DNA of 64,000 bases, taken from assembly GCA_938085425.1 (NCBI GenBank), contig CALKGQ010000014.1, positions 62,001 through 126,000 on the forward strand, given 5' to 3'. A program made the translations under genes and the position numbers. The notes under the pieces were generated by a model. It saw only the letters and a program-made list of their open reading frames with translations, was not told the DNA's origin and searched no databases. Shown here in pieces: positions 1 to 64,000 of this stretch. The DNA comes from an uncultured Flavobacteriales bacterium. Lineage in GTDB: Bacteria > Bacteroidota > Bacteroidia > Flavobacteriales_D > Sanyastnellaceae. Within the stretch, counting starts at the first letter, position 1, and every line of letters begins with the position of its first letter.

Positions 1-836
1 CCCGCCTTGTCCAAGCTCAGCCCCACATCAGCTGAAGTTGTCAAGGTGCGCAATGACTCAAAGGGGAGCTTGGCAATGCAATGAAGGCGACCCTCAAACT
101 CCGGGCGGTCTTGTGCATCGCGCGCTTCCTCCCACTCCACCCCTGCCCCCACCAAGACCAATCGCACCCCGGGCATGGAAGGGAGCGCAGCCACAGCCTC
201 AGCTGCCCCACGATCTCGGTCCATGTAAGCTCCTTGCATCAACACCACCGGCAAGTCCGTGGGCACACCATACCCGCTGAAGGCCTCCCTTCCATGCACC
301 TGGACGGGGGGAAGCCGCCGGGGCATGTTCCTCACCACCTCCACGGTCAGGCCATAGCGCTTTCGATACGCTCGGGCAATGCTGTCATTGACCGTGATCA
401 TGGTGGGCAACCGCTTCAGTGCCCACCTTTCGAGGAGCAGCCAAATGGACCGAGGCAAGGGACGTCCTGTCAACCCAGCCGCCTCTGTGAAGTACTCATG
501 GCTGTCGTAGACCACAGGCAATTTGCCCCAGGCCAAAGCGGGGGCCAAAGTGTCCAAGTCATTGCACCAAATGGCATCAAACTCTTCACCATGGGCACGG
601 ATCCAACGCCACAAACCAAGTTGCAAAGACGCGTAAAAACGCCATCCCCGGGGCGCGGACAACTTCAGTCTTTCGGCGGCAAAGGGACCATCGTAGGGCA
701 TGGAGCCAGGCATGTCCCTGCCGACCAGGTGAGGTGTCCAGCCTTGGGCAAGAAGGGTCTCACATGTTTTTTTGACACGTTGATCGTAGGTGAGGTCATT
801 GGACACCCACACTGCCATCCGCCGCGATGGACTCAC
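1..836 (-). CDS. GT4-family glycosyltransferase, C-terminus cut by window edge
   Basis: The first 278 residues of a glycosyltransferase that runs off the left edge. The reading begins VSPSRRMAVWVSNDLTYDQR, the usual N-terminal pattern (NDL, DQRV, then a GR motif) of GT4/GT-B enzymes that move a sugar from a nucleotide donor to a cell-surface polysaccharide or lipid. VYDSHEYFTE near residue 120 is the characteristic acceptor-side DxHE motif, and a typical inter-domain stretch (VNDSIARAYRKRYG) follows. The GTG at 836 overlaps the stop of the upstream exonuclease gene (GTGA), which suggests translational coupling; an in-frame ATG lies at 818 and is the alternative start. The donor-binding C-terminal half is not in the window, so the sugar specificity cannot be judged. 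Confidence 0.85.
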   Translation of the reverse strand, partial: MSPSRRMAVWVSNDLTYDQRVKKTCETLLAQGWTPHLVGRDMPGSMPYDGPFAAERLKLSAPRGWRFYASLQLGLWRWIRAHGEEFDAIWCNDLDTLAPALAWGKLPVVYDSHEYFTEAAGLTGRPLPRSIWLLLERWALKRLPTMITVNDSIARAYRKRYGLTVEVVRNMPRRLPPVQVHGREAFSGYGVPTDLPVVLMQGAYMDRDRGAAEAVAALPSMPGVRLVLVGAGVEWEEARDAQDRPEFEGRLHCIAKLPFESLRTLTTSADVGLSLDKA

Positions 837-1690
837 GCCTTGCCGTCTTTGACTTTTTGAAGCACACGCTTGGTGTAGCGTGGAAAATCGCCCTGCATCA
901 TCCACCCAAAGTAGCCTGGGTCCTTGGCGAGTACGTCTTTGACACGCTTGCCGGTATGCTTTCCAAATTGGAACAGGATCTCTCCATCGTCGTCGTACAC
1001 CAAACGCCCCATCAAATCGGCGTTGTTCCGCATTCTGCAAAATGTGGCCAACTCCTCCACTTCCGATGGCACCGGTCCCACCGTCTCACCACGGCTGTTT
1101 TTGACCGTTTGGTCGGCATAGCGCTCCAGTTGTGCCAAGAACACTTCCACCGTGGCCAAAGTGTCTGGCAATGCCTCGTGGGCGCCTTCCAAGTCCTTGC
1201 CGCAATAAAACTCAAAGGCCGCCCGCAACGTCCGCTGTTCCATTTTGTGAAAGATGTTCTGCACATCCACCAAGTGGCGTCCCTCCAATCCAAAGTCGAT
1301 GTCAACACGAAGAAATTCTTCGGCCAGCATCGGCACATCGAAGCGGTTGCTGTTGAATCCCCCCAAGTCACAATCGTGGAGCCATTTGAGCAAGCCAGGG
1401 GCCACACGGGCAAAGGTTGGAGCGTCTTTGACATCCTCGTCGTAGACCCCATGGATCAAGCTGGTTTCCAAAGGAATTGGCATCTCCGGATTCACCAAGA
1501 TGCGGTGGTCCTTGCCAGGCAATTCCGGCTTTTTCACCACTGAACCGTCCGGCATCAGTTTCACCATGGCCATTTCCACAATCCGGTCCACACCCACCTT
1601 GGTGCCTGTGGTTTCCAAATCAAAGAAGACGAGTGGCCTTTTCAGGTGAAGGCCCAAAACCTTGTCGGTCAAGTTGTCGATGTTCATCAT
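833..1690 (-). CDS. DnaQ-like 3'-5' exonuclease with C-terminal DUF3820-like domain
   Basis: A 285-residue protein of the DEDDh exonuclease superfamily, related to the DNA polymerase III epsilon subunit. The expected acidic residues are present: DLETTG (D24, E26), SNRFD (D118), and H171 with D176 in HEALPDTLAT. The last 55 residues (FGKHTGKRVKDV... FGWMMQGDFP) match the small DUF3820 domain often found after such exonucleases. It probably trims single-stranded DNA or RNA ends in repair; it is not likely to be the replicative proofreading subunit, given the appended domain. Its ATG overlaps the stop of the OmpA gene (ATGA), and it is followed by the GT4 gene with a GTGA overlap, so the three are probably one transcript. 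Confidence 0.85.
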   Translation of the reverse strand: MMNIDNLTDKVLGLHLKRPLVFFDLETTGTKVGVDRIVEMAMVKLMPDGSVVKKPELPGKDHRILVNPEMPIPLETSLIHGVYDEDVKDAPTFARVAPGLLKWLHDCDLGGFNSNRFDVPMLAEEFLRVDIDFGLEGRHLVDVQNIFHKMEQRTLRAAFEFYCGKDLEGAHEALPDTLATVEVFLAQLERYADQTVKNSRGETVGPVPSEVEELATFCRMRNNADLMGRLVYDDDGEILFQFGKHTGKRVKDVLAKDPGYFGWMMQGDFPRYTKRVLQKVKDGKA

Positions 1691-4017
1691 TTCATTCGCA
1701 TGTCCACGCGAACGTACTGAAAGCTGGCGGGATGAGCATCGCCTCCGACGAAATCTTTGGGCGTCGCCCCGTCAGGTTGCACCCTGCGCACGACCTCCAA
1801 TGTGTAGTCCTTGTTCCGCTCGAGACCTTCCTTCTTCAATGCCCGCTCCAGTCGAAGCAACACATTGATGGCACGTGAAGACGCGAGCCCCATGTTGCCA
1901 TCGGCTCGTGTCGATGGGCCATCGGAGGCACTCCCTTCGATGCGCAGCACGGGGTGTCCCGCACCGGCTGCAGTCAACGCTTGGGCAACCACTGGTGACA
2001 AATCCATGCGTTCCGTGTGGACCTGACCGCTGTACAACTGAATGGCAATGGCCATGTCGCCGTCCACGTCCGCAGACAATGCCAACGGGGCAATGGGGGC
2101 AGAAATCGGAGAGCCGTCCTCTTGGGACTTGACCCGTTGAGGTTGGACTTCCACCACAGGCTCTTTCACCACAGGCTCTTCCACAACAGGCTCTTCCACC
2201 ACAGGCTCTTCCACCACAGGCTGCTCCACCACAGGCTCTTCCACCACAGGCTCTTCCACCACAGGCCCAGGAGTTGGTGTCTTGGAAGTTTCAATCACCA
2301 AGATGGACAATTCAGGTTGCCCTTTTTGTTCATCGGACGAGACCGCAGATTCAGGCACAAACACCTCCTCGAAGTCAAGTTCAACTGAAGAGATTTCACC
2401 CCCTCGTGGGACCGAAATTTCGCGTCGAAGCAACTCCGTTTGGTTCGATGCTTCGAGCACCTCTGATTCCACCACAACCTCATCGCCCACATTGACGATG
2501 AATTGGAATACTTCCTCCGTGCTTCGGGGGGCGACACGTTGAACAATGGCACCCGTTTGGGCATCCTTGATCACCAAGGCAGGTGGCCGTTCGCTGGCCT
2601 CGAGCCCTGAAGCATTCAGGGACAGGACCACCACTTCATTTTCCAACAAATCACTTCCGTTCAATTCTGCCTTGTACAAATCGAGGTCGCTTGACGTCGC
2701 TTGTCGCCTGGTGGCCAAAAACCCAACCTTGCCTGCTGCATCGAGTACAAAGGCCAAGTCGTCGTCCACACTGTTGATGGGCGCACCCAAATGCTCTGGC
2801 TGGGTCCAACCGCCCGCATTGTTCCGAGTGGTTCGGTACACGTCAAAGCCTCCCATTCCTTCCGCACCATTGGATGCGAAAAACAGTGTTTTTCCATCCG
2901 CTGCAACAAAAGGAGTGATCTCATCTCCCCATGTATTGACATTGCTTCCCAATGGACGCAACTTGCTCCAACGTCCGTCTTCCTCCATTTGGCTTTCAAA
3001 AAGGTCAAAGCCACCAATGCTCTTTCTGGATTTGACGCTTGCGATCAACCGGCTCTTGTCCGGGAAGAAAGCCACCTCTCCTTGGGTTGGGATGTTTTTG
3101 TCAATGTCCAATGGCTCGGCAGAAGTCCATCCTCTTTCCCAGCGCTGGGTCATTTTGAGCTCATGGTTCCATCCATCGCTGTCCACCACAACCAGTTTGT
3201 CGCCAAACGCATCCGAGCCGACCACATGGGCATGGTTGCGCAAACCAACATTCAACAGTTCTGGCTCTCCCCAATCCCCGGATGCCAAACGCCTCACTTG
3301 GTAAATGTCGTGGTAATGCTCTCGGGTGTCGGGGTCAATCCGGCCATGGTTGGAACCATTGCTGCGCGCACGGTTGGAGGAAAAGAACAACAGCTGACCA
3401 TCCGCCGTCATGACGGGATGCGTTTCTTGCGCCTCGCTGTTCATCGGCAATGGAGAGACGCGGCTCGAGGTTTTGTTGTTCAGGGCTCGGGTGGCAAAAC
3501 GGACATTGTCCAAGATGCTGGAAGCCCAATCCAAACTCGAATGTTTGTCTCCTACTACCGCCAGATAACGGTCCACCGCCGATTGAGCTGCCTCAAACCG
3601 CTCCAAGCGGTGTTGCGCCTCTGCCAACCAAAGCCAAGCTTCCACGGGTGGCAATTTTTGATTGGGGTTGAATGGGTCGTAGCGAAGGGTCAATGAAGGG
3701 CCCGTGACTTTCTCGAATTGAGACGCAACCTCATCCCAGCGACCTCCAATCCGAGACATGCAAACGCCTTTCTTGAACTTCACCACCCTGTTGTGTGGGT
3801 GGGTCTTTTCTGCGTAGGACCAGACCCGAGAGGCCTCGTGCCAGAACCCCTCTTCCATGAGGATGTTGCCCTCCATGAAGAGCTCTCCGGTGGTGTAATT
3901 CGACCAGGTCGAGTCCAAGCTGTTGAACAGAACCTCCGAAGCCCGCAAAGAGTTCCCTGCTCCTGTCAGGAAGACAGCAAGGATTAGGAATTGGCCAAAA
4001 TGTTTTGTGATGTGCAT
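1687..4017 (-). CDS. OmpA-family outer membrane protein with PD40 propeller
   Basis: A 776-residue envelope protein. A signal peptide (MHITKHFGQFLILAVFLTGA) leads into a TPR-like segment (about 40-180), then PD40/WD40-like repeats with the typical DGKTLFFASNG and GFDLFES patterns (about 200-450), a Pro/Val/Glu-rich linker (about 583-622), and a C-terminal OmpA-like domain. In that last domain the peptidoglycan-contact pattern is recognisable but divergent (NMGLASSRAINVL). This TPR-PD40-OmpA order is common in Bacteroidota, where relatives include PorE, a type IX secretion component that anchors to peptidoglycan; whether this is PorE or a paralogue cannot be decided from the sequence. It precedes the exonuclease with an ATGA overlap. 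No TAnnTTTG box lies just before its start. Confidence 0.85.
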   Translation of the reverse strand: MHITKHFGQFLILAVFLTGAGNSLRASEVLFNSLDSTWSNYTTGELFMEGNILMEEGFWHEASRVWSYAEKTHPHNRVVKFKKGVCMSRIGGRWDEVASQFEKVTGPSLTLRYDPFNPNQKLPPVEAWLWLAEAQHRLERFEAAQSAVDRYLAVVGDKHSSLDWASSILDNVRFATRALNNKTSSRVSPLPMNSEAQETHPVMTADGQLLFFSSNRARSNGSNHGRIDPDTREHYHDIYQVRRLASGDWGEPELLNVGLRNHAHVVGSDAFGDKLVVVDSDGWNHELKMTQRWERGWTSAEPLDIDKNIPTQGEVAFFPDKSRLIASVKSRKSIGGFDLFESQMEEDGRWSKLRPLGSNVNTWGDEITPFVAADGKTLFFASNGAEGMGGFDVYRTTRNNAGGWTQPEHLGAPINSVDDDLAFVLDAAGKVGFLATRRQATSSDLDLYKAELNGSDLLENEVVVLSLNASGLEASERPPALVIKDAQTGAIVQRVAPRSTEEVFQFIVNVGDEVVVESEVLEASNQTELLRREISVPRGGEISSVELDFEEVFVPESAVSSDEQKGQPELSILVIETSKTPTPGPVVEEPVVEEPVVEQPVVEEPVVEEPVVEEPVVKEPVVEVQPQRVKSQEDGSPISAPIAPLALSADVDGDMAIAIQLYSGQVHTERMDLSPVVAQALTAAGAGHPVLRIEGSASDGPSTRADGNMGLASSRAINVLLRLERALKKEGLERNKDYTLEVVRRVQPDGATPKDFVGGDAHPASFQYVRVDMRMK
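2151..2270 (-). repeat. 15-bp tandem repeat encoding PVVEEP linker
   Basis: Eight consecutive 15-bp units with few mismatches (plus-strand unit ccaccacaggctctt) encode the PVVEE/PVVEQ/PVVKE linker of the OmpA protein. Unit length is a multiple of three, so slippage would change the linker length without a frameshift. Confidence 0.9.
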
Positions 4018-4138
4018 GGCTGTGCGTTACAATGGCAATCTACCTGTGCATCACACACCTGATGGGCGTGAGGGGCAGACTTATCACCACCGATGTATGG
4101 GAATTCGTGAATGACGTACGTTCAAAGTCACCCGAAGG

Positions 4139-5506
4139 TTACCCTTCAAGCGGACGGTTCAAGTCAAACCCTTCAAGGTGGTCGGCGACCCTGCGCACAA
4201 AACTGCCACCCAACATGCCATCCACCACCCGGTGGTCGTAGCTGTGGCTGAGGAACATCATGTGCCGCACCGCAATCACATCGCCCTGCGGCGTCTCGAG
4301 GACGGCCGGGCGTTTGCGGATGGCGCCCAGGGCCAAAATGCCGACTTGCGGCTGGTTGATGATGGGGGTGCCCATCACATTGCCAAATGTCCCCACGTTG
4401 CTCATGGTGTAGGTGCCTCCAGCCACATCGTCCGGCGTGAGTTTGCCCGCGCGGGCCCTTCCTGCCAAATCGTTGATTTGCCGGGCCAAGCCTTGCAAAT
4501 TGTACTGGTCGGCATGTTTGATCACAGGCACAATCAAGTTGCCGGAGGGCAAAGCCGCTGCCATGCCGAGATGGATGTGCTTGTGCATCAGAATACGGTC
4601 GCCATCGACACTCGCATTGACCCCCGGGAATTCTCCAATCGCCTTAACGATGGCCTCGGCGATCAGGGGCGTGAAGGTCAACTTCTCTCCATACTTTTCT
4701 TGGAACGCCTGCTTGTTGGCATTGCGCCACAGCACGAGATTGGTCACATCCGCCTCCACAAACGAGGTGACGTGCGGGCTGGTTTGCACACTCCGCACCA
4801 TGTGGTCTGCAATCATCTTGCGCATGCGGTCCATTTCCACAATGTCGTGGTCGCCTCCCATGCTTTTCGCTCCCGCTGGAGCAGTCACCGCTGCTGCAGG
4901 AGCTGCCGCAGGCACTGGAGCGGCTTTGGGTGCAGCGACTGGAGTCGTCCCTCTTGTTCCGATGTAGGCAAGAATGTCCTTCTTGGTGACCCGGCCTTCT
5001 GACCCGGTTCCTGGGACAGTTTCCAACTCGGCCATGGCGATGCCTTCTTTCTGGGCAATGCTGCGCACCAATGGAGAATAGAACCTTCCAGAGGGGCCCT
5101 TCCTTGCAGGAGACGTGTCCAAAGGAGCCATGACGGCTTCAACCACCTCAGGAGCTGGAGCAGGCGCAGGCTGGGGCGATGCAGGTGGCGCTTGCTCCTT
5201 GGGAGCGTCTACAGAGGAGGAGGAGGACGGCGCCGCGGAGGCCGCAGGCGCGGAGGTCTCTTCACCTCCAATGTCATATCGTGCAATCACACTGCCCACT
5301 TGCACCACGTCCCCTTCCTCGACACACCACTCCACCAACACACCGTCTTCAGGTGCGGGCACCTCCGAGTCCACCTTGTCTGTGGCGATTTCCACAATGG
5401 GATCGTCCGCTTCTACGCTGTCGCCTGAACCGGCGACCAACTTGGTGATGGTGGCTTCCGCCACACTTTCGCCCATTTTGGGCAGGAGAATGTCAATGAT
5501 GGCCAT
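4139..5506 (-). CDS. 2-oxoacid dehydrogenase E2 (dihydrolipoamide acyltransferase)
   Basis: The 455-residue E2 core of a 2-oxoacid dehydrogenase complex, which transfers an acyl group from lipoamide to CoA. One N-terminal lipoyl domain carries the lipoylated lysine in EIATDKVDSE (K44). A long Ala/Pro/Ser linker (about 83-135) leads to a peripheral subunit-binding domain (about 142-181, SPLVRSIAQKEGI and GRVTKKDI), a second Ala/Pro linker, and the acyltransferase domain with the catalytic DHRVVDG (H425, D429). A single lipoyl domain and the sequence type are closer to branched-chain or 2-oxoglutarate E2 than to pyruvate E2, but the substrate is not certain. E1 and E3 are not in the window. Its start overlaps the end of the upstream glycosyltransferase by 14 bases; a TAATTTCG box inside that gene could give a separate promoter. 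Confidence 0.9.
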   Translation of the reverse strand: MAIIDILLPKMGESVAEATITKLVAGSGDSVEADDPIVEIATDKVDSEVPAPEDGVLVEWCVEEGDVVQVGSVIARYDIGGEETSAPAASAAPSSSSSVDAPKEQAPPASPQPAPAPAPEVVEAVMAPLDTSPARKGPSGRFYSPLVRSIAQKEGIAMAELETVPGTGSEGRVTKKDILAYIGTRGTTPVAAPKAAPVPAAAPAAAVTAPAGAKSMGGDHDIVEMDRMRKMIADHMVRSVQTSPHVTSFVEADVTNLVLWRNANKQAFQEKYGEKLTFTPLIAEAIVKAIGEFPGVNASVDGDRILMHKHIHLGMAAALPSGNLIVPVIKHADQYNLQGLARQINDLAGRARAGKLTPDDVAGGTYTMSNVGTFGNVMGTPIINQPQVGILALGAIRKRPAVLETPQGDVIAVRHMMFLSHSYDHRVVDGMLGGSFVRRVADHLEGFDLNRPLEG

Positions 5507-7427
5507 GGGAGATGATTGCTCGGTGCGAAATTAAGGCATCCACGACCACCGAAAGGTCCTTCTTCCAATGGTAATCTCGTCCATGGGTGAAGGCCTTGCG
5601 TTGGGCGCTCCTTTCCTCAGGATCGTTGGCCAAGTCCAAAACCCAGGGCCGGTCGGAGGTCAAGCTTCCCGGGCGAACCCACGTCCACCGACCCACGAGT
5701 ACTTTTCTCGCGGCAGTCCCCCAACGCGCTCTTCCCGATGCCCAGAGCACCGGGACGGCCAGCAACACCACCAGAGATGTGAGGACATCAAACATCCGTT
5801 TGGTCCTTGCCACTTCAGGCACATGCAAACCTTGGCTGAAAGAATCAAATGCGGGCCTAGAGGCACCTCCACTGGACATCACATCCCCCGCATCTGTCCA
5901 GGCAATGCGGCAGTGAATGTGTCTTTTCCCAAGCATTTCTAGGGACTGCACCATCAAATCTGTCGACACGTCTCTCCCGCTGAACACCACCTCGTCCGCG
6001 TCGTGGATTTGCAGGGCTTCCTCCAGGTCGTCCACCCCACCCACCCATGGGACAAAGGGCAAAACAGGCGCATCTGAAGGCCTTGGACCCTTGGACCAAA
6101 GCGCCACGCTGTGGTGCCGCGTCCGCTCCCCCTCGTTTCGTCGCAACAAGTCCACCATCTTCTCCAGGTCTTCTGCGGCCACGAGGACACGACGGACGTG
6201 AAAAGGGTTGCCACCGCGCTTCCAAGACCGGTACATGGTGAACCCATGGGCCAAACCATGCCCTGCGACCAAACCGAGCACCCCTGCCCTGCTGAAGCGC
6301 CAGCCCTCTGGCCACATGCCATAAACAACCCAAGTCAACAAAGATGCCCCCATCCAGGAAACCAGCTGACCGGACAACGACCGTTTGTTCCTCGTTTCTC
6401 GGTAGCCACCCAATGCCCACATGGCCAACCACTGAATCCCCAACAGCACTGGCGCTTGCCATCCAACATCCTGCCAGGTCAATTGCCTGGACCCATCCGT
6501 GTCGAGCAACACAAGCCACCCGGCCAACAGGACGGTGGAAAGTGCGGCCGCTTGAATCAACTCGCCCCATCGAGAAAACAAACGCCTCACAATGGCCAAC
6601 CCAGCACGCCCGTAAATGGCGAGCCGAATCATCCAAGAAAAGAGCTTGGCCTGACGTCCTTCAAAGTGCTTGGCAGCGAACAGCAACATGGCACGGTAGA
6701 ACACCAGCACGTAGTTCAAGCTTCCTTTTTTGGTGCTTTCGCCTTTGTAGTGGATGATGCTGGTCGAAGCGAGGTAATGGTTCCGCCAGCCTCCTTGGAC
6801 CAAACGCCAGCTCAGGTCGATGTCCTCGCCGTACATGAAGAACTGCTCGTCCAGCAGGCCTACATCGTCCAAGGCCTTCTTCCGCATCCACATGAAGGCC
6901 CCGGAAAGGATGTCGATTTCTGCGGTCTCGTCTTCTGCCACATGGCCCGCGTAGTAGGCGTTCCACTTGGGCGACCGAGGGGCCAAATGATGCAGCCCTG
7001 CCATCCGACAAAACGCTGCCCAAGGCGTGGGCACCCCGCGCTTGGACTCTGGCAAAAACTGACCGGTCCCATCGTACATGGGCACCCCCATGCCCCCCAC
7101 TTCAGTGTGGGCCTTCATGTGCGCAAGCCCTTTCACAAACGTGTCCTCACGGACCACCGTGTCGGGGTTCAGCAGAAGGACATGCTCCCCTTTGGATTGC
7201 CGAATGGCTTGGTTGTTCGCAACGGAAAATCCAACATTGTCACGGTTGGCCACGAGGTGCACTTCGGGAAAGCGGGACCGAACCATTTCCACAGATCCAT
7301 CCACACTGTTGTTGTCCACCACCCAGACTTCCAAGTCCAAGCCAGAAGATGCGCGCTCCACAGACACCAAGCATTGCTCCAGGAATGCCCGAACATTGTA
7401 GCTGACAATGACGACACTGAGGTCCAT
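5493..7427 (-). CDS. GT2 glycosyltransferase fused to glycosylphosphotransferase-like membrane domain
   Basis: A 644-residue protein. Residues 1 to about 280 form a GT2 (GT-A) glycosyltransferase of the rhamnosyltransferase/WbbL kind: MDLSVVIVSYNV, VVDNNSVDGS, LLNPDTVV, and YGEDIDLSWR. Several hydrophobic helices follow (about 300-430), then a soluble Rossmann-like part (RRVLVAAED... WVGGVDDLEEAL) and a C-terminal segment starting RTKRMFDVLTSLVVLL. The second half resembles polyprenyl glycosylphosphotransferases (WcaJ/WbaP type) but the catalytic domain is short and lacks the usual Lys-Arg-Asp core, so it looks degenerate. The ATG at 7427 shares one base with the recR stop (TGATG). A longer open frame reaches 7784 but overlaps recR and is rejected. 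Probable role: surface polysaccharide or O-antigen assembly. Confidence 0.8.
   Translation of the reverse strand: MDLSVVIVSYNVRAFLEQCLVSVERASSGLDLEVWVVDNNSVDGSVEMVRSRFPEVHLVANRDNVGFSVANNQAIRQSKGEHVLLLNPDTVVREDTFVKGLAHMKAHTEVGGMGVPMYDGTGQFLPESKRGVPTPWAAFCRMAGLHHLAPRSPKWNAYYAGHVAEDETAEIDILSGAFMWMRKKALDDVGLLDEQFFMYGEDIDLSWRLVQGGWRNHYLASTSIIHYKGESTKKGSLNYVLVFYRAMLLFAAKHFEGRQAKLFSWMIRLAIYGRAGLAIVRRLFSRWGELIQAAALSTVLLAGWLVLLDTDGSRQLTWQDVGWQAPVLLGIQWLAMWALGGYRETRNKRSLSGQLVSWMGASLLTWVVYGMWPEGWRFSRAGVLGLVAGHGLAHGFTMYRSWKRGGNPFHVRRVLVAAEDLEKMVDLLRRNEGERTRHHSVALWSKGPRPSDAPVLPFVPWVGGVDDLEEALQIHDADEVVFSGRDVSTDLMVQSLEMLGKRHIHCRIAWTDAGDVMSSGGASRPAFDSFSQGLHVPEVARTKRMFDVLTSLVVLLAVPVLWASGRARWGTAARKVLVGRWTWVRPGSLTSDRPWVLDLANDPEERSAQRKAFTHGRDYHWKKDLSVVVDALISHRAIISHGHH
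5526..5533 (-). promoter_or_regulatory. Possible -7 box of E2 gene
   Basis: TAATTTCG on the minus strand, 19 bases before the E2 ATG. It matches TAnnTTTG at 7 of 8 positions and lies inside the end of the upstream glycosyltransferase gene. Confidence 0.35.
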
Positions 7428-8032
7428 CAACCCTTGTATGGCAGGCGGTTCAACAACGAACTCGACAACGTGGCTTCGTCCGCATACTGCAGGGCTTCTC
7501 CCACGGAAACACCTCTTGCCAAGGTGGTGAGCATGCATTCGCTCTCCACCAGCCTTTTGGCCAAATAAAATGCTGTGGTGTCCCCTTCCATCGATGCAGG
7601 CAAGGCCAAAATGATCTCTTTGATGCCACCTTCCGCAGCCCTCGACACCAAAGCATCCACCGTCAAATCTGCGGGGCCTACGCCATCCATCGGACTGATC
7701 ACGCCACCCAGAACGTGGTACAACCCACGGTATTCGCCGATGGACTCCAACGCCAACAAGTCCCTCACATCCTCGACCACACAAACCGTGGCATCATCTC
7801 GGTGGGGATTGGCGCAGAGGTTGCACGTCTCTTCTTCTGTGGGGTTGTGGCAAGTGCCGCAAGGCTTCACCCCACTCCGCATGGCCACCATGGCCTCCGC
7901 AAAGTCACGGACCCTGTCTTCGTCGCGCGCCAACATGTGCAGGACAAGCCGCAACGCCGTGCGGCGGCCAATGCCAGGCAGAGTGGCCATTTGGTCCACT
8001 GCAGCTTCAATCAAACGGGACGGGAGTTGCAC
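7427..8032 (-). CDS. recR: Recombination mediator RecR
   Basis: RecR, 201 residues, works with RecO and RecF to load RecA at single-stranded gaps. Visible parts in order: helix-hairpin-helix LPGIGRRTALRL (18-29), a C4 zinc finger with Cys at 58, 61, 70 and 73, and a Toprim domain (VCVVEDVRDLLAL and YHVLGGVISPMDGV). The open frame extends to an ATG at 8083, but the GTG at 8032 is preferred: it gives the standard length and VQLPSRLIEAA start of the family, and a TACCTTCG box ends exactly 4 bases before it, which fits a leaderless transcript. The gene heads a minus-strand cluster with the glycosyltransferase and E2 genes. Confidence 0.93.
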   Translation of the reverse strand: MQLPSRLIEAAVDQMATLPGIGRRTALRLVLHMLARDEDRVRDFAEAMVAMRSGVKPCGTCHNPTEEETCNLCANPHRDDATVCVVEDVRDLLALESIGEYRGLYHVLGGVISPMDGVGPADLTVDALVSRAAEGGIKEIILALPASMEGDTTAFYLAKRLVESECMLTTLARGVSVGEALQYADEATLSSSLLNRLPYKG

Positions 8033-8036
8033 GGGA

Positions 8037-8044
8037 CGAAGGTA
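8037..8044 (-). promoter_or_regulatory. recR -7 promoter box (TACCTTCG, 4 nt before GTG)
   Basis: TACCTTCG followed by TCCC and the GTG of recR. The same twelve-base block precedes the ATG at 47038. It implies transcription starting on the start codon. Confidence 0.65.
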
Positions 8045-8078
8045 CAGAATGGCAGGGTGCGACCACCTCGGTAGGACG

Positions 8079-8086
8079 TACATTTG
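8079..8086 (+). promoter_or_regulatory. Symporter -7 promoter box (TACATTTG, 5 nt before ATG)
   Basis: A perfect TAnnTTTG, 5 bases before the ATG at 8092. It lies over the alternative recR ATG (8083), a further argument against that start. Confidence 0.65.
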
Positions 8087-8091
8087 AACGC

Positions 8092-9573
8092 ATGAGTCCC
8101 AGCATCGCCATCCTCATCACCGTGGGCTACGTCGGCCTGTTGCTTGGCATCGGTTGGTGGAGTTCGTGGAGGGCGGGACCACAGGACTTGGCCACGGACG
8201 ACCGCGGCTTCTTCGTCGCAGGTCAAAGCGCACCTTGGTATGTGGTCGCCTTCGGAATGGTCGGCGCCTCCCTGTCTGGCGTGACCTTCTTGAGCATTCC
8301 CGGATGGGTGCGCTCACAGGAGTGGACCTACCTTCAGATGGTCGCGGGTTATTGCATTGGATACGTGATTGTTGCAACCATCCTCCTACCCCTTTACTAT
8401 AAGCTTGGCCTGACCAGCATTTACGGGTACTTGGGCCAGCGGTTTGGGCGACAGGCCCACAAAACGGGGGCTGCCTTTTTCTTGTTGAGCAGGATCATCG
8501 GGGCATCGTTTCGTTTGTTCTTGGTCGTGTTGGTGCTGGATGTTCTCATCCTCGAACCTATGGCGGGCGGGCCCGCGCCCTGGAGTTGGTTCATGGGCAC
8601 CACCGCATCCGTGCTGGCCATCATTTATGCGTACACCCGCAAAGGCGGAATGAACACCGTGATCTGGACGGACACCCTTCAAACAGCATGCATGCTTCTG
8701 GCTGTGGTGCTCACCATTGGGGGCATCCTTTCTGCCGGAGGCCAAAGCTGGTCCAACCTCCCTCAAGTACTCGACGAGACGGGACTGACCCGCATTTGGG
8801 TGACGGAAGATTGGCGTTTGGGCAACCACTGGGTCAAGCACATTCTGGCCGGCATGTTTGTCACCGTGGCCATGACTGGGCTCGACCAAGACATGATGCA
8901 AAAAAACCTGGCCTGCAAAAATGTCCGCGAATCGCAATGGAACATGGGGGCGTTCACCGTTGTGCTCGTCGGCGCGAACGTCTTGTTCTTGAGCATGGGC
9001 GCACTCCTTTGGATGCATGCCGAACGCATTGGCATGCCCTTGCCCGAGGCCACGGACAGGCTGTACCCCATGGTGGCCATGGGGGGATCCTTGGGGCCGT
9101 GGTTGGGGGTCGCTTTTTTGGTGGGTCTGTTGGCCTCGGCATTCAGCTCCGCAGATTCCGCCCTGACGGCCTTGACGACGTCCACCTGCGTGGACTTGCT
9201 GGACACGCCAAGCATGGAAGGCGACAAGGGCATGGTCACCCGCAAGCGCGTGCACCTTGGCATGGCGATGGCGCTATGGTTGGTCATCTTGGCCTTTCAC
9301 GCCGTGAACGACACCTCAGTGGTCGCTGCGCTGTTCACTGTCGCGAACTACACTTACGGTCCCCTGCTCGGACTCTTTGCGGTAGGGCTGGGCACGACTT
9401 GGCAGCCCCGCACCCAGTGGATCGCCTGGGTCTGTGTCGCGGCCCCCATTTTGGGGTACACCACAGAGACCTTGTTGGGGGCCACTGTGGGGTTCTCCTT
9501 TGGCTTCGCCCTACTGCCCGTCAACGGACTGTGGACAGCCTTGGGGCTGTGGTGCATATCTCGTCGTTCATAA
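8092..9573 (+). CDS. Sodium:solute symporter (SSS family)
   Basis: A 493-residue inner membrane protein with about 13 hydrophobic helices, the size and topology of the SSS family. The N-terminal region has the family pattern of an unwound first helix (GRGFFVAGQSAPW-like, here DRGFFVAGQSAPWYVV) and GASLSGVTFLSIPG. A Ser/Thr-rich stretch at FSSADSALTALTTSTCVDLL (about 350-370) matches the sodium-2 site helix. It should import a small solute with Na+; the substrate (sugar, nucleoside, amino acid or vitamin) cannot be read from the sequence. It is divergent from recR with a leaderless-type promoter, and is followed 67 bases later by the aminotransferase gene, which has a box of its own. Confidence 0.88.
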   Translation: MSPSIAILITVGYVGLLLGIGWWSSWRAGPQDLATDDRGFFVAGQSAPWYVVAFGMVGASLSGVTFLSIPGWVRSQEWTYLQMVAGYCIGYVIVATILLPLYYKLGLTSIYGYLGQRFGRQAHKTGAAFFLLSRIIGASFRLFLVVLVLDVLILEPMAGGPAPWSWFMGTTASVLAIIYAYTRKGGMNTVIWTDTLQTACMLLAVVLTIGGILSAGGQSWSNLPQVLDETGLTRIWVTEDWRLGNHWVKHILAGMFVTVAMTGLDQDMMQKNLACKNVRESQWNMGAFTVVLVGANVLFLSMGALLWMHAERIGMPLPEATDRLYPMVAMGGSLGPWLGVAFLVGLLASAFSSADSALTALTTSTCVDLLDTPSMEGDKGMVTRKRVHLGMAMALWLVILAFHAVNDTSVVAALFTVANYTYGPLLGLFAVGLGTTWQPRTQWIAWVCVAAPILGYTTETLLGATVGFSFGFALLPVNGLWTALGLWCISRRS

Positions 9574-9597
9574 AGGGCTTCTGTCGGAGGGGCACCG

Positions 9598-9605
9598 TAT
9601 TTTTG
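9598..9605 (+). promoter_or_regulatory. Possible -7 box of aminotransferase gene
   Basis: TATTTTTG, a perfect TAnnTTTG, 35 bases before the ATG at 9641; it would give a leader of roughly 30 bases. Confidence 0.4.
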
Positions 9606-9640
9606 AGCACGCATTCTCAGCATTCATTTCAGCTCTTCCC

Positions 9641-10840
9641 ATGCAACCCACCACTTCTCAATTGCTCCAACGTCTGAGCGAATCGGCCACGATTGCCATG
9701 GCCAGAAAAGCCCGCGAATTGAAGGCCCAAGGAGTCGATGTCATTTCCCTTTCACTCGGCGAGCCCGACTTTGACACTCCTGCGGCCATGAAGCAAGCAG
9801 GCATTGATGCCATCGAGGCGAACGAGACGCATTACACCCCTGTGCCCGGCACCCCAAGGATCCGAGAGGCCATCGTGCACAAGTTCCAAAGGGACAACGG
9901 CCTCGCGTACGCCATGGATGAAGTGGTCGTCAGCACAGGTGCAAAGCAAAGCCTTGCCAATGTCGTCCTGTCCTTGGTGGACCCAGGGGACGAAGTCATC
10001 TTGCCTGCGCCTTATTGGGTGAGCTATGAAGAAATCGTCAAGGTGGCTGGCGGAATTCCCGTGGTGTTGCCCACAAGCATCGACGACGATTACAAGATTC
10101 AACCTCAGGCCTTGGAGGCGGCCATCACCCCGAAAACAAGGCTGGTCATGTACTCCTCCCCATGCAACCCGTCGGGATCCGTCTACACCGAGGAGGAGAC
10201 TGCCGCACTTGCGGCGGTGCTGCTTCGTCACGACAGGGTCGTGACCATCAGCGATGAGATTTATGAACTGATCAACTTCACAGAGAAGCACGCCAGCATG
10301 GCTGCACAACCAGGCATGTGGGAACGAACTGTGACGGTCAACGGGGTCTCCAAAGGGTTCGCCATGACAGGCTGGCGCTTGGGCTACATCGGTGCACCCA
10401 AGTGGATTGCAGCGGCATGCACCAAGATCCAGGGGCAATTCACATCTGCGCCCTCAAGCATCACCCAAGCAGCAGCAGCGGCAGCCTTGGAAGCCGACCC
10501 CTCCGCTGTTGCAGCTCCCATGGTGGAGGCTTTCCGGAGGCGACGGTCCCTCATGGTGGATGGTCTTTCAAAGGTCCCCGGATTCCAGGTCAACCAACCG
10601 ATGGGGGCATTTTACGTGTTTCCCGATGTCAGTGCGCTGTTTGGCAAAAGCCATGCAGGAGGTGTGGTGAAAGACGCCAATGACCTTTCCTTCTATCTGT
10701 TGGAACAAGCTCAGGTGGCTTCGGTCAGCGGCGCGGCCTTTGGCACCCCTGAGTGCATCCGACTTTCTTATGCTGCCGCAGACGATGTCCTCGAAGAAGC
10801 CATCCGTCGGATTGCCCAAGCCTGTGCACTTCTGCACTAA
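9641..10840 (+). CDS. PLP-dependent aminotransferase class I (AspC-like)
   Basis: A 399-residue fold-type I aminotransferase, of the usual length for bacterial class Ib aspartate or prephenate aminotransferases. Key residues seen: the YWVSY substrate loop, NPSG (176-179) for the cofactor phosphate side, SDEIYE with D205 and Y208, the Schiff-base lysine K238 in VNGVSKGFAMTGWRLGY, and the carboxylate-binding arginine in CIRLSYA near the C-terminus. It likely transfers an amino group between aspartate or a related amino acid and 2-oxoglutarate in the cytoplasm. The open frame extends upstream to 9434 but that part lies inside the symporter gene; the ATG at 9641 gives the family N-terminus (LSESATIAMARKARELKAQG). 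Confidence 0.9.
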   Translation: MQPTTSQLLQRLSESATIAMARKARELKAQGVDVISLSLGEPDFDTPAAMKQAGIDAIEANETHYTPVPGTPRIREAIVHKFQRDNGLAYAMDEVVVSTGAKQSLANVVLSLVDPGDEVILPAPYWVSYEEIVKVAGGIPVVLPTSIDDDYKIQPQALEAAITPKTRLVMYSSPCNPSGSVYTEEETAALAAVLLRHDRVVTISDEIYELINFTEKHASMAAQPGMWERTVTVNGVSKGFAMTGWRLGYIGAPKWIAAACTKIQGQFTSAPSSITQAAAAAALEADPSAVAAPMVEAFRRRRSLMVDGLSKVPGFQVNQPMGAFYVFPDVSALFGKSHAGGVVKDANDLSFYLLEQAQVASVSGAAFGTPECIRLSYAAADDVLEEAIRRIAQACALLH

Positions 10841-10845
10841 GTCAC

Positions 10846-10853
10846 GACCTTTG
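10846..10853 (+). promoter_or_regulatory. Possible -7 box of heptose kinase gene (GACCTTTG)
   Basis: GACCTTTG, one mismatch from TAnnTTTG at the first base, 5 bases before the ATG at 10859. The spacing matches the leaderless class seen elsewhere in the window. Confidence 0.4.
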
Positions 10854-10858
10854 GCCTG

Positions 10859-11890
10859 ATGTCGGACCCCAGCACTTCTCCCCGCGTTCGTTCCTTGCCT
10901 TGGGATGCCCCACGGGCTTGTGTTTTAGGGGACGTGATGTTGGATGCCTACATGTGGGGGTCAGTGACCCGCCAAAGCCCTGAGGCACCTGTCCCGGTGG
11001 TCGACATTGCTCAACGCGAACGACGGGTGGGCGGTGCGGCCAATGTGGTCAAAAACCTGCACGCCCTTGGGGCGCAGGTGGACTTGATCAGCGTTGTGGG
11101 GCAAGACGGTCCCGGACAAGAGCTTCAGCATCTCCTCGAAGGCATGTGCCGTCCCCATTTGATCGTCGATGCGCATCGGCCCACCACAGTCAAGACAAGG
11201 GTCATCAGCGATGAAAAGCATGTGCTCAGGGTCGACGAGGAGTCGACCGAATGGATTTCAGATGCTTTGGTGGCGAAGGCCTTGGATGCCCTCGACCAAG
11301 TGCTGTCAGGTCCCAATCGCCCCGATGTGGTGGTCGTCGAGGACTACGACAAAGGCATGATGTCCCCTGCCATGGTGAAGGGTGCGTTGGCGCGCTGCCG
11401 GGAGGCAGGAGTGCCCGTGGCCGTGGACCCAAAGTTTCGGCAATTTGGCCTGTACGAAGGAGTCGCCCTTTTCAAACCCAATCTGAAGGAGCTCAACGAA
11501 GGTCTCCGCTTGAAGGTGGCCGCCCACCCTGAGCATGCTGGGGCCATGAAGGAAGCTGTGGAAGCATTGATGTCCCAACTTCAATGCGAGCGGCTCATGG
11601 TCACGCTCAGTGAGCATGGCACTTGGATGCACGCGCCCTTGGAAGGCATTCACCACCAGCACTTGCCCGCTTTGCCTCGGGACATCAAGGACGTCAGCGG
11701 CGCGGGAGACACTGTGATTGCAGTGGCGGCTCTCTTGCTGGCCTCTGGTTGCGACTCCAGCCTTTTGGCCGCGGTGTCCAACATGGCTGGAGGCTGGGTC
11801 TGCGAGCGCGTGGGGGTCGTCCCCATCTCAAAAAGTGAACTGGAGAAAGAGTGGTGCCGGCTCTTTCCCGACGACACCCTCTCCCCTTGA
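10859..11890 (+). CDS. rfaE1: D-glycero-beta-D-manno-heptose-7-phosphate kinase (RfaE domain I)
   Basis: A 343-residue PfkB-family kinase matching the kinase half of HldE/RfaE: it phosphorylates heptose-7-phosphate on the way to ADP-heptose for the lipopolysaccharide core. Seen: ACVLGDVMLDAYMWGSVTRQSPEAPVPV-type substrate pattern near the N-terminus (positions 21-45), RRVGGAANVVKNL, VVVEDYDKGM, and the catalytic base in SGAGDT (D284). The nucleotidyltransferase half is absent, as is usual for Bacteroidota, where the two activities sit on separate proteins; the partner gene is not in the window. It starts a plus-strand run with the TrkH, ubiE/menG and aroA genes. Confidence 0.88.
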   Translation: MSDPSTSPRVRSLPWDAPRACVLGDVMLDAYMWGSVTRQSPEAPVPVVDIAQRERRVGGAANVVKNLHALGAQVDLISVVGQDGPGQELQHLLEGMCRPHLIVDAHRPTTVKTRVISDEKHVLRVDEESTEWISDALVAKALDALDQVLSGPNRPDVVVVEDYDKGMMSPAMVKGALARCREAGVPVAVDPKFRQFGLYEGVALFKPNLKELNEGLRLKVAAHPEHAGAMKEAVEALMSQLQCERLMVTLSEHGTWMHAPLEGIHHQHLPALPRDIKDVSGAGDTVIAVAALLLASGCDSSLLAAVSNMAGGWVCERVGVVPISKSELEKEWCRLFPDDTLSP

Positions 11891-13710
11891 CCTGGCAATC
11901 CTTCCGAGAACGGGCCAACGTTTGGCTGTACAACAGCAAGGAATCGGTCCTAGGAACGTTTCAATGGCTCAATCTGCTGGTCAATGTCATGGCCCTTGTG
12001 GTCCTGGCCTTGTACTATGGGTATGCGCACGAGCCGGACACTTCAACGCTTCTGTTCCAGCTCGTCAAGGCCAGTTTTGGCTTCTACGTGTTCCATTACG
12101 GCCTTCGCGTCCTTTATCATTTTCACCCGCGTCAATTCCTGCGTGAAACTTGGCCCGAAGGACTCGTCATGGCCTTGTTGCTCGTGGAAGGTGCCGGTGA
12201 CGTCTTTTGGGGCACGCCCTTTCTTGGGGAGGCATTGAACCGTCTTGTGCCCAGCATCACCGACTTCAGCACGGTGCTGATCCAAGGGTATTTGCTGGCG
12301 GTGATCATCTCTGAATCGCTGCGGCCTGGTTCCCGGTTGCCCAAGGTTCGGCTCCATCCGGCTGTTGTTTTCATCCTGAGCTTTTTGCTCCTCATCGGCG
12401 TGGGCACTTGGTTGCTCAACATGCCTGAAATGACCACCGTCGAGGGGCACATGCCTTGGGTGGACGCCTTCTTCACCGCCACCAGTGCCACGTGCGTGAC
12501 AGGACTCATGAGTGTGGACACCATGACCTACTTCACCGCCAAAGGACACTGGGTGTTGTTGCTTCTCATTCAATTGGGCGGGTTGAATTTCATCGCCTTT
12601 GGCTCCTTTCTCGCACTGGTGTCCAAATTTGGCGTGGCGGTCAAGCAGCACGACGTCATCGAGGATTTTGTGAACAGCGAAAGCCTTCTTGGAAGCTCTG
12701 GATCTTTGGGGAAGGTGGTGCTTTGGTGCTTGGGGCTGGAAGCCCTTGGCGCACTGGCACTCATGATGCTTTGGAGCCCTGACGTCCCGTTTGATTCATG
12801 GGGCGAGCGTCTCTTCTCCTCCGTCTTTCACAGTGTCTCCGCCTTCAACAATGCAGGCATCACCCTATTCACCGACGGGTTGGCCCATCCATGGGTGGCC
12901 ACCAACTGGCTGGTGCATTGGGTGATCACTGTTCTGGTGTTTCTCGGCGCATTGGGCATGGTGGCCATGTTTGACCTCTTCGACCTGGCCAAACTGCGCG
13001 AACGAATGGCACAGCCCTGGAAAACCATTTCATTCCCGACGAAAATCGCCCTCTACTTTTCCACAGGGCTTGTCGCTTTGGGCGCTGTTGCATTTGGTGT
13101 CCTCGAGTGGAGCGGCACCATGCAAGGCATGTCGTGGTTTGGCAAATTCACCACCGCCGTGTTCCAAAGTGTGACAAGGACCAGTGGCTTCAACACGGTG
13201 GACATTGGGTCTGTGGGGATGCCCATGCTCTTTTTGCTGATGGTCTTGATGTTCATCGGGGCTTCCTCAAGCTCCACGGGTGGCGGCATCAAAACCTCCA
13301 CATTGGCCATTGTGCTGGCGGACGTGTGGCGCACCGTACGTGGTGCAGACCACGTCCAGATCTTCCAACGCACCGTGCATGCTGTGCTGCGCTCCCGCGC
13401 ATACAGTGTGTTGCTGTTTTTTTTGGCAGGGAACATGGTGGGCATCTTCTTGCTGACGGTCACAGAATCTCATCTCGTCCTTCATGAAGGAGTGGCCTTT
13501 TTTGACCTGGCCTTCGAGCATGTGAGCGCGATGGGCACCGTCGGACTGAGCACAGGACTCACCGCGCAGCTGTCTTCTGCTGGCAAGTTGATTTTGGCCA
13601 CTGCCATGTTCGTGGGCAGGGTCGGCACCTTGACGGTGGCATTCGCCGTAGGCGGCAGGACCCTTCAATCGCACTTCAAATACCCAGACGGTCACACCAT
13701 GGTGGGTTGA
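11887..13710 (+). CDS. TrkH/KtrB-type potassium uptake permease
   Basis: A 607-residue membrane protein of the Trk/Ktr/HKT superfamily, which brings K+ into the cell. The four pore loops are recognisable, each with its selectivity glycine: TSATCVTGL, SVSAFNNAGI, VTRTSGFNTV and VSAMGTVGLST. About 150 N-terminal residues with extra helices precede the pore module, as in other Bacteroidota members. The chosen start is a TTG that overlaps the stop of the kinase gene (TTGA); an ATG at 11851 in the same frame would need a 40-base overlap. No TrkA/KtrA gating subunit gene is in the window, so it must be elsewhere. Confidence 0.88.
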   Translation: MTWQSFRERANVWLYNSKESVLGTFQWLNLLVNVMALVVLALYYGYAHEPDTSTLLFQLVKASFGFYVFHYGLRVLYHFHPRQFLRETWPEGLVMALLLVEGAGDVFWGTPFLGEALNRLVPSITDFSTVLIQGYLLAVIISESLRPGSRLPKVRLHPAVVFILSFLLLIGVGTWLLNMPEMTTVEGHMPWVDAFFTATSATCVTGLMSVDTMTYFTAKGHWVLLLLIQLGGLNFIAFGSFLALVSKFGVAVKQHDVIEDFVNSESLLGSSGSLGKVVLWCLGLEALGALALMMLWSPDVPFDSWGERLFSSVFHSVSAFNNAGITLFTDGLAHPWVATNWLVHWVITVLVFLGALGMVAMFDLFDLAKLRERMAQPWKTISFPTKIALYFSTGLVALGAVAFGVLEWSGTMQGMSWFGKFTTAVFQSVTRTSGFNTVDIGSVGMPMLFLLMVLMFIGASSSSTGGGIKTSTLAIVLADVWRTVRGADHVQIFQRTVHAVLRSRAYSVLLFFLAGNMVGIFLLTVTESHLVLHEGVAFFDLAFEHVSAMGTVGLSTGLTAQLSSAGKLILATAMFVGRVGTLTVAFAVGGRTLQSHFKYPDGHTMVG

Positions 13711-13713
13711 ACC

Positions 13714-13729
13714 GGAGGGGCTTTCCTCC
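13714..13729 (+). other. Short inverted repeat between trkH-like and menG genes
   Basis: GGAGG and CCTCC arms around a 6-base loop. There is no T-tract after it, so it is more likely an mRNA processing or folding element than a terminator. Confidence 0.3.
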
Positions 13730-13757
13730 TGTTGCACCTTTGACCAACACTCTACAC

Positions 13758-14507
13758 ATGGGCACCAAAATCACCCCCTACGTCTCCACCGACCAAGAAG
13801 ACAAAAAAACGCAGGTCGAGCGCATGTTCGACGGCATCGCCCACAGGTACGACTTCCTCAACCACTTTTTCTCTTTGGGCATCGATGTGTTGTGGCGCAA
13901 GTCCTGCATCCGTGTGCTGCGAAAGGAACAGCCAAGCACCTTGCTGGACGTGGCCACTGGCACGGCAGACTTCGCCATCGAAGCGGTACGCATGGGCCTT
14001 GACGCCCATGTGACTGGAGTGGACATCAGCGCAGGCATGCTGGAGGTGGGAAGGGACAAAGTCGCCCAACGGGGATGGGATGAACGGATTGAGCTGATCC
14101 AAGGAGATTCGGTGTCATTGCCTTTCGACGAAGGACACTTCGACGCGTTCACAGTGGCGTTTGGGGTTCGGAATTTTGAAAACCTTCAAGGCGGACTCAA
14201 AGACATGCTTCGCGTGCTCAAACCAGGAGGGCTGGGGATGATTTTGGAATTCAGCAAACCACGTCGCTTCCCCATTCGTCAAGTTTTTGGGTTGTACTTC
14301 AAGCACATCATGCCCACCATTGGCCGCTGGGTCAGCAAGGATCCCGCTGCATATACCTACTTGCCTGAAAGTGTGCAGGCCTTCCCCGAAGGACAAGACT
14401 TCCTGAACCATCTGACCGAAGCTGGATACACCGACGTCCATGCCCGACCCCTGACCGGCGGCATCGCAACGGTCTACACTGGACGCAAACCTCAAGACAG
14501 GTCATGA
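13758..14507 (+). CDS. ubiE/menG: Demethylmenaquinone methyltransferase
   Basis: A 249-residue class I SAM methyltransferase of the UbiE/MenG family, which puts the last methyl group on the menaquinone ring. The family signatures are clear: VERMFDGIAHRYDFLNHFFSLG near the N-terminus (positions 15-36), SAM motif I LLDVATGTADFAIEA, DAFTVAFGVRNFENL, and RVLKPGG. Most Bacteroidota use menaquinone, so the demethylmenaquinone reaction is the likely one. The open frame reaches back to 13707 but the ATG at 13758 begins the conserved region. Its stop overlaps the aroA start by ATGA. Confidence 0.92.
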   Translation: MGTKITPYVSTDQEDKKTQVERMFDGIAHRYDFLNHFFSLGIDVLWRKSCIRVLRKEQPSTLLDVATGTADFAIEAVRMGLDAHVTGVDISAGMLEVGRDKVAQRGWDERIELIQGDSVSLPFDEGHFDAFTVAFGVRNFENLQGGLKDMLRVLKPGGLGMILEFSKPRRFPIRQVFGLYFKHIMPTIGRWVSKDPAAYTYLPESVQAFPEGQDFLNHLTEAGYTDVHARPLTGGIATVYTGRKPQDRS

Positions 14508-15808
14508 TTTTAAGGGTTTTGCCCAGCGCATTGTCTGGGGACACCGTTTGGGCCCCTCCCAGCAAAAGCATCATGCAACGCGCTGTGGCCATCGCCACTG
14601 TCGCCGACGGGACGACGATGATCCGGCGCCCTTCAGAGTCGGACGATTGCACCCATGCCCTCATGATGGCGGCGGAGCTCGGGGCTGAGGTGGAACTTGG
14701 CGAGTCGGCCGTGGCCATCCACGGCAACTTTCCCTTGGCGCCTCGATCCGCCACCATCCACCCTGGAGAGTCTGGTTTGGGGATGCGGCTGTTTGGCACG
14801 TTGGCCGCGCTGCACGATGGCCCATTGACGGCCGAGCGTCAGGAAAGCCTGCTGCGACGGGACATGCATGGAATGCAACGTATTCTTGCCCCTTTTGGGG
14901 CCACGGTGCAAGGCGGAAAGCCAGGAGAAGAACTCCGCATCCAAGGCCCCATGAAAGGAGCTGAAGCCACCATCGACTGCTCGGAAAGCAGCCAGCACCT
15001 TACAGGACTGCTCTGCGCACTGCCGCTTGCAGAAAAGGAAAGCACCCTTCACTTGACCAACGTGGTCAGCAGACCGTACGTGGACATGACACTTGAAATG
15101 CTCGAGGATGCCGGACTCGACATTCAAGTCGTGGCGGACGATGAAGACCACCGTACCATGTCCCTCCAGATTCCTGGAGGACAGAGACCTCAAGGAAGAG
15201 ACGTCGCCATGGACGGCGATTGGTCTGGTGCTGCCTTCTTGTTGGGACTGGGACTCCTCTGTTCGCCCCATCACTTGACCATCGAAGGGCTTCACAGCAC
15301 CTACACCCAAGCTGATGAAGCCATCAAGGGCGCTCTTCTTTTTGGCGGATGTCGTCTTGCAGGGACAGAAGAAGGTGTGCAGGTCTTCGCAGGCCGTCCC
15401 AAAGGTTTCACCGTTGATTTGACCGACTGTCCCGACCTTTTTCCACCCCTCGCCGCCATGGCGGTGTTTGCGAAGAAGCCAAGTCGCCTTCGTGGACTGC
15501 ATCGCTTGGAAAACAAGGAGTCCAACCGGGGAGCCACCATCCAAAAGGAATGGAAAAAGCTGGGCATTGACGTGGAATTGTTGGTGGACGACGACACCAT
15601 GTTGATCCACCCAGGCAAGCCCTCCATGGGAAGAATGTCCACCCACGGGGACCATCGATTGGCCATGGCTGCAGCCCTGTTGGGTGCCGCAGGGCAAGGC
15701 ATGGAAATCGAGGGTGCGGAATGCGTGGCCAAGAGCTACCCTGCCTTCTTTGACGACCTCGAAGCCCTAGGGGTCCAAATTCAAGTGGTCGCAGGCGAGG
15801 CCGGCTGA
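14504..15808 (+). CDS. aroA: 3-phosphoshikimate 1-carboxyvinyltransferase (EPSP synthase)
   Basis: A 434-residue EPSP synthase, joining shikimate-3-phosphate and phosphoenolpyruvate in the aromatic amino acid pathway. Seen: PPSKSIMQRA at the start of the first inverse alpha-beta domain, CSESSQHLTGLLCAL, SRPYVDMTLEML, DCPDLFPPLAAMAVF (catalytic aspartate region), LENKESNRG and THGDHRLAMA. The PEP loop reads ESGLGMR, not the better known NAGTAMR, a variant typical of a divergent group of EPSP synthases. ATGA overlap with menG suggests coupled translation. The last 28 bases overlap the convergent EI24 gene. Confidence 0.92.
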   Translation: MILRVLPSALSGDTVWAPPSKSIMQRAVAIATVADGTTMIRRPSESDDCTHALMMAAELGAEVELGESAVAIHGNFPLAPRSATIHPGESGLGMRLFGTLAALHDGPLTAERQESLLRRDMHGMQRILAPFGATVQGGKPGEELRIQGPMKGAEATIDCSESSQHLTGLLCALPLAEKESTLHLTNVVSRPYVDMTLEMLEDAGLDIQVVADDEDHRTMSLQIPGGQRPQGRDVAMDGDWSGAAFLLGLGLLCSPHHLTIEGLHSTYTQADEAIKGALLFGGCRLAGTEEGVQVFAGRPKGFTVDLTDCPDLFPPLAAMAVFAKKPSRLRGLHRLENKESNRGATIQKEWKKLGIDVELLVDDDTMLIHPGKPSMGRMSTHGDHRLAMAAALLGAAGQGMEIEGAECVAKSYPAFFDDLEALGVQIQVVAGEAG

Positions 15809-16539
15809 GCCCTTCGAACGGCCAGCACAGCCACGGTGGCCGCACCCATGCCACCCATCAAAGGCCCCAAGGTCCAAGCCACAACCGGCACCGACATCCA
15901 AATGGAAAAGGGCACGCCCACACCAAGTGCTACGCCAAGGTGTTCGACACTTCTGACAAGGCCTGCCTTTGCACCAAGGCCTTCGCGTTCCCACACGTAG
16001 TCCAACATCGCGGCGCCGTAGGCCCATGCTCCCACTGTCCAAGACAAAGCCAGCATCAGAGGTGAGAGCAACGGGATTGCCCAAGCGACGGCCCAACACG
16101 ACAGCCCCACCACCATCTCGAGACAGGCCATCCAAAACACAGCGTGCATGCCACGCCATGCATTTTTCACCAGCAGCCGCCACGAAAAAGAGACTGGATT
16201 GGCACCCAAATGGACATCTGCCGCTTCGCTCACCATGCCCAAGACAGGCCCCAGCAAAAGGAGCATGATGTATTTGGTCACCTTCAGCTTGAGCACCAGA
16301 AGCGCCATCCAAATCGACACCTTCACCAAATTGACCAGCCAGCCAGGAGCATGCCTCCACTCCTCTTCTGGCAACCAATGATCCGCCAAATGCACCGCCA
16401 AGGCACCGATTCCCCACCACCCCAAAGCTGAAAGGACCAAAGTGACCAATGCCGCTGGAAGAAACCACAAGGCCAATGGGCCGCCGAGCAATTGCCAAGC
16501 CGCGCGGTGAAGCCTCAAAGTCCGAAGGGCATTTCTCAT
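15781..16539 (-). CDS. EI24/CysZ-like integral membrane protein
   Basis: A 252-residue protein with four to six long hydrophobic helices and the layout of the EI24/CysZ family: an early charged stretch with RLHRAAWQLL, a first helix pair, the LLLLGPVLGMVSEAADVHLG segment, and a long hydrophobic region ending with a small-residue stretch. CysZ of enterobacteria imports sulfate, but many family members in Bacteroidota have no known substrate, so no specific role is claimed. The stop overlaps the end of aroA by 28 bases on the other strand. Only a weak box (CACATTCG, 4 bases before the ATG) precedes it. Confidence 0.75.
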   Translation of the reverse strand: MRNALRTLRLHRAAWQLLGGPLALWFLPAALVTLVLSALGWWGIGALAVHLADHWLPEEEWRHAPGWLVNLVKVSIWMALLVLKLKVTKYIMLLLLGPVLGMVSEAADVHLGANPVSFSWRLLVKNAWRGMHAVFWMACLEMVVGLSCWAVAWAIPLLSPLMLALSWTVGAWAYGAAMLDYVWEREGLGAKAGLVRSVEHLGVALGVGVPFSIWMSVPVVAWTLGPLMGGMGAATVAVLAVRRAQPASPATT

Positions 16540-16596
16540 GCTGCGAATGTGGGAAAGTGAAACGCCACATGCCTCATTGCACCTTCAAAAGATGTG

Positions 16597-16604
16597 AACT
16601 TTCG
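16597..16604 (+). promoter_or_regulatory. Possible -7 box of Mur ligase gene (AACTTTCG)
   Basis: AACTTTCG, two changes from TAnnTTTG, 4 bases before the ATG at 16609. The spacing equals that of the strong cases. Confidence 0.4.
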
Positions 16605-16608
16605 TTCC

Positions 16609-17991
16609 ATGCGTATCCACCTCATTGCCATTGGCGGAAGTGCCATGCACAATTTCGCGCTCGCCCTTGCCCATGCCGGTCACGACGTCACGGGAAGCGA
16701 CGACCAGATCTTTGAACCAAGCCGCGGACGACTTTCCTCGGCAGGACTTTTGCCTGACCAGGAAGGATGGCAACCTGACATGATCACCTCTGATTTGGAT
16801 GTGGTGATTTTGGGCATGCACGCGCGCACCGACAACCCTGAATTGTTGAAGGCCCAATCGTTGGGGCTCGCGGTGCAGTCGTACCCAGAATTTCTTCGCT
16901 TTGCCACCGAGAACAAAAAGCGCATGGTCGTGGCAGGGAGCCATGGAAAAACAACAGTCACCTCCATGATTTTGCACGCGCTCAAGGGCGCAGGCATTTC
17001 CACCGATTTGATGGTGGGTGCGCAGCTCGCTGGGTTTGACCGCATGGTTGACTTGAACGAGACGCATGAGTGGGCGGTCATTGAAGGCGATGAATACCTG
17101 AGCTCACCCGTGGACCGTCGCCCCAAATTCCTCTGGTACGGCCCCCATGTGACGGTGGTCACGGGCATTGCCTGGGACCACGTGAACGTTTTCCCCACAG
17201 AAGCGGACTACATCGCCCAGTTCCAAGCCTACCTCCTGACGGTGGAGCCCCGCGGCACCGTCGTGCATTGCACGGAAGATCAGCTCCTCAATGAAGTGGT
17301 TGCGAAGGTCGTGGCCCTGCGTCCTGACATCCATTGGGTGGGCTATGCCACCCCAAACCACAGCCCCATGGCGGGCGGCAGCCGTGTCCAATTTGGCAGC
17401 GGCCCCACCCAAGAAATGCAACTCTTGGGCGCCCACAACATGCAAAACCTCGCGGCTGCGCGGGCATGTTGCAAGGCGATGGGACTTGAGCATGAAACCT
17501 TCGACCAGGCCATGGCCAATTTCACGGGGGCGGCGCGCAGGTTGGAAGTCATGGCAGAAGATCAGGAAAAAGGGTTCATTGCTTTCCGCGACTTCGCCCA
17601 CGCCCCGTCCAAACTGAAGGCCACCCAGGCCTCCGTCGTGGGGCAGTTTCCAGAACGCGAAGTCACTGCATTGTTCGAGCTGCACACCTTCAGCAGCCTC
17701 AGCAAGGATTTTCTGCCCCAATACCGTGGCGCCATGCAGGAAGTCCACCACGCCATTGTGTACTTCGATCCCAAGGTGGTGGCGCACAAAAGACTTCCGG
17801 AGCTAGATGTGGCATTCGTCCAAGCTTCCTTTGGCAGAAGCACCCTCGAAGTGATCACGGAGGTGTCTGAACTCGAGAAAAGGTTGTTGCAAGTCCCCGA
17901 CAAACAACATGTGCTGCTCACCATGAGCAGTGGGCGGTTTGGCGGCGCTCAGCTCATCCCAACCCCACATCCAGGGACATCATCACGATGA
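16609..17991 (+). CDS. mpl: Mpl-type UDP-N-acetylmuramate ligase
   Basis: A 460-residue Mur ligase. MRIHLIAIGGSAMHNFALALAHAGHDVTGSDD is the MurC/Mpl Rossmann N-terminus (residues 1-31), followed by the ATP loop AGSHGKTTVTSMI, the central region EGDEYLSS, and DFAHAPSKLKAT in the C-terminal domain. The SAMHN glycine-box variant and EGDEY are typical of Mpl, which re-joins the recycled murein peptide to UDP-MurNAc, whereas MurC adds L-alanine; a MurC-like activity cannot be fully excluded. The start at 16609 is preferred over a GTG at 16594 because of the family N-terminus and an upstream box 4 bases away. Its last 38 bases overlap the convergent ZIP gene. Confidence 0.85.
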   Translation: MRIHLIAIGGSAMHNFALALAHAGHDVTGSDDQIFEPSRGRLSSAGLLPDQEGWQPDMITSDLDVVILGMHARTDNPELLKAQSLGLAVQSYPEFLRFATENKKRMVVAGSHGKTTVTSMILHALKGAGISTDLMVGAQLAGFDRMVDLNETHEWAVIEGDEYLSSPVDRRPKFLWYGPHVTVVTGIAWDHVNVFPTEADYIAQFQAYLLTVEPRGTVVHCTEDQLLNEVVAKVVALRPDIHWVGYATPNHSPMAGGSRVQFGSGPTQEMQLLGAHNMQNLAAARACCKAMGLEHETFDQAMANFTGAARRLEVMAEDQEKGFIAFRDFAHAPSKLKATQASVVGQFPEREVTALFELHTFSSLSKDFLPQYRGAMQEVHHAIVYFDPKVVAHKRLPELDVAFVQASFGRSTLEVITEVSELEKRLLQVPDKQHVLLTMSSGRFGGAQLIPTPHPGTSSR

Positions 17992-18775
17992 ACCCGCCGA
18001 TGAACCCAAGGGTTGCAATGTCCGTGTACTTGTCGCGTTGGGTTTCGGGGATGACTTCCTCCACCACCACGTAAATCATGGCACCCGCTGCGAACGCCAG
18101 GGCGTAAGGCAAGATGGGCCGCATGGCCATCACAGCCAATGCCCCGATCACCGCGGCCACAGGCTCCACCACGGCCGACAATTGACCAAACCACCATGCG
18201 CGGCCTCGCGACACGCCATCTCTTCTCAATGGCATGCTCACAGACAAACCTTCCGGAAAGTTCTGGATCCCAATGCCAATGGCCAGGGCCACAGCGCCCG
18301 CAGTGGTGGCCCCGTCCAAACCCAATGCGGCGGCACCAAAGAGCACGCCCACTGCAAGCCCCTCAGGGATGTTGTGCAAGGTGATGGCCAGCACCAGCAA
18401 GGTGGTTCTGTGCCAGTCCGTTTGGGGGCCTTCGGCCTCGTCCTTTTTGAAGTTGATGTGCAAGTGCGGGGTGAACTTGTCCAGGGCATAGATGAACAAC
18501 GCCCCAAGCGCAAACCCTAGCGCCGGAGGACCCACTTTGGCAAATCCCTCCCCTCCTGTCATTTCAATCGACGGGGCCAGCAACGACCAAAAACTGGCGG
18601 CCACCATCACCCCACCCGTGAACCCAAGCATGCCATCGAACCACTTGCGCTTCATGGTTTTGAAGGGAAACACCAATGCGGCACCCAGTGCCGTCATCCC
18701 CCACGTGAAAAGGGTCGCCACAAGGGCAGCCATCACTGGGCCAAGGCCCTCCATCCAAGCAATCAATGTGTTCAT
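17954..18775 (-). CDS. ZIP-family divalent metal transporter
   Basis: A 273-residue inner membrane protein with eight predicted helices. The two metal-binding helices carry the ZIP motifs: TLHNIPEGLAVG and GIQNFPEGLS, and a further VVEEVIPE in the C-terminal half. A short polar loop with HLHINFKKDEAEG lies between helices 3 and 4, where ZIP proteins often have His-rich loops. It should import Mn2+, Fe2+ or Zn2+. The start at 18775 overlaps the stop of the DtxR-family regulator by ATGA; a longer frame to 18814 would lie within that gene. Being translated with a DtxR/MntR-like repressor gene suggests Mn or Fe as substrate. Confidence 0.88.
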   Translation of the reverse strand: MNTLIAWMEGLGPVMAALVATLFTWGMTALGAALVFPFKTMKRKWFDGMLGFTGGVMVAASFWSLLAPSIEMTGGEGFAKVGPPALGFALGALFIYALDKFTPHLHINFKKDEAEGPQTDWHRTTLLVLAITLHNIPEGLAVGVLFGAAALGLDGATTAGAVALAIGIGIQNFPEGLSVSMPLRRDGVSRGRAWWFGQLSAVVEPVAAVIGALAVMAMRPILPYALAFAAGAMIYVVVEEVIPETQRDKYTDIATLGFIGGFIVMMSLDVGLG

Positions 18776-19434
18776 GGTGCACTTGTTTGTGGTCGTGCAT
18801 CTGCATTCTCCCAAGGGGTCACCAAAATGTACTGGTGCCCTTCAGCAGGCAGAGTCGTTCTTTCTTTGGGGCCAATCACTGAGCCCAGCCCAAGGTTGTT
18901 TCTTTGAAGTTGGTCGAGGACTTGCCCTTGGTCGTCCTGGACCGCACCGATTTGGCCCCAAGCCCCAGCGGGCAACTCACTCAAAGGCATCAGCACGCGC
19001 TTGTCCAAAATGTCGCCATGGACATTGGGGATGGGTTCGCCATGCGGGTCCACCTCTGGGTGGTCCAAATAGGCATCGAGCCGTTGGACGAGCTCCACGC
19101 TGTCGATGTGTTCCAACTGCTCCGCAATGTCGTGCACCTCGTCCCACCCAAAGCCGAGACGCTGGACCAGAAAGGTTTCCCAAAGCCGATGCTTCCGCAC
19201 AAGGGAAAGGGCCAAACTCCTGCCACTGGGCGTCAAGCGGGCCCCGTGGTATGGACGGTGTTCCGCCCACCCCAACTCTTGCAATACCTGCACCATGCCC
19301 GAGACGCTAGGGGCCTTCACCTGAAGGTGCGCCGCCAAATCATTCGTGGCCACCCAAGCATCGGAGCCTCCCTTTCTCTCCCCAAGCGCATAGAGCGCTT
19401 TCAAATGATCTTCTCTGTTGGTGGACTTGGCCAT
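18772..19434 (-). CDS. DtxR/MntR-family metal-dependent transcriptional regulator
   Basis: A 220-residue repressor. Residues 1-65 form the winged helix (NREDHLKALYAL, VATNDLAAHLQVKAPSVSGMVQVLQELGW), followed by the metal-binding and dimerisation domain (LVRKHRLWETFLVQRLGFGWDEVHDIAEQLEHI) and an FeoA/SH3-like C-terminal domain (about 140-220). The family senses Mn2+ or Fe2+ and shuts off metal uptake genes. It is coupled by ATGA to a ZIP transporter gene. A perfect 7-6-7 dyad lies 28 bases upstream, over the expected -33 region, and a TATCTTTG box ends 4 bases before the ATG. Autoregulation together with the transporter is therefore likely. Confidence 0.9.
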   Translation of the reverse strand: MAKSTNREDHLKALYALGERKGGSDAWVATNDLAAHLQVKAPSVSGMVQVLQELGWAEHRPYHGARLTPSGRSLALSLVRKHRLWETFLVQRLGFGWDEVHDIAEQLEHIDSVELVQRLDAYLDHPEVDPHGEPIPNVHGDILDKRVLMPLSELPAGAWGQIGAVQDDQGQVLDQLQRNNLGLGSVIGPKERTTLPAEGHQYILVTPWENADARPQTSAP

Positions 19435-19438
19435 ACGT

Positions 19439-19446
19439 CAAAGATA
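19439..19446 (-). promoter_or_regulatory. dtxR-zip operon -7 box (TATCTTTG, 4 nt before ATG)
   Basis: A perfect TAnnTTTG on the minus strand, followed by ACGT and the regulator ATG, so the mRNA is probably leaderless. Confidence 0.65.
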
Positions 19447-19461
19447 TGCTTTCGGGCCTAT

Positions 19462-19481
19462 TTTTTAGCCACACCTAAAAA
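19462..19481. promoter_or_regulatory. Probable DtxR/MntR operator
   Basis: TTTTTAG and CTAAAAA arms around a 6-base centre form a perfect inverted repeat. Read on the minus strand the centre is GTGTGG, so each half resembles TTAGG/CTAA half-sites of DtxR-type boxes. If transcription starts near 19434, the site spans about -28 to -47 and would block the polymerase at the -33 region. Confidence 0.6.
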
Positions 19482-19544
19482 TGACAATGCATCATTTCCG
19501 AATGGAATGGCGCCTTCGAGCGGAAGTTTTCTGAAATTGGGGCC

Positions 19545-20039
19545 ATGAAGCAACTGTACGTGGTCCGACATGGACACGCCGAGCCACAGCACGAAGGCGG
19601 GGACTTTCACCGACGGCTGACGGCCCAAGGGGAGCGCGAAGTGCTGGATTTGGCCCGAGCCAGTCGTCTCTGCAGGGTCGCTGGCAGCCCCTTGTGGACC
19701 AGCCCTTCACAACGCACCACACAGACAGCACAAACCCTGCTCAAAGAGTGGCAAGAAGCACCGATGAACATGCAAACCCAGGAAGAGGCCTACCTCGCGT
19801 CGGATCGGTCGTGGATTCAATGGATCCAAGATTGGGACAATGCCCACGATTCAGGATGGATTGTGGGACACAACCCTGGGTTGAGCGATTTGGTGCAACA
19901 CCTGACAGGAAGTGCCATTTCCCTCCCGACAGGAAGCATGGCGGCGCTTCAACTCGAAGTGAACCAATGGGAAGCATTGTTCAGCGGAGTGGCCCATTTG
20001 GAACGTCTCTTCACCCCTTCCATCCCCCATCTGTCATGA
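19545..20039 (+). CDS. sixA: SixA-like histidine phosphatase
   Basis: A 164-residue protein of the histidine phosphatase superfamily. The catalytic RHG is at the N-terminus (YVVRHGHAEP), followed by LTAQGEREV, SPSQRTTQTAQ with the second arginine, and VGHNPGLSDLV with the second histidine. The short size and the GHNPGLSD motif match SixA, which removes phosphate from phosphohistidine proteins. Its targets here are unknown. It overlaps the next gene by ATGA. The gene begins 110 bases from the divergent dtxR gene, and no strong TAnnTTTG box was found in front of it. Confidence 0.85.
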   Translation: MKQLYVVRHGHAEPQHEGGDFHRRLTAQGEREVLDLARASRLCRVAGSPLWTSPSQRTTQTAQTLLKEWQEAPMNMQTQEEAYLASDRSWIQWIQDWDNAHDSGWIVGHNPGLSDLVQHLTGSAISLPTGSMAALQLEVNQWEALFSGVAHLERLFTPSIPHLS

Positions 20040-21127
20040 GGGGCATCGCATGGGCTTGGTGGGTGCTGGCCTTGCTGCTCGTCGCTTTCTTTTGGCGGTT
20101 TGGACAGCTGGCCTCCTACATCCTGGCGGCCGTGGCGGTCAGTTTCGCGGGACAACCGTTGGCGTCGTGGCTGAAAACACGTCGGCTCGGGCGTTGGAAG
20201 GTGGGACCGACCTTGGCCGCAGGGCTCACCCTGGCCAGCATGGCGGGGCTGCTCTCTGGGGTCGTGATGCTTTTTGCCCCATTGGTGGCAGAACAGCTCG
20301 CTGCACTGCGGGGTTTGAATCCTGACGACTTGATCCGCCATTGGAATGAAGCCTTGGCCACTGTGGACCGATGGACAGCTGGCATCGACATGAGTGGCGA
20401 GGGAATCGCCAACAGCGCCTTTTTGGCAGAGGAGGCTTCCCAATGGATTCAAATGGAGGCGGCCGGCAGCTTTCTGACCGACTTGCTGTCCTCCATTGGC
20501 AATGTGTTTGTCGCCACGTTCTCCATCCTGTTCATGGCCTTCTTCTTTTTGCAAGAACCCCACCTTTTCAAGCACTTCGTCCTGGGCCTGACACCGCCGG
20601 ACAAACAAGCCTCAGCAGAAAAGGTCATGGCAAGGTCTGGAGAACTCCTTACCCGCTACTTCGGGGGGCTAGTCATTCAAGTGAGCATTGTGACCTTGAT
20701 TGTGGGCTTGGGCTTGACCCTCGTTGGGGTTCCCCACGGTTGGCTGCTTGGTCTTTTGGCAGGACTGTTCAATTTGATCCCATACGTGGGGCCACTTTTG
20801 GGAGCGGGCATCGGATTGTTGGTCATGATTTCAAGTGGGGTGGCGCTGGATGATTTGACCTGGGGCATGGCAGTCTACCTCGCAGCGCAGGGTGTGGACA
20901 ATGTCTTCACCCAGCCTGTGGTGTTTGCCAAGCGTGTGTTTGCCCATCCACTTGAAATTTTTGTGGTCGTGTCGGTCGCAGGCAGTTTGGGTGGGCCCGC
21001 GGGCATGGTCTTGGCCATCCCGGGCTACACCTTGCTGCGGATTGTGGGGCGCGAGTTTTTGCAGCAATTCCCTTGGGTGCAAGCCTTGACAAAGAGCATC
21101 GACAGGAACGGTCAAGAGGAGGGTTGA
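20036..21127 (+). CDS. AI-2E family (PerM-like) membrane protein
   Basis: A 363-residue membrane protein of the AI-2E/PerM (TqsA) family. The pattern is typical: two N-terminal helices, a helix pair, a long amphipathic extracellular-side segment (about 80-150), then a four-helix C-terminal core with the conserved LGVPHGWLLGLLAGLFNLIPYVGPLLGA-type region (residues about 224-250) and the QGVDNVFTQPVVFAKRV motif. Family members are proposed exporters of small molecules or ions; the name comes from an autoinducer-2 transporter and should not be taken as the function here. The ATG overlaps the sixA stop, so the two are probably co-translated. Confidence 0.87.
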   Translation: MRGIAWAWWVLALLLVAFFWRFGQLASYILAAVAVSFAGQPLASWLKTRRLGRWKVGPTLAAGLTLASMAGLLSGVVMLFAPLVAEQLAALRGLNPDDLIRHWNEALATVDRWTAGIDMSGEGIANSAFLAEEASQWIQMEAAGSFLTDLLSSIGNVFVATFSILFMAFFFLQEPHLFKHFVLGLTPPDKQASAEKVMARSGELLTRYFGGLVIQVSIVTLIVGLGLTLVGVPHGWLLGLLAGLFNLIPYVGPLLGAGIGLLVMISSGVALDDLTWGMAVYLAAQGVDNVFTQPVVFAKRVFAHPLEIFVVVSVAGSLGGPAGMVLAIPGYTLLRIVGREFLQQFPWVQALTKSIDRNGQEEG

Positions 21128-21204
21128 AGAAGGTGAACGCGGCATGTGAACAACTCCAAAAGATTTCTTGGCCCCTCCAAGGGCTCGGGTAGAACTCTTT
21201 GGTC

Positions 21205-21212
21205 TACCTTTG
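21205..21212 (+). promoter_or_regulatory. pyrG -7 promoter box (TACCTTTG)
   Basis: A perfect TAnnTTTG 18 bases before the pyrG ATG, giving a predicted leader of about 14-15 bases. Confidence 0.5.
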
Positions 21213-21215
21213 AAT

Positions 21216-21229
21216 CCCGTAACCACGGG
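21216..21229 (+). promoter_or_regulatory. Small hairpin filling the pyrG leader
   Basis: CCCGT and ACGGG arms with an AACC loop end one base before the pyrG ATG. The hairpin would be nearly the entire 5' leader and could mask the start codon. Confidence 0.4.
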
Positions 21230-21230
21230 C

Positions 21231-22934
21231 ATGTCGACTCCAACCTCTTCTTCCTCCAAATCGCTGGCCAGTGGCCGCAACAGCCGGTACATTTTTGTCA
21301 CCGGTGGGGTGAGCAGCAGTTTGGGCAAAGGCATCGTCAGCGCATCGCTCGCCAAGCTCTTGCAAGCCCGCGGGTATTCGGTGACCATTCAAAAACTGGA
21401 CCCCTACATCAACGTCGACCCTGGCACGCTCAATCCCTATGAACACGGGGAATGCTATGTCACATCGGACGGAGCGGAAACCGATTTGGACTTGGGCCAC
21501 TACGAGCGTTTTTTGAACGTGCAAACCACCCAGGCGAACAACATCACCACGGGCAGGATTTACCAAAGCGTCATCGACAAAGAACGTCGAGGCGAATACC
21601 TCGGAAAAACCGTCCAGATCATTCCACACATCACGGATGAAATCAAGCGTTGTGTGCAAATCCTCGGGTCCAAGCACGATTACGACTTTGTGATCACAGA
21701 GATTGGGGGAACCGTGGGCGACATCGAATCCCTGCCCTACATCGAGGCAGTGAGGCAAATGAAGTGGGAGTCGCCTGAAGACACCCTGGTGGTTCACTTG
21801 ACCTTGGTGCCCTACTTGTCAGCAGCAGGAGAACTCAAAACCAAGCCCACCCAGCACTCTGTGAAGCAGCTGCTGGAGTTTGGGGTGCAACCCGATGTCT
21901 TGGTCTGCAGAACAGAACATCCTCTTCCAGCCAACGTCAGGTCCAAACTCGCGCGCTTCTGCAACGTGGCCCTGGACGCTGTCATAGAAAGCATCGATGC
22001 CGACACCATCTACGACGTTCCATTGTTGATGCAAGAAGAGCGTTTCGACCAGGTCGTGCTGAAAAAGTTGGGCATGGATGGAGACGACACTTCTGCTGAC
22101 TTGTCCGAGTGGAAAAGCTTTCTCTCCAAGTACAAGAACCCCAAGAGAATTGTCAAAATTGGACTCATTGGCAAGTACGTGGAGCTCAAAGACAGCTACA
22201 AAAGCATCGCAGAAGCTCTTGACCATGCCGGTGCCCAGCTCGAGACAGAAGTTCAAGTGGATTGGATCCACAGCGAACAAATCACGCCAGACAGCGTCGC
22301 CGACCGATTGAACGGATTGGATGGCATTTTGGTGGCTCCTGGATTTGGTTCTCGCGGCATCGATGGCAAGCTCTTGAGCATCCAACATGCGCGGACAAGT
22401 GAGACGCCTTTCTTTGGCATCTGCTTGGGAATGCAATGCGCCGTCGTGGAATTCGCCCGCAATGTTTTGGGCCTCGAAGATGCACACTCCACGGAGATCA
22501 AAGAGTACACCCCTCACCCTGTCATTGATCTGATGGGGGAACAAAAGAGCATCACCAACATGGGGGGCACCATGCGCCTCGGGGAATATCCTTGCCAATT
22601 GAATGACAACTCCAAAGCGGCTTCAGCATATGGCGGCAGCTCAGAAGTGGCAGAGAGGCACCGTCATCGCTACGAATTCAACAACGCCTACCTCGGGTCT
22701 TTTGCCGAAGCGGGAATGGTGGCTTCAGGGGTGAACCCCGACAGCAAACTTGTGGAAATCGTTGAAATCCCAGCCCACCCTTATTTCGTGGCTTCTCAAT
22801 TCCATCCGGAATACGCAAGCACAGTGTTGCGACCTCATCCCCTCTTTGTGGCCTTTGTGAAGGCCGCGATTGTGGCCTCCAAGAACGTGGGAAGCACAGC
22901 AAGTCAAGCCGACAAGGCAGAGGCCAAAGGCTGA
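21231..22934 (+). CDS. pyrG: CTP synthase
   Basis: A 567-residue CTP synthase, which makes CTP from UTP, ATP and glutamine. The N-terminal synthetase domain has RYIFVTGGVSSSLGKGI, LDPYINVDPGTLNP, EHGECYVTSDGAETDLDLGHYERF-type motifs (within residues 20-90), and EIGGTVGDIES. The C-terminal class I glutamine amidotransferase domain has the nucleophile in FFGICLGMQ (C398) and the histidine-glutamate pair in SQFHPEY. The start at 21231 is chosen because it follows the promoter box; the extra Ser/Thr-rich tail of about 18 residues before the conserved domain is slightly long for the family. The 21 codons further upstream in frame precede the likely transcription start. Confidence 0.95.
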   Translation: MSTPTSSSSKSLASGRNSRYIFVTGGVSSSLGKGIVSASLAKLLQARGYSVTIQKLDPYINVDPGTLNPYEHGECYVTSDGAETDLDLGHYERFLNVQTTQANNITTGRIYQSVIDKERRGEYLGKTVQIIPHITDEIKRCVQILGSKHDYDFVITEIGGTVGDIESLPYIEAVRQMKWESPEDTLVVHLTLVPYLSAAGELKTKPTQHSVKQLLEFGVQPDVLVCRTEHPLPANVRSKLARFCNVALDAVIESIDADTIYDVPLLMQEERFDQVVLKKLGMDGDDTSADLSEWKSFLSKYKNPKRIVKIGLIGKYVELKDSYKSIAEALDHAGAQLETEVQVDWIHSEQITPDSVADRLNGLDGILVAPGFGSRGIDGKLLSIQHARTSETPFFGICLGMQCAVVEFARNVLGLEDAHSTEIKEYTPHPVIDLMGEQKSITNMGGTMRLGEYPCQLNDNSKAASAYGGSSEVAERHRHRYEFNNAYLGSFAEAGMVASGVNPDSKLVEIVEIPAHPYFVASQFHPEYASTVLRPHPLFVAFVKAAIVASKNVGSTASQADKAEAKG

Positions 22935-22942
22935 ATCAAGTG

Positions 22943-23416
22943 TCAATTGGCTGCAGGTCGCAGCATCTGTACATGGGGAATGCCGTCCTCCAAGTACGTC
23001 TCTCCGGCAGGTTCGAAGCCCAACTCTTTGTAAAATGTCTCCAGGTAGCACTGGGCTGAAATGCGGATGCCCAACCCTGGCCAATGTGCCATGCACACTT
23101 CCATGCTTTTGAGCATGACCTCTCGGCCCAAGCCTTTGCCACGCATGTCCCTACGGGTGGCGACTCGACCAATGCTAGGTTCTGCATAACTCACTCCAGG
23201 CCCCAACACCCTCGTGCAAGCTGCCACAGGCAGGCCTTTTCCGAGGGGGCCATCGCAAGCAAACACATGGATGGCCCGCAAGTCTTTGCCATCGAGTTCA
23301 CTGTAAGGACAATCCTGCTCGAGGACAAAAACATCCACACGCAACCGGAGGATGGCGTACAGCTCATCTCGGCCAAGTGCCGTCCACTCCTTGTCGTGCC
23401 AATTCATCCCTTTCAT
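22943..23416 (-). CDS. GNAT acetyltransferase, ElaA-like
   Basis: A 157-residue GNAT-fold protein close to ElaA. Seen: DELYAILRLRVDVFVLEQDCPYSE (the ElaA N-terminal pattern, about 14-37), DGKDLRAIHVFA, then the acetyl-CoA loop IGRVATRRDMRGKGLGREVM (R/Q-x-x-G-x-G/A) and FYKELGFEP near the end. The substrate is unknown. The start at 23416 is chosen because a TATTTTTG box ends 7 bases before it; an ATG at 23437 lies upstream of that box and next to a terminator, and a third ATG at 23407 is also possible. It converges on pyrG with an 8-base gap. Confidence 0.8.
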   Translation of the reverse strand: MKGMNWHDKEWTALGRDELYAILRLRVDVFVLEQDCPYSELDGKDLRAIHVFACDGPLGKGLPVAACTRVLGPGVSYAEPSIGRVATRRDMRGKGLGREVMLKSMEVCMAHWPGLGIRISAQCYLETFYKELGFEPAGETYLEDGIPHVQMLRPAAN

Positions 23417-23423
23417 CGTTCCC

Positions 23424-23431
23424 CAAAAATA
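23424..23431 (-). promoter_or_regulatory. GNAT gene -7 box (TATTTTTG, 7 nt before ATG)
   Basis: A perfect TAnnTTTG on the minus strand, placed directly after the terminator of the preceding gene. Confidence 0.5.
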
Positions 23432-23437
23432 GGGCAT

Positions 23438-23464
23438 GAAAAAAGGGGGCCGAAGCCCCCTTTT
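23438..23464 (-). terminator. Rho-independent terminator of small OMP gene
   Basis: Read on the minus strand: a GGGGGC/GCCCCC stem closed by a TTCG loop and flanked by A- and T-runs, with a T-tract at the end. It lies 20 bases after the stop at 23485. Confidence 0.85.
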
Positions 23465-23484
23465 CTATCTATTCAATTGTTTGC

Positions 23485-23925
23485 TCAGAAACGAGCTCCA
23501 AATCCAATTCCAATGGACAAGTTGTCCGAAGAGCCGTCAGGAAGCCCGAAGCTGTACTGAACGTTTGGCGTCAAGAACAACACATCTTTGAAGTCGATGT
23601 ACGTTCCGGCAGCCAAACCAGCATCAAGGTCACCTGCCACGTCAGTAGCCTGAAGACCCACCCAGTAGTCGCCCATGAAGTAGGCAGCTCCGAGGTTCAA
23701 GCCCATGTCGTCCGTAGGGCCGTTGGCAGAAGCCTGGATGACAATGTCATCGGCAACAGCGTAACCAACAGTGGGCGCGATCGCCACACCAGAGGAAAAC
23801 ACATTCAACAAAGTGGTCGCATCACCTGTACCCAGGTACCACGATCCTTGAGGTTGACCAGCATCTTGTGCTGTACCGACGAATGCAGCCGCAACTGCAA
23901 AGAGAGAAAGAACAAACTTTTTCAT
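23485..23925 (-). CDS. Small outer membrane beta-barrel protein
   Basis: A 146-residue secreted protein. MKKFVLSLFAVAAAFVGTAQ is a clear signal peptide. The mature part alternates hydrophobic and polar residues in about eight strands (for example VAIAPTVGYAVADDIVIQAS, LGAAYFMGDYWVGLQATD) and ends with an aromatic residue (GIGFGARF), as in barrel proteins assembled by the Bam machinery. It resembles the small OMP_b-brl proteins common in Bacteroidota. No enzymatic role is apparent. The open frame extends to 24225 but the N-terminal 100 residues of that version look random. A strong terminator follows, so it is probably monocistronic. Confidence 0.8.
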   Translation of the reverse strand: MKKFVLSLFAVAAAFVGTAQDAGQPQGSWYLGTGDATTLLNVFSSGVAIAPTVGYAVADDIVIQASANGPTDDMGLNLGAAYFMGDYWVGLQATDVAGDLDAGLAAGTYIDFKDVLFLTPNVQYSFGLPDGSSDNLSIGIGFGARF

Positions 23926-24129
23926 TTGAAAATGATTTAATTGTTGCCACAAAGCAACGCCTGAGCTTGTCCAGTTCACACGCCCCCTCTTCCTTTGAAT
24001 CAACAACTGGTTGTTAAACAAGGGTGTTGATTGCTGATTGTCAACATATTGCGTCGATATTTTCTGCATACGAACGACCCTGTTCATTGGACACTTCGTT
24101 GGCCAAGGCAGTCCAAGTACCTTTGAAAC
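23926..24129. other. Divergent intergenic region with small dyads
   Basis: This 204-base region lies between the small OMP gene and the ABC-F gene. It holds an AACAAC-TG-GTTGTT dyad at 24002-24015, a GTTGC/GCAAC hairpin at 23943-23958 in the predicted leader of the OMP gene, and the ABC-F promoter box at its right end. On the minus strand TTGCTTTG (23950-23957) is one mismatch from TAnnTTTG. No gene was seen. Confidence 0.5.
24118..24125 (+). promoter_or_regulatory. ABC-F gene -7 box (TACCTTTG, 4 nt before ATG)
   Basis: A perfect TAnnTTTG followed by AAAC and the ATG at 24130. Confidence 0.6.
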
Positions 24130-26028
24130 ATGGGGGAATCGAGGAACATGTTGTCGGTGGAAGGACTGGGCAAGTCCTATGGCGAGCGCTTGCTGTTTGA
24201 AGGACTCACCTTTGGCATCCAGCAAGGAGAGCGGGTGGCATTGGTGGCGAGGAATGGTTCAGGCAAATCCACCCTTCTGCGTGCAGTGTGTGGTCAAGAA
24301 CCGGCAGACGAGGGACGTGTGGTGTTTGCATCTGGGGTTCGTCACGGTCATTTGAAGCAAGAACTGGAGCTGCTGTCTGATGCCAGCATCCTCGATACGT
24401 TGTACATCGGAGACAGCCCCACCGTCCAGGCCATGCGTGAATACGAACGCGCATTGGCCCAGGAGGCAGAAGGTGAGGCTTTGCAAAAGGCCTACGATGC
24501 GATGGATGCGCATGAGGCGTGGAATTTTGAGGCGCGGGCACGTGAGATTTTGGGGCAACTCCACCTTCACCAACTCGATCGCCCAATGTCCACGCTCAGT
24601 GGCGGGGAAAAACGGCGCGTAGCGCTTGCGCAGGTGCTGCTCGAGGCCCCAGACTTTTTGGTCCTCGACGAGCCCACCAACCACCTGGACCTGGACATGA
24701 TCGCGTGGCTCGAGCAGAGGCTGTCTTCCATGGGCACCACCCTCTTCATGGTCACGCACGACAGGTACTTTTTGGAAAATGTCTGCGACCGCATCTTGGA
24801 ATTGGACGACCATGGGCTGCACAGCTACCAAGGGAATTTTGGGTATTTCCTTGAGAAACGAGCGGAACGACGAGCGAATGCGCAGGCCGTTCAAGAACGT
24901 GCCCATGCCCACATGAAGCGGGAACTGGAATGGGTTCGCGCCACCCCTTCGGCACGAACCACCAAAAGCAAAAGTCGACTGGACCGGTTTGAAGATGTCA
25001 AAGCGGAGGCGGCCAAGAGATTGCAGGAAGACCCCATGCACATCACCGTGGTCCCAGAAAGACTAGGAAACAAAGTGGTGGAACTGCACAAGGTGAAGCG
25101 CGGCTATGGTGAACGTGTTCTTTTCGAAGGGCTGCACCATCACTTCAAAAAGGGAGAGCGCATCGGCATTGTCGGTCGCAACGGCACTGGCAAGTCCACC
25201 CTCCTCCAGCTCATTCTTGGTGCGGACGACCCCGATGCCGGGAAAGTAGTCGTGGGAGAAACGGTGGTCTTTGGTCACTACAACCAAGAAGGTGGTTCCT
25301 TTGACGACCATTGGAAAGTCATTGATGCCGTTCGGGACATCGCCGACTGGATCCCCATCAAGGGCGGGGCCAAGCTGACTGCCGCCCAATTGCTCGAGCG
25401 GTTCCTCTTCCCCCATTCCATGCATCACCAGTACCTCAAGCTGCTGAGTGGCGGAGAGCGCAAAAGGCTTCACCTGTTGCGCATCTTGATGCAAAACCCC
25501 AACTTCTTGGTCCTGGACGAGCCCACCAACGATTTGGACATTTTCACGTTGTCCGTGCTCGAAGAATTCTTGATGGATTTTTCAGGATGTCTGGTGGTCG
25601 TCTCGCACGACAGGTATTTCATGGACAAGCTCGTGGACCACGTATGGGTCCTCGGGGAGGACGGCGCGACAGAGGTTCGTGATTACCCTGGCAACTACAG
25701 CCAATACCGGGCGCAGCGAAAGGAAGAGCAACGACAAGCCCAAGCCCTCAAAAAATCACGACAAGAGGAGGCCACCAGCATCTCTGGGAACGTGGCCATC
25801 AAAGGAGACTATTCAAAACGGCTGAGCTACAAGGAAAAGATGGAGTTTGACCAGCTGGAAAAAGACTTGCCCCTTTTGGAAAAGAAGCGCGATGAACTCT
25901 CATCGCAAATTCAGGGGGAGCAAGACCACGAGAAGTTGCTGGCCATGGGGGCGGAATTGGGACGCATTGCCCAAACCTTGGATGAGGCAGAAATGCGGTG
26001 GCTGGAGCTGTCTGAAAGGGCCAGCTGA
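24130..26028 (+). CDS. ABC-F family ATPase, Uup-like
   Basis: A 632-residue soluble protein with two ABC ATPase domains and no membrane helices. Domain 1: Walker A ARNGSGKST (40-48), signature LSGGEKRR, Walker B FLVLDEPTNHLD. A charged linker follows (about 240-310). Domain 2: Walker A GRNGTGKST, signature LSGGERKR, FLVLDEPTNDLD. The C-terminal coiled coil (about 565-630, YKEKMEFDQLEKDLPLLEKK) is that of Uup/ABC_tran_CTD. ABC-F proteins act at the ribosome or, for Uup, in tolerance to transposon excision and DNA structure. The ATG at 24130 is chosen because the promoter box sits 4 bases before it; the ATG at 24148 fits the family N-terminus (MLSVEGL) just as well. Confidence 0.9.
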   Translation: MGESRNMLSVEGLGKSYGERLLFEGLTFGIQQGERVALVARNGSGKSTLLRAVCGQEPADEGRVVFASGVRHGHLKQELELLSDASILDTLYIGDSPTVQAMREYERALAQEAEGEALQKAYDAMDAHEAWNFEARAREILGQLHLHQLDRPMSTLSGGEKRRVALAQVLLEAPDFLVLDEPTNHLDLDMIAWLEQRLSSMGTTLFMVTHDRYFLENVCDRILELDDHGLHSYQGNFGYFLEKRAERRANAQAVQERAHAHMKRELEWVRATPSARTTKSKSRLDRFEDVKAEAAKRLQEDPMHITVVPERLGNKVVELHKVKRGYGERVLFEGLHHHFKKGERIGIVGRNGTGKSTLLQLILGADDPDAGKVVVGETVVFGHYNQEGGSFDDHWKVIDAVRDIADWIPIKGGAKLTAAQLLERFLFPHSMHHQYLKLLSGGERKRLHLLRILMQNPNFLVLDEPTNDLDIFTLSVLEEFLMDFSGCLVVVSHDRYFMDKLVDHVWVLGEDGATEVRDYPGNYSQYRAQRKEEQRQAQALKKSRQEEATSISGNVAIKGDYSKRLSYKEKMEFDQLEKDLPLLEKKRDELSSQIQGEQDHEKLLAMGAELGRIAQTLDEAEMRWLELSERAS

Positions 26029-26075
26029 ATTTTGGCCAGGACAACCTAGCCATTCGATTTGAAGAAACCGGCGAC

Positions 26076-27146
26076 TTACTGTTGGTCAAAGTCGAGCACC
26101 ACTGGCTCTTGGCCATCGGTGTGCGACTGGCATGCCAAGACATAGCCACGCTCCACCTCTCCTTCTTCCAGGGCAAAGTTCGTCTTCATCGTCGCCTTGC
26201 CTTGCACCAATTTGGCACGGCAAGTGCAGCACACCCCGCCCAAGCAACTGTAGGGAGCATCAAGTCCCGCGTCAAGGGCTGCGTCGAGCATGTTTTGCTC
26301 TGGGTCCAAAGTCAAGCTCGTGGTGACCCCGTCAAGAACCACTTGCATGGGCACCCCCCCTCCCGCCAAATCTTCTGAAACAGAAGGCGCAGGAGCTGGA
26401 GCCGCGGCCCCAGCGGTCGTGAACAGCTCAAAATGGACCTGGGCCTCAGGCACGCCATGAGCGAGCAAGGCTTCACGTCCCGCCATGATCATCGGCTCGG
26501 GACCGCACAAATAAGCTGCATCGATGGCCTGGGATGCGCAAAAAGTTTTGAGCAATGCTCCGCAGCGTTCTTTGTCCATGCGCCCTGACAGCAACTCCGC
26601 ATCCACGGGCTCCCGGGTCAACAAATGAAACACACGGAGACGGTCCAAAAACCGGTCCTTCAAGTCCTGAATTTCTTCGCGGAACATCGTGCTTGCTGCC
26701 GTGCGGTTGGCGTAAAACAAGGTGTAGGTCGACGTCCCGTCGGAACCGAGCACATGCTTGATTTGACTCAAGATCGGTGTGATGCCCGACCCTGCCGCGA
26801 AACCGACGTGGTGCAACCCTTCTCCTTTGCGCAACAAAAATCGGCCTTGGGGCGGCATGACCTGCAAAGAGGCCCCTTCTTGGAGCACGTCGTTTGCATG
26901 CGTGGAAAAACGGCCCTGCGGCACCTTTTTGATGCCCACCCTCCAGGCCTCTTCAGCAGGTGAAGAACAAAGGGAGTAGCTCCTTCGAATGTCTTCCCCT
27001 CCCACCGTATCTCTCAGGGTCAAGTATTGGCCTGCCTCAAAGGCAAACTCCTCCTTCAATGATGGGGGCACCTCCACCTCCAACACGACAGCGTCTGCTG
27101 TTTCTTTTGCAATCCTTGCCACCCTCAATTCATGAAATTTCGCCAT
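26076..27146 (-). CDS. paaE: Phenylacetyl-CoA epoxidase, reductase subunit PaaE
   Basis: A 356-residue flavin reductase that passes electrons from NADPH to the PaaABCD epoxidase. An FAD-binding ferredoxin-reductase domain comes first (AGQYLTLRD, RRSYSLCSSP), then the NAD(P) domain (GFAAGSGITPILSQIKHVL, YLCGPEPMI) and a C-terminal plant-type 2Fe-2S ferredoxin domain with the four cysteines in YSCLGGVCCTC and the later YVLACQ. The order and length are those of PaaE. The start at 27146 is chosen for the family N-terminus and because a TACTTTCG box ends 4 bases before it. It is divergent from paaA, unlike the single paaABCDE operon of enterobacteria. Confidence 0.93.
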   Translation of the reverse strand: MAKFHELRVARIAKETADAVVLEVEVPPSLKEEFAFEAGQYLTLRDTVGGEDIRRSYSLCSSPAEEAWRVGIKKVPQGRFSTHANDVLQEGASLQVMPPQGRFLLRKGEGLHHVGFAAGSGITPILSQIKHVLGSDGTSTYTLFYANRTAASTMFREEIQDLKDRFLDRLRVFHLLTREPVDAELLSGRMDKERCGALLKTFCASQAIDAAYLCGPEPMIMAGREALLAHGVPEAQVHFELFTTAGAAAPAPAPSVSEDLAGGGVPMQVVLDGVTTSLTLDPEQNMLDAALDAGLDAPYSCLGGVCCTCRAKLVQGKATMKTNFALEEGEVERGYVLACQSHTDGQEPVVLDFDQQ

Positions 27147-27150
27147 GGCA

Positions 27151-27158
27151 CGAAAGTA
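27151..27158 (-). promoter_or_regulatory. paaE -7 box (TACTTTCG, 4 nt before ATG)
   Basis: TACTTTCG followed by TGCC and the paaE ATG; one change from TAnnTTTG, with the leaderless spacing. Confidence 0.55.
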
Positions 27159-27219
27159 GTCCACACCGCGGTTTGGGCACATTGTGAAGGTCAGTAGCTT
27201 TCAAGGGAGGCACACGGCG

Positions 27220-27227
27220 TAACTTTG
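27220..27227 (+). promoter_or_regulatory. paaA operon -7 box (TAACTTTG)
   Basis: A perfect TAnnTTTG 16 bases before the paaA ATG. A second ATG at 27236, 8 bases after the box, opens a three-codon frame that ends in an ATGA overlap with paaA. Confidence 0.55.
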
Positions 27228-27243
27228 AAAAAAACATGCGCGC

Positions 27244-28206
27244 ATGAGTCCTGTAGAAATGAACCTGGAGGCACGCTTTGAAGCCTACGTTGCAGAAGAG
27301 AAGAAAATCGAGCCCAAGGATTGGATGCCCGAAGCTTACCGCAAGACGCTGATTCGGCAAATCAGCCAGCATGCCCATAGTGAAATCGTTGGCATGCTGC
27401 CCGAAGGCAATTGGATTTCCCGGGCGCCATCCCTGAAGCGCAAAGCCATTCTTTTGGCCAAGGTGCAGGATGAAGCAGGGCACGGGCTCTACCTCTACTC
27501 TGCCGCCGAGACGCTGGGCGTGACCAGGGAAAAAATGCTGGACGACTTGCATGCAGGCAAGTCCAAGTACAGCTCCATCTTCAACTATCCAACCTTGACT
27601 TGGGCGGACATGGGCGCAGTGGGCTGGCTCGTCGACGGGGCGGCCATCATGAACCAAGTGCCTTTGTGCAAGTGCAGCTATGGGCCGTATGCCCGGGCGA
27701 TGGTGCGCGTCTGCAAAGAAGAAAGCTTTCACCAACGACAAGGTTTCCAAATCATGCACAGCCTCTCGCAAGGAACGGACGACCAAAAAGCCATGGCCCA
27801 AGATGCCTTGAACCGATGGTGGTGGCCTTCCTTGATGATGTTTGGGCCGAGTGACGACGAGTCGCCCAATTCTGCCCAGAGCATGAAATGGAACATCAAG
27901 CGGTTTTCCAACGACGAGCTCCGCCAAAGGTTTGTCGACATGACTGTGCCTCAAGCTGAATTGCTCGGGCTCACCTTGCCCGACCCAGATTTGACATGGA
28001 ATGAGGAGCGCGGGCATTACGACTTTGGGGCCATCAACTGGGAGGAGTTCTTCCAAGTCATTCAAGGCAATGGTCCATGCAACAAGGAACGGCTTGGTGC
28101 ACGTGTGCAAGCCCACGAGAACGGCGCTTGGGTGAGGGAGGCTGCCAAGGCCCATGCCCAGAAACAAGCCACCCGCAGGGAAGCCGCAAAGACCCACGCC
28201 GCATGA
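27244..28206 (+). CDS. paaA: Phenylacetyl-CoA epoxidase, catalytic subunit PaaA
   Basis: A 320-residue subunit that carries the di-iron centre converting phenylacetyl-CoA to its ring-1,2-epoxide. The ferritin-like helices hold the expected acidic and histidine ligands in [29 protein letters not shown] and [11 protein letters not shown]. An Ala/Lys/Arg-rich tail (about 290-320) is slightly longer than usual. Its stop overlaps the paaB start by ATGA, and paaC, paaD and paaI follow closely, so the five genes are very likely one operon. Confidence 0.95.
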
Positions 28207-28499
28207 GCAACCAGGAAAGCCAAGGTTGGCCCCTCTGGGAGATTTTCGTGCGGAGCCGTCAAGGCTTGGGACACAAGCATGTGGGCTCCCTTCATGCGGT
28301 CGACGCGGAAATGGCCATTCAAAATGCCCGTGATGTTTACACGCGCCGTCAGGAAGGCGTGAGCATCTGGGTGGTGCCCGCCGCCCAAATCACCGCCTCA
28401 AGTCCCGACGACAAGGACGTGTTGTTTGACCCCGCGAACGACAAGGTGTACCGTTACCCTACCTTCTACAAGCTCCCAGACGAGGTGAGCAACATGTGA
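28203..28499 (+). CDS. paaB: Phenylacetyl-CoA epoxidase subunit PaaB
   Basis: A 98-residue protein of the PaaB family, a small structural subunit of the epoxidase complex. The family pattern [20 protein letters not shown] (10-29), followed by [23 protein letters not shown] and SIWVVPA, is intact, and the length matches the family. It overlaps paaA by ATGA. A longer open frame to 28077 is internal to paaA and is rejected. Confidence 0.94.
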
Positions 28500-28503
28500 G
28501 GCC

Positions 28504-29262
28504 ATGCACGCAGATCCACACATTCAATCTCTGCTTCGCCTTGCCGACGATGCCTTGATCCTCGGACAAAGGCTTTCAGCCTGGTGCGGACATGGCCCCA
28601 TCTTGGAGGAGGACATCGCAGTGTCGAACATTGCTTTGGACTTGGTGGGACAAGCCCGAAACCTTTACGCCCTTGCGGGCCAAAGAGAAGGTGCAGGGCG
28701 AGACGAAGACCAATGGGCCTTTTTTCGCACCGACCGTGAATTCCAAAACCACCTGCTGGTGGAACAGCCCAATGGCCATTTTGGGGACACCATGGTCCGT
28801 CAGATGCTCTACGATGCCTTTCATTTGGAGCAGATGGGGTTTTTGGCCCAGCAAAAAGTGGATGAGGATTTGGCTGGCATCGCCGCAAAGGCCTTCAAAG
28901 AGGTACAGTACCACTGGGAGCACAGCAGCCAGTGGATTGTGCGGTTGGGGGATGGCACCGAGGAGAGCCACGACAAAGTCCAACAAAGCTTGAACGCATT
29001 GTGGTCCTTCACCGGAGAGTTGTTCATGGAAGACGAGGTGGACCAAGCTGGACGTATGTCTGGCCTCCTACCTGAACTCGCCATCCTGCAAACGGCCTGG
29101 CTGACGCGTGTCTCGGATTGTTTGAAAGAGGCGCATTTGACGGCGCCAGAAGGTCTATGGATGCAACGGGGAGGAAAACAGGGACTCCATTCTGAGCACC
29201 TCAGCTATTTGCTGGCCGAGATGCAGACCCTGCCACGGACATACCCCGATGCGGTTTGGTGA
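28504..29262 (+). CDS. paaC: Phenylacetyl-CoA epoxidase subunit PaaC
   Basis: A 252-residue helical subunit related in fold to PaaA but without a working metal site, needed for the PaaA-PaaC core. Typical motifs are seen: LADDALILGQRLSAWCGHGP near the start (positions 14-33), DLVGQARNLYA, FHLEQMGFL and KEVQYHWEHSSQWIVRLGDGT. It starts 4 bases after paaB and its stop overlaps the paaD start, so expression is probably coupled. Confidence 0.94.
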   Translation: MHADPHIQSLLRLADDALILGQRLSAWCGHGPILEEDIAVSNIALDLVGQARNLYALAGQREGAGRDEDQWAFFRTDREFQNHLLVEQPNGHFGDTMVRQMLYDAFHLEQMGFLAQQKVDEDLAGIAAKAFKEVQYHWEHSSQWIVRLGDGTEESHDKVQQSLNALWSFTGELFMEDEVDQAGRMSGLLPELAILQTAWLTRVSDCLKEAHLTAPEGLWMQRGGKQGLHSEHLSYLLAEMQTLPRTYPDAVW

Positions 29263-29756
29263 ATTTGACGGACCATGAACGCATCGACCGCGCGTGGCGA
29301 CAGGTTCGTGGAGTGCACGACCCCGAGCTGCCTTTTTTGACCGTCGAAGAGATGGGCATGATTCGGGGTGTGCGCATCCACGAGAAGCACCTTCTGGTTT
29401 CTTTGACCCCTACCTATTCTGGCTGCCCTGCCACCGATGTGATTTCAGAAGATGTGCTTGCGGCCGTCCAAGCTGTCGAACCCGATGCGCAGGTGGAGGT
29501 GGTGCTTTCCCCAGCCTGGACCACGGATTGGATCCTTGACTCCGCCAAAGAGAAGATGCGGACCCACGGCATTGCCCCGCCTGAAAAAGGCCAGGCAGAC
29601 CGGGCATTTTTGACAGGCAAAGGCAAGGTGGTGCCATGCCCAAGGTGTGGGACCGACAACACCCACATGGTGTCTGCGTTTGGAAGCACCGCATGCAAGG
29701 CACATTTCTCCTGCAAAGAATGCCTTGAACCCTTTGAGCACTTCAAATGCATTTGA
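29259..29756 (+). CDS. paaD: PaaD-like iron-sulfur protein assembly factor
   Basis: About 165 residues. The N-terminal half is a MIP18/DUF59 domain (VHDPELPFLTVEEMGMIRGV, TPTYSGCPATDVI), and the C-terminal half has paired cysteines (CPRCGTD and FSCKECLEPFEHFKC) that probably bind a metal or cluster. PaaD is required for an active epoxidase and is thought to help its reductase acquire the 2Fe-2S cluster. A GTG overlapping the paaC stop (GTGA) is taken as the start; the neighbouring TTG at 29256 is equally possible. Confidence 0.9.
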   Translation: MNLTDHERIDRAWRQVRGVHDPELPFLTVEEMGMIRGVRIHEKHLLVSLTPTYSGCPATDVISEDVLAAVQAVEPDAQVEVVLSPAWTTDWILDSAKEKMRTHGIAPPEKGQADRAFLTGKGKVVPCPRCGTDNTHMVSAFGSTACKAHFSCKECLEPFEHFKCI

Positions 29757-29770
29757 TTCAACCCTGAACC

Positions 29771-30199
29771 ATGAGCAAGGACAACCTCGACCCGATTGTG
29801 GCCCAAATGATGGACAAAGACGCCTTCAGCCAATGGCTGGGGATCGATGTAGTGGAGAGTGGACCCGATGCGTGTGTTTGCCGCATGACTGTTCGGCCTG
29901 ACATGGTGAACGGTTTTGGCATTGCCCATGGTGCCATCACCTACGCCCTTGCCGACAGCACCCTTGCTTTCGCGGTCAACGCAAAAGGAAGAAAGTCCGT
30001 GAGCGTCACCAGCACCATCCAACACCTCGCCCCGGTGCACACTGGAGATGTTCTTACGGCGCGGGCCATCCCAAGGAAAGACGGTGGGAAAATCGTCCAC
30101 GTGGATGTGGAGGTCAGCAACCAATCAGGCGCGCACGTCGCATGGCTGACAGCCACCGGATACAAGCGTTCTGAAACCTGGGGGGATCAACCGGTGTAG
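29771..30199 (+). CDS. paaI: Hydroxyphenylacetyl-CoA thioesterase PaaI
   Basis: A 142-residue hotdog-fold thioesterase. The PaaI pattern is clear: DMVNGFGIAHGAITYALADSTLAFA (catalytic region, about 39-65) and SVTSTIQHLAPVHTGDVL. PaaI hydrolyses CoA esters that stall the phenylacetate pathway and so rescues CoA. It is the last gene of the paa operon here. The final 13 bases overlap the convergent ABC exporter gene. The ligase PaaK and the ring-opening enzymes PaaG and PaaZ are not in the window. Confidence 0.9.
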   Translation: MSKDNLDPIVAQMMDKDAFSQWLGIDVVESGPDACVCRMTVRPDMVNGFGIAHGAITYALADSTLAFAVNAKGRKSVSVTSTIQHLAPVHTGDVLTARAIPRKDGGKIVHVDVEVSNQSGAHVAWLTATGYKRSETWGDQPV

Positions 30200-31980
30200 G
30201 CCGACAATTGCATCTCAAACAGATTCCGGTAAGCCCCCTGTCGTTCCAGCAAACTGTCGTGCGTTCCCTGCTCGACAATGGCGCCATGCTGCAAGACCAC
30301 AATGCGGTCGGCGTCCCGCACGGTGTTCAACCGATGCGCCACAAGCAAGGATGTCCGTCCCTTTGTGATGGCCTCTGTGGCCCGTTGGATCCATTGTTCG
30401 CTTTCGCTGTCGATGCTCGAGGTGGCCTCGTCCAACATCAAAATGTGAGGGTCGCTCAAATACGCCCTGACAAAGGCAATGAGCTGCCTCTGCCCCACAC
30501 TCAATGTCGCACCACGCTCACGTACGTCGTGGTCGAGACCCTCCGGCAAACGCTCCACCACACGCTCCGCCCCAACAGCGCGTATGGCGGTCCACATCTG
30601 ATCATCCGTCACCTCAGCATCGTGAAGCCTTAGGTTCTCACGAAGGGAACCGCTGAACAGGAACACATCCTGCAGCACCACGCCAATCTTGGACCGAAGT
30701 TCATCCACGGGGACGTTGCGGATGTCCACACCGTCGATGGTGATGGATCCTTTTTGGAATTCATAGAGCCTTGAAATCAAATTGATCATGGAGCTCTTTC
30801 CCGCCCCTGTTGCGCCAACAAAGGCCACCCTCTGTCCAGGCTGGATGTCCAAGCTGACGTCGCGAAGGACCCAGTCGGGGGTCCCGTCTTCTTTGTCGCT
30901 GTATGCAAACCATACCTTCTCGAACCGAATGTGCCCCGACCAGCTTGGAGATGTCGGCTGGGTGGGTTCCGGCATTCGGTCCTCACGGTCGAGCAACTTG
31001 AAGACCCTGTCGGCGTTCACAATGCCCATTTGCAGCACATTGAACCGGTCCGCCAATTGGCGAATGGGGCGGTACAACATGAAAACGTAAAGGATGAACT
31101 GCAAGACCACCCCCAGCGTCAAGTCCGATTCCGCCACCCTTCCGATGCCCAACCACAGCAAAAGCCCTACGCTGGTCGCACTGAGCAGTTCCACCACAGG
31201 AAAGAACACGCTGAAGGCCCATATGCTCCGGATGTTGGCCTCTCTATGCGCACCATTGATGTCGGCAAAGGCCTCCGCCTCTTTTTCCTCCCGGCCAAAG
31301 GCCTGCACAATGTGCATGCCCGTCACATGCTCTTGGACAAACTCATTGATTTCCGCGACCCGGTTGCGAACATCCACAAAGGCACTCTTGATGTGTTTTT
31401 GGAAGATTCGGGTTGCCCAAAGCAACACAGGGATGGGCAACAGGACGATCAAGGTCAGTGACCAATCGATCCAAAACATGGCCGCCATCACCACCGCCAG
31501 GGAGAGAATGTCGCCAAACGCATTGAGCAACCCATTGCTGAACACATTGGCAATGCCATCGATGTCGCTGACATGACGCGTCACAAGCGCGCCAACTGGG
31601 GTTTGGTCAAAGTACTTGAGACGAAACCGAGAGACATGTCTGTACAACCGTGCCCTCAGGTCCAAACTCACACTTTGCGCCACCCAATTCGCCAAATACG
31701 TCACCCGGTACTGGACCAATGCCTCCACCACGAGCACCCCCACAACCATCAGGAAAACGCGCAAGAGCCCCTCCATGTCGCCCGCAGCAATGTGCACATC
31801 CACGGCCTGTTGGATGAGGGCAGGGCGGATCCAGACCAAACTTGACAGCAACAGCACCAGTGCACCCGTCCATAGAAAGCGTCTGCGGTAAGGAAGGACT
31901 TGCTGGAGGATGGTCCGAACGGTGTCCCAGTCAAATACTTTGCCTGCTTTGGAGCTGGGGTTCTGTCCTTGGGTGGCCAT
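30187..31980 (-). CDS. ABC exporter, MsbA-like (permease-ATPase fusion)
   Basis: A 597-residue half-transporter. Six membrane helices (residues 1 to about 330) are followed by an ATPase domain with Walker A GATGAGKSS, Q-loop VLQDVFLFSGSL, signature TLSVGQRQL, Walker B ILMLDEATSSID and the switch histidine in LLVAHRLNT. It would act as a dimer, exporting a lipid or hydrophobic compound; MsbA-type lipid A flipping is possible but not shown. Its promoter box TACCTTTG lies inside the last codons of truA, and 4 bases separate the box from the ATG. It may thus be transcribed both alone and by read-through from truA. Confidence 0.88.
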   Translation of the reverse strand: MATQGQNPSSKAGKVFDWDTVRTILQQVLPYRRRFLWTGALVLLLSSLVWIRPALIQQAVDVHIAAGDMEGLLRVFLMVVGVLVVEALVQYRVTYLANWVAQSVSLDLRARLYRHVSRFRLKYFDQTPVGALVTRHVSDIDGIANVFSNGLLNAFGDILSLAVVMAAMFWIDWSLTLIVLLPIPVLLWATRIFQKHIKSAFVDVRNRVAEINEFVQEHVTGMHIVQAFGREEKEAEAFADINGAHREANIRSIWAFSVFFPVVELLSATSVGLLLWLGIGRVAESDLTLGVVLQFILYVFMLYRPIRQLADRFNVLQMGIVNADRVFKLLDREDRMPEPTQPTSPSWSGHIRFEKVWFAYSDKEDGTPDWVLRDVSLDIQPGQRVAFVGATGAGKSSMINLISRLYEFQKGSITIDGVDIRNVPVDELRSKIGVVLQDVFLFSGSLRENLRLHDAEVTDDQMWTAIRAVGAERVVERLPEGLDHDVRERGATLSVGQRQLIAFVRAYLSDPHILMLDEATSSIDSESEQWIQRATEAITKGRTSLLVAHRLNTVRDADRIVVLQHGAIVEQGTHDSLLERQGAYRNLFEMQLSAYTG

Positions 31981-31983
31981 GAC

Positions 31984-32769
31984 TCAAAGGTATCCCTCGT
32001 CGGATGGCGAAAACACCTCAGGCGGGTAAATCACCTTGGTGAGGTACAGCCCGCATCCCAACACGCTTTTTCCTGCGGCGCTCCGATGGGCTGCCGCAAG
32101 AACGTCCACCATGCTCTCTGGGGTACGCTTGCCGTGCCCGACCTCCAACAGGGTACCCACCACCGCCCGCACCATGTTGCGCAAAAAGCGGTCGGCACTG
32201 ATGTGGAACGCCCATTGATGAGGTCCGATTTGTTCCCAGCGGGCTTCGCGCACATCACAGATGGTGGTTCCCTGTCCAGTGCCCGCCTTGCAAAACGAGG
32301 CGAAATCGCCTTTTTGGACCAAATGGGCAGCGGCCTCTTGCATCGCTTCGAGGTTGAGCTCTCCAAAAATCCGGGTGCTTTTTCCTTCCAGGAAAGGATC
32401 TTTGCTGTTGTGAACATGGTAGGCGTAGCTGCGCTCGACGGCATCGAAACGCGCATGGGCCTTGGCCCCTACTTGGTGCATCGCCTTCAGTCCAATGTCT
32501 TTGGGAAGCATCCCGTTGAGCTTCATGGTGGCCTCCTGCATCGAGGACACACGGCCGTGAAAGACTTCGTCGTTTATGACAGTGTGTGCCACAAAATACC
32601 TGGCGTGGACACCTGTGTCCGTCCTTCCGCAACCCATCACCGAAAAAGACTGTCCAAACAGGCGCTCCATGGCCCCTTCAAGCACCTCCTGAACCGTCGT
32701 GCACTCCGGCTGACGTTGCCACCCGTGGTAGTGGGTGCCATCGTACGACAGCTCAAGGAATACCCGCAT
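31984..32769 (-). CDS. truA: tRNA pseudouridine(38-40) synthase
   Basis: A 261-residue TruA, which makes pseudouridine in the tRNA anticodon stem. It has the family start FLELSYDGTHYHGWQRQP and the catalytic aspartate in GCGRTDTGVHA, followed by RSYAYHV, and FLRNMVRAVVGTLLEVG near the C-terminus. The length is standard. It begins 5 bases after the alpha-oxoamine synthase gene and is probably co-transcribed with it. Confidence 0.94.
   Translation of the reverse strand: MRVFLELSYDGTHYHGWQRQPECTTVQEVLEGAMERLFGQSFSVMGCGRTDTGVHARYFVAHTVINDEVFHGRVSSMQEATMKLNGMLPKDIGLKAMHQVGAKAHARFDAVERSYAYHVHNSKDPFLEGKSTRIFGELNLEAMQEAAAHLVQKGDFASFCKAGTGQGTTICDVREARWEQIGPHQWAFHISADRFLRNMVRAVVGTLLEVGHGKRTPESMVDVLAAAHRSAAGKSVLGCGLYLTKVIYPPEVFSPSDEGYL
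31985..31992 (-). promoter_or_regulatory. ABC exporter -7 box overlapping truA stop
   Basis: TACCTTTG on the minus strand encodes the last two sense codons of truA, and its TTTG contains the first two bases of the TGA stop. AGTC and the exporter ATG follow. Confidence 0.6.
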
Positions 32770-32774
32770 TTGGA

Positions 32775-34019
32775 TCAGGCCCAGGAAGCGATTTCCTCGC
32801 TCTTGTATTCGCCTGCGAACAGCTTGTCCTTGACCTTCGTGAAGGTCTCAATGGTGTATTGGACGTCCTCCAGCGTGTGGATGGCCGTCGGGATCAAACG
32901 GAGCATGATGGTGTCTTTGGGCACCACGGGGTACACCACAATGGAGCAGAAGATTCCGTAGTTCTCGCGAAGGTCCAAAGTCAAATTGGTGGCCTCGCCC
33001 AAACCGCCGCTCAAAAACACAGGCGTGACGCATGAATTGGTGACCCCGAGGTCAAAACCTTCTGCGCGCAACCCCTCTTGCAATGCAGAGGCAATCTTCC
33101 ACAAGTTCTCCTTGTGCTCTGGCTGGCTTCGAAGCATCTCAAGACGCTTTCTCGCACCCACCACCAATGGCATGGGCAACGACTTGGCGAAGGTCTGAGA
33201 CCGCATGTTGTAGCGCAAGAACTCAATGACGTCTTCATCTCCGGCGACAAATGCACCAATGGTGGCCATCGCTTTTGCGAAGGTTCCGAAGTACACGTCG
33301 ATTTGGTCTTGACACCCTTGGGCATCTCCAGCACCACGTCCGTTTTCGCCTACCGTTCCAAAGCCATGGGCATCGTCGACGAACAATCGGAACCCGTAGT
33401 CTTCTTTGTACGCGCAAATTTCAGCAAGCTTCCCTTGGTCTCCAGCCATGCCAAACACGCCTTCTGTCACCACCAAGATGCCTCCGCCTGTTTGTTCGGT
33501 CAAAGCTTTGGCACGGTCGAGTTGCTTTACAAAGCTCTCCATGTCGTTGTGCTGGAAGACAAAACGTTTCCCTTGGTGCAAACGCACACCGTCGACCATG
33601 CAAGCATGGGATTCGCTGTCGTACACAATCACGTCGTGACGGGACACCAAAGCCTCGATCGCGGATTGACAGCCTTGGTACCCAAAGTTGAGCAGGAAGG
33701 CATCGTCCTTCTGCATGAAGTCCGCAAGCTCCTGCTCGAGCGCTTCATGCTGGGACGTTTGCCCAGACATCATGCGGGCCCCCATAGGGTAACCCATGCC
33801 CCACTCCGCAGCAGCATCCGCGTCCACCTTTCGGATTTCGGGATGGTTGGCCAGGCCGAGATAGTTGTTGATGCTCCAAACGAGCAGGTCCTTCCCGCGG
33901 AAGGTCATTCGGTTGCTGATTTCTCCTTCCAACTTGGGGAAGGTGAAGTAGCCATGGGTGTCGCGAGCATGTTGTCCCAATGGGCCGCGCTCCTGACGGA
34001 TTCGATCGAAAATGTCCAA
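32775..34019 (-). CDS. Alpha-oxoamine synthase (serine palmitoyltransferase-like)
   Basis: A 414-residue PLP enzyme of the alpha-oxoamine synthase family, which joins an amino acid and an acyl-CoA with loss of CO2. Seen: NNYLGLANHPE, GARMMSGQTSQHEALEQELA, the cofactor-binding DDAHGFGT, and the PLP lysine in GTFAKAMATIG (K249). Candidate activities are serine palmitoyltransferase (sphingolipids), cysteate acyltransferase (sulfonolipids), 2-amino-3-ketobutyrate ligase or KAPA synthase. The sequence type is the one often annotated as Spt or Kbl in Bacteroidota, so lipid synthesis is the preferred guess. The start is a TTG; a stop codon lies two codons upstream and the next ATG would remove about 37 conserved residues. 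Confidence 0.82.
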   Translation of the reverse strand: MDIFDRIRQERGPLGQHARDTHGYFTFPKLEGEISNRMTFRGKDLLVWSINNYLGLANHPEIRKVDADAAAEWGMGYPMGARMMSGQTSQHEALEQELADFMQKDDAFLLNFGYQGCQSAIEALVSRHDVIVYDSESHACMVDGVRLHQGKRFVFQHNDMESFVKQLDRAKALTEQTGGGILVVTEGVFGMAGDQGKLAEICAYKEDYGFRLFVDDAHGFGTVGENGRGAGDAQGCQDQIDVYFGTFAKAMATIGAFVAGDEDVIEFLRYNMRSQTFAKSLPMPLVVGARKRLEMLRSQPEHKENLWKIASALQEGLRAEGFDLGVTNSCVTPVFLSGGLGEATNLTLDLRENYGIFCSIVVYPVVPKDTIMLRLIPTAIHTLEDVQYTIETFTKVKDKLFAGEYKSEEIASWA

Positions 34020-34055
34020 AAATCAGTGTTTTAGAAGGTGCGAATGTACAAAGCC

Positions 34056-34063
34056 CAAACCTA
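34056..34063 (-). promoter_or_regulatory. Possible -7 box of alpha-oxoamine synthase gene
   Basis: TAGGTTTG, a perfect TAnnTTTG, 36 bases before the TTG start, giving a leader of about 33 bases. Confidence 0.45.
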
Positions 34064-34130
34064 CTCCCTGCACCCGAGGGCATGAGTGGCTTGTTCACAC
34101 AGTTTTCACCAATGCTCCGTGCATGCGTTG

Positions 34131-34138
34131 TACTTTCG
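34131..34138 (+). promoter_or_regulatory. bamD -7 box (TACTTTCG, 5 nt before ATG)
   Basis: TACTTTCG, 5 bases before the ATG at 34144. It favours this start over ATG codons further upstream in the same frame. Confidence 0.5.
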
Positions 34139-34143
34139 TCGCC

Positions 34144-34989
34144 ATGAGGAGAAACCCATTTGCCTCCATGCATGCCGCTGTCGTCCTCCTCTCCATTGGG
34201 GTGGGCCTCTCACAATGCTCCGAGTACAACAAAGTGCTCAAATCAGGCGACTTGCAGGAAAAACTTGATTTTGCCCAGGCCTCTTTGGATTCGGGGAATT
34301 GTTTCCGCGCATTGCCGTTGTACGACGAGTTGATGCAACTCTCCCGCGGCACAGAACGCGCACCAGACATTCATTGGAACCGTGCTTTGACCCACGACTG
34401 CGTGAATGACTTCTACTTGAGCAAGTACTACTTCCAAACTTTCGCCAAGACCTACCCCAACGATGCCCGCGTTGAAGCTGCTTTGTTCAGGGCGGCCCTG
34501 TGCTCTTTTTATTTGTCGCCACCGGCTTCTTTGGACCAAACCGACACCCGCACCGCCATCGATGAGTTGCAACTTTTCATGGACCGCTACCCCAGCAGCA
34601 GCCTCCGTGACAGCAGCCAAACCATGGTGGATGGCCTTCGCAACAAGTTGGAGATCAAGGCCTTCGAGAATGCCAAAATCTACCATACCACAGGGAATTA
34701 CAAGAGTGCCACCATCGCCATGGAGAATGCCATGACGGACTTTCCCGGCTCGCCTTACCAAGAGACACTTCAGTTTTTGATCATCGACAGCCACTTCCAA
34801 TATGCCAAACTCAGCACGGCAAGAAGGAAACTGGAGCGCTACAACGATGCTATTCAAGCTTTTCATACCTTTGCCTCCCGTTTTCCAGAGAGCACGTACC
34901 TGCCGGAAGCCCAAGGTCTTTTTGACCAAAGTGTAAAAGCAGTGACTGACCTCAACCTCGAAGACAACAATTCATCCGCAAACCGCTGA
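34144..34989 (+). CDS. bamD: Outer membrane assembly lipoprotein BamD
   Basis: A 281-residue lipoprotein of the Bam complex, which folds barrel proteins into the outer membrane. The signal peptide ends in a lipobox (LSQC, C25). The mature part is TPR-like and follows the BamD/YfiO pattern: EYNKVLKSGDLQEKLDFA, YFQTFAKTYPNDARVEAALFRAA, ELQLFMDRYPSSSLRDSSQ and AIQAFHTFASRFPESTYLPEA. The ATG at 34144 is chosen since it follows the promoter box by 5 bases and gives a proper lipoprotein signal. The genes rpoZ and coaBC follow after 3 and 13 bases, so one operon is likely. Confidence 0.88.
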   Translation: MRRNPFASMHAAVVLLSIGVGLSQCSEYNKVLKSGDLQEKLDFAQASLDSGNCFRALPLYDELMQLSRGTERAPDIHWNRALTHDCVNDFYLSKYYFQTFAKTYPNDARVEAALFRAALCSFYLSPPASLDQTDTRTAIDELQLFMDRYPSSSLRDSSQTMVDGLRNKLEIKAFENAKIYHTTGNYKSATIAMENAMTDFPGSPYQETLQFLIIDSHFQYAKLSTARRKLERYNDAIQAFHTFASRFPESTYLPEAQGLFDQSVKAVTDLNLEDNNSSANR

Positions 34990-34992
34990 AGC

Positions 34993-35349
34993 ATGAGCAC
35001 CAATTTCAAGAGCATCAAAGCCGAGCGCACGACCGAGACGCGCGACATCCATCACCTGGAGACGCACGGCACGGGCAACATTTTTGAAACCATTGTCGCC
35101 TTGTCCAAGCGCAGCAATCAGGTGGCCTTGAGCATGAAGAAGGAATTGGCTGACAAGCTGGAGGAATTTGTGATCCCCACCGATTCGCTCGAAGAGGTTT
35201 TTGAAAACCGCGAGCAAATCGAGATTTCCAAGTTTTACGAGCGTCTTCCCAAGCCTCACAGCATCGCCATCAAGGAGCTCCAAGACGAGACCTTGCACAT
35301 CGCCCCAGATCTTGGGGATGAGGATCCTGAGGCAGGGCTAGACGCCTGA
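34993..35349 (+). CDS. rpoZ: RNA polymerase omega subunit, Bacteroidota type
   Basis: A 118-residue protein of the Bacteroidota RpoZ-like family. It has the diagnostic GNIFETIVALSKRSNQV stretch (the omega-fold part, about 28-44), the DSLEEVFENREQIEISKFYERLPKP stretch just after the middle (63-87), and an acidic tail longer than in some relatives. Omega helps assemble the beta-prime subunit. The position between bamD and coaBC is commonly conserved in this phylum, which supports the call. Confidence 0.88.
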   Translation: MSTNFKSIKAERTTETRDIHHLETHGTGNIFETIVALSKRSNQVALSMKKELADKLEEFVIPTDSLEEVFENREQIEISKFYERLPKPHSIAIKELQDETLHIAPDLGDEDPEAGLDA

Positions 35350-35362
35350 TCCCATTCTGGCC

Positions 35363-36598
35363 ATGCCATTGGCCTCTCCTTCTCCGACAGGTCCTTTGAC
35401 AGGACGACGAATTGTGCTCGGTTTGACGGGCAGCATTGCCGCGTACAAGAGTGCCACCTTGGCCCGTGAACTGCAACGTCGCGGGGCAGAAATTCGGGTG
35501 GTCATGACCAAGGGCGCCACAGAGTTCATCACCCCGCTGACCATGGCGACCCTCGTGGACCGTCCGGTCCATTCAGACTTCACAGAAGATGAGGATGCCG
35601 GCACTTGGACCAACCATGTGGAACTTGGGCTTTGGGGAGACTTGATCCTGGTGGCCCCTGCCACGGCCAACACCTTGGCAGCCATGGTGCACGGCCAATG
35701 CGACAACCTTTTGCAAGCCGTGCTTCTGAGTGCCCGCTGCCCCGTATCTGTCGCTCCTGCCATGGACTTGGACATGTACCAACATGCTTCCACACAATCC
35801 AATCTCAACGTCTTGATGCAGCGAGGCGTCGACGTCATCGACCCCGGCACAGGGGCTTTGGCCAGCGGGCTTGTTGGCAAAGGTCGCATGGCAGAACCTG
35901 AAGACATTGCCCAGCACCTCGAACAATGGTTCCAGAGGGAACTTCCACTTGCAGGCAAACGTGTGTTGATCACCGCAGGGCCAACACATGAACCATTGGA
36001 TGCCGTGCGCTTCCTCGGCAACCGAAGCAGCGGAAAAATGGGGTTTGCCCTCGCCAAGTCTTTTGCCGACCAGGGTGCAGTGGTGACCCTTGTGGCTGGC
36101 CCAGTGGCCTTGCCAACTCCCCATCGAGTCCACGAAAGGATCGACGTACAGACCGCAAGAGAAATGAACGACGCGGTCATGTCGCATTGGCCCCACGTGG
36201 ACATTGGTGTGGCCTGCGCCGCCGTGGCCGACTTCCGACCTGAAACCACGTCCACAGCCAAATGGCACAGAGGTGATGTGCCAAACGCCATTGAACTGAC
36301 AGAGAACCCCGACATTCTCAAGGCGATGGGATCGTCCAAATCAACGCATCAATTTTTGGTGGGGTTTGCCCTCGAGACGGACGACGGACTTGAAAGCGCC
36401 CGCGGCAAACTCAAGCGCAAGAACCTCGACGCCATTGTGCTGAACACCCTTCAGGATGAAGGTGCAGGTTTTGCTGTGGACACGAACAAGGTGACGGTGC
36501 TTTCACGGGATGAGAAAAGTGTTAGTTTTGAGTTGAAATCCAAAGACGAAATCGCGAAGGACCTCGTTGAGCTTTGGAGGACAACCATGACGACATGA
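35363..36598 (+). CDS. coaBC: Phosphopantothenoylcysteine decarboxylase / phosphopantothenate-cysteine ligase
   Basis: A 411-residue bifunctional enzyme of coenzyme A synthesis. The N-terminal CoaC flavoprotein domain has LGLTGSIAAYKS, APATANTLAAMVHGQCDNLL and PAMDLDMYQH (an Asp replaces the Asn of the enterobacterial PAMN motif, as is usual in Bacteroidota). The CoaB domain has LITAGPTHEPLDAVRFLGNRSSGKMG (roughly 195-220), VACAAVADFRP, and the nucleotide-binding end with VLNTLQDEGAGFAVDTNKVT. The DUF4835 gene overlaps its stop by ATGA. Confidence 0.94.
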   Translation: MPLASPSPTGPLTGRRIVLGLTGSIAAYKSATLARELQRRGAEIRVVMTKGATEFITPLTMATLVDRPVHSDFTEDEDAGTWTNHVELGLWGDLILVAPATANTLAAMVHGQCDNLLQAVLLSARCPVSVAPAMDLDMYQHASTQSNLNVLMQRGVDVIDPGTGALASGLVGKGRMAEPEDIAQHLEQWFQRELPLAGKRVLITAGPTHEPLDAVRFLGNRSSGKMGFALAKSFADQGAVVTLVAGPVALPTPHRVHERIDVQTAREMNDAVMSHWPHVDIGVACAAVADFRPETTSTAKWHRGDVPNAIELTENPDILKAMGSSKSTHQFLVGFALETDDGLESARGKLKRKNLDAIVLNTLQDEGAGFAVDTNKVTVLSRDEKSVSFELKSKDEIAKDLVELWRTTMTT

Positions 36599-37545
36599 CA
36601 AAGCCCCTTTCCAGCCCCTTCTTCAACCTTGCCACTTTTCGTGGATGGCCTCTTCGAATCGCATTGGTCGCGTTCATTTTTGGCGGATGGACGATGCCCT
36701 CTCTTGGCCAAGAATTGAATTGCACGGTCACAGTCATTGCGCCGCAAATCAGCAACGTCGACGTGTCCAGGTTCGATGCTTTGGAAGATGGCATCCGGGA
36801 ATTCATGAACGGGCGCCGTTGGACCCAAGACAACTTTGATTTTGAGGAGCGCATCGAATGCACCCTTCAGCTCACTGTCAGTGAAGCCATTGGTTCGACA
36901 GTGTTCAAGGGCAGCATGCAGGTGCAGAGCAGCAGACCCGTGTTCAACTCCGATTACAACACCGCTGTCCTGTTGGTGAACGATGGTGAAGTCCAGTTTG
37001 AATGGCTGGACAACAGCAACATCCTTTTCAACCCGGGACAACATCGCGACAACCTCTCCTCCCTACTGGCCTACTATGCTTACATGATTTTGGGCATGGA
37101 CTACGACACCTTCTCCATGGAGGGAGGCACCCCTCATTTCCTCCAAGCCCAAACCATCGTGGCGAACGCTCAAAATGCCGGTGAGCGCGGCTGGAAGGCT
37201 TCCCAAAGCAAACAGAACAGGTTTTGGTTGGTGGAAAACCACCTCAGCCAAACGTTCCGCCCCGTGCGCAACTGCCTGTACAATTACCACCGCAAGGGAT
37301 TGGACGTGTTGTACACCGATGCGGAAGGCGCGCGCTTGACCATGGCTGAAGCATTGATCGACATGCGGTCCACGAACCGCATTCGCCCTGGCTCGTACAA
37401 CATCCAAGTCTTCTTTTTGGCCAAAGGCGATGAGATCATCAACGTTTTTGGCCCCGCCCCAGAGGTGGAACGCGGGAGACTGTTGCCGATTTTGAAGCAA
37501 CTCGACCCAGGAAACATCCAGTCCTACGACGAGCGTTTGGGCTGA
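36595..37545 (+). CDS. DUF4835 family protein (PorD-type)
   Basis: A 316-residue exported protein with a signal peptide (a hydrophobic stretch ending MPSLGQ, about residues 20-40) and the DUF4835 pattern: ELNCTVTVIAPQISNVDVSRF, RWTQDNFDFEERIECTLQLTV, SSRPVFNSDYNTAVLL and NLSSLLAYYAYMILGMDYDTFS. In Bacteroidota this gene usually sits between coaBC and recN, as here. From memory, databases name the family PorD and link it to the type IX secretion system; its molecular role is not established. ATGA overlap with coaBC and TGATG-type junction with recN point to one transcript. Confidence 0.85.
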   Translation: MTKPLSSPFFNLATFRGWPLRIALVAFIFGGWTMPSLGQELNCTVTVIAPQISNVDVSRFDALEDGIREFMNGRRWTQDNFDFEERIECTLQLTVSEAIGSTVFKGSMQVQSSRPVFNSDYNTAVLLVNDGEVQFEWLDNSNILFNPGQHRDNLSSLLAYYAYMILGMDYDTFSMEGGTPHFLQAQTIVANAQNAGERGWKASQSKQNRFWLVENHLSQTFRPVRNCLYNYHRKGLDVLYTDAEGARLTMAEALIDMRSTNRIRPGSYNIQVFFLAKGDEIINVFGPAPEVERGRLLPILKQLDPGNIQSYDERLG

Positions 37546-39203
37546 TGCTGCGGCGAATCCACATCCACAACCACGCCCTCATCCACGAGGTGGAACTTGA
37601 TCTTGAAGAAGGGTTTCACGTCTTCACAGGTGAGACAGGCTCGGGCAAGAGCATCCTCCTTGGTGCCGTGGGCCTGCTGCTCGGACAGCGGGCCGACACC
37701 GCAGGCATTGGGTTGCATGGAGACAGGGCGGTGGTGGAAGGCCATTTCTCCGCTCCATCACTCGACCCTTGGCTTTTGGGACAGGACTTGCCCTCTGCCC
37801 CTTCCCTGCACGTGCGACGCGAAGTGCTCAGAAATGGGCGGTCCCGGGTGTTCATCAATGACGCCCAAGCCACGGTCGGTCAATTGCGGGAGCTTGGGGC
37901 ACAGCTCGTGGACATCCATCGACAAGACGATGCCGGCATCGCTTTGGAACGCACCTCGCTTTGCGAACTTCTGGATGCCGTTGGCCAACACAGTGGGCTT
38001 TCAGAGGGCTACGCAAAAGCCTACATCAGTTGGACCAAGGCCAAGTCAGCATGGCAAAAGCTGAGGGACATCCAAAACGCACCTCAAGGAGATCGCGGTT
38101 ATCTGCAGCATCAAATTCGAGAGCTGCAAGCCTTGTCGCTCCAAGATTTGGACTGGCCAGCACTTGAGGCTGAGTTGAAATCCTTGACCCATGCGGCGGA
38201 CTTGACGGAAGGATTGGACAACGTGCATCAAAACCTCGATGGTGCAGGGCAAACTGCCCTTGAACAAGTCGAGCAAGCCCTTCGCAGTCTGCGAAAGTTG
38301 GCGGGCGTGGATCGGGATGTCGACACCCTTAGCGAACGTTTGGACAGCATGCGCATCGAACTGCGAGATCTCGCAGAAACTGCACAAGACTTGTCCGCAT
38401 CCAAAATGCCTGACCCTTCGCGGTTGCAGGCCTTGGCATCAAGGCATGACCTCCTGCTAAGGGCAGTCAAGAAGCACAACGTGGAAGGCCCAGAGCGTCT
38501 GTCCAGGCTTCTCGCCGATTTGCAACAAAAAGCACAGGACTTGGCAGGGCTTGAGGAGGCACTTGCCGCTGCCCAACAAAGCCTTGAACAATCGCACCAA
38601 GTCATGATGGAACGGGGATTGGCCCTGCGTGAGGCAAGAATCTTGGCGGCCGACCAGGTGACCCAAAGCGTGGTTCCTCTGCTCAGCGACTTGAAAATGC
38701 CGCATGCCCAAATGAGTTGGGACCTCGAAGACACACCTCCCGATCTTTTGGGGGTGGACACCCCATGGGTGCTCTTCTCCTCCAACCCAGGATCCTCGAT
38801 GCAGCCACTCAACAAGGTGGCCAGTGGTGGCGAACGCGCACGTTTTTTGCTCGCCTTGAAGTCCGTGCTGGCGCACATTCACTCCACGCCCGTGGTTGTG
38901 CTCGATGAGATTGATACTGGCGTCAGTGGCGAAGTCGCTTCGTTCATGGGCTCCGCCATGAAGAACATCGCGAGCGCATCTCACACAAGACAGGTCCTGT
39001 CCGTGACCCACCTGCCTCAGGTGGCCGCCCAAGCGGACGTCCACTGGGAAGTTCAAAAGATCACTGACGGGGCAACAACGGAGGTTCAGGTGCACCGCTT
39101 GGCACAAGAAGGACGCGTTCGCGCCATTGCCACCATGCTCAGTGCATCGAGTGTCACCAAGGAAGCCATGGGCCAAGCGACCCAGCTGCTCGACAACGCC
39201 TAA
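37545..39203 (+). CDS. recN: DNA repair protein RecN
   Basis: A 552-residue SMC-like ATPase of double-strand break repair. The N-terminal half has LRRIHIHNHALIHEVELDLEEGFHVFTG and Walker A GETGSGKS (about 27-34). Long coiled-coil stretches fill the middle (about 150-360). The C-terminal half has the signature VASGGERARFLLALK, Walker B VVVLDEIDTGVSG and the SVTHLPQVAA motif. Length and order match RecN. The ATG shares one base with the previous stop. It ends 6 bases before the end of the convergent TonB-dependent receptor gene; no terminator was seen between them. Confidence 0.94.
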   Translation: MLRRIHIHNHALIHEVELDLEEGFHVFTGETGSGKSILLGAVGLLLGQRADTAGIGLHGDRAVVEGHFSAPSLDPWLLGQDLPSAPSLHVRREVLRNGRSRVFINDAQATVGQLRELGAQLVDIHRQDDAGIALERTSLCELLDAVGQHSGLSEGYAKAYISWTKAKSAWQKLRDIQNAPQGDRGYLQHQIRELQALSLQDLDWPALEAELKSLTHAADLTEGLDNVHQNLDGAGQTALEQVEQALRSLRKLAGVDRDVDTLSERLDSMRIELRDLAETAQDLSASKMPDPSRLQALASRHDLLLRAVKKHNVEGPERLSRLLADLQQKAQDLAGLEEALAAAQQSLEQSHQVMMERGLALREARILAADQVTQSVVPLLSDLKMPHAQMSWDLEDTPPDLLGVDTPWVLFSSNPGSSMQPLNKVASGGERARFLLALKSVLAHIHSTPVVVLDEIDTGVSGEVASFMGSAMKNIASASHTRQVLSVTHLPQVAAQADVHWEVQKITDGATTEVQVHRLAQEGRVRAIATMLSASSVTKEAMGQATQLLDNA

Positions 39204-39209
39204 AGGGCC

Positions 39210-41582
39210 TTAGAAAGACCAATCCAGGCCCAGAGAAGGCAGGAATGGAAGTTGGTTTTTGCGCTGTCCAGTGACCCTGTTGATGTAGAACACATTCTCC
39301 CGGCTGTAGGCATTGGTCACCCCAACGGACATCTCCACTTCTCCCCCCGCCACATCCTTCCAAATGCGCTTGACATTCAAGTCGAGGCGATGGTAAGCAG
39401 GCAGCCGTCCTTCGTTCAGCCCCGCCAAATAGATGCTGACTGACTCAGGGTTGGTGGACAGGTAATCCCCATCGATGCCCCCTCCAGTGGTGGGTGCTTG
39501 GTAATAGCCTTGGCTCTGGGTGAAGGGAAGGCCAGAGCCCAAATTCCATCTTGCCGACAGCATCCATTCCCCATTGTTGAATCCTTGGCTGGCGACCAGG
39601 TTGACATTGTGGCGGCGGTCGAAAACCGGATCGTACCAGCGCAGCCCATCCCAACGGTCGACATTGCCAAGGCCGTAGACAAACCAGAGGTACGTCTCCC
39701 TTTCTTCGTACTTGACCACCACATCTGCCCCAAAGGCACGCCCGGTCTCCACCAGAAAGTCCTTCTTGAAGGCATCTGGCTCGTTGACATAGGTAATGTT
39801 GTCAGGGAACAACTTGTTTCTGTTGAAATTGCTCAGTTGCGTGAAGTGCTTGATGTAGCCTTCAGCATTGACATTGAGGCGCTCCGTCAAATCGAATTCA
39901 AAGCCGGCCACAAGGTGGTTGGCGGTTTGAAGGCTGTGCACCACTTCCCTTTGCTCTCCATTGGGCAATTGGAGGTCATCTTGAAGGTTTTGGGGGCCTG
40001 CCAAGAAGCCATAGAACAAATTGACAATGTCCCTGTCTGAATTCGCCGAAATGACATTCTGGGAATACATCCCTGCCGCTGCCTTGAGCCGAAGCCGCTC
40101 AGAGGCCTTGAACTTCATGCCAATCCTTGGCTCGGGACGCATTTTGGCCAACGAACTGTAGTACTGCATCCGCAAGCTCGGCTGCAAGATCCATTGCCCC
40201 CTTGTCAAAGTGTAGTCCAGATAGCCGCCCAACTCAGTGTTGTTCTCTTGTTGGTCCACTGACACATCCAAAGAGTTGAAGGTCTGGAAGTCCGTACGCA
40301 GGCCCACCACCTCCAAACCATACTCCACATTGTCCTCTCCGAGGACGTATTTGAAATCCAGTCCAAAATTGAAGCCCTGCACGTCGCTGAAGCGCGGTTG
40401 GGAACCTTCCTCGTCAAAATTGATGCGGTAATTGCTGACGGCAAAGTGTCCATTGAGAAGCGTGGAGCTGCCTGGCGGCACCACCGTGAAGGTGCCCCCA
40501 CCTCCGACATTCCGCCATCCATAGTTGGCAAAAGCCACCCCGGTGCTGTCGTCCAACACGCTGGCGTTGTCGTTGAAGTTGAATCCAAAAAGACTCAGCT
40601 TGGACCCGTCACCACCGCCAAACGTCAATTTGCCGTAGGCATCGGTGAACCCAAACGGCAAACGGCCATCGTCGATGTATGGGTAAAAAAGCTGAGAGCT
40701 CTGCTCGAGGTAGCTGTGCTTGACGCTCAAGAGATAACTGATCCCGCCAGAGCGGTCCTTGGTCATTGGGCGCAGCGGACCGTGGACCAACAGCTTCGCG
40801 CCAAAGGGACTGGCACCCACTTTCCCTTCTGTCTTGCGCATGTTCCCATCGCGCGTCCGAATGTCCATGACAGAACTGATTCGGCCTCCGTATTTGGCAG
40901 AGAATGCGCCTGTGTAGACATCCGCATTCGCCAGGGCGTCGGAATCAAAGACGCTGAACAAGCCAATGCTGTGGAAGGCGTTGTAAATGAGCATTCCGTC
41001 CAGAAGCACTTTGTTCTGGATGGGGGAACCTCCTCGGATGTACAACTGACCACCTTGGTCTCCTGTAGAAACAAACCCTGGCAACACCTGCAGGGCCTGG
41101 ACCAAATCAGGCGCGCCTCCAAAACTCGGGATGCGCTTGATGTCTGCGGGACGAATGGTCTCCACGGACGTTCGGACCTGGGTGGTTTGCTCCTCTCTGT
41201 CGGAAGACACCTCGGCACTCCCCAAGGTCACCACCTTCGGAGTCAATAGCACATTGACGCTGACCACCTTGCCATTCTTGATGGTGACAGGCGCCCTGTG
41301 GTCGTCGTACTCCAAGCTGGTGACCACAAGGGTATATTGTCCCGCAGGAACCCGACTCAACGTGTAGTACCCGTCCAAATCACTGCTGACCCCATAGGTC
41401 GTCCCTTCCAAGGTCACCGATGCAAACATGACGGCCTCTCCTGAGTCTTCCGACTTCAAAAACCCCTTCACCGTGCCTTGCGACCACAACATGGGGGTGG
41501 CCATCAGCATCCACGCCAACCAAAAAGATCGAACCGTCCTCAAGCCAAAAAGGGACGCCAAGGGAGAAGAAATTTCTTGCAT
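39210..41582 (-). CDS. TonB-dependent outer membrane receptor
   Basis: A 790-residue receptor. A signal-anchor stretch (about 15-35) is followed by a carboxypeptidase-regulatory-like domain (TVKGFLKSEDSGEAVMFASV to LLTP, about 38-112), a plug domain (RPADIKRIPSFGGAPDLVQALQVLPG, IRGGSPIQNKVLLDGM, about 145-255) and a 22-strand barrel that ends in an aromatic residue (LGLDWSF). This layout is typical of Bacteroidota receptors for siderophores, vitamins or small peptides. No SusD-like partner gene is adjacent, which argues against a glycan utilisation locus. A TATTTTTG box lies 10 bases before the ATG. The substrate cannot be assigned. Confidence 0.9.
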   Translation of the reverse strand: MQEISSPLASLFGLRTVRSFWLAWMLMATPMLWSQGTVKGFLKSEDSGEAVMFASVTLEGTTYGVSSDLDGYYTLSRVPAGQYTLVVTSLEYDDHRAPVTIKNGKVVSVNVLLTPKVVTLGSAEVSSDREEQTTQVRTSVETIRPADIKRIPSFGGAPDLVQALQVLPGFVSTGDQGGQLYIRGGSPIQNKVLLDGMLIYNAFHSIGLFSVFDSDALANADVYTGAFSAKYGGRISSVMDIRTRDGNMRKTEGKVGASPFGAKLLVHGPLRPMTKDRSGGISYLLSVKHSYLEQSSQLFYPYIDDGRLPFGFTDAYGKLTFGGGDGSKLSLFGFNFNDNASVLDDSTGVAFANYGWRNVGGGGTFTVVPPGSSTLLNGHFAVSNYRINFDEEGSQPRFSDVQGFNFGLDFKYVLGEDNVEYGLEVVGLRTDFQTFNSLDVSVDQQENNTELGGYLDYTLTRGQWILQPSLRMQYYSSLAKMRPEPRIGMKFKASERLRLKAAAGMYSQNVISANSDRDIVNLFYGFLAGPQNLQDDLQLPNGEQREVVHSLQTANHLVAGFEFDLTERLNVNAEGYIKHFTQLSNFNRNKLFPDNITYVNEPDAFKKDFLVETGRAFGADVVVKYEERETYLWFVYGLGNVDRWDGLRWYDPVFDRRHNVNLVASQGFNNGEWMLSARWNLGSGLPFTQSQGYYQAPTTGGGIDGDYLSTNPESVSIYLAGLNEGRLPAYHRLDLNVKRIWKDVAGGEVEMSVGVTNAYSRENVFYINRVTGQRKNQLPFLPSLGLDWSF

Positions 41583-41592
41583 AAGTAGAGGT

Positions 41593-41600
41593 CAAAAATA
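41593..41600 (-). promoter_or_regulatory. TonB-dependent receptor -7 box (TATTTTTG)
   Basis: A perfect TAnnTTTG on the minus strand, 10 bases before the ATG, implying a leader of about 6-7 bases. Confidence 0.5.
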
Positions 41601-41626
41601 GCACATGAAAGACGGCTCGGCGCATA

Positions 41627-44092
41627 TCATTCCCATGCCATGCGTTTCAAGCGGTCTTCCAAAGATTCAGAGCTCAACCTCTCTCTCAAGCGGTCCACGA
41701 ACAAGGGGAAGGCCAAAGGAGAGGGTTTGGACAAGGACACATGGACCCATTCTTTCTCGGGCAACAGCTGCAACCAGCGCAACAACCGGCCAAACTCCAG
41801 TTGGTCGGCGAGCATTTCGTCTTGCGCCTGCCGCAGCAACAAATTGTCAGGATCATGGTCTTGGAAGACTTGGAGCAACAAGGAGGTGGAGGTCAACAGA
41901 TGACGCTCCTTGACCACCGCGCCAGGAAAACCCGTGAACACCAATCCAGAAATGGTGGCCACATCCCGGAACTTCCTCTTCACCAACTCCGAAGCATTGA
42001 ACCCCGCCCCCAAATCATCCATCAAATGAGAAGGGTCAAAGAGATCCGCATCGAGAATGGCGGACCAATCAATGGGTTGGTCGGAGAGCAGTTCCAGCCC
42101 GTCGTCGTTGCACGCCCAATTGAACGTTTGGGGGGAAAGCAAGCTCAGCCGATAAGCCAAAAGAGAGGCCAAAGCCTCATGAACCTTCCTGCCTTCGAAA
42201 GGGTACACGAACAGATGATGGCCATCTCCATCCGTCAGGGACTCCACCAGCACCTGATGCGCCCGTGGGATGTGGCTGCGTTCCGATTGGATTTGAATCA
42301 TTGGGGCCAAACGCTGGAGTTCAGGCTCCCACTCCGCATCAGGGGTCGCCATCCGGTCCCAAGCCATCCTCAACCTGTGGGACAATTCCGAGGAAAAGGA
42401 CATCCTCCCCCCCATCCAAGCCGGTGTCCTTGCCGTTTGGGACTTCGACTTTTTCACCTTCGCCACCAAACCCTGAAAGGAAACCAACGACACGACATGG
42501 CCCGCAAATACGAAGGCATCGCCTTCCTTCAGTGAAGCCACAAAACTCTCTTCCACATGGCCAATCCGGCCATGGCCTCTCAAGTGGACCGAAGCCATCG
42601 TGGCACTGACAATGGCCCCCATGCTCATGCGGTGCCTGCGCATCTTGGTGCGGTCGGTCATTTTCCAAAGCCCATCTTCTTGCTCCTCGACCCTGCGGTG
42701 CTCGGTGTAAGCCCTCAGAGCCGCTCCACCGGTGGAAATGATGTCCAAGCATTGCCGCCAATCTTCTGGCTCGATGTCTTGGTATGCCCATGTGTCCTTG
42801 ACCGAAAGGAGGACATCGCGAGGCACAAAACCGTCGCCGACCGCCAAGGTGCAAAGCCATTGGACCAGAACATCCCAGCAGAGAATGACAGGAGCCTTGG
42901 GCTCCATTTCTCCGTGCTCGATGGCCTCACGGAGGGCCACAGCCTCGACCAACTCCAACCCATGAGTGGGCACAAAGTGCACACGGCTGGCGGCGCCCGG
43001 ACGGTGGCCTGAACGTCCTGCGCGCTGCATCATCCTGGCCACCCCCTTGGGGCCACCAATTTGGACCACCGCATCCACTGGGTGAAAGTCCACCCCCAAG
43101 TCCAACGATGCTGTGCACACGACGGCCTTCAGTTTGCCGTCGTGCAACGCCCCCTCCACCCAGGTGCGCAACTCGCGGGCAATGGACCCATGGTGCATGG
43201 CGATGGCGCCGGCCCATTCAGGTTGGGCCGCGAGCAAGGCCTGGTACCAAACCTCTGCCTGCCGTCTGGTGTTGGTGAAGACCAAAGTCGAGGCGTGTCC
43301 TTCGATCACATCCACCACCTCGTCGACGAGTTGGAGACCGATGTGGCCTGCCCAAGGCAATTTGGCAAACGCCTTGGGCATGGTGCTGACAATGGACACT
43401 TCTTTGCGGATGTCTGCCTTGACCAGACGCCCCTCACCTCCTCCCAACAAAGACCTCAAGGCCACATCGGGATCGGCCAAAGTCGCACTGATCCCCCAAA
43501 TCGAAGGGCACTGCCCGCCGCTTTTTGTGTGTTGATGCCGGAGCCATGACAACGCCAATTCCACTTGGACCCCACGTTTGGAGCCCAACAATTCGTGCCA
43601 TTCGTCGACCACCACCATGCCCACATTGCCGAGCCTTTGGGAACCTCCCTTTTGGGCCAACAAAATATGGATGGACTCAGGCGTTGTGATGAGTACGTCT
43701 GGCAATTGGGTCCGCTGTTGCGCCTTTTTTTTGGCCGAGGTGTCCCCCGTGCGAAGCCCCACCTCCCAAGACAGGCCCAAGCCTTCAGCCATGCGCTCTG
43801 CCGCGGAGGCAATGTCTGCAGACAAAGCCCGCAATGGAGCGACCCAGAGCAACTTCAGCCCCTTCTGATGCGGTTGTCCGCTGCGGAGCTGAGCCGCTGC
43901 TTCCGACATCACATGGCCCATGGCTGCGTACGTCTTGCCACTGCCTGTTGGCGCCTGAAGAAGTCCGCTCTCCCCTTGAGCACAGGCGTTCCACACCTCC
44001 TTTTGAAAGTCTTGCGGCACCCAGCCTTGGCCAGAAAACCACCTGTGCAAGGGGACGTGGACATCTGGAATATGGGGTCTGGAAGCTGGCAT
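41627..44092 (-). CDS. Lhr-like DEXH helicase, ligase-associated type
   Basis: An 821-residue superfamily 2 helicase. Motif I is QAPTGSGKT (46-54), motif Ia VAPLRALSADI, motif II VVVDEWHELLG, motif III WGISATL, and in the second RecA-like domain STLVFTNTRRQAE, LDLGVDF and QRAGRSGHRPGA. The C-terminal part is the winged-helix/beta-sheet module of Lhr-core proteins. The size and DEWH box fit the group annotated as ligase-associated DNA damage response helicase. Its usual partners (ATP-dependent ligase, exonuclease, phosphoesterase) are not adjacent here. The ATG at 44092 is preferred; in-frame starts at 44137 (ATG) and 44152 (TTG) would add 15-20 residues of no recognisable type. Confidence 0.88.
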   Translation of the reverse strand: MPASRPHIPDVHVPLHRWFSGQGWVPQDFQKEVWNACAQGESGLLQAPTGSGKTYAAMGHVMSEAAAQLRSGQPHQKGLKLLWVAPLRALSADIASAAERMAEGLGLSWEVGLRTGDTSAKKKAQQRTQLPDVLITTPESIHILLAQKGGSQRLGNVGMVVVDEWHELLGSKRGVQVELALSWLRHQHTKSGGQCPSIWGISATLADPDVALRSLLGGGEGRLVKADIRKEVSIVSTMPKAFAKLPWAGHIGLQLVDEVVDVIEGHASTLVFTNTRRQAEVWYQALLAAQPEWAGAIAMHHGSIARELRTWVEGALHDGKLKAVVCTASLDLGVDFHPVDAVVQIGGPKGVARMMQRAGRSGHRPGAASRVHFVPTHGLELVEAVALREAIEHGEMEPKAPVILCWDVLVQWLCTLAVGDGFVPRDVLLSVKDTWAYQDIEPEDWRQCLDIISTGGAALRAYTEHRRVEEQEDGLWKMTDRTKMRRHRMSMGAIVSATMASVHLRGHGRIGHVEESFVASLKEGDAFVFAGHVVSLVSFQGLVAKVKKSKSQTARTPAWMGGRMSFSSELSHRLRMAWDRMATPDAEWEPELQRLAPMIQIQSERSHIPRAHQVLVESLTDGDGHHLFVYPFEGRKVHEALASLLAYRLSLLSPQTFNWACNDDGLELLSDQPIDWSAILDADLFDPSHLMDDLGAGFNASELVKRKFRDVATISGLVFTGFPGAVVKERHLLTSTSLLLQVFQDHDPDNLLLRQAQDEMLADQLEFGRLLRWLQLLPEKEWVHVSLSKPSPLAFPLFVDRLRERLSSESLEDRLKRMAWE

Positions 44093-44225
44093 CTCTCTCC
44101 TTGAAACATCCACGTGGACACACGGTTCAAACAACATCCACCCCAAGTTCAACGTCTGTTATGGGGGCGTCCTGTATCTTTCGGCACGGTATATGCGCCC
44201 AAGGCCTACAAGAATCGATGACCAC

Positions 44226-45038
44226 ATGAACAAATTCTCCTTACGCCCCTCTTGGATGTCCCTCGCCTTGTTGCTCGGCATTCTTTGCTCCATGCCTGTC
44301 TCTTCTGCCTATGGCCAAATCCGTGAGGACGAAGAGGAAGAGCCTATCCTTATCAAAGAAAGCGAGCTCAACCAGCTGCTGATGTGGCATGTGGACGGGA
44401 AATATGAAAAGGTGCTGTACAAAGCCATTCGGTACACCGAAGACGACGAACAAAAAAAGCACCCGTTGCCTTACCTCTACATGGCCAAAGCCTACCTCGG
44501 GGTCCACAACAGCGACGATCCTGATTTGCGGGAGGCTTACGAAGTGGACAAGCTGAAGGCCTTGAAAAACGCCTTGAAGTACGCCGGCAAGTTTGTCAAG
44601 AAGGACAAGGAGCAGGAATACGTTCCAAAGGATTTGGACTTCATGGAGGAACTGCGCAAGGAGACCATCATTGCTGCGGAAACGGAGATGGACAATGAGA
44701 AGTACACCAAGGCCAAGTCCTACTACAAGTACCTCACCACCTTGGACAAAGAGGATCCCGGAGCTTGGATGATGTTTGGCACGGTCTACCTGACCCTGAA
44801 AGCACGTAGGGACGCAGACAAAGCTTGGGAAACTGCCAAAAACCTTCTGCTGGACCAACAAGGACGTGGGTTGACAGAGGGCCAGAGGGATCTATTGCAA
44901 TACGCCTTTGTCACCACGCTGGAACGTCTGGATGCATTGGGTGACCCCGCTGCAGCCAGGGAATGGATCAGCATTGGAGACGACCTGATCGGAGGCGACC
45001 GTGAATACGAGGCGGTCAAACGCTCCATTGGCGGCTGA
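44226..45038 (+). CDS. Exported TPR-like protein of unknown function
   Basis: A 270-residue protein with a signal peptide (a hydrophobic run ending SSAYGQ, about 10-31). The mature part is acidic at first (REDEEEEPI), then helical with TPR-like pairs: LPYLYMAKAYLGVHN, KYTKAKSYYKYLTTLDKEDPGAWMMFGTVYL and RREADKAW-like repeats. It is periplasmic or surface-exposed and may scaffold other proteins. I do not recognise a specific family. A TATCTTTC box (44175-44182) is the only promoter-like element in front. The next gene starts 30 bases downstream and may be co-transcribed. Confidence 0.75.
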   Translation: MNKFSLRPSWMSLALLLGILCSMPVSSAYGQIREDEEEEPILIKESELNQLLMWHVDGKYEKVLYKAIRYTEDDEQKKHPLPYLYMAKAYLGVHNSDDPDLREAYEVDKLKALKNALKYAGKFVKKDKEQEYVPKDLDFMEELRKETIIAAETEMDNEKYTKAKSYYKYLTTLDKEDPGAWMMFGTVYLTLKARRDADKAWETAKNLLLDQQGRGLTEGQRDLLQYAFVTTLERLDALGDPAAAREWISIGDDLIGGDREYEAVKRSIGG

Positions 45039-45068
45039 TCCTCTTCGCCTGACCCACACCGCTTGCTC

Positions 45069-45956
45069 ATGAGCCCTCGCCTACAGGGATTTTCTGCCAA
45101 TGAATGGGTCTCTGACCAAGGTGTGTTGTGGGAAGAGTCCTCGGGCCGCATGGCCCTTTCAAGAGGCCGAATTGCCCGTTTTTTCCCCTTGTTGAGCACC
45201 CGCCCGTGGGCTTTGCATGTTGAATTGACAGGGCCACCCCACAGCCAGGAAGCCCTGCGCGATCGGCTGGGGTCGGAGGCGCCCATGATTGCCGTGGTGG
45301 ACCTGGGGCCTGAAGCCCATGCAGCACTCCGTGCACCCGATGGCTGGACAGAGGTCCTTCGTCATTCTCGCACCATGCCGCTTCCCGCCGTGCCTCAGAC
45401 CTTGGCGCTCCCCAAAACAAGGGAGAAACAGGAAAGGCGTTTTCTCAAAGATGGTGGCACAGTCATGGTCGATGTGGGCCACAACCCAGCAACATGGGGG
45501 GCGGTTGAACGCCTCCACCATGGCTCTCGGGAGCGCAAGGGCCTCCATATGCCCACCGCCCAATTGTCGAGCCTGCTCCACCGCATTGCCAGGACCCCAT
45601 GGACCTTTGCTGCGGTAGCGCTCGATGAAGAAGGGAATGCCATGGCCTCAGGGGGGTTCGTGGTGCTTGCGGATGGCACTTGCGTCTATGCGTTTGGGGG
45701 GCAACAACGAGGCCCCATGTCAGGACGTGCCTCGGTGGCCATGATCTGTGCTGCCGTGCGACATGCGCAATCCATGGGATGTCACACCTTTGATTTTGGG
45801 GGAAGCCAAGACCTTGGGGTCGACAGGTTCTACAAAGAATTTGGCGGCCAGGCCGTTCCTCGGCGGCGATGGGTCAAAGCCCCTCTCCTCTTCCGGTGGT
45901 GCTTTCCCGCGCTTTGGGGCACATGGACCCAGACGTCCCACGCAGTGGACCATTGA
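45069..45956 (+). CDS. GNAT/FemAB-like acyltransferase-fold protein
   Basis: A 295-residue protein that looks like the GNAT-fold FemAB/BioF2-like families. The best signal is in the C-terminal half: TFAAVALDEEGNAMASGGFVVLADGTCVYAFGG (strand-loop-strand, about 178-210) and SMGCHTFDFGGSQDLGVDRFYKEFGG (about 240-265), the usual pattern where a conserved FG-x-S segment binds the acyl donor. The N-terminal part has no clear match. It may acylate a cell-surface or lipid substrate, but this is inference. ATG at 45069 is chosen; a TTG two codons upstream is possible. Confidence 0.65.
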   Translation: MSPRLQGFSANEWVSDQGVLWEESSGRMALSRGRIARFFPLLSTRPWALHVELTGPPHSQEALRDRLGSEAPMIAVVDLGPEAHAALRAPDGWTEVLRHSRTMPLPAVPQTLALPKTREKQERRFLKDGGTVMVDVGHNPATWGAVERLHHGSRERKGLHMPTAQLSSLLHRIARTPWTFAAVALDEEGNAMASGGFVVLADGTCVYAFGGQQRGPMSGRASVAMICAAVRHAQSMGCHTFDFGGSQDLGVDRFYKEFGGQAVPRRRWVKAPLLFRWCFPALWGTWTQTSHAVDH

Positions 45957-45963
45957 CGGACGG

Positions 45964-47007
45964 TCAGGGGTCCTTTCGGCCCAACCTGTGCATGGCTTCA
46001 ATGGCCCTTACCACCGCCAATCCCTCTGAGATGGGGGTCGCCACCTCCCCGCCGTGCAAGAGCACATCCATGACATTCGCATACACGTGGTGGTGGTTGT
46101 TCGCAGATCCTTTGTAGCCTCCGTAATCGTTCGCAGGCGGCGCAGGTGGCATTTGGGGGAGCTCCTTCCCATCCACTTCGAATGCCTCAAGCTTGTCCAT
46201 GTATTGCCCACCAATGCGCACTGTGCCCTGGCTGCCCATGACCGTCATGCTGCTTTCAAAATTCGCTTGGGCGGCCGACGTGCTGAACACCAAGGTTCCC
46301 CAACCTCCATTGCGCAGGGCAAACCTGACCAAGCCACCATCTTCAAATTCTGTGGAGTCCCGGTGGGTTTCTTGCACAAAATGGGCACTCTGAACATCAA
46401 GGTCGCCAAACACCCACATCAAAATGTCCAGAAAATGTGAGAATTGAGTGAACAACGGCCCCCCATCCAAGGCCATCGTCCCCCGCCATGAACCAGGCGT
46501 GTAATAACGGCCATCTCGGTTCCAAAGGCACTTGACATGGACTTGCAACACTTCCCCAAAGAGGTTCTCCATGGAAGCTTGCTTCAGCCATTGCGCCGCC
46601 GGGGCATACCGGTTCTGCATGACCCCGAACACATGCACACCTCGGGCGCTCGCTTGAGAGGCCAAGGACTCTACGGAAGCCACCGTCAACCCCATGGGCT
46701 TTTCGACCACGACGTGCTTGCCTGCGGCAACAGCGCATGCTGCAAGATCAACATGGGTGCCGTTGGGCGTGCAAATGGCCACGACATCAATCTCATCTCC
46801 ACAACCGTTCAGGGCTTCGGGGAGTCCCACAAAGGACTTTGCCTCGGGGGCGAATGAAGCAGGCAATGCGCGGCCATCTCCCTTGTCTTCCCACCTCACA
46901 TCCACCACCACTTGCACAATCGCCTCAGGGTGGGCTTGGACCATGGCGACATGTCGGCGGCCAATGTGACCGCATCCCACCACTGCAAATCTGACTGGCG
47001 TTCGCAT
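45964..47007 (-). CDS. Gfo/Idh/MocA family oxidoreductase
   Basis: A 347-residue NAD(P)-dependent dehydrogenase. The Rossmann motif is FAVVGCGHIGRRHVAMV (about 6-22), followed by CTPNGTHVDLA, and the catalytic-lysine motif EKPMG (about 98). The C-terminal beta-sheet domain has WNRDGRYYTPGSWRGTMALDGG, a pattern found in sugar and nucleotide-sugar dehydrogenases of this family such as WlbA. The likely substrate is a UDP-sugar or a sugar derivative, possibly for surface polysaccharides. A TACCTTTG box ends 4 bases before the ATG. It is divergent from the metal-receptor gene with only 30 bases between the start codons. Confidence 0.85.
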   Translation of the reverse strand: MRTPVRFAVVGCGHIGRRHVAMVQAHPEAIVQVVVDVRWEDKGDGRALPASFAPEAKSFVGLPEALNGCGDEIDVVAICTPNGTHVDLAACAVAAGKHVVVEKPMGLTVASVESLASQASARGVHVFGVMQNRYAPAAQWLKQASMENLFGEVLQVHVKCLWNRDGRYYTPGSWRGTMALDGGPLFTQFSHFLDILMWVFGDLDVQSAHFVQETHRDSTEFEDGGLVRFALRNGGWGTLVFSTSAAQANFESSMTVMGSQGTVRIGGQYMDKLEAFEVDGKELPQMPPAPPANDYGGYKGSANNHHHVYANVMDVLLHGGEVATPISEGLAVVRAIEAMHRLGRKDP

Positions 47008-47011
47008 GGCG

Positions 47012-47019
47012 CAAAGGTA
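47012..47019 (-). promoter_or_regulatory. Oxidoreductase -7 box (TACCTTTG, 4 nt before ATG)
   Basis: A perfect TAnnTTTG followed by CGCC and the ATG at 47007. It is the left arm of an inverted arrangement with the box at 47026. Confidence 0.6.
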
Positions 47020-47025
47020 GACCAC

Positions 47026-47033
47026 TACCTTCG
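47026..47033 (+). promoter_or_regulatory. Metal-receptor gene -7 box (TACCTTCG, 4 nt before ATG)
   Basis: TACCTTCG followed by TCCC and the ATG at 47038; the same twelve bases precede the recR GTG. Confidence 0.6.
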
Positions 47034-47037
47034 TCCC

Positions 47038-47790
47038 ATGCGCGTTGTTTCTCTGGTGCCCAGCTGGACGGAGTTTTTGCACGACTTGGACAGCCATGTC
47101 GTGGGCCAAACCAAATTTTGTGTTCGGCCCAGGTCAGCCTTCCGTTCTGTGGACCGCATCGGAGGAACCAAGACCATCGATGTGGAGAAAATCCTGGCCC
47201 TTCAGCCCGATTTGGTGGTGGCCAACAAGGAAGAGAACGACAGGGAACAAGTGCAAGAGCTGATGGCCCGGTGTCCCGCACATTGCGAAGTCGTTGTGAC
47301 CGACGTCCAATCCCTCGACTCCGTCTGGAGGGCCATGCACCAATTGGGGACGTCTCTGGAGAAAAGGAAAGAGACGAACCAAATGGTCACTCAAATCCAA
47401 GAACGCTGGGGAGAAGCCAAGCCATTGGTGGGCAAGGCTGGTTATGCCGTTTGGTCGAAGCCTTGGATGGCCGCAGGAACGGACACCTTCATCCACCATG
47501 TCATGCAACATTGGGGGATTGACAATGCCTTGGTGGGGACGTCCAGGTACCCATCCCTGGCGGAGGAATCGAGTCGCGGTGTGCCTCATGCTCCCCTTTG
47601 GCTCCTGCCGTCGGAACCCTTCCCCTTCCAACAAAAGCATTTGGCCGCCCTGCAAGAAGACCATCCTTTGGCGGCCTTTCGACTGGTGGATGGCGAAGCA
47701 TTCTCCTGGTATGGCTCCCGCATGCTCCATGTGGCGGGACATTTGCAGGAGGTGGCAAAGTGGGTGTCGGAGTGCTCCCCTGCCTCCTGA
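47038..47790 (+). CDS. Helical-backbone metal receptor (BtuF-like), no signal peptide
   Basis: A 250-residue protein of the periplasmic-binding fold used by BtuF and other cobalamin or siderophore receptors. MRVVSLVPSWTEFLHDL, VGQTKFCVRP, GGTKTIDVEKILALQPDLVVANKEEN and the later AGTDTFIHHVMQHWGIDNAL match the family. Unlike normal transport receptors it has no signal peptide: the first residues are already the first core strand. Known signal-less relatives are often annotated as cobalamin-binding proteins, role unknown. Upstream codons in the same frame lie within the divergent gene and before the promoter box, so a hidden signal peptide is unlikely. No permease gene is adjacent. Confidence 0.82.
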   Translation: MRVVSLVPSWTEFLHDLDSHVVGQTKFCVRPRSAFRSVDRIGGTKTIDVEKILALQPDLVVANKEENDREQVQELMARCPAHCEVVVTDVQSLDSVWRAMHQLGTSLEKRKETNQMVTQIQERWGEAKPLVGKAGYAVWSKPWMAAGTDTFIHHVMQHWGIDNALVGTSRYPSLAEESSRGVPHAPLWLLPSEPFPFQQKHLAALQEDHPLAAFRLVDGEAFSWYGSRMLHVAGHLQEVAKWVSECSPAS

Positions 47791-47856
47791 ATGCCGACAG
47801 CCTGTCAGCCCATGGGGCCCGGACATGTCGCTCTTGACAGGCCCAAGGCGGGAACG

Positions 47857-47880
47857 TTGACAGGTTGACAGGTTGACAGT
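47857..47880 (+). repeat. Three tandem TTGACAGG units upstream of dnaK
   Basis: Three 8-bp direct repeats (the last ends in T instead of G), with a fourth copy of TTGACAGG at 47834-47841. They end about 70 bases before the dnaK ATG. They may bind a regulator or be part of the dnaK promoter. Confidence 0.5.
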
Positions 47881-47900
47881 GCCTCAAAAGCAGTTGGCAT

Positions 47901-47919
47901 CAGGTTTGACCTAAGGAGG
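47901..47919 (+). promoter_or_regulatory. dnaK promoter-like box and distant AAGGAGG
   Basis: CAGGTTTG (47901-47908) is one mismatch from TAnnTTTG. AAGGAGG follows at 47913-47919. It is identical to a strong Shine-Dalgarno sequence but lies 30 bases before the ATG, too far for normal use, and no start codon follows it at the usual distance. Confidence 0.4.
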
Positions 47920-47949
47920 ACAAATCAAAACAACAATCAACCCCTCAAC

Positions 47950-49863
47950 ATGAGCAAAATCATTGGCATCGACCTCGGGACCACCAACAGCTGCGTCGCA
48001 GTGATGGAAGGAAACGAACCTGTGGTCATCAACAACAGCGAAGGCAAGCGCACCACCCCATCGGTGGTGGCCTTCATCGACGGAGGCGAACGAAAGGTGG
48101 GTGAACCCGCCAAGCGTCAAGCCATCACCAACCCCACCAAAACGATCTCAAGCATCAAACGCTTCATGGGATCCACCTTCAGTGAAGTCGAGAAGGAAGC
48201 CGGCCGGGTGGCCTACAACGTGGTCAAAGGAGACAACAACACCCCACGCGTGGCCATCGACGACCGCAAATACACCCCACAAGAAATTTCTGCCATGGTG
48301 CTTCAGAAGATGAAGCGTACGGCAGAAGAGTACTTGGGCCAAGAAGTCACTGGCGCAGTGATCACCGTGCCGGCGTATTTCAACGACAGCCAACGTCAAG
48401 CCACCAAAGAAGCAGGCGAAATCGCCGGCCTCGAGGTCAAGCGCATCATCAACGAGCCCACCGCCGCAGCCCTTGCTTACGGCATGGACAAAAAATCCAC
48501 CGACCAAAAAATTGTGGTTTTTGACCTTGGTGGAGGAACCCACGACGTCAGCATCCTCGAGCTTGGAGATGGCGTCTTTGAAGTGTTGTCCACCGATGGA
48601 GACACCCACTTGGGCGGAGACGACTTCGACCAGGCCATCATCGAATGGCTCGTGGACGAGTTCAAGAGCGAAAACAGTGGGCTGGACTTGAGCAAGGACC
48701 CCATGTCCCTTCAGCGGTTGAAGGAGGCCGCTGAGAAGTCCAAGATCGAATTGTCCAGCACAACGAGTTCAGAAATCAACCTCCCGTACATCATGCCGGT
48801 GGACGGAGTGCCCAAGCACCTTGTCCGCAGCCTGACACGGGCCAAGTTTGAGCAGTTGGTCGACGACTTGGTGAAGCGCTCCATTGAGCCTTGCAGAACT
48901 GCATTGAAAGCCGCTGGACTGGAGAAGAGTGACATCGATGAAGTCATCATCGTGGGAGGCTCGACGCGAATTCCTGCCGTTCAAGATGCCGTCAAGGCGT
49001 ACTTCGGCAAAGAGCCCTCCAAGGGGGTCAACCCAGACGAAGTAGTCGCCGTGGGTGCCGCCATCCAAGGTGGTGTCCTCACAGGCGATGTGAAAGATGT
49101 GCTGCTTCTGGATGTTACGCCGCTTTCCTTGGGCATTGAAACCATGGGTGGCGTGTTCACCAAGCTCATCGAGTCCAACACCACCATCCCCACGAAGAAG
49201 TCCGAGACCTTTTCCACGGCCAGTGACAACCAGCCGAGCGTGGAGATCCACGTTCTGCAAGGAGAACGCTCCATGGCAAACGACAACAAAACCATCGGAC
49301 GGTTCCACTTGGCCGACATCCCACCCGCCCCACGCGGGGTGCCACAGATTGAGGTCACCTTCGACATCGACGCCAACGGCATCATCAATGTGGGGGCCAA
49401 GGACAAGGCCACGGGCAAGGAGCAGAGCATCAAGATCGAAGCTTCAAGCGGATTGAGCGAAACTGAAATCGCACAAATGAAAGCAGATGCCGAGGCCAAT
49501 GCCGATGCCGACGCACAAGCCAAAGAGCGCGCCGACGTCTTGAACCAGGCCGATGCATTGGTGTTCCAAACGGAAAAGCAGTTGGGCGAGTTTGGAGACA
49601 AGCTCCCAGAAGACAAAAAAGCACCCATCAACGATGCCTTGGAAGCCCTCAAAAAGGCCCATGGTGAACAAGACATCGAAGGCTGCAAATCTGGCATCGA
49701 GGCCCTGAACACAGCTTTCCAAGCCGCAAGCCAGGAAATGTATGCTGCGCAGCAAGCGGAAGGAGGCGCCGAAGGAGGTGGTCAACCTCAAGGCGACGCA
49801 GGAGCGCCGACGGAAGATGCCGAAGTGACCGATGTAGATTTTGAAGAGGTGAAGGAGGGCTGA
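47950..49863 (+). CDS. dnaK: Chaperone DnaK (Hsp70)
   Basis: A 637-residue Hsp70. Seen: [17 protein letters not shown] at the N-terminus, [36 protein letters not shown], the phosphate-2 loop [23 protein letters not shown], the linker-side [19 protein letters not shown], and a substrate-binding domain ending in a Gly/Gln-rich stretch and [13 protein letters not shown]. In the phosphate-2 loop, His198 stands where most DnaK proteins have Phe. The gene is alone, without grpE or dnaJ, followed by a strong terminator. Upstream it has tandem TTGACAGG repeats and no CIRCE element. Confidence 0.97.
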
Positions 49864-49887
49864 TCTCCTCGCCTGCGAGTCCCAAAG

Positions 49888-49918
49888 AAAAAGCCCTGCA
49901 TTTTTGCAGGGCTTTTTT
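49888..49918 (+). terminator. dnaK rho-independent terminator
   Basis: A perfect stem (AAGCCCTGCA with TGCAGGGCTT) flanked by A- and T-runs, 25 bases after the dnaK stop. Confidence 0.9.
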
Positions 49919-49965
49919 GCGTTTGGATGAACCGGAAGGGAACACGGGTGTTCCAACTCTACATC

Positions 49966-52254
49966 ATGAAACCTCCCCTGCCAAAGACCTCGTCAGATCA
50001 AGTCCCCTCCTCTTGGAGGCGTTTGGCGTGGGGCACTCTGGCGGCCCTTGTCGGGGTCACCGCCTGGATGGCTTGGATGGCCACTTCCTTGGAATTCAAC
50101 TACGACTTCGAGCAGTTCTTTCCCAAAGACCATCCCGAGACCAAATTCTACAGGGAGTTCCGTGACGACTTTGGCAGCGACAACGACTTTCTCATTGTCG
50201 GTTTTGAAGGGAACGAAATCTCCGCGGATTTTTTGGCAGAAATGGATGCCCATGTGGAGGCCTTGAAGGCCTTGCCTCATGTTGAAAGCGTCCAATCCCC
50301 TACCCGACTCGAGCTTCCAGTTCGCGACCCATTGAGCGGGATGGCCTTTCAGCGGCCTCTGTTGCAATGGCGAGACAGTGCACAATTGGCCCAGGACTTG
50401 ATTCGACTTCGCGAACGAGACGACATCGTCGGCACTTTGGTCAGCCCAAGCGGTCGGGCCATGGCCCTGAGTTTGGAACACACACAGGCGCTGAGCAAAG
50501 CGGGATGTGACAGCTTGGCCCAAGCCGTGCTTGCCTGGAAGGAGACTGCCTTGGAGCAACGCGAGCACATCAAAGGCATCCATGTGGCGGGACGGGCGGT
50601 GGCCCAAGCCTATTACGTGGGGGTGATGGAGACGGAAGTCCTTTGGTTTGTGGGGGTGGGCATCCTTCTTCTCGTAGGGTTTTTGTGGGGCGCCTTCCGC
50701 ACAAGCTGGGGAGTCTTGGTCCCGCTCGCCGTGGTCTTGGTCAGCGGGCTCTGGACCTTGGGCATCATGGTCGGCACAGGGAAAGCTGTCGACGTGATGA
50801 CGGTGGTGCTTCCCACCATCCTCTTTGTCGTGGGCATCTCCGATGTGGTTCACGTCCTCACCAGATACTACGACGAACGGCGCCAAGGGAGTTCTCATCC
50901 GGAAGGAATGAGACGGGCATTCAAAGAAGTGGGTTTGGCCACCTTTTTGACTTCGCTGACCACCGCCCTCGGGTTTTTGACCTTGTTGACGAGTTCCATT
51001 GGACCTGTGCACGACTTTGGTTTGTACGCCGCTGTGGGGGTCGGCGTGGCGTACGTTTTGGCCTTCACACTCCTGCCAAGTGTCATGGTCCTCGCCCCTC
51101 CACCAGACGTCTCCAACCAAGGAACTGGCGTCTTCTGGAACCGACAGCTTCATGCTCTTTTGAGATGGACGCTTCGTCACAAGGCAGCCTTGGCCTTGGG
51201 GTGGGTGGTGATCGCGGGAGGCAGTGCTTGGATGGGGAGCCAGCTACAAGTGGACAACAAGCTCATTGAAGACTTGAGGGAAGACGACCCCTTTCGCCAG
51301 GAATTTGTGTTTTTTGAGCGTGAGTTCGCCGGGGTCAGGCCCTTTGAATGCTCGGTAAAAATGCCGGCCGACATCTCGGAAATGGACATGTTGACGGTGA
51401 TTGGAAGCCTCGAAGATTACCTAAAATCAGACTATGACGTGGGTGCCCTCATGGGACCTGCCACTGCCATGTGCATGGCGCACCGTGGCTTCATGGGCGA
51501 CCGGGAATCCTATTTTCGTGTCCCGAAGGACAAACGCACCTTCAGGAAGTTGCTGCAAATCCTGACACGGTCTGGCCAGTGGTCCACTGTGGTCTCTGAG
51601 GATGGACGCCAAGCAAGGATTTTTGGCAAGGTTGAAGACCTCGGTTCTCAGCATCTGGCGCGCAAGAATGAAGACTTGCAGCGCTGGTGCGCCTCCAATT
51701 TGCCAGAAGGAAGTCAATGCAAGGTCACGGGCACTGCACACCTCGTCGACGTCAACAATGCTTCCCTTGCATCGGACATGGTGGGAGGCCTGGGACTGGC
51801 CCTGCTCGCTGTGGCCATTTTGGCTGGACTTCTGTTCCGAAGTGGGGTCATGGTGGTCATTTGTTTGGTCACCAATGTGCTCCCTCTCGCCATGATTGCG
51901 GCCATCATGGTGCTTCTTGGGTTGGACTTGAAAGTGACCTCCGGCATCATCTTCACCGTCGCCTTTGGCATCGCGGTGGACGACACCATCCATTTCCTCA
52001 GCAAACTCAGACTTCAGCTGGGACAAGGGAGATCCTTGCCAATGGCCGTGAAAAGGAGCTTTTTGTCCACCGGGAAGGCCATTGTGGTCACAAGCTTGAT
52101 TCTCTGTGGTGGCTTTCTCACTTTGACCTCGTCTTCCTTTTTGGGGACCTTCCACATTGGTCTTCTGATCAGCTTGACCCTGCTCTTCGCAGTGCTTGCA
52201 GACCTCACATTCCTACCGTGGCTCGTCTTGCGTTGGTTTCGGGCGCCAAAGTGA
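49966..52254 (+). CDS. RND/MMPL family exporter
   Basis: A 762-residue membrane protein with the RND superfamily layout: one N-terminal helix (about 20-45), a large periplasmic domain, five helices (about 220-390), a second single helix (about 410-430), a second periplasmic domain, and five more helices. Motif FDFEQFFPKDHPETKFY-like (here YDFEQFFPKDHPETKFY) after the first helix is typical of MMPL/HpnN-type exporters, and the paired intramembrane acidic segments (for example ISDVVHVLTRYYDE and AVDDTIHFLSKL) are present. It may export lipids or hopanoid-like molecules. The ATG at 49966 is chosen over 49927, which would put 13 non-membrane residues in front and starts one base after a promoter-like TGCGTTTG. 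Confidence 0.83.
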   Translation: MKPPLPKTSSDQVPSSWRRLAWGTLAALVGVTAWMAWMATSLEFNYDFEQFFPKDHPETKFYREFRDDFGSDNDFLIVGFEGNEISADFLAEMDAHVEALKALPHVESVQSPTRLELPVRDPLSGMAFQRPLLQWRDSAQLAQDLIRLRERDDIVGTLVSPSGRAMALSLEHTQALSKAGCDSLAQAVLAWKETALEQREHIKGIHVAGRAVAQAYYVGVMETEVLWFVGVGILLLVGFLWGAFRTSWGVLVPLAVVLVSGLWTLGIMVGTGKAVDVMTVVLPTILFVVGISDVVHVLTRYYDERRQGSSHPEGMRRAFKEVGLATFLTSLTTALGFLTLLTSSIGPVHDFGLYAAVGVGVAYVLAFTLLPSVMVLAPPPDVSNQGTGVFWNRQLHALLRWTLRHKAALALGWVVIAGGSAWMGSQLQVDNKLIEDLREDDPFRQEFVFFEREFAGVRPFECSVKMPADISEMDMLTVIGSLEDYLKSDYDVGALMGPATAMCMAHRGFMGDRESYFRVPKDKRTFRKLLQILTRSGQWSTVVSEDGRQARIFGKVEDLGSQHLARKNEDLQRWCASNLPEGSQCKVTGTAHLVDVNNASLASDMVGGLGLALLAVAILAGLLFRSGVMVVICLVTNVLPLAMIAAIMVLLGLDLKVTSGIIFTVAFGIAVDDTIHFLSKLRLQLGQGRSLPMAVKRSFLSTGKAIVVTSLILCGGFLTLTSSSFLGTFHIGLLISLTLLFAVLADLTFLPWLVLRWFRAPK

Positions 52255-52267
52255 CGAACTTCCCGAC

Positions 52268-53272
52268 ATGGGAAAGGCCAACCGACGAGACTTTTTGAAA
52301 CGACTTGCTGCCACAGGAGCTGCCTTGGGCTTGGCCCCTTGGAGCATCGAATCCATGCTGCAAGCTTCTGCATCGACCAGCGCATCGGCTTCTCCGGGCC
52401 TTGGTGCATCGGGAAAGGCCACCATGTTGTCCACTTGGAACCACGGCATCGAGGCCAATGCAGCAGGGTTTCTCGCCCTCCAACAAGGGGGGACAGCGAT
52501 GGACATGGTCGAAGCAGGGGCACGCATCGTCGAGTCCGATGCCACAGGGTTGAGTGTAGGGATTGGTGGACTGCCCGACCGGGATGGCCATGTGACACTT
52601 GATGCCTGTTGCATGGACCACACCGGGAATGCAGGGTCGGTTTGTTTTGTGCAAGGCCTCCCTCACCCCCTTTCCTTGGCCCGAAAGGTCATGGAAGATA
52701 CGCCTCATGTCATGCTGGCGGGTGCAGGCGCAGAGCAGTATGGCCAAGAACTTGGAATGACTCGAAGGGACTTGCTGACAGAAACTTCACGCAGGGCTTG
52801 GGAGGAATGGCGCAAGACTTCCAACTACGAACCCGTGATCAACATTGAGAACCACGACACCATTGGCATCTTGGCCCTGGACGATTCCGGGAGACTCTCA
52901 GGAGGCTGCACCACGAGTGGATTGGCCTACAAGATGCACGGACGAGTAGGTGACAGCCCCATCCTTGGTGCGGGACTTTTCGTGGATCCACAAGTTGGCG
53001 GAGCCACCGCCACGGGTCTTGGGGAAGCGGTGATGAAAACAGTGGGCTCTTTCCTGGTCGTTGAACTGATGAGGAATGGGGAAACACCCCAACAAGCTTG
53101 TGAGGAAGCCGTGCACCGAATCATGGAAGGCATGCCTACAGACGATTTGCAAGTTGGATACCTGGCCCTTTCCCACGATGGCAATTTCGGTGGACACGCC
53201 ATTCACGAAGGATTCAACTTCGCCCGCACAACGAGGCAAGGCGGTTCTATGATTGACGCCAGCCACGGTTGA
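52268..53272 (+). CDS. N4-(beta-N-acetylglucosaminyl)-L-asparaginase family Ntn-hydrolase
   Basis: A 334-residue Ntn-hydrolase of the glycosylasparaginase group. A twin-arginine signal (NRRDFLKRLAATGAALGLAP) begins the protein, so it is exported folded, often with the lipid or periplasmic pool. The self-cleavage site is clear: ENHDTIGILALD, with T198 the new N-terminal nucleophile of the beta subunit. GGIDxxxx-like glycine stretches (GLSVGIGGLPDRDGHVTLDAC, GCTTSGLAYK) line the active site. Known members remove the sugar-linked asparagine of degraded glycoproteins; here it may serve in glycopeptide recycling. The UbiA gene follows, with its first possible start overlapping this stop. Confidence 0.88.
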   Translation: MGKANRRDFLKRLAATGAALGLAPWSIESMLQASASTSASASPGLGASGKATMLSTWNHGIEANAAGFLALQQGGTAMDMVEAGARIVESDATGLSVGIGGLPDRDGHVTLDACCMDHTGNAGSVCFVQGLPHPLSLARKVMEDTPHVMLAGAGAEQYGQELGMTRRDLLTETSRRAWEEWRKTSNYEPVINIENHDTIGILALDDSGRLSGGCTTSGLAYKMHGRVGDSPILGAGLFVDPQVGGATATGLGEAVMKTVGSFLVVELMRNGETPQQACEEAVHRIMEGMPTDDLQVGYLALSHDGNFGGHAIHEGFNFARTTRQGGSMIDASHG

Positions 53273-53280
53273 CCCCTGAG

Positions 53281-54135
53281 ATGAATCCTTCTTCGACCTC
53301 AGCCTTTTTTCAATGGTGGCGTCTCACGCGGCCGTGGAATGTTCTGGCCATGGGCATCATGGTGACATTGGTCCTTCGCTGGCAAGGCTTCCCATTGATG
53401 GACTTGATGCATTTGGGAAGGGCTGGATGGGTCATCGTTCCGATGCTTGTGGGCGCAGCAGGGAATTTGATCAACGACTACTTTGACATCCGAGAAGACC
53501 GGATCAACAAACCAGACAAGGCACTTGTTGGCCGTACGGTCAAGCGCCGTGTGATCGTGGTGACACATTGGGGATTCACGGCTGCTGCGCTCATCTGCAG
53601 CGGTTGGCTTTCATCCCATACAGGCGCCTATTGGCCGATGATCATGGTCGCTGTATTTTCAGTTATCCTCTACTTGTACTCACCGCTTCTCAAGGGCCGA
53701 GGAGCTTGGGGAAATGTGGCCATTTCCGGATGTGTGGCGGGTTTGGTGGTGTGGGGCGGCTTGGCAGCTTTGAAGGGGACACACGCTCCTCCTCCTGCAT
53801 TGTGGATGTTTGCTGTGATCCTTGGATGGTTCAACTTCCTTCGTGAATGGGTCAAGGACGTTCAAGACATGGAGGGCGATCGCGCTGCGAACCACCGAAC
53901 ATTGGCCATGTCACTGACAACTCAGCAGAATCGATTTGGGGTCATTGTCGGCATCATTCTTGGCGGGTCATTCGTCATCATTTGGTCTTTGCAAGTGAAT
54001 TCGAGTTGGCTGATGATGTTGCCATGGCTGTTTGCTTTTTGCGCCGCCTTGGTCAGCGCAATTAAGCTTAAAACAACAAGCCTATCTGCTTGGTTAAAAG
54101 TGCTTCTAGGCTCTTTGTATCTATTTATAGTTTAA
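53281..54135 (+). CDS. UbiA-family prenyltransferase
   Basis: A 284-residue membrane prenyltransferase with about nine helices. The two Asp-rich motifs are present: NDYFDIREDRINKP (about 61-74) and KDVQDMEGDRAANH (about 192-205). Group members in Bacteroidota are often annotated as geranylgeranylglycerol-phosphate geranylgeranyltransferase, but the prenyl acceptor is not known. The ATG at 53281 is used; a TTG at 53269 overlapping the upstream stop (TTGA) would add four residues. AT-rich sequence at its end differs slightly from the rest of the gene. Confidence 0.85.
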   Translation: MNPSSTSAFFQWWRLTRPWNVLAMGIMVTLVLRWQGFPLMDLMHLGRAGWVIVPMLVGAAGNLINDYFDIREDRINKPDKALVGRTVKRRVIVVTHWGFTAAALICSGWLSSHTGAYWPMIMVAVFSVILYLYSPLLKGRGAWGNVAISGCVAGLVVWGGLAALKGTHAPPPALWMFAVILGWFNFLREWVKDVQDMEGDRAANHRTLAMSLTTQQNRFGVIVGIILGGSFVIIWSLQVNSSWLMMLPWLFAFCAALVSAIKLKTTSLSAWLKVLLGSLYLFIV

Positions 54136-54321
54136 CCTCCTTCCCCAAAGGACAGGGTTGGAGTTGGGGTTGCCCTTGGCACACCTTTCTCTTGCCCTCT
54201 TCACTTTGAAGGTGCTTTGACACCAAATCCTGACATGGCCCTTCACTGACGGGCCACAACTGACTCAGAAGTGGGAAATCCCGGACAAATGACCGGGCGC
54301 TTGCGTGATTCGATCGACGCT
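54136..54321. other. Convergent intergenic region with two hairpins
   Basis: Between the UbiA gene and the secreted propeller-like gene. GGCCC/GGGCC arms at 54237-54255 (9-base loop) and CCCGG/CCGGG arms at 54280-54297 (8-base loop) may end one or both transcripts, though neither has a clear T-tract. No gene seen. Confidence 0.4.
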
Positions 54322-55533
54322 TCAGTGATTGACTTGGATGACTTTTTGGACCTGTCCACCCGCGGTTCGCACAATGCGGATCGATGGAAAGCCCGGCAAT
54401 GAGGTCTCCCCAGTTCGCCCAAGCACATCCCACTCCCCTGCTGCGGCAGGCTGCTTCACAAGCGGTGCTTTCTCCCCTACGTCCGACACATCCAAAGACC
54501 GCCAGGCCAAAGAGCCCGGCGACACGCCCACAGGGACTGTAGCAATCCATTCGCCCTCAGAAGTTCGGAATTGAACTTCACCGAAGGTCTCATAATCCGT
54601 CACGCCTGTGCACGTCCAGCCAAATTCCGGATGGGAAATCAAGCTGTAAGCTGCAGGGGCGTCGGCGTTGAGAACTTCTCCCTCCCACGCCATGCTCGAG
54701 CCATCGAGCAAACGCAAGCCGCTTTCGCCACTGATTTGGATGGCCAACTTGGTGTCCAAGAATGCGGAGGCGTTGCAACCCGCGGACACACCTTCCAGTG
54801 TCACCGTCTCAATTGCAGAAATGTTGGCGAGATTTACTCGGGAAACCGACGTACTGGACCAGTCACCGTTGTTCACAGTGAAGAGGTTGCCATCCAAGAC
54901 GTGAAGGGCCACGGGGTTCTCCGCACCTTCACCCAAATCCCATTCTTCATAGATTTCCTCTACTGGGTCCCAACAGCCTAAAAGTCCTGCCTCTGCACCA
55001 GGAGCCCAGCCATTGTTGACTGCGATGTACACCTTCCCATCGACCAACCTCACCTCTTGACTTGGCAATGTTGGCCCTTCCTCCGGCGTCAACTCCGCAT
55101 CCAGGCTCAAATCACCACCATCCAACAACACCAAGTAGCTGCTGAGATCCAAAGGTTGCCAAACGTCATCCAGGCCACCTCTCGTGACCACCACGTCTCC
55201 ACCCTCTAGCAAGGTCGCCTCCTGGGCACCGAGAAGCTGGACATCTGCGAGGATTTGACCAGAAACCAAGTCCACCTTCACCACCCTGTTCTCAAGAACC
55301 ACGATGGCAACGTCTCCCATAATTTCTAGATCCGTGGCGTAGCCAACATCTTGAAAAGACAACAGTTCCTGGTAAGAAAATGAGGTCAGGTCTATCCGAC
55401 CAAGACTTGGTGGCGTTTCACTCAGCACCCAAAGTTCATCCTGGGCATTTGCATTCAAATGTAGGAGTGACAAAACGAACATCCACAAGGTGAAAAGCAC
55501 ATTCTGAGCGCGGCGATGATGAAAGTTGGTCAT
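54322..55533 (-). CDS. Secreted propeller-like protein with probable type IX sorting tail
   Basis: A 403-residue exported protein. A signal peptide (LFTLWMFVLSLLHLNANAQ) is followed by repeated blades (DLEIMGDVAIVVLENRVVKVDL, QEVRLVDGKVYIAVNNG, ALHVLDGNLFTVNNG) that suggest a YncE/NHL-like beta-propeller. The last 35-40 residues, EWDVLGRTGETSLPGFPS to GQVQKVIQVNH, resemble the type A C-terminal sorting domain (a DVLGR turn, then a strand pair and a basic end). It is therefore a probable type IX secretion substrate. A TAGTTTTG box ends 4 bases before the ATG. No catalytic residues were recognised. Confidence 0.75.
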   Translation of the reverse strand: MTNFHHRRAQNVLFTLWMFVLSLLHLNANAQDELWVLSETPPSLGRIDLTSFSYQELLSFQDVGYATDLEIMGDVAIVVLENRVVKVDLVSGQILADVQLLGAQEATLLEGGDVVVTRGGLDDVWQPLDLSSYLVLLDGGDLSLDAELTPEEGPTLPSQEVRLVDGKVYIAVNNGWAPGAEAGLLGCWDPVEEIYEEWDLGEGAENPVALHVLDGNLFTVNNGDWSSTSVSRVNLANISAIETVTLEGVSAGCNASAFLDTKLAIQISGESGLRLLDGSSMAWEGEVLNADAPAAYSLISHPEFGWTCTGVTDYETFGEVQFRTSEGEWIATVPVGVSPGSLAWRSLDVSDVGEKAPLVKQPAAAGEWDVLGRTGETSLPGFPSIRIVRTAGGQVQKVIQVNH

Positions 55534-55537
55534 GCCT

Positions 55538-55545
55538 CAAAACTA
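55538..55545 (-). promoter_or_regulatory. Propeller-protein -7 box (TAGTTTTG, 4 nt before ATG)
   Basis: A perfect TAnnTTTG followed by AGGC and the ATG at 55533. It lies between the giant gene's terminator and this gene. Confidence 0.6.
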
Positions 55546-55576
55546 CAATGTTTGCGACTGTTTCATCGGTGTTAGT

Positions 55577-55613
55577 CAAAAAAAGGGCCGCCAATTGGCA
55601 GCCCTTTGCTTTT
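55577..55613 (-). terminator. Terminator of giant repeat-protein gene
   Basis: On the minus strand an AAAGGGC/GCCCTTT stem with one internal mismatch, an inner GCC/GGC stem and an AATT loop, ending in seven T. It lies 37 bases after the stop at 55650. Confidence 0.8.
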
Positions 55614-55649
55614 TGTTCCAATCGTCAGAATCGACGCTTTCTCATGGCT

Positions 55650-55733
55650 TTATTCGTACACGGTTCCCCATGCAATGAGGAAGTCCAACAAGTCTTGTGC
55701 TTGCACTTGGCCATCGCCGTTGAAGTCGGGACA
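55650..55733 (-). other. C-terminal dockerin-like segment of giant protein
   Basis: The last 27 residues, beginning CPDFNGDGQVQAQD, form an EF-hand-like loop (D-x-N-G-D-G) and a hydrophobic helix. A close relative lies about 85-100 residues earlier (DFTGDGVVQLEDLLEFLVAYG). Dockerin type I modules use two such loops for calcium-dependent binding to cohesins. Confidence 0.5.
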
Positions 55734-58700
55734 GACATTGTATGAACAGCTGCTGTCATCCAATGTTGCCAGAGCATTGAAGTTCAATGCCTCACTGTCG
55801 GTGCAACCCAGCCAGACACAAGTGCCCAAGTCGAATGCTGCAGTTGGGTCAAAGTTCGCAGCTGTTGGGTACGTACAGCCTGTTGCATTGACATCCATGT
55901 CCGCAATGCCCATTGCCACGACAGAACAACCGTCCTGAATCCACTCCAGCCCCCATTCTGGACCGCTGGTGCCGTACGCCACAAGGAACTCCAACAAGTC
56001 CTCCAACTGCACCACGCCGTCTCCGGTGAAGTCTGCGCTGACAGGGGTGTTGGTGCACTGACCATCGTTGGTGTTGGCCAATGCATTGTAACTGGTGAAA
56101 TCTGGGCTGATGCAGCCTTCAAATACGCAATTGCCATTGTCATCTGTGGCCAATGGATTGAAATTGGACGCATTGAAGTACGTGCATCCGGACACCTCAT
56201 TGGCATCACAAATGCCATCACCATCTGCATCAAACTCACAGACAGATGGGCAAACACCAGAGGCATCTGGGAAGACACATGAGCCATCGTTAAGAGTGGC
56301 ACCCTCATCATAATTGCATGCCCAAGACACGATGCAACCTGTGCAGCTCTCGAAGTCGCACGTTCCATCGTCTTCTTGCGCCGTGAAGTCGAAGTTGCAC
56401 GCCGTCTGGTTGGTGCAACCCGTGGAAGCGTACTGGCAGGTGCCACTTTCATCAGTGGCATTGGCATTGAAGTTCAAGGCCTCTGGATCAGTACAACCCA
56501 CAACCTCACTTGCGTCACAAACAGAATCACCGTCCGAATCGACCAGACAGTTGCCATTGCAATCTTGACCATTGGAGGCAAACTCGCATGAGCCATCAGG
56601 GTACAGCGCATTGTCATCGTAGTTGCAAGCTGAAGGCGTGACACACCCAAAGCAACCAGTGAAGTCACAGCTGCCATCGTTGACCGTGGCCGTTGGGTTG
56701 TAGTTGCACGCAATGAGCAGGGTGCAACCCATGACATCAAACTGGCATTGCCCGTTGTCCAATGACGCGTCAGGGTCAAAGTTCGATGCCTCGCTGTCCA
56801 TGCAGCCCAGGCAAGTGGCGTACTCACAGCTTCCATCTTCCGTGGTGGCGGACAAGTCGAAGTTGCATGCATTGGCGTTGGTGCAACCGAATACTTGGCA
56901 AGAAGCGTATTCACAGCCACTGTTCACTTGTGCATCTGCGTCAAAGTTGCAAGCAGCCTCATTCATGCAACCCACCTGAGCACACAAGCTGCCATTGGCA
57001 TCGAAGTACATGCAAGGCTCGTCGAGACCGAAGTTGCAAGCCAAGTCGTCCGCACAAGCTTCACCGTCGAACGGCATGCCAAACAGGCAACTGAAGTCAC
57101 AAGCTCCTGGCAGATAGAAATCTGCGGAAGGGTCGAAGTTGCAAGCAAACGGCAGTGTACAACCGCCCACTTCAATGATGCATGTTCCATTGTCATCGGT
57201 GGCAAATGGAGAGTAGTTGCTGGCCGCTGTATCTGTGCAACCCGGAATTTCGAGCTCATCGCAAATGCCGTCACCATCGGCGTCGTTGTTGCAATCACCA
57301 TCACAGTCCACAAATTGGCTTGCAGGATAGGTACAGTCTGCAGGAGCATTCAACGTGGCTGACGGATCAAACGTACAAGCCTCGGGATCTGTGCAACCTG
57401 AACAGCTGTTCAAATCACACAACGCAATGTCCAAGTAGTCAGCTGTGGGCTCAAAGTTGCATGCGAATGGCAAAAGACATCCCGCCACCAAACAGCTCCC
57501 GTCGTCGTCTGTCGCTGCTGGGTTGTAGGCCGGGTTGGAAGGATCTGTACAACCTGCAATTTCGAATTCATCGCAAATGCCGTCTCCATCTTCATCGTTC
57601 AAGCACTCACCATCACAACCGTAGCCATAAGCGGGGAATTCACAGCTTCCATCGTTGAGCGTCGCCTCAGAGTCATAGTTGCATGCCTCTTCGCTCGTAC
57701 ATCCAGAACAGCTGTCAAACTCACAAGCTCCTGCGATTTGGAATTCTGCCGACACATCGTAGTTGCAGGCAAATTCAATGGTACAACCTCCTGTCAAACA
57801 GGATCCGTCGTCCACGTTGGCTTCAGGATTGTAACCAGGATTGTCTGGATCGGTACATCCGCTGACTTCAAGTTCATCACAAATGCCATTGTCGTTGTCA
57901 TCGTTCAAGCAATTGCCATCACAATCGTAACCGTACAATGGGTAGAAACATGACTCATCGTCTTCATTGGCGAAGCTGTCATAGTTGCAAGCTTCTGAAT
58001 CTGTGCAACCAAGGACCTGCAAGACCAAAGTCGCCACTTCGGTGAACAACGTTTGGTTGCCACATGCATCAAGGGCAGTGTAAACGCGCTCCACAGTCAA
58101 TTCATTTGGCAAATCCACCAAGATGGTCTCCTCTACCGACCAGCTGGCCTCGGTGTCGCAGTTGTCGATGACGACCACAAATGGCGCTGCCAACGTATCC
58201 CCCTCTGCCTCGTAAACAATGGAGGTTGATTCAGGAGTGTACGTGAACGTTGGTGCGGTGGTGTCCACGACCTCAATCGTTTGTGTTGCTGAAGTGGCAT
58301 TCCCACAATCGTCGGTGGCGATGTACGTTCTGACAATCGTCATGGACTGTGGACATGAACCAGGAACAATCTCTTCCAACACCTCTACCGTGACCGCACC
58401 ACAAGCGTCAGAAGCAGTGTATTCTGCCGCTGGTGCAGGCTCATCGCATTCAATGGTAGCGTCAGAAGCAATGTCCAACAATGGGGACGTGGTGTCTTGC
58501 TGGGTGATGGTTTGTACGGCTGAATTGGAATTGCCGCATGCATCCACCGCCGTGAAGGTTCTTGTGATGACATATGCGCCGCCACATGCCCCCTGCTCAT
58601 ACACCTCCTCTACCTCCACTGTCACTTCTCCACATTGGTCGGTGGCGGTGGCCATGGTGCCATCAAGGCTCACATTGCATTCAATCAACTGGTCTTCAGG

Positions 58701-61700
58701 AACAAACGTGAATTCTGGAGCAGTCGTATCTGAAACCTCAATGGTTTGGGTTGCACTTGTGGTGTTGCCACATCCGTCGTCTGCTGTGAATGTCCGGACC
58801 AAGGTGAAGGCGTTGGCACAATCACCGGCAATGGTGTCATTCACGACTGTGATGGTGGCCTCTCCACAGTTGTCCGTGGCGGAAGCATCATCGAGCACCA
58901 ACTCATCCGAGCATTCTGCGCTGTAACCTTCGGGGACAAATGTGAAGACTGGAGCCTCCGAATCAGACACTGTGATCGTTTGGACCCCAATGGTCTCGTT
59001 GAAACATTCGTCCAATGCTGTGAAGGTCCGAGTCAGAACGTAGCCTTGTGCACAAGAATAGTCGTACGACTCTTCCAACGTCACCAAAGCCAATCCACAT
59101 GCGTCGCTCGCAAGCGCATCCAAAAGAAGCAGTTCATCGCCACAATCTGCTTCATAGCTCGGTGGCACAAACAGGTCTGGCCCAGTGGTGTCGACCACAG
59201 AAATGATTTGCGTCGCCTCCGCGCTGTTGCCAGCATCATCGGTTGCCGTGAAGGTGCGAATGAGTTCGTACTCATGGGCACAACTCCCCGCAATGGTTGC
59301 GCTGGACACCTCGATGGTGACCTCTCCACAGTTGTCAGAGGCCGTTGCGTCGTCGAAGATCAAGGCATCAGAACACTCGCTCGTGTAGTCCGCGGGCACC
59401 GAAGTGAACTCAGGCGCCGTCGTGTCTTCAACTGTGATCGTCTGCTGTGCCTCCGTGCTGTTCCCAGCATCGTCGGTGGCGGTGAACGTACGCACCACTG
59501 TGTAGTTGCCTGCTGCATCACCTGCAATGGTTTCGCTGGACACCTCGATGGTGACCTCTCCACAGTTGTCAGACGCAGAAGCGTCGTCAAGGATCAAGGC
59601 GTCAGAACACTCGCTCGTGTAGTCCGCGGGCACTGAGGTGAACTCAGGCGCCGTCGTGTCTTCAACTGTGATCGTCTGCTGTGCCTCGCTGCTGTTGCCG
59701 CAAGCATCTGTAGCGGTAAACGTGCGGACAATGCTGTAGTTGCCTGCTGCATCACCTGCGATGGTCTCGCTGGAAACCTCAAGGGTCAACTCAGAACACG
59801 AACGGCTGTGAGAGAATGTCAGATCAGCTCGGGCGTCGTTCACCTGGTCGCCGCCTGGGAAAATCTGGGTGCGGAACTGACCGCTCAAATCACCGTCGGT
59901 GGTCAACTGTGCAACAAGGACGCGCTGGTCGTCTCCACCAAGGCCATTGACGGCCACTGGGGGAACAATGTACCAGCCACTGCCAACACCGTCATTCACC
60001 TCAAAGCTGTTGCCAGACTCAAAGGCGTCCGCCCAAGAACCAGGGATCAACTCCACAGAACCTTCTCCCAAGCCAGGCTCCTGTGTAAGACCAACAGTCA
60101 CATAGCTGTCGAAGGCCAATTCAGGCACAAGATCCAAAGCTCCAGGAGTCAAGTCATTTGAAGTAGCGCCTCCAAAAGCATTTTGATAAAAGCTTGTGGT
60201 CGTGTTCAAAGCAAGGGCAAACTCGTCGTTGCCGGTGACGCTCGTCACTTGGTCCTCTGAAGAAGAAACATCGAGGTAAATGCGGTACGTCTGAAGACCG
60301 GCAAGAACTCCGTCGTCGTGAGAGGCCACAAGCTCAAGGCTCAAACCATATCCCTCCACCGTAGAGGTGAACGCAAAGTCATCTGCGCAAGAAGTGCAAT
60401 TGTCAACGACCGTGGCATCGTCAAACACCAAATCATCGGAGCACTCTGCTGTGTAGTCAGAAGGAATGCTCAATTCTGGTGCGGTCGTGTCTTCTACGAC
60501 AATCGTTTGCTGGGCCGCGCTGCTGTTGCCAGCATCGTCGGTGGCGGTGAACGTGCGCACCACTGTGTAGTTGCCTTCGCAGTCGCCGGCAATGGTTTCG
60601 CTAGAAACTTCAATGATGACCTCACCACAGTTGTCAGATGCTGTGGCGTCGTCAAGGATCAAGGCGTCAGAACACTCGCTCGTGTAGTCCGCAGGCACTG
60701 AGGTGAACTCAGGAGCCGTCGTGTCTTCCACGGTGATGGTCTGCTGTGCCTCGCTGCTGTTGCCGCATAGATCGGTGGCGACAAAGGTCCGCACCAAAGT
60801 GTAGTTGCCCGCTGCGTCACCTGCAATGGTTTCGCTGGACACCTCAATGGTGACCTCTCCACAGTTGTCAGATGCTGAAGCGTCGTCAAGAATCAATTCG
60901 TCAGAACATTCGCTGGTATAGTCAGAAGGCACCGACAAAAACTCGGGAGCTACAATGTCCTGCACCTGAATGGAATAGACATAGCTGGCGGATCCACCGG
61001 CACAATTGGTCACCGTCAAGGTTCTCTCAATCGAGTAATTCCCTGGGCAATCTCCCTCAGACACGTTGTCTTCGACGAGTTCAACCACAAGGTCATCGGA
61101 GCATCCCAAAGCTTCTGCCGTAGCAGACGCATAAGACACCAAAAAATCAGACCCTGTGGGCATCTCAATGTCGTCTTCACATGACACCACCTCATCTGCT
61201 GGACCAGCTTCGATGATGGGGCACGCAAAGGCTCCAAGGGGAGCTTGGGCAAAGGTCAGGTCTGGGCGTATGTCATTCACCTGATCACCTTCTGGGAAGA
61301 TTTGGGTTCGGAAAGAACCCGAGATCTGACCGTCTGTGGTCAATTGAGCCACCAACACCCGATTGTCATCGCCAGCAACGCCATTCAACCCACCGGGAGG
61401 AATGATGAACCATCCACTGCCCAAACCATCGTTGACCACGATGCTGCTTCCAGACTCAAATTCTTCAATCCAAACGCCAGGGATCAATTGGGTCTCTCCC
61501 TCCGACACATCGTCACTGCTTGTCGCTCCAATGGTGACCCAAGAGTCGTAAGCCGCATCGGGCGCCACGACCATCATGGCAGGACTGATGTTGCTTCCTA
61601 GACAACCGCCAAACACGTTCTGATAAAACGTGGTTGTGGTGGCCAATTCCAAGGGGAATTCATCGCTTCCTGTCACCGCAGTCAACACATCTTCTGAAGA

Positions 61701-64000
61701 AGTCATGGTGACATAGACGCGGTAAGTACTCAACCCCGCCAAGGAACCCTCCGCATGCGTTTGGACCAGCTCGATGTCCACACCGTATCCAGCTTCTGAG
61801 GAAGTGAAGGTGTCGTAACCACAGCAATAATCGCAAGAGCCGTCATCCACTGCCGCCACTTCGTCATAGTTGCAGGCTTGGCTGTCAGTGCAACCCGCCT
61901 CCTCGATGTCGCAAACACCGTTTTCGTTGACATCGTCGCACACCCCATCACAATTGAATCCCGGGTCTGCAAATTCACAAGAGCCATCATCGTAGGACGC
62001 ATCCGCATCAAAATTGCAAGCCTGAACGTCCAAACATCCACAAGCATTGGTGCCGCAGGAGCAATACTCACATGAACCGTCGAGGACATTCACCTCTGCG
62101 TCATAGTTGCAAGCTGCATCGTCTGAACATCCTTCGTACACCAAAGTAAGGCTGTACAGTTCGCTCACTTCAAGCTCATTGCCGCACGCATCTGTGATGC
62201 TGTATGTCCTCAGAATGGTCTGCGCAGCATTCGAAGAAGACAACGCTTCGTCTGAATAGTACCAAACCGGAGCATCGTCACAATTGTCCACCAATGTCAA
62301 GTCCGCTTCTGGCAAGGTCTCTCCCAGAAGGGCGTTGATTTCAATGGCGCAATCTTCAGGGGTTTCGCATCCTGCGAATCCAGCCTCAATGGTGGGTGCC
62401 TCGTCGTCCACAAAAGTCACTTTTTGCAAAGAGGTTGAGGAATTCCCACAGGCATCTGTGGCTGTAAACAAACGCTCCACAGTCCGCTCTTGCGGGCAGT
62501 CTCCATTGACCTCTGTCTCCTCCACCACGATGGTCACATTCGAACAATTGTCGAATGCCTCTGGCAAATCTGACGGCACAACGTCATCACAACCCAGAGT
62601 CAAATCAGACAAAGCTGTGATGATGGGAGCTTCATTGTCCATCACCTGGATACTCTGCTCTCCCGTCGTTTCGTTCAAACAAGGATCTGTCGCGAGGAAG
62701 GATCGTACGATCGTGTAATTGCCCTCGCAGGCACCTGGGACGATTTCTGTAGAAATCTCAATGGACACTTCGCCGCAGTCGTCTTGACCAAATGCTTCAC
62801 CGAGATCAGCAGTGTCTACGTCTTCACAAAGGATGACCAAGTCTGAAGGCACAAACAACTCCGGAGACACTGTGTCCACGACAATGATAATTTGCTGACG
62901 GGTCCGGCTGTACCCAGAACAGTCTGAGGCCGTCCAACTCCTAAAGAGTGTGTAGTCATGCTCACATACGCCGTCAATTCGGGTCTCTCCAGCAAACACA
63001 ACCACTGGTGAAGACTGCGTTTCGTAGCAGTCGTTCGCATTGAATGTGGCCTCAAAAGAGGGGGCGAACGGAGACACAATGGCCTCCACCACGGCCTCTC
63101 CGGCAAGGGGAACCTGCCATGCTTGAAGGGTTACATCGGATGGGAAGCTTGTGAAAATGGGCTTGAGCGAGTTGCCTTCACAATCGAAATTGGCCGCCGC
63201 GAAGCTGCAGTTCCCCGGATCTGTCGCCGAAGGGTCAAAGTTGCAGGCAGAGTCGTCTTGACAGCCAACAATCTCGAAAGGATCACAAACTCCATCTCCG
63301 TCTGCGTCCAACAAGCATTCGCCATCACAATCGTATCCGAATGCAGGGAATTCACAAGACTCGTCGGCGTACAATGCCGAGGCATCATAATTGCAGGCCG
63401 ACTCTTGCAAACAACCTGCACAAGAAGTGAATTCACAGGTGCCGTCTTCGTTCGTGGCCAGCACGTCGAAGTTGCAAGCCTCAGGGTCCGTGCAGCCAGC
63501 CACAGGCTCGATGCATGAACCATCGTCGTCCGTCGCGACATCACTGTAGTTGAGAGCTGTTTCCGAAGTGCAACCGGGAATTTCATCTCCATCACAAACG
63601 TCATCTCCATCCGCATCTTCCAAACAATTCCCCTCACAATCGCGGCCAGCATCTGGGTACGAACAAGTCCCATCGTTGACCTGAGCCTCCATGTCGTAGT
63701 TGCAAGCCGTCAAATCCGTGCAGCCTGTGGCCAAACATGAAATGAAATCACATGAGCTGTCGTCGCTGTTGGCGTTCACGTCGAAGTTGCACGCCTGAGG
63801 GTTGGTGCAGCCTTCAATGGGATTGCAGCTTCCATCGTCAATGGTGGCAGTCTCGTCAAAATTGTCCGCGAATTCATTGGTGCAGCCTGCACAAGACGTG
63901 AATTCACAAGATCCATCGTTGACCTCGGCCAAAACATCGAAGTTGCAGGCATCCGCCAAAGTGCAACCTTGCGCCAAGCATGAAAGATAATCGCATGAAC
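55650..64000 (-). CDS. Giant secreted repeat protein (GCTDxxACNYD and HYR-like repeats), N-terminus outside window
   Basis: At least 2,783 residues; the frame stays open to the right edge, so the true start lies beyond 64000. From N- to C-terminus: eight Cys-rich repeats of the GCTDxxACNYDxxAxxDDGSC type, four HYR-like domains, three repeats, an unrecognised domain, eleven HYR-like domains (the fourth split by a second copy of that domain), then 22 repeats. Some repeats carry a CDGxCLNDxDGDGICDxxE extension, a calcium-binding pattern. Two dockerin-like EF-hand segments lie near the end (DFTGDGVVQLEDLLEF and DFNGDGQVQAQDLLDF), and the second is the C-terminus. No type A or B type IX signal is seen. 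It is probably a cell-surface or secreted adhesin, but no function is claimed. No enzymatic motif was found. Confidence 0.85.
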   Translation of the reverse strand, partial: SCDYLSCLAQGCTLADACNFDVLAEVNDGSCEFTSCAGCTNEFADNFDETATIDDGSCNPIEGCTNPQACNFDVNANSDDSSCDFISCLATGCTDLTACNYDMEAQVNDGTCSYPDAGRDCEGNCLEDADGDDVCDGDEIPGCTSETALNYSDVATDDDGSCIEPVAGCTDPEACNFDVLATNEDGTCEFTSCAGCLQESACNYDASALYADESCEFPAFGYDCDGECLLDADGDGVCDPFEIVGCQDDSACNFDPSATDPGNCSFAAANFDCEGNSLKPIFTSFPSDVTLQAWQVPLAGEAVVEAIVSPFAPSFEATFNANDCYETQSSPVVVFAGETRIDGVCEHDYTLFRSWTASDCSGYSRTRQQIIIVVDTVSPELFVPSDLVILCEDVDTADLGEAFGQDDCGEVSIEISTEIVPGACEGNYTIVRSFLATDPCLNETTGEQSIQVMDNEAPIITALSDLTLGCDDVVPSDLPEAFDNCSNVTIVVEETEVNGDCPQERTVERLFTATDACGNSSTSLQKVTFVDDEAPTIEAGFAGCETPEDCAIEINALLGETLPEADLTLVDNCDDAPVWYYSDEALSSSNAAQTILRTYSITDACGNELEVSELYSLTLVYEGCSDDAACNYDAEVNVLDGSCEYCSCGTNACGCLDVQACNFDADASYDDGSCEFADPGFNCDGVCDDVNENGVCDIEEAGCTDSQACNYDEVAAVDDGSCDYCCGYDTFTSSEAGYGVDIELVQTHAEGSLAGLSTYRVYVTMTSSEDVLTAVTGSDEFPLELATTTTFYQNVFGGCLGSNISPAMMVVAPDAAYDSWVTIGATSSDDVSEGETQLIPGVWIEEFESGSSIVVNDGLGSGWFIIPPGGLNGVAGDDNRVLVAQLTTDGQISGSFRTQIFPEGDQVNDIRPDLTFAQAPLGAFACPIIEAGPADEVVSCEDDIEMPTGSDFLVSYASATAEALGCSDDLVVELVEDNVSEGDCPGNYSIERTLTVTNCAGGSASYVYSIQVQDIVAPEFLSVPSDYTSECSDELILDDASASDNCGEVTIEVSSETIAGDAAGNYTLVRTFVATDLCGNSSEAQQTITVEDTTAPEFTSVPADYTSECSDALILDDATASDNCGEVIIEVSSETIAGDCEGNYTVVRTFTATDDAGNSSAAQQTIVVEDTTAPELSIPSDYTAECSDDLVFDDATVVDNCTSCADDFAFTSTVEGYGLSLELVASHDDGVLAGLQTYRIYLDVSSSEDQVTSVTGNDEFALALNTTTSFYQNAFGGATSNDLTPGALDLVPELAFDSYVTVGLTQEPGLGEGSVELIPGSWADAFESGNSFEVNDGVGSGWYIVPPVAVNGLGGDDQRVLVAQLTTDGDLSGQFRTQIFPGGDQVNDARADLTFSHSRSCSELTLEVSSETIAGDAAGNYSIVRTFTATDACGNSSEAQQTITVEDTTAPEFTSVPADYTSECSDALILDDASASDNCGEVTIEVSSETIAGDAAGNYTVVRTFTATDDAGNSTEAQQTITVEDTTAPEFTSVPADYTSECSDALIFDDATASDNCGEVTIEVSSATIAGSCAHEYELIRTFTATDDAGNSAEATQIISVVDTTGPDLFVPPSYEADCGDELLLLDALASDACGLALVTLEESYDYSCAQGYVLTRTFTALDECFNETIGVQTITVSDSEAPVFTFVPEGYSAECSDELVLDDASATDNCGEATITVVNDTIAGDCANAFTLVRTFTADDGCGNTTSATQTIEVSDTTAPEFTFVPEDQLIECNVSLDGTMATATDQCGEVTVEVEEVYEQGACGGAYVITRTFTAVDACGNSNSAVQTITQQDTTSPLLDIASDATIECDEPAPAAEYTASDACGAVTVEVLEEIVPGSCPQSMTIVRTYIATDDCGNATSATQTIEVVDTTAPTFTYTPESTSIVYEAEGDTLAAPFVVVIDNCDTEASWSVEETILVDLPNELTVERVYTALDACGNQTLFTEVATLVLQVLGCTDSEACNYDSFANEDDESCFYPLYGYDCDGNCLNDDNDNGICDELEVSGCTDPDNPGYNPEANVDDGSCLTGGCTIEFACNYDVSAEFQIAGACEFDSCSGCTSEEACNYDSEATLNDGSCEFPAYGYGCDGECLNDEDGDGICDEFEIAGCTDPSNPAYNPAATDDDGSCLVAGCLLPFACNFEPTADYLDIALCDLNSCSGCTDPEACTFDPSATLNAPADCTYPASQFVDCDGDCNNDADGDGICDELEIPGCTDTAASNYSPFATDDNGTCIIEVGGCTLPFACNFDPSADFYLPGACDFSCLFGMPFDGEACADDLACNFGLDEPCMYFDANGSLCAQVGCMNEAACNFDADAQVNSGCEYASCQVFGCTNANACNFDLSATTEDGSCEYATCLGCMDSEASNFDPDASLDNGQCQFDVMGCTLLIACNYNPTATVNDGSCDFTGCFGCVTPSACNYDDNALYPDGSCEFASNGQDCNGNCLVDSDGDSVCDASEVVGCTDPEALNFNANATDESGTCQYASTGCTNQTACNFDFTAQEDDGTCDFESCTGCIVSWACNYDEGATLNDGSCVFPDASGVCPSVCEFDADGDGICDANEVSGCTYFNASNFNPLATDDNGNCVFEGCISPDFTSYNALANTNDGQCTNTPVSADFTGDGVVQLEDLLEFLVAYGTSGPEWGLEWIQDGCSVVAMGIADMDVNATGCTYPTAANFDPTAAFDLGTCVWLGCTDSEALNFNALATLDDSSCSYNVCPDFNGDGQVQAQDLLDFLIAWGTVYE
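55734..58012 (-). repeat. Cys-rich repeat block C (22 units)
   Basis: Twenty-two repeats of about 22-50 residues, each starting GC(T/M/L/I) and including ACN(Y/F)D or a variant and a DGSC-like end. Roughly every third unit has the DxDGDGxCD extension. The first dockerin-like segment is inside unit 20. Confidence 0.85.
58013..61235 (-). repeat. HYR-like domain array (11 units) of giant protein
   Basis: Eleven HYR-like domains of about 78 residues with the order PADYTSECSD, DNCGEVTIEVSS, GNYTVVRTFTATD, QTITVEDTTAPE. Several copies are nearly identical in DNA: a TCAGAACACTCGCTCGTGTA block recurs at 59368, 59602 (234 bases, one unit) and 60667. Confidence 0.85.
59800..60395 (-). other. Unrecognised ~195-residue domain, copy 2, inserted in an HYR-like unit
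   Basis: Begins after DDATVVDNCTSC and ends before SCSELTLEVSS, so it splits an HYR-like domain at its conserved DNC loop. Core patterns shared with copy 1: GLQTYRIYLDVSSSED, FYQNAFGG, SYVTVGL, GVGSGWYIVPP, DDQRVLVAQLTTDG, FRTQIFPGGDQVND. Confidence 0.75.
61240..61818 (-). other. Unrecognised ~195-residue domain, copy 1
   Basis: Between a Cys-rich repeat (ending DYCCG) and the start of the HYR-like array. It shares GLSTYRVYVTMTSSED, FYQNVFGG, SWVTIGA, GLGSGWFIIPPGGLNG, DDNRVLVAQLTTDG and FRTQIFPEGDQVND with copy 2. Confidence 0.75.
61820..62140 (-). repeat. Cys-rich repeat block B (3 units)
   Basis: Three GCxDxxACNYD-type repeats, one with a calcium-binding-like extension (DVNENGVCDIEEA), linking two HYR-like arrays. 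Confidence 0.8.
62140..63160 (-). repeat. First HYR-like array (4 units)
   Basis: Four more divergent HYR-like domains (FVPSDLVILCEDVD, ITALSDLTLGCDD and others). The first and last units lack parts of the consensus. Confidence 0.7.
63160..64000 (-). repeat. Cys-rich repeat block A (8 units seen, continues past edge)
   Basis: Eight GCTDxxACNYD-type repeats in the N-terminal part of what is visible; the frame continues to the right edge with the same composition (CDYLSCLAQGCT). Confidence 0.8.

Follow-up and report, generated by a model that had tools for sequence, protein, structure and literature searches.

Does a short box that recurs just upstream of start codons in an uncultured member of the Flavobacteriales (family Sanyastnellaceae) make the RNA begin right at the start codon? 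Leaderless messages are familiar from other organisms, and the Bacteroidota are without Shine-Dalgarno leaders. In the window, by which we mean the whole stretch of 64,000 nucleotides analysed here, the initial annotation had listed ten transcription-unit starts with the sequence TAnnTT(T/C)G exactly 4 or 5 bases before the start codon, and had proposed reading it as the sigma-A -7 element of Bacteroidota, with leaderless transcripts being the main class in the lineage. All ten boxes (10/10) are present at these distances (Table 1). The ABC exporter at 31980 has the box at the right spacing but is not clearly the start of a transcription unit, since a co-directional ORF ends 3 bases upstream. 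The two near matches, at Mpl and the heptose kinase, were found as described and differ from the box by replacement of its first T. Overall, the window contains 25 TANNTTYG sequences compared to 15.2 expected, 10 of the 25 being the boxes already listed at a distance of 4-5 bases. Boxed starts are supported by family profiles that begin there, within residues 1-5 for Mpl/MurC, the metal receptor and PaaE (position 1 of the Mpl/MurC profile corresponds to residue 2 of Mpl from the boxed ATG 16609), and likewise for RecR from its GTG. The predicted propeller protein (ATG 55533) has no Pfam match. By far the longest ORF of the window (2775 residues) occupies positions 55650-63977 on the minus strand.

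Spacing and conservation of the box

The genome (2.07 Mb in 56 contigs, 56% GC) contains TANNTTTG-N4-ATG (TANNTTTGN4ATG) 74 times, versus 2 occurrences of a reversed-pattern control, the top ratio among the ~400 Bacteroidota searched. When the distance from TANNTTTG to ATG was counted in 760 kb of this genome, without any gene calling, 29 boxes had a spacing of 4 and 10 a spacing of 5, compared to a mean of 3.1 over spacings 10-59, and spacings of 0, 1, 2 and 3 occurred 2, 3, 1 and 1 times, i.e. not above chance. The profile consists of a single sharp peak (at 4, then 5) followed by a broad tail. In the same 760 kb, TTCG and TTGG boxes gave the same peak (19 and 16, respectively, at spacing 4), and no peak was seen for TTAG, TTTT, TTTA, TTTC or CTTG boxes or for boxes without TA; the seventh base can be T, C or G, and is hardly ever A. 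The initial annotation had named a sharp peak at 4-5 bases in a genome-wide spacing count with a control as support for its proposal, and this is what we observed, both against the reversed pattern and in 20 Markov simulations, where TTYG boxes at spacings 4 and 5 numbered 8.4 (maximum 16) compared to 63 in the real sequence. With the box beginning at -12/-13, this excess has the form of the TA-led signal of Zheng et al. (2011). Start codons at spacing 4 from TTTG, TTCG or TTGG boxes comprise 64 ATG, 8 GTG and 7 TTG, with an ATG background of ~7, and show the strong preference for AUG expected of leaderless mRNAs. The counts confirm that the arrangement of box and start codon is real.

In G001, a congeneric comparison genome (median protein identity 74%), 10 of the 12 orthologs with a boxed start retain box and spacing, and column identity is 80-100% in the box (-12 to -5), 10-40% in the spacer (-4 to -2) and mostly 30-60% upstream. 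The ABC-F gene has the box in 10/10 genus genomes shown, at spacing 4 in seven and spacing 8 in three. In the other family members, 7 of 11 have it at 4-5 (in one of them the first T is a C) and one more at 6; relative to the protein, the start codon is displaced upstream by as many as five codons, and the box moves with it. The nearest named genomes, uncultured Flavobacteriales MAGs such as UBA7382, have ABC-F proteins ~78-79% identical and pattern counts that match those of same-genus genomes. G001 also has a minor peak at spacing 7, comprising 10 first-of-unit genes; together with the ABC-F spacing of 8 in three genus genomes, it possibly represents a class of very short leaders.

A compact arrangement is that of the divergent pair at 47007/47038, where 30 bases separate the two ATGs in the layout 4+8+6+8+4, with identical geometry in G001. 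Divergent gaps of up to 104 bases with two boxes occur five times in 760 kb of the own genome and four times in 732 kb of G001, and none was found in either sample with spacing-shifted controls. The 47007/47038 promoters may be mutually exclusive or bidirectional, since two polymerases could hardly bind simultaneously.

Table 1. Boxes, near matches and boxes at longer spacings (leadered) in the window.
Type	Box	Position	Strand	Bases to start codon	Gene and start codon	Remark
box	TACCTTCG	8037..8044	-	4	recR, GTG 8032	RecR profile start fits 8032
box	TACATTTG	8079..8086	+	5	symporter (SSF), ATG 8092	
box	TATCTTTG	19439..19446	-	4	DtxR/MntR-type regulator, ATG 19434	conserved in G001
box	TACCTTTG	24118..24125	+	4	ABC-F, ATG 24130	retained by genus and by most of family
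box	TACTTTCG	27151..27158	-	4	paaE, ATG 27146	G001 keeps box at spacing 5
box	TACCTTTG	31985..31992	-	4	ABC exporter (MsbA-like), ATG 31980	inside end of co-directional upstream ORF
box	TACTTTCG	34131..34138	+	5	bamD, ATG 34144	
box	TACCTTTG	47012..47019	-	4	Gfo/Idh/MocA oxidoreductase, ATG 47007	one half of back-to-back promoter
box	TACCTTCG	47026..47033	+	4	TroA-like metal receptor, ATG 47038	second half of back-to-back promoter
box	TAGTTTTG	55538..55545	-	4	predicted propeller protein, ATG 55533	
near match	AACTTTCG	16597..16604	+	4 (ttcc)	Mpl, ATG 16609	
near match	GACCTTTG	10846..10853	+	5 (gcctg)	heptose kinase, ATG 10859	
leadered	TAACTTTG	27220..27227	+	16	ATG 27244	gene divergent from paaE
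leadered	TATTTTTG	41593..41600	-	10	TonB receptor, ATG 41582	
leadered	TACCTTTG	21205..21212	+	18	ATG 21231	
leadered	TATTTTTG	9598..9605	+	35	ATG 9641	

The box as a putative promoter element and the predicted RNA start

Across 65 aligned sites, the element matches TAHHTTTG, the revised consensus for F. johnsoniae (PMC6847099), with G in 1% of sites at the fourth base and 13% at the third. Neither a -33 TTTG nor any other upstream element is enriched in these sites, bearing out the earlier remark that no consistent -33 TTTG was seen; F. johnsoniae likewise showed none (PMC6847099), so that the -33 element cannot be relied on to define such promoters. No enrichment of Shine-Dalgarno sequences was detected, and the 16S rRNA gene is absent from all 11 MAGs of the genus. 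The RpoD of this genome has 289 residues and aligns with SigA/RpoD chains over their C-terminal part only (e.g. E. coli RpoD residues 343-611), which makes it a short form without region 1.1. The base at -1 is C in 89% of boxed starts, compared to 58% at other starts and at internal Met codons. We therefore dropped C at -1 as a start-specific sign, and only the rise to 89% counts. T almost never precedes ATG in the samples of this genome and of G001.

The box could in principle be a non-Shine-Dalgarno signal that recruits ribosomes within an mRNA with a longer leader, and no promoter at all, a reading consistent with its fixed distance to the start codon, as for ribosome sites, and with the use of non-Shine-Dalgarno, A-rich contexts by Bacteroidota (PMC6847099). 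Operon-internal genes need ribosome sites too, however, and have the box at spacing 4-5 in 4 of 156 cases (all at 4, with few elsewhere), whereas divergent genes have TANNTT[TCG]G at this spacing in 30 of 168 cases and at 6-39 in 29. Its rarity within operons therefore argues for a promoter; its sequence is that of the known -7 element and other unit-leading genes have the identical box 6-40 bases upstream, making a ribosome signal very unlikely. Still less probable is an annotation artefact, in which the boxed ATG would be a chance codon and the true starts would lie further downstream. The start calls of our script are imperfect and other genes in the window show longer spacings, but the spacing peak is present without gene calling, the profiles of Mpl, the metal receptor, PaaE and RecR begin at the boxed start, and boxed ATG and spacing are conserved across species, shifting together; this explanation is already largely refuted. 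The identification of the box as the Bacteroidota sigma-A -7 element, on the other hand, is well supported by the spacing peak, the near-absence in operon-internal genes and the conservation.

In F. johnsoniae, the distance from the box to the transcription start is 4-5 bases (PMC6847099), and in F. psychrophilum the box lies at -12 to -5 (PMC9723704). Since published flavobacterial transcription starts lie 4-5 bases past the box, and using this Flavobacterium value for the genus, the RNA is predicted to begin at or within one base of the A of the ATG. The spacing peak coincides with both published figures, lending good support to the earlier suggestion that RNA would start on the start codon. 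The floor at a spacing of 4 is also as expected, since RNA starting there would not include a start codon any nearer to the box. The longer-leader promoters of the genus are A/T-rich after the box only from +7, have no clear purine at +5 and gave no clear +1 in an initiator test, so the exact +1 could be off by 1-2 bases. Mechanistically, the housekeeping Bacteroidota sigma factor would read the boxes as its -7 element, whose last G would occupy position -5 counted from the transcription start. A spacing of 4 would then make the A of the start codon +1, giving a leaderless message, and a spacing of 5 would leave a leader of 0-1 base. With this arrangement in about a quarter of unit-leading genes, no other single leader length in the genus would be as common as zero. 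We infer the RNA 5' ends and leaderless translation from the box, its spacing, its position dependence and its conservation, and consider it very likely that the box is a sigma-A -7 element producing leaderless mRNA from about a quarter of unit-leading genes. This predicts that initiation here depends on the ribosome's recognition of leaderless (5'-AUG) messages, and start annotation can be improved by taking a box at 4-5 bases as a mark of the start codon.

Predicted share of leaderless units

The 290 first-of-unit genes in the 760-kb sample correspond to an estimated ~790 unit-leading genes genome-wide. The ~70 sites above background with the box 4-5 bases before ATG in 760 kb correspond to ~190, so that boxed starts are estimated to lead ~190 of ~790 units, about a quarter. 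Of the divergent genes that have a box no more than 39 bases upstream, 30 of 59 in the own genome, 24 of ~58 in G001 and 11 of 64 in five relatives have it at spacing 4-5; the UBA7382 stretches (24 first-of-unit genes) were excluded from the counts as too short. The proposal of leaderless transcripts as the main class finds partial support only. Theirs is the commonest single spacing and accounts for about half of recognisable boxes, but a recognisable box at this distance precedes just about one quarter of the unit-leading genes, and accuracy is limited by the calling of starts by script (ortholog agreement 91/168 with the refined caller and 70/168 with the first). Leaderless starts are thus the modal class, with a majority not proven. 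That they are the dominant unit start in the genus (more than half of all promoters), the -7 box alone setting the start of both RNA and protein, seems rather doubtful to us; if true, this dominance would concern a phylum regarded as leadered.

Leaderless starts might also be real but ordinary, the excess reflecting a low background at 56% GC and the share being that of other flavobacteria. The excess of the spaced pattern per Mb is indeed graded across relatives, from 34.8 in the own genome to 26.9 in the genus, 20.6 in the family, 10.1 in the order and 6.5 in the class (49 genomes tallied), with values of 43-45 per Mb in a handful of genomes from other genera. Our method also overestimates, since it gives a leaderless share of ~20% in silico in a Flavobacterium sample, compared to a measured 5.5% in F. 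psychrophilum (PMC9723704) and 13% for leaders of 10 or less in F. johnsoniae (PMC6847099); the true share here may thus be nearer 25-40%. However, the identical method gives 54 divergent genes at spacing 4-5 versus 63 at 6-39 in the two genus genomes, against 11 versus 53 in the five relatives (odds ratio 4.1, p 9e-5), and we regard an ordinary share as unlikely. The graded excess indicates that the trait is not unique to the genus, and among its relatives the transition between the two modes of initiation, leadered and leaderless, can be traced. Among families of other classes, two large ones are at or below about zero and f35, a distant Bacteroidota family, is at 10.0 per Mb. Nine f35 genomes show a 3:1 excess of box-N4-ATG, which suggests a second lineage with many leaderless genes.

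Comparison with known systems

In the TA-led genes of Actinobacteria and Deinococcus-Thermus, which make up ~20-40% (Zheng et al., 2011; PMC3160421), leaderless genes are marked, as here, by a promoter box ~12 bases upstream of the start codon, although their box, TANNNT, is unlike ours. In the same survey, a single genome among the 37 from Bacteroidetes/Chlorobi gave a score, of 2.4%. Leaderless mRNAs in Bacteroidetes were suggested from base biases by Nakagawa et al. (2017; PMC5397173); C directly before the start codon is common to both studies, whereas their four genomes show an AT-rich bias at -20 to -10 and no spaced promoter box as here. From the transcription start maps of two flavobacteria and of Bacteroides it had seemed that leaderless mRNA could not account for the missing Shine-Dalgarno sequences, and our literature search, of incomplete coverage, turned up no account of leaderless mRNA being dominant in Flavobacteriales.

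The promoters described here resemble the Bacteroidota sigma-A (sigma-ABfr) promoters mapped in F. johnsoniae, F. psychrophilum and B. thetaiotaomicron in their TAnnTTTG -7 element with hardly any G at bases 3 and 4, in a weak or absent -33 element and in a distance of 4-5 bases to +1, which in our case is predicted. They differ in allowing C or G at the seventh base and in the 56% GC content of their genome. The B. thetaiotaomicron map has 3.7% of leaders under 10 nt and, unlike the 3.7-13% measured in mapped Bacteroidota, about half of the recognisable boxes here are predicted from sequence to be at leaderless spacing. The leaderless mechanism is already known; what would be unusual is its high predicted share within the Bacteroidota.

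Follow-up and report, generated by a model that had tools for sequence, protein, structure and literature searches.

A giant Cys-repeat and HYR protein of a Flavobacteriales bacterium ends in a dockerin-like tail, a putative alternative to the T9SS type A tail

The window analyzed here, by which we mean the whole stretch of 64,000 nucleotides (G000:C14:62001-126000), comes from a genome of 2,069,661 bases (2.07 Mb) in 56 contigs, and one giant minus-strand gene reaches its edge. The frame (55650..63998, minus strand; 2,782 codons) is open up to that edge, past which the contig goes on, and the ATG was found at L006:9212, corresponding to window position 64211, 211 bases outside. The sequence-only reading of this DNA had looked to a neighboring contig for the 5' end, which lies on the same contig and completes a full-length protein of 2,853 aa, encoded by one uninterrupted frame and starting with a signal peptide (MRISLSILLLFLSNAFVAQ). 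The protein contains 194 Cys, 321 Asp, 211 Glu, 30 Arg, and 2 Lys residues, which sets 532 acidic residues (Asp+Glu) against 32 basic ones (Lys+Arg). Downstream of it lies a 403-aa ORF (window 54322-55533, minus strand) that starts like a signal peptide and is unmatched in Pfam. Just upstream (L006:9412-18022), the order moving away from the target is a small ORF resembling RRM-type RNA-binding proteins, an M43 peptidase with Cys repeats and an EF-hand tail of the kind described below (EF-tailed), and, farther out, a subtilase-like protein with a T9SS-type tail (CTD-tailed), orthologues of which in L072-L074 retain the CTD. The features of the gene are as follows.

55650..64000 (within the window), minus strand: giant protein coding sequence; stop 55650-55652, start 64211 (L006:9212); supported by codon-position divergence from orthologues
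63177..64000, minus strand: N-terminal Cys-repeat block, residues 24-345; pattern count, the first repeats lying outside the window
62169..63011, minus strand: HYR-like array 1, residues 401-681; pattern count and PF23237
61827..62132, minus strand: Cys-repeat block 2, residues 694-795; pattern count
61224..61820, minus strand: D190 copy 1, residues 798-996; AlphaFold pLDDT 92.6, pTM 0.89, unmatched in Pfam
60390..61109, minus strand: HYR-like array 2, residues 1035-1274; pattern count
59787..60386, minus strand: D190 copy 2, residues 1276-1475; 56% identity to copy 1
58047..59819, minus strand: HYR-like array 3, residues 1465-2055; pattern count
55746..58010, minus strand: C-terminal Cys-repeat block, residues 2068-2822; holds most of the DxDxDG sites
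55968..56036, minus strand: internal EF-hand module; tail-profile match about 105 aa from the protein end
55653..55733, minus strand: terminal EF-hand/dockerin-like tail, CPDFNGDGQVQAQDLLDFLIAWGTVYE; tail profile, E 8.8e-14, related to dockerins

Orthologues of the target in five other assemblies (L071-L075) differ from it mainly at the third codon position: over aligned codons, the differences at positions 1/2/3 are about 0.24/0.19/0.59 for L071-L074 and 0.35/0.29/0.70 for L075. This bias shows that the frame is real and under protein-level selection, and, together with the existence of the orthologues, it rules out a frameshift or assembly artefact. The sequence-only reading had staked itself on two points, an unbroken frame and the lack of a match to an intracellular family; the frame is intact, and no such family was matched.

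The repeat content proved to be close to what had been described. Cys-rich repeats number 33 by a loose pattern and 31 by a strict one in the whole protein, about 29-31 of these falling inside the window, where 33 or more had been counted. HYR-like units were matched 16 times, 12 times over the full length, where about 15 had been estimated, and HYR_4C (PF23237) is matched in 10 stretches at 154.5 bits, against a Pfam gathering cut-off of 27, which makes the protein a member of that family. The DxDGDGxCD pattern ascribed to many of the repeats is present, though "many" was generous, as we count 8 calcium-like sites of the DxDxDG type; searched up to E = 1, the segments that carry the pattern did not match the thrombospondin type 3 repeat (PF02412). 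A Pfam search of the target found no enzymatic domain, as had been stated. Structure prediction for a repeat and a search for paralogues had both been suggested earlier. The AlphaFold model of one Cys-repeat stretch from the N-terminal block is confident (pLDDT 92.9, pTM 0.62) and has hardly any regular secondary structure, as would be expected for a module held together by disulfides, and Foldseek found no fold match to it in the PDB. Paralogues occur throughout the same genome. Several Cys-repeat genes are cut by contig ends (e.g., on contigs C4, C7, C13, C31, C42, and C28), so the assembly probably fails at repeat arrays and the genome would hold at least as many paralogues as were counted.

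Two D190 domains, the internal EF module, and the terminal EF/dockerin-like module had all been missed. D190, a domain of ~190 aa, is neither HYR nor Cys repeat, and its two copies in the target share 56% identity. Its AlphaFold model, built from 70 sequences, is confident and beta-rich (pLDDT 92.6, pTM 0.89); the domain has no match in Pfam, nothing better than E = 0.34 among PDB sequences, and nothing among viral contigs. About 30 copies are spread across many secreted proteins of this genome, EF-tailed as well as CTD-tailed, and relatives occur at 42 loci in other assemblies, mostly labelled Flavobacteriales or Crocinitomicaceae. D190 is often the first domain past the signal peptide; copies were also seen at L051, L055, L056, and L071-L112, and other families of the same order have weaker matches.

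The C-terminus of the target is an EF-hand/dockerin-like calcium-loop module, and a paralogue (L010) likewise has two well-separated EF modules. Genome-wide, the tail-module profile has 80 matches, and their surroundings show that 42 distinct ORFs terminate in the module, 0-4 residues ahead of the stop codon. The layout varies, some ORFs carrying a tandem pair and others, about half of the total with the target among them, a single module, and the modules are bracketed by Cys in nearly every case. The best PDB match of the tandem tails is a dockerin (2y3n_B, E = 8.8e-7). Against the type I dockerin family (PF00404; cut-off 22.9), tandem tails of paralogues score 22.6 and 23.6 bits, and the target is unmatched even at E up to 1. 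The GC-type dockerin model NF041540 is matched by 20 of the 22 tandem tails (best E 1.7e-9), of which those checked lie mostly below its cut-off of 29, with one at 31.1 bits; the single module of the target scores 14.8 bits (E 0.029), under the same cut-off. Judged by sequence, the target tail is thus a dockerin-like variant of the GC-type dockerin rather than a passing member.

This tail bears on two other views of the protein. The earlier proposal, a secreted surface or fibre protein rich in calcium sites and disulfides, agrees with the signal peptide, the 194 Cys, the acidity, HYR_4C, and the paralogues, and leaves the tail and D190 out of account. If the target were a giant adhesin or stiff fibre whose C-terminus is nothing special, the HYR_4C and Cys-repeat arrays, the signal peptide, the size, and the acidity would all fit; we consider this possible but doubtful, since the tail recurs on about 42 proteins, which include many enzymes, so that the C-terminus is not incidental. 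Alternatively, the terminal EF module could be a mere calcium-binding end cap that lends stability to extracellular proteins without playing any part in targeting. Such proteins often contain DxDxDG loops, of which the target has 8 others, and each tail module is Cys-bracketed; a stability module, however, would have no need to lie within 0-4 residues of the stop codon in some 42 unrelated proteins, nor would it be expected to be missing from all 44 CTD-tailed proteins examined, and we regard the end cap as unlikely.

The cargo of the tail comprises peptidases (reprolysin, pappalysin, subtilisin, and trypsin-like) as well as VCPO-like proteins, arylsulfotransferases, lysyl oxidase, an esterase, ASPIC/UnbV proteins, and Cys-repeat giants. 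C-terminal T9SS tails are known export tags of Bacteroidota, and the present genome encodes SprA, three PorV-family matches, and 46-49 type A CTD proteins. Searched against the whole NCBIfam library, the target has no TIGR04183 or TIGR04131 match at E up to 1 and hence carries neither a type A nor a type B tail. As mutual exclusion at the extreme protein end is partly true by construction, we rely on two other observations: (i) EF modules occur nowhere in CTD-tailed proteins (0/44), and (ii) the genome-wide lists of EF-tail and CTD ORFs have zero overlap. The 76 EF-tailed proteins hold 108 modules, of which 107 either lie at the terminus or form a tandem with one that does. The same cargo is found with either tail within this genome, in subtilases (67% identity over 435 aa), M43 peptidases (49% over 485 aa), and D190 proteins (71.5% over 586 aa). 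Signal-peptide-like N-termini are present in 52/70 EF-tailed and 23/25 CTD-tailed proteins, compared with 67/269 control ORFs. Both kinds of protein are also Lys-poor (about 0.65% versus 3.15% in control ORFs) and Asp-rich in G000 and L071-L112; the scarcity of lysine in the target (2 Lys in 2,853 residues) was considered as a peculiarity of that protein and rejected, EF- and CTD-tailed proteins being alike in this respect.

A survey of 100 genomes of the order (25 of the same family, 75 of other families) revealed that the EF tail is present in 25/25 own-family genomes, with 1 to at least 83 matches each, while the genomes of other families have 0-3 copies each. When only the family genomes no larger than 2.9 Mb are considered (n = 14), the EF count falls steeply as the CTD count rises (rho -0.91; genus means, -0.95, n = 9), a correlation among related genomes in which some counts are lower bounds. 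Over all 25 family genomes, with no size correction, the relation is absent (rho -0.12), and the CTD counts of the larger genomes are mostly lower bounds and hence uninformative. Genomes with more D190 copies also tend to have more EF tails (rho 0.68, n = 25; genus means, 0.71, n = 16), and the p-values of the tail and D190 correlations are optimistic, since the genomes share ancestry and tandem tails are counted twice. EF-rich genomes do not have a larger number of PorV-family genes.

The pairing of paralogous cargo with either tail and the inverse abundance in small genomes would also fit a tail that adds to the sorting signals of the T9SS, one that the SprA translocon reads in the manner of type A, B, or C CTDs, its cargo crossing the outer membrane. 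The genome has the SprA and PorV-family proteins for this, and a type C CTD unlike types A and B has already been described (PMC10202324), so that the T9SS accepts dissimilar signals; how it recognizes them is an open question (PMC10202324). The tail, on the other hand, is a helical EF module of 27-55 aa that is dissimilar to CTDs, EF-rich genomes have no extra PorV-type shuttle, and we found no direct tie between the tail and any T9SS gene. We therefore rate this reading as a less likely one, if by no means far-fetched.

We identified no receptor, sortase, or shuttle for the EF tail. The sole receptor candidate that we can name is D190, since Foldseek searches with its model keep retrieving type II cohesins (1qzn, 3fnk, 4u3s, 4fl4, 2y3n, and others), and no identity as a cohesin is claimed for it: all of these matches fall short of significance (E no better than 0.06, TM about 0.33-0.43), an unrelated (viral) library gives similar E-values, which thus represent background, and a profile comparison with only four cohesin sequences gave no support. 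Cohesin PF00963 has no match in this genome; across 33 genomes searched, it is found above the cut-off in 4/25 of the same family and 3/8 others, as single matches (G034, G037, G047, G001, G063, G069, and G003; 7/33). It is nevertheless conceivable that EF tails dock into D190, with the D190 giants, CTD- or EF-tailed, acting as scaffolds for EF-tailed enzymes. Such an assembly would be consistent with the match of tandem tails to solved dockerins, the recurrence of type II cohesins in the Foldseek list, the covariation of D190 and EF-tail counts, and the occurrence of D190 in proteins with either tail. The background-level structural matches, the unsupportive profile comparison, the missing PF00963, and two genomes (G026 and G072) that are rich in D190 and poor in EF tails argue against it, and we judge it improbable. 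Extended to the whole family, the idea becomes one of a second, dockerin-type display beside the T9SS, in which about 42 tailed enzymes and giants would dock in Ca2+ into D190 domains on giant scaffolds such as the target, a cellulosome-like assembly of marine Bacteroidota that lacks classical cohesins, and for this we see very little likelihood.

The explanation that we prefer, with modest confidence, is that the tail acts as an address tag replacing the type A CTD on about 42 proteins and that the giant is a surface protein bearing this tag and stiffened by Ca2+ and disulfides. The protein, presumably exported by Sec, is built of Cys units that disulfides and calcium would stabilize, HYR beta-sandwiches, and two D190 beta-domains; it presumably binds Ca2+, its Cys residues probably form disulfides, and a location at the cell surface seems likely. 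As a general address tag standing in place of the T9SS type A tail, the EF-hand tail would most likely direct its cargo, enzymes and giant surface proteins alike, to the cell surface or extracellular matrix, or retain it there.

Taken singly, the HYR domains, the Cys repeats, and the GC-type dockerin tails are already known or named. The open-licence literature yielded no description of a system of HYR and Cys-rich repeats, nor of dockerin tails together with the T9SS, and within it we met no earlier account of D190 or of such tails standing in for the T9SS tail on the same cargo on a large scale and throughout a family. The dockerin-like tail is about as frequent here as the T9SS tail and sits on paralogues of the same enzymes; these features, together with the inverse abundance, make the function of GC-type dockerin tails testable through natural tail-swap pairs. 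The prediction of secreted proteins in these bacteria would change as a result.

Several known systems invite comparison. With the HYR_4C proteins (PF23237), the target shares HYR-like units above the Pfam cut-off, but it intersperses them with Cys-repeat blocks and D190 domains. The Cys repeat itself comes close to a motif in the EGF-like segment of perforin-2/MPEG1 (PDB 6u23/6sb3; GCTDxxSxNFxxxANxDDGSC), a weak likeness that is not significant (E 0.07), and in the target such repeats form arrays. T9SS type A substrates (TIGR04183) have cargo kinds, Sec signal peptides, and paralogues in common with the EF-tailed proteins, whereas the target has no type A tail, and EF and CTD never occur together here. 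GC-type dockerin domain-anchored proteins (NF041540) resemble the tails described here in length, tandem layout, and C-terminal position, yet most of the tails fall below the cut-off of 29, and single-module tails, that of the target included, make up about half; anchoring, stated in the NCBI name, is a putative function. Finally, as in type I dockerin (PF00404) and cellulosomal systems, tandem EF loops are found on many enzymes and on giant multidomain proteins, whereas the tails described here are Cys-bracketed and often single, and their cargo consists not of cellulases but of peptidases, VCPO-like proteins, arylsulfotransferases, and others.
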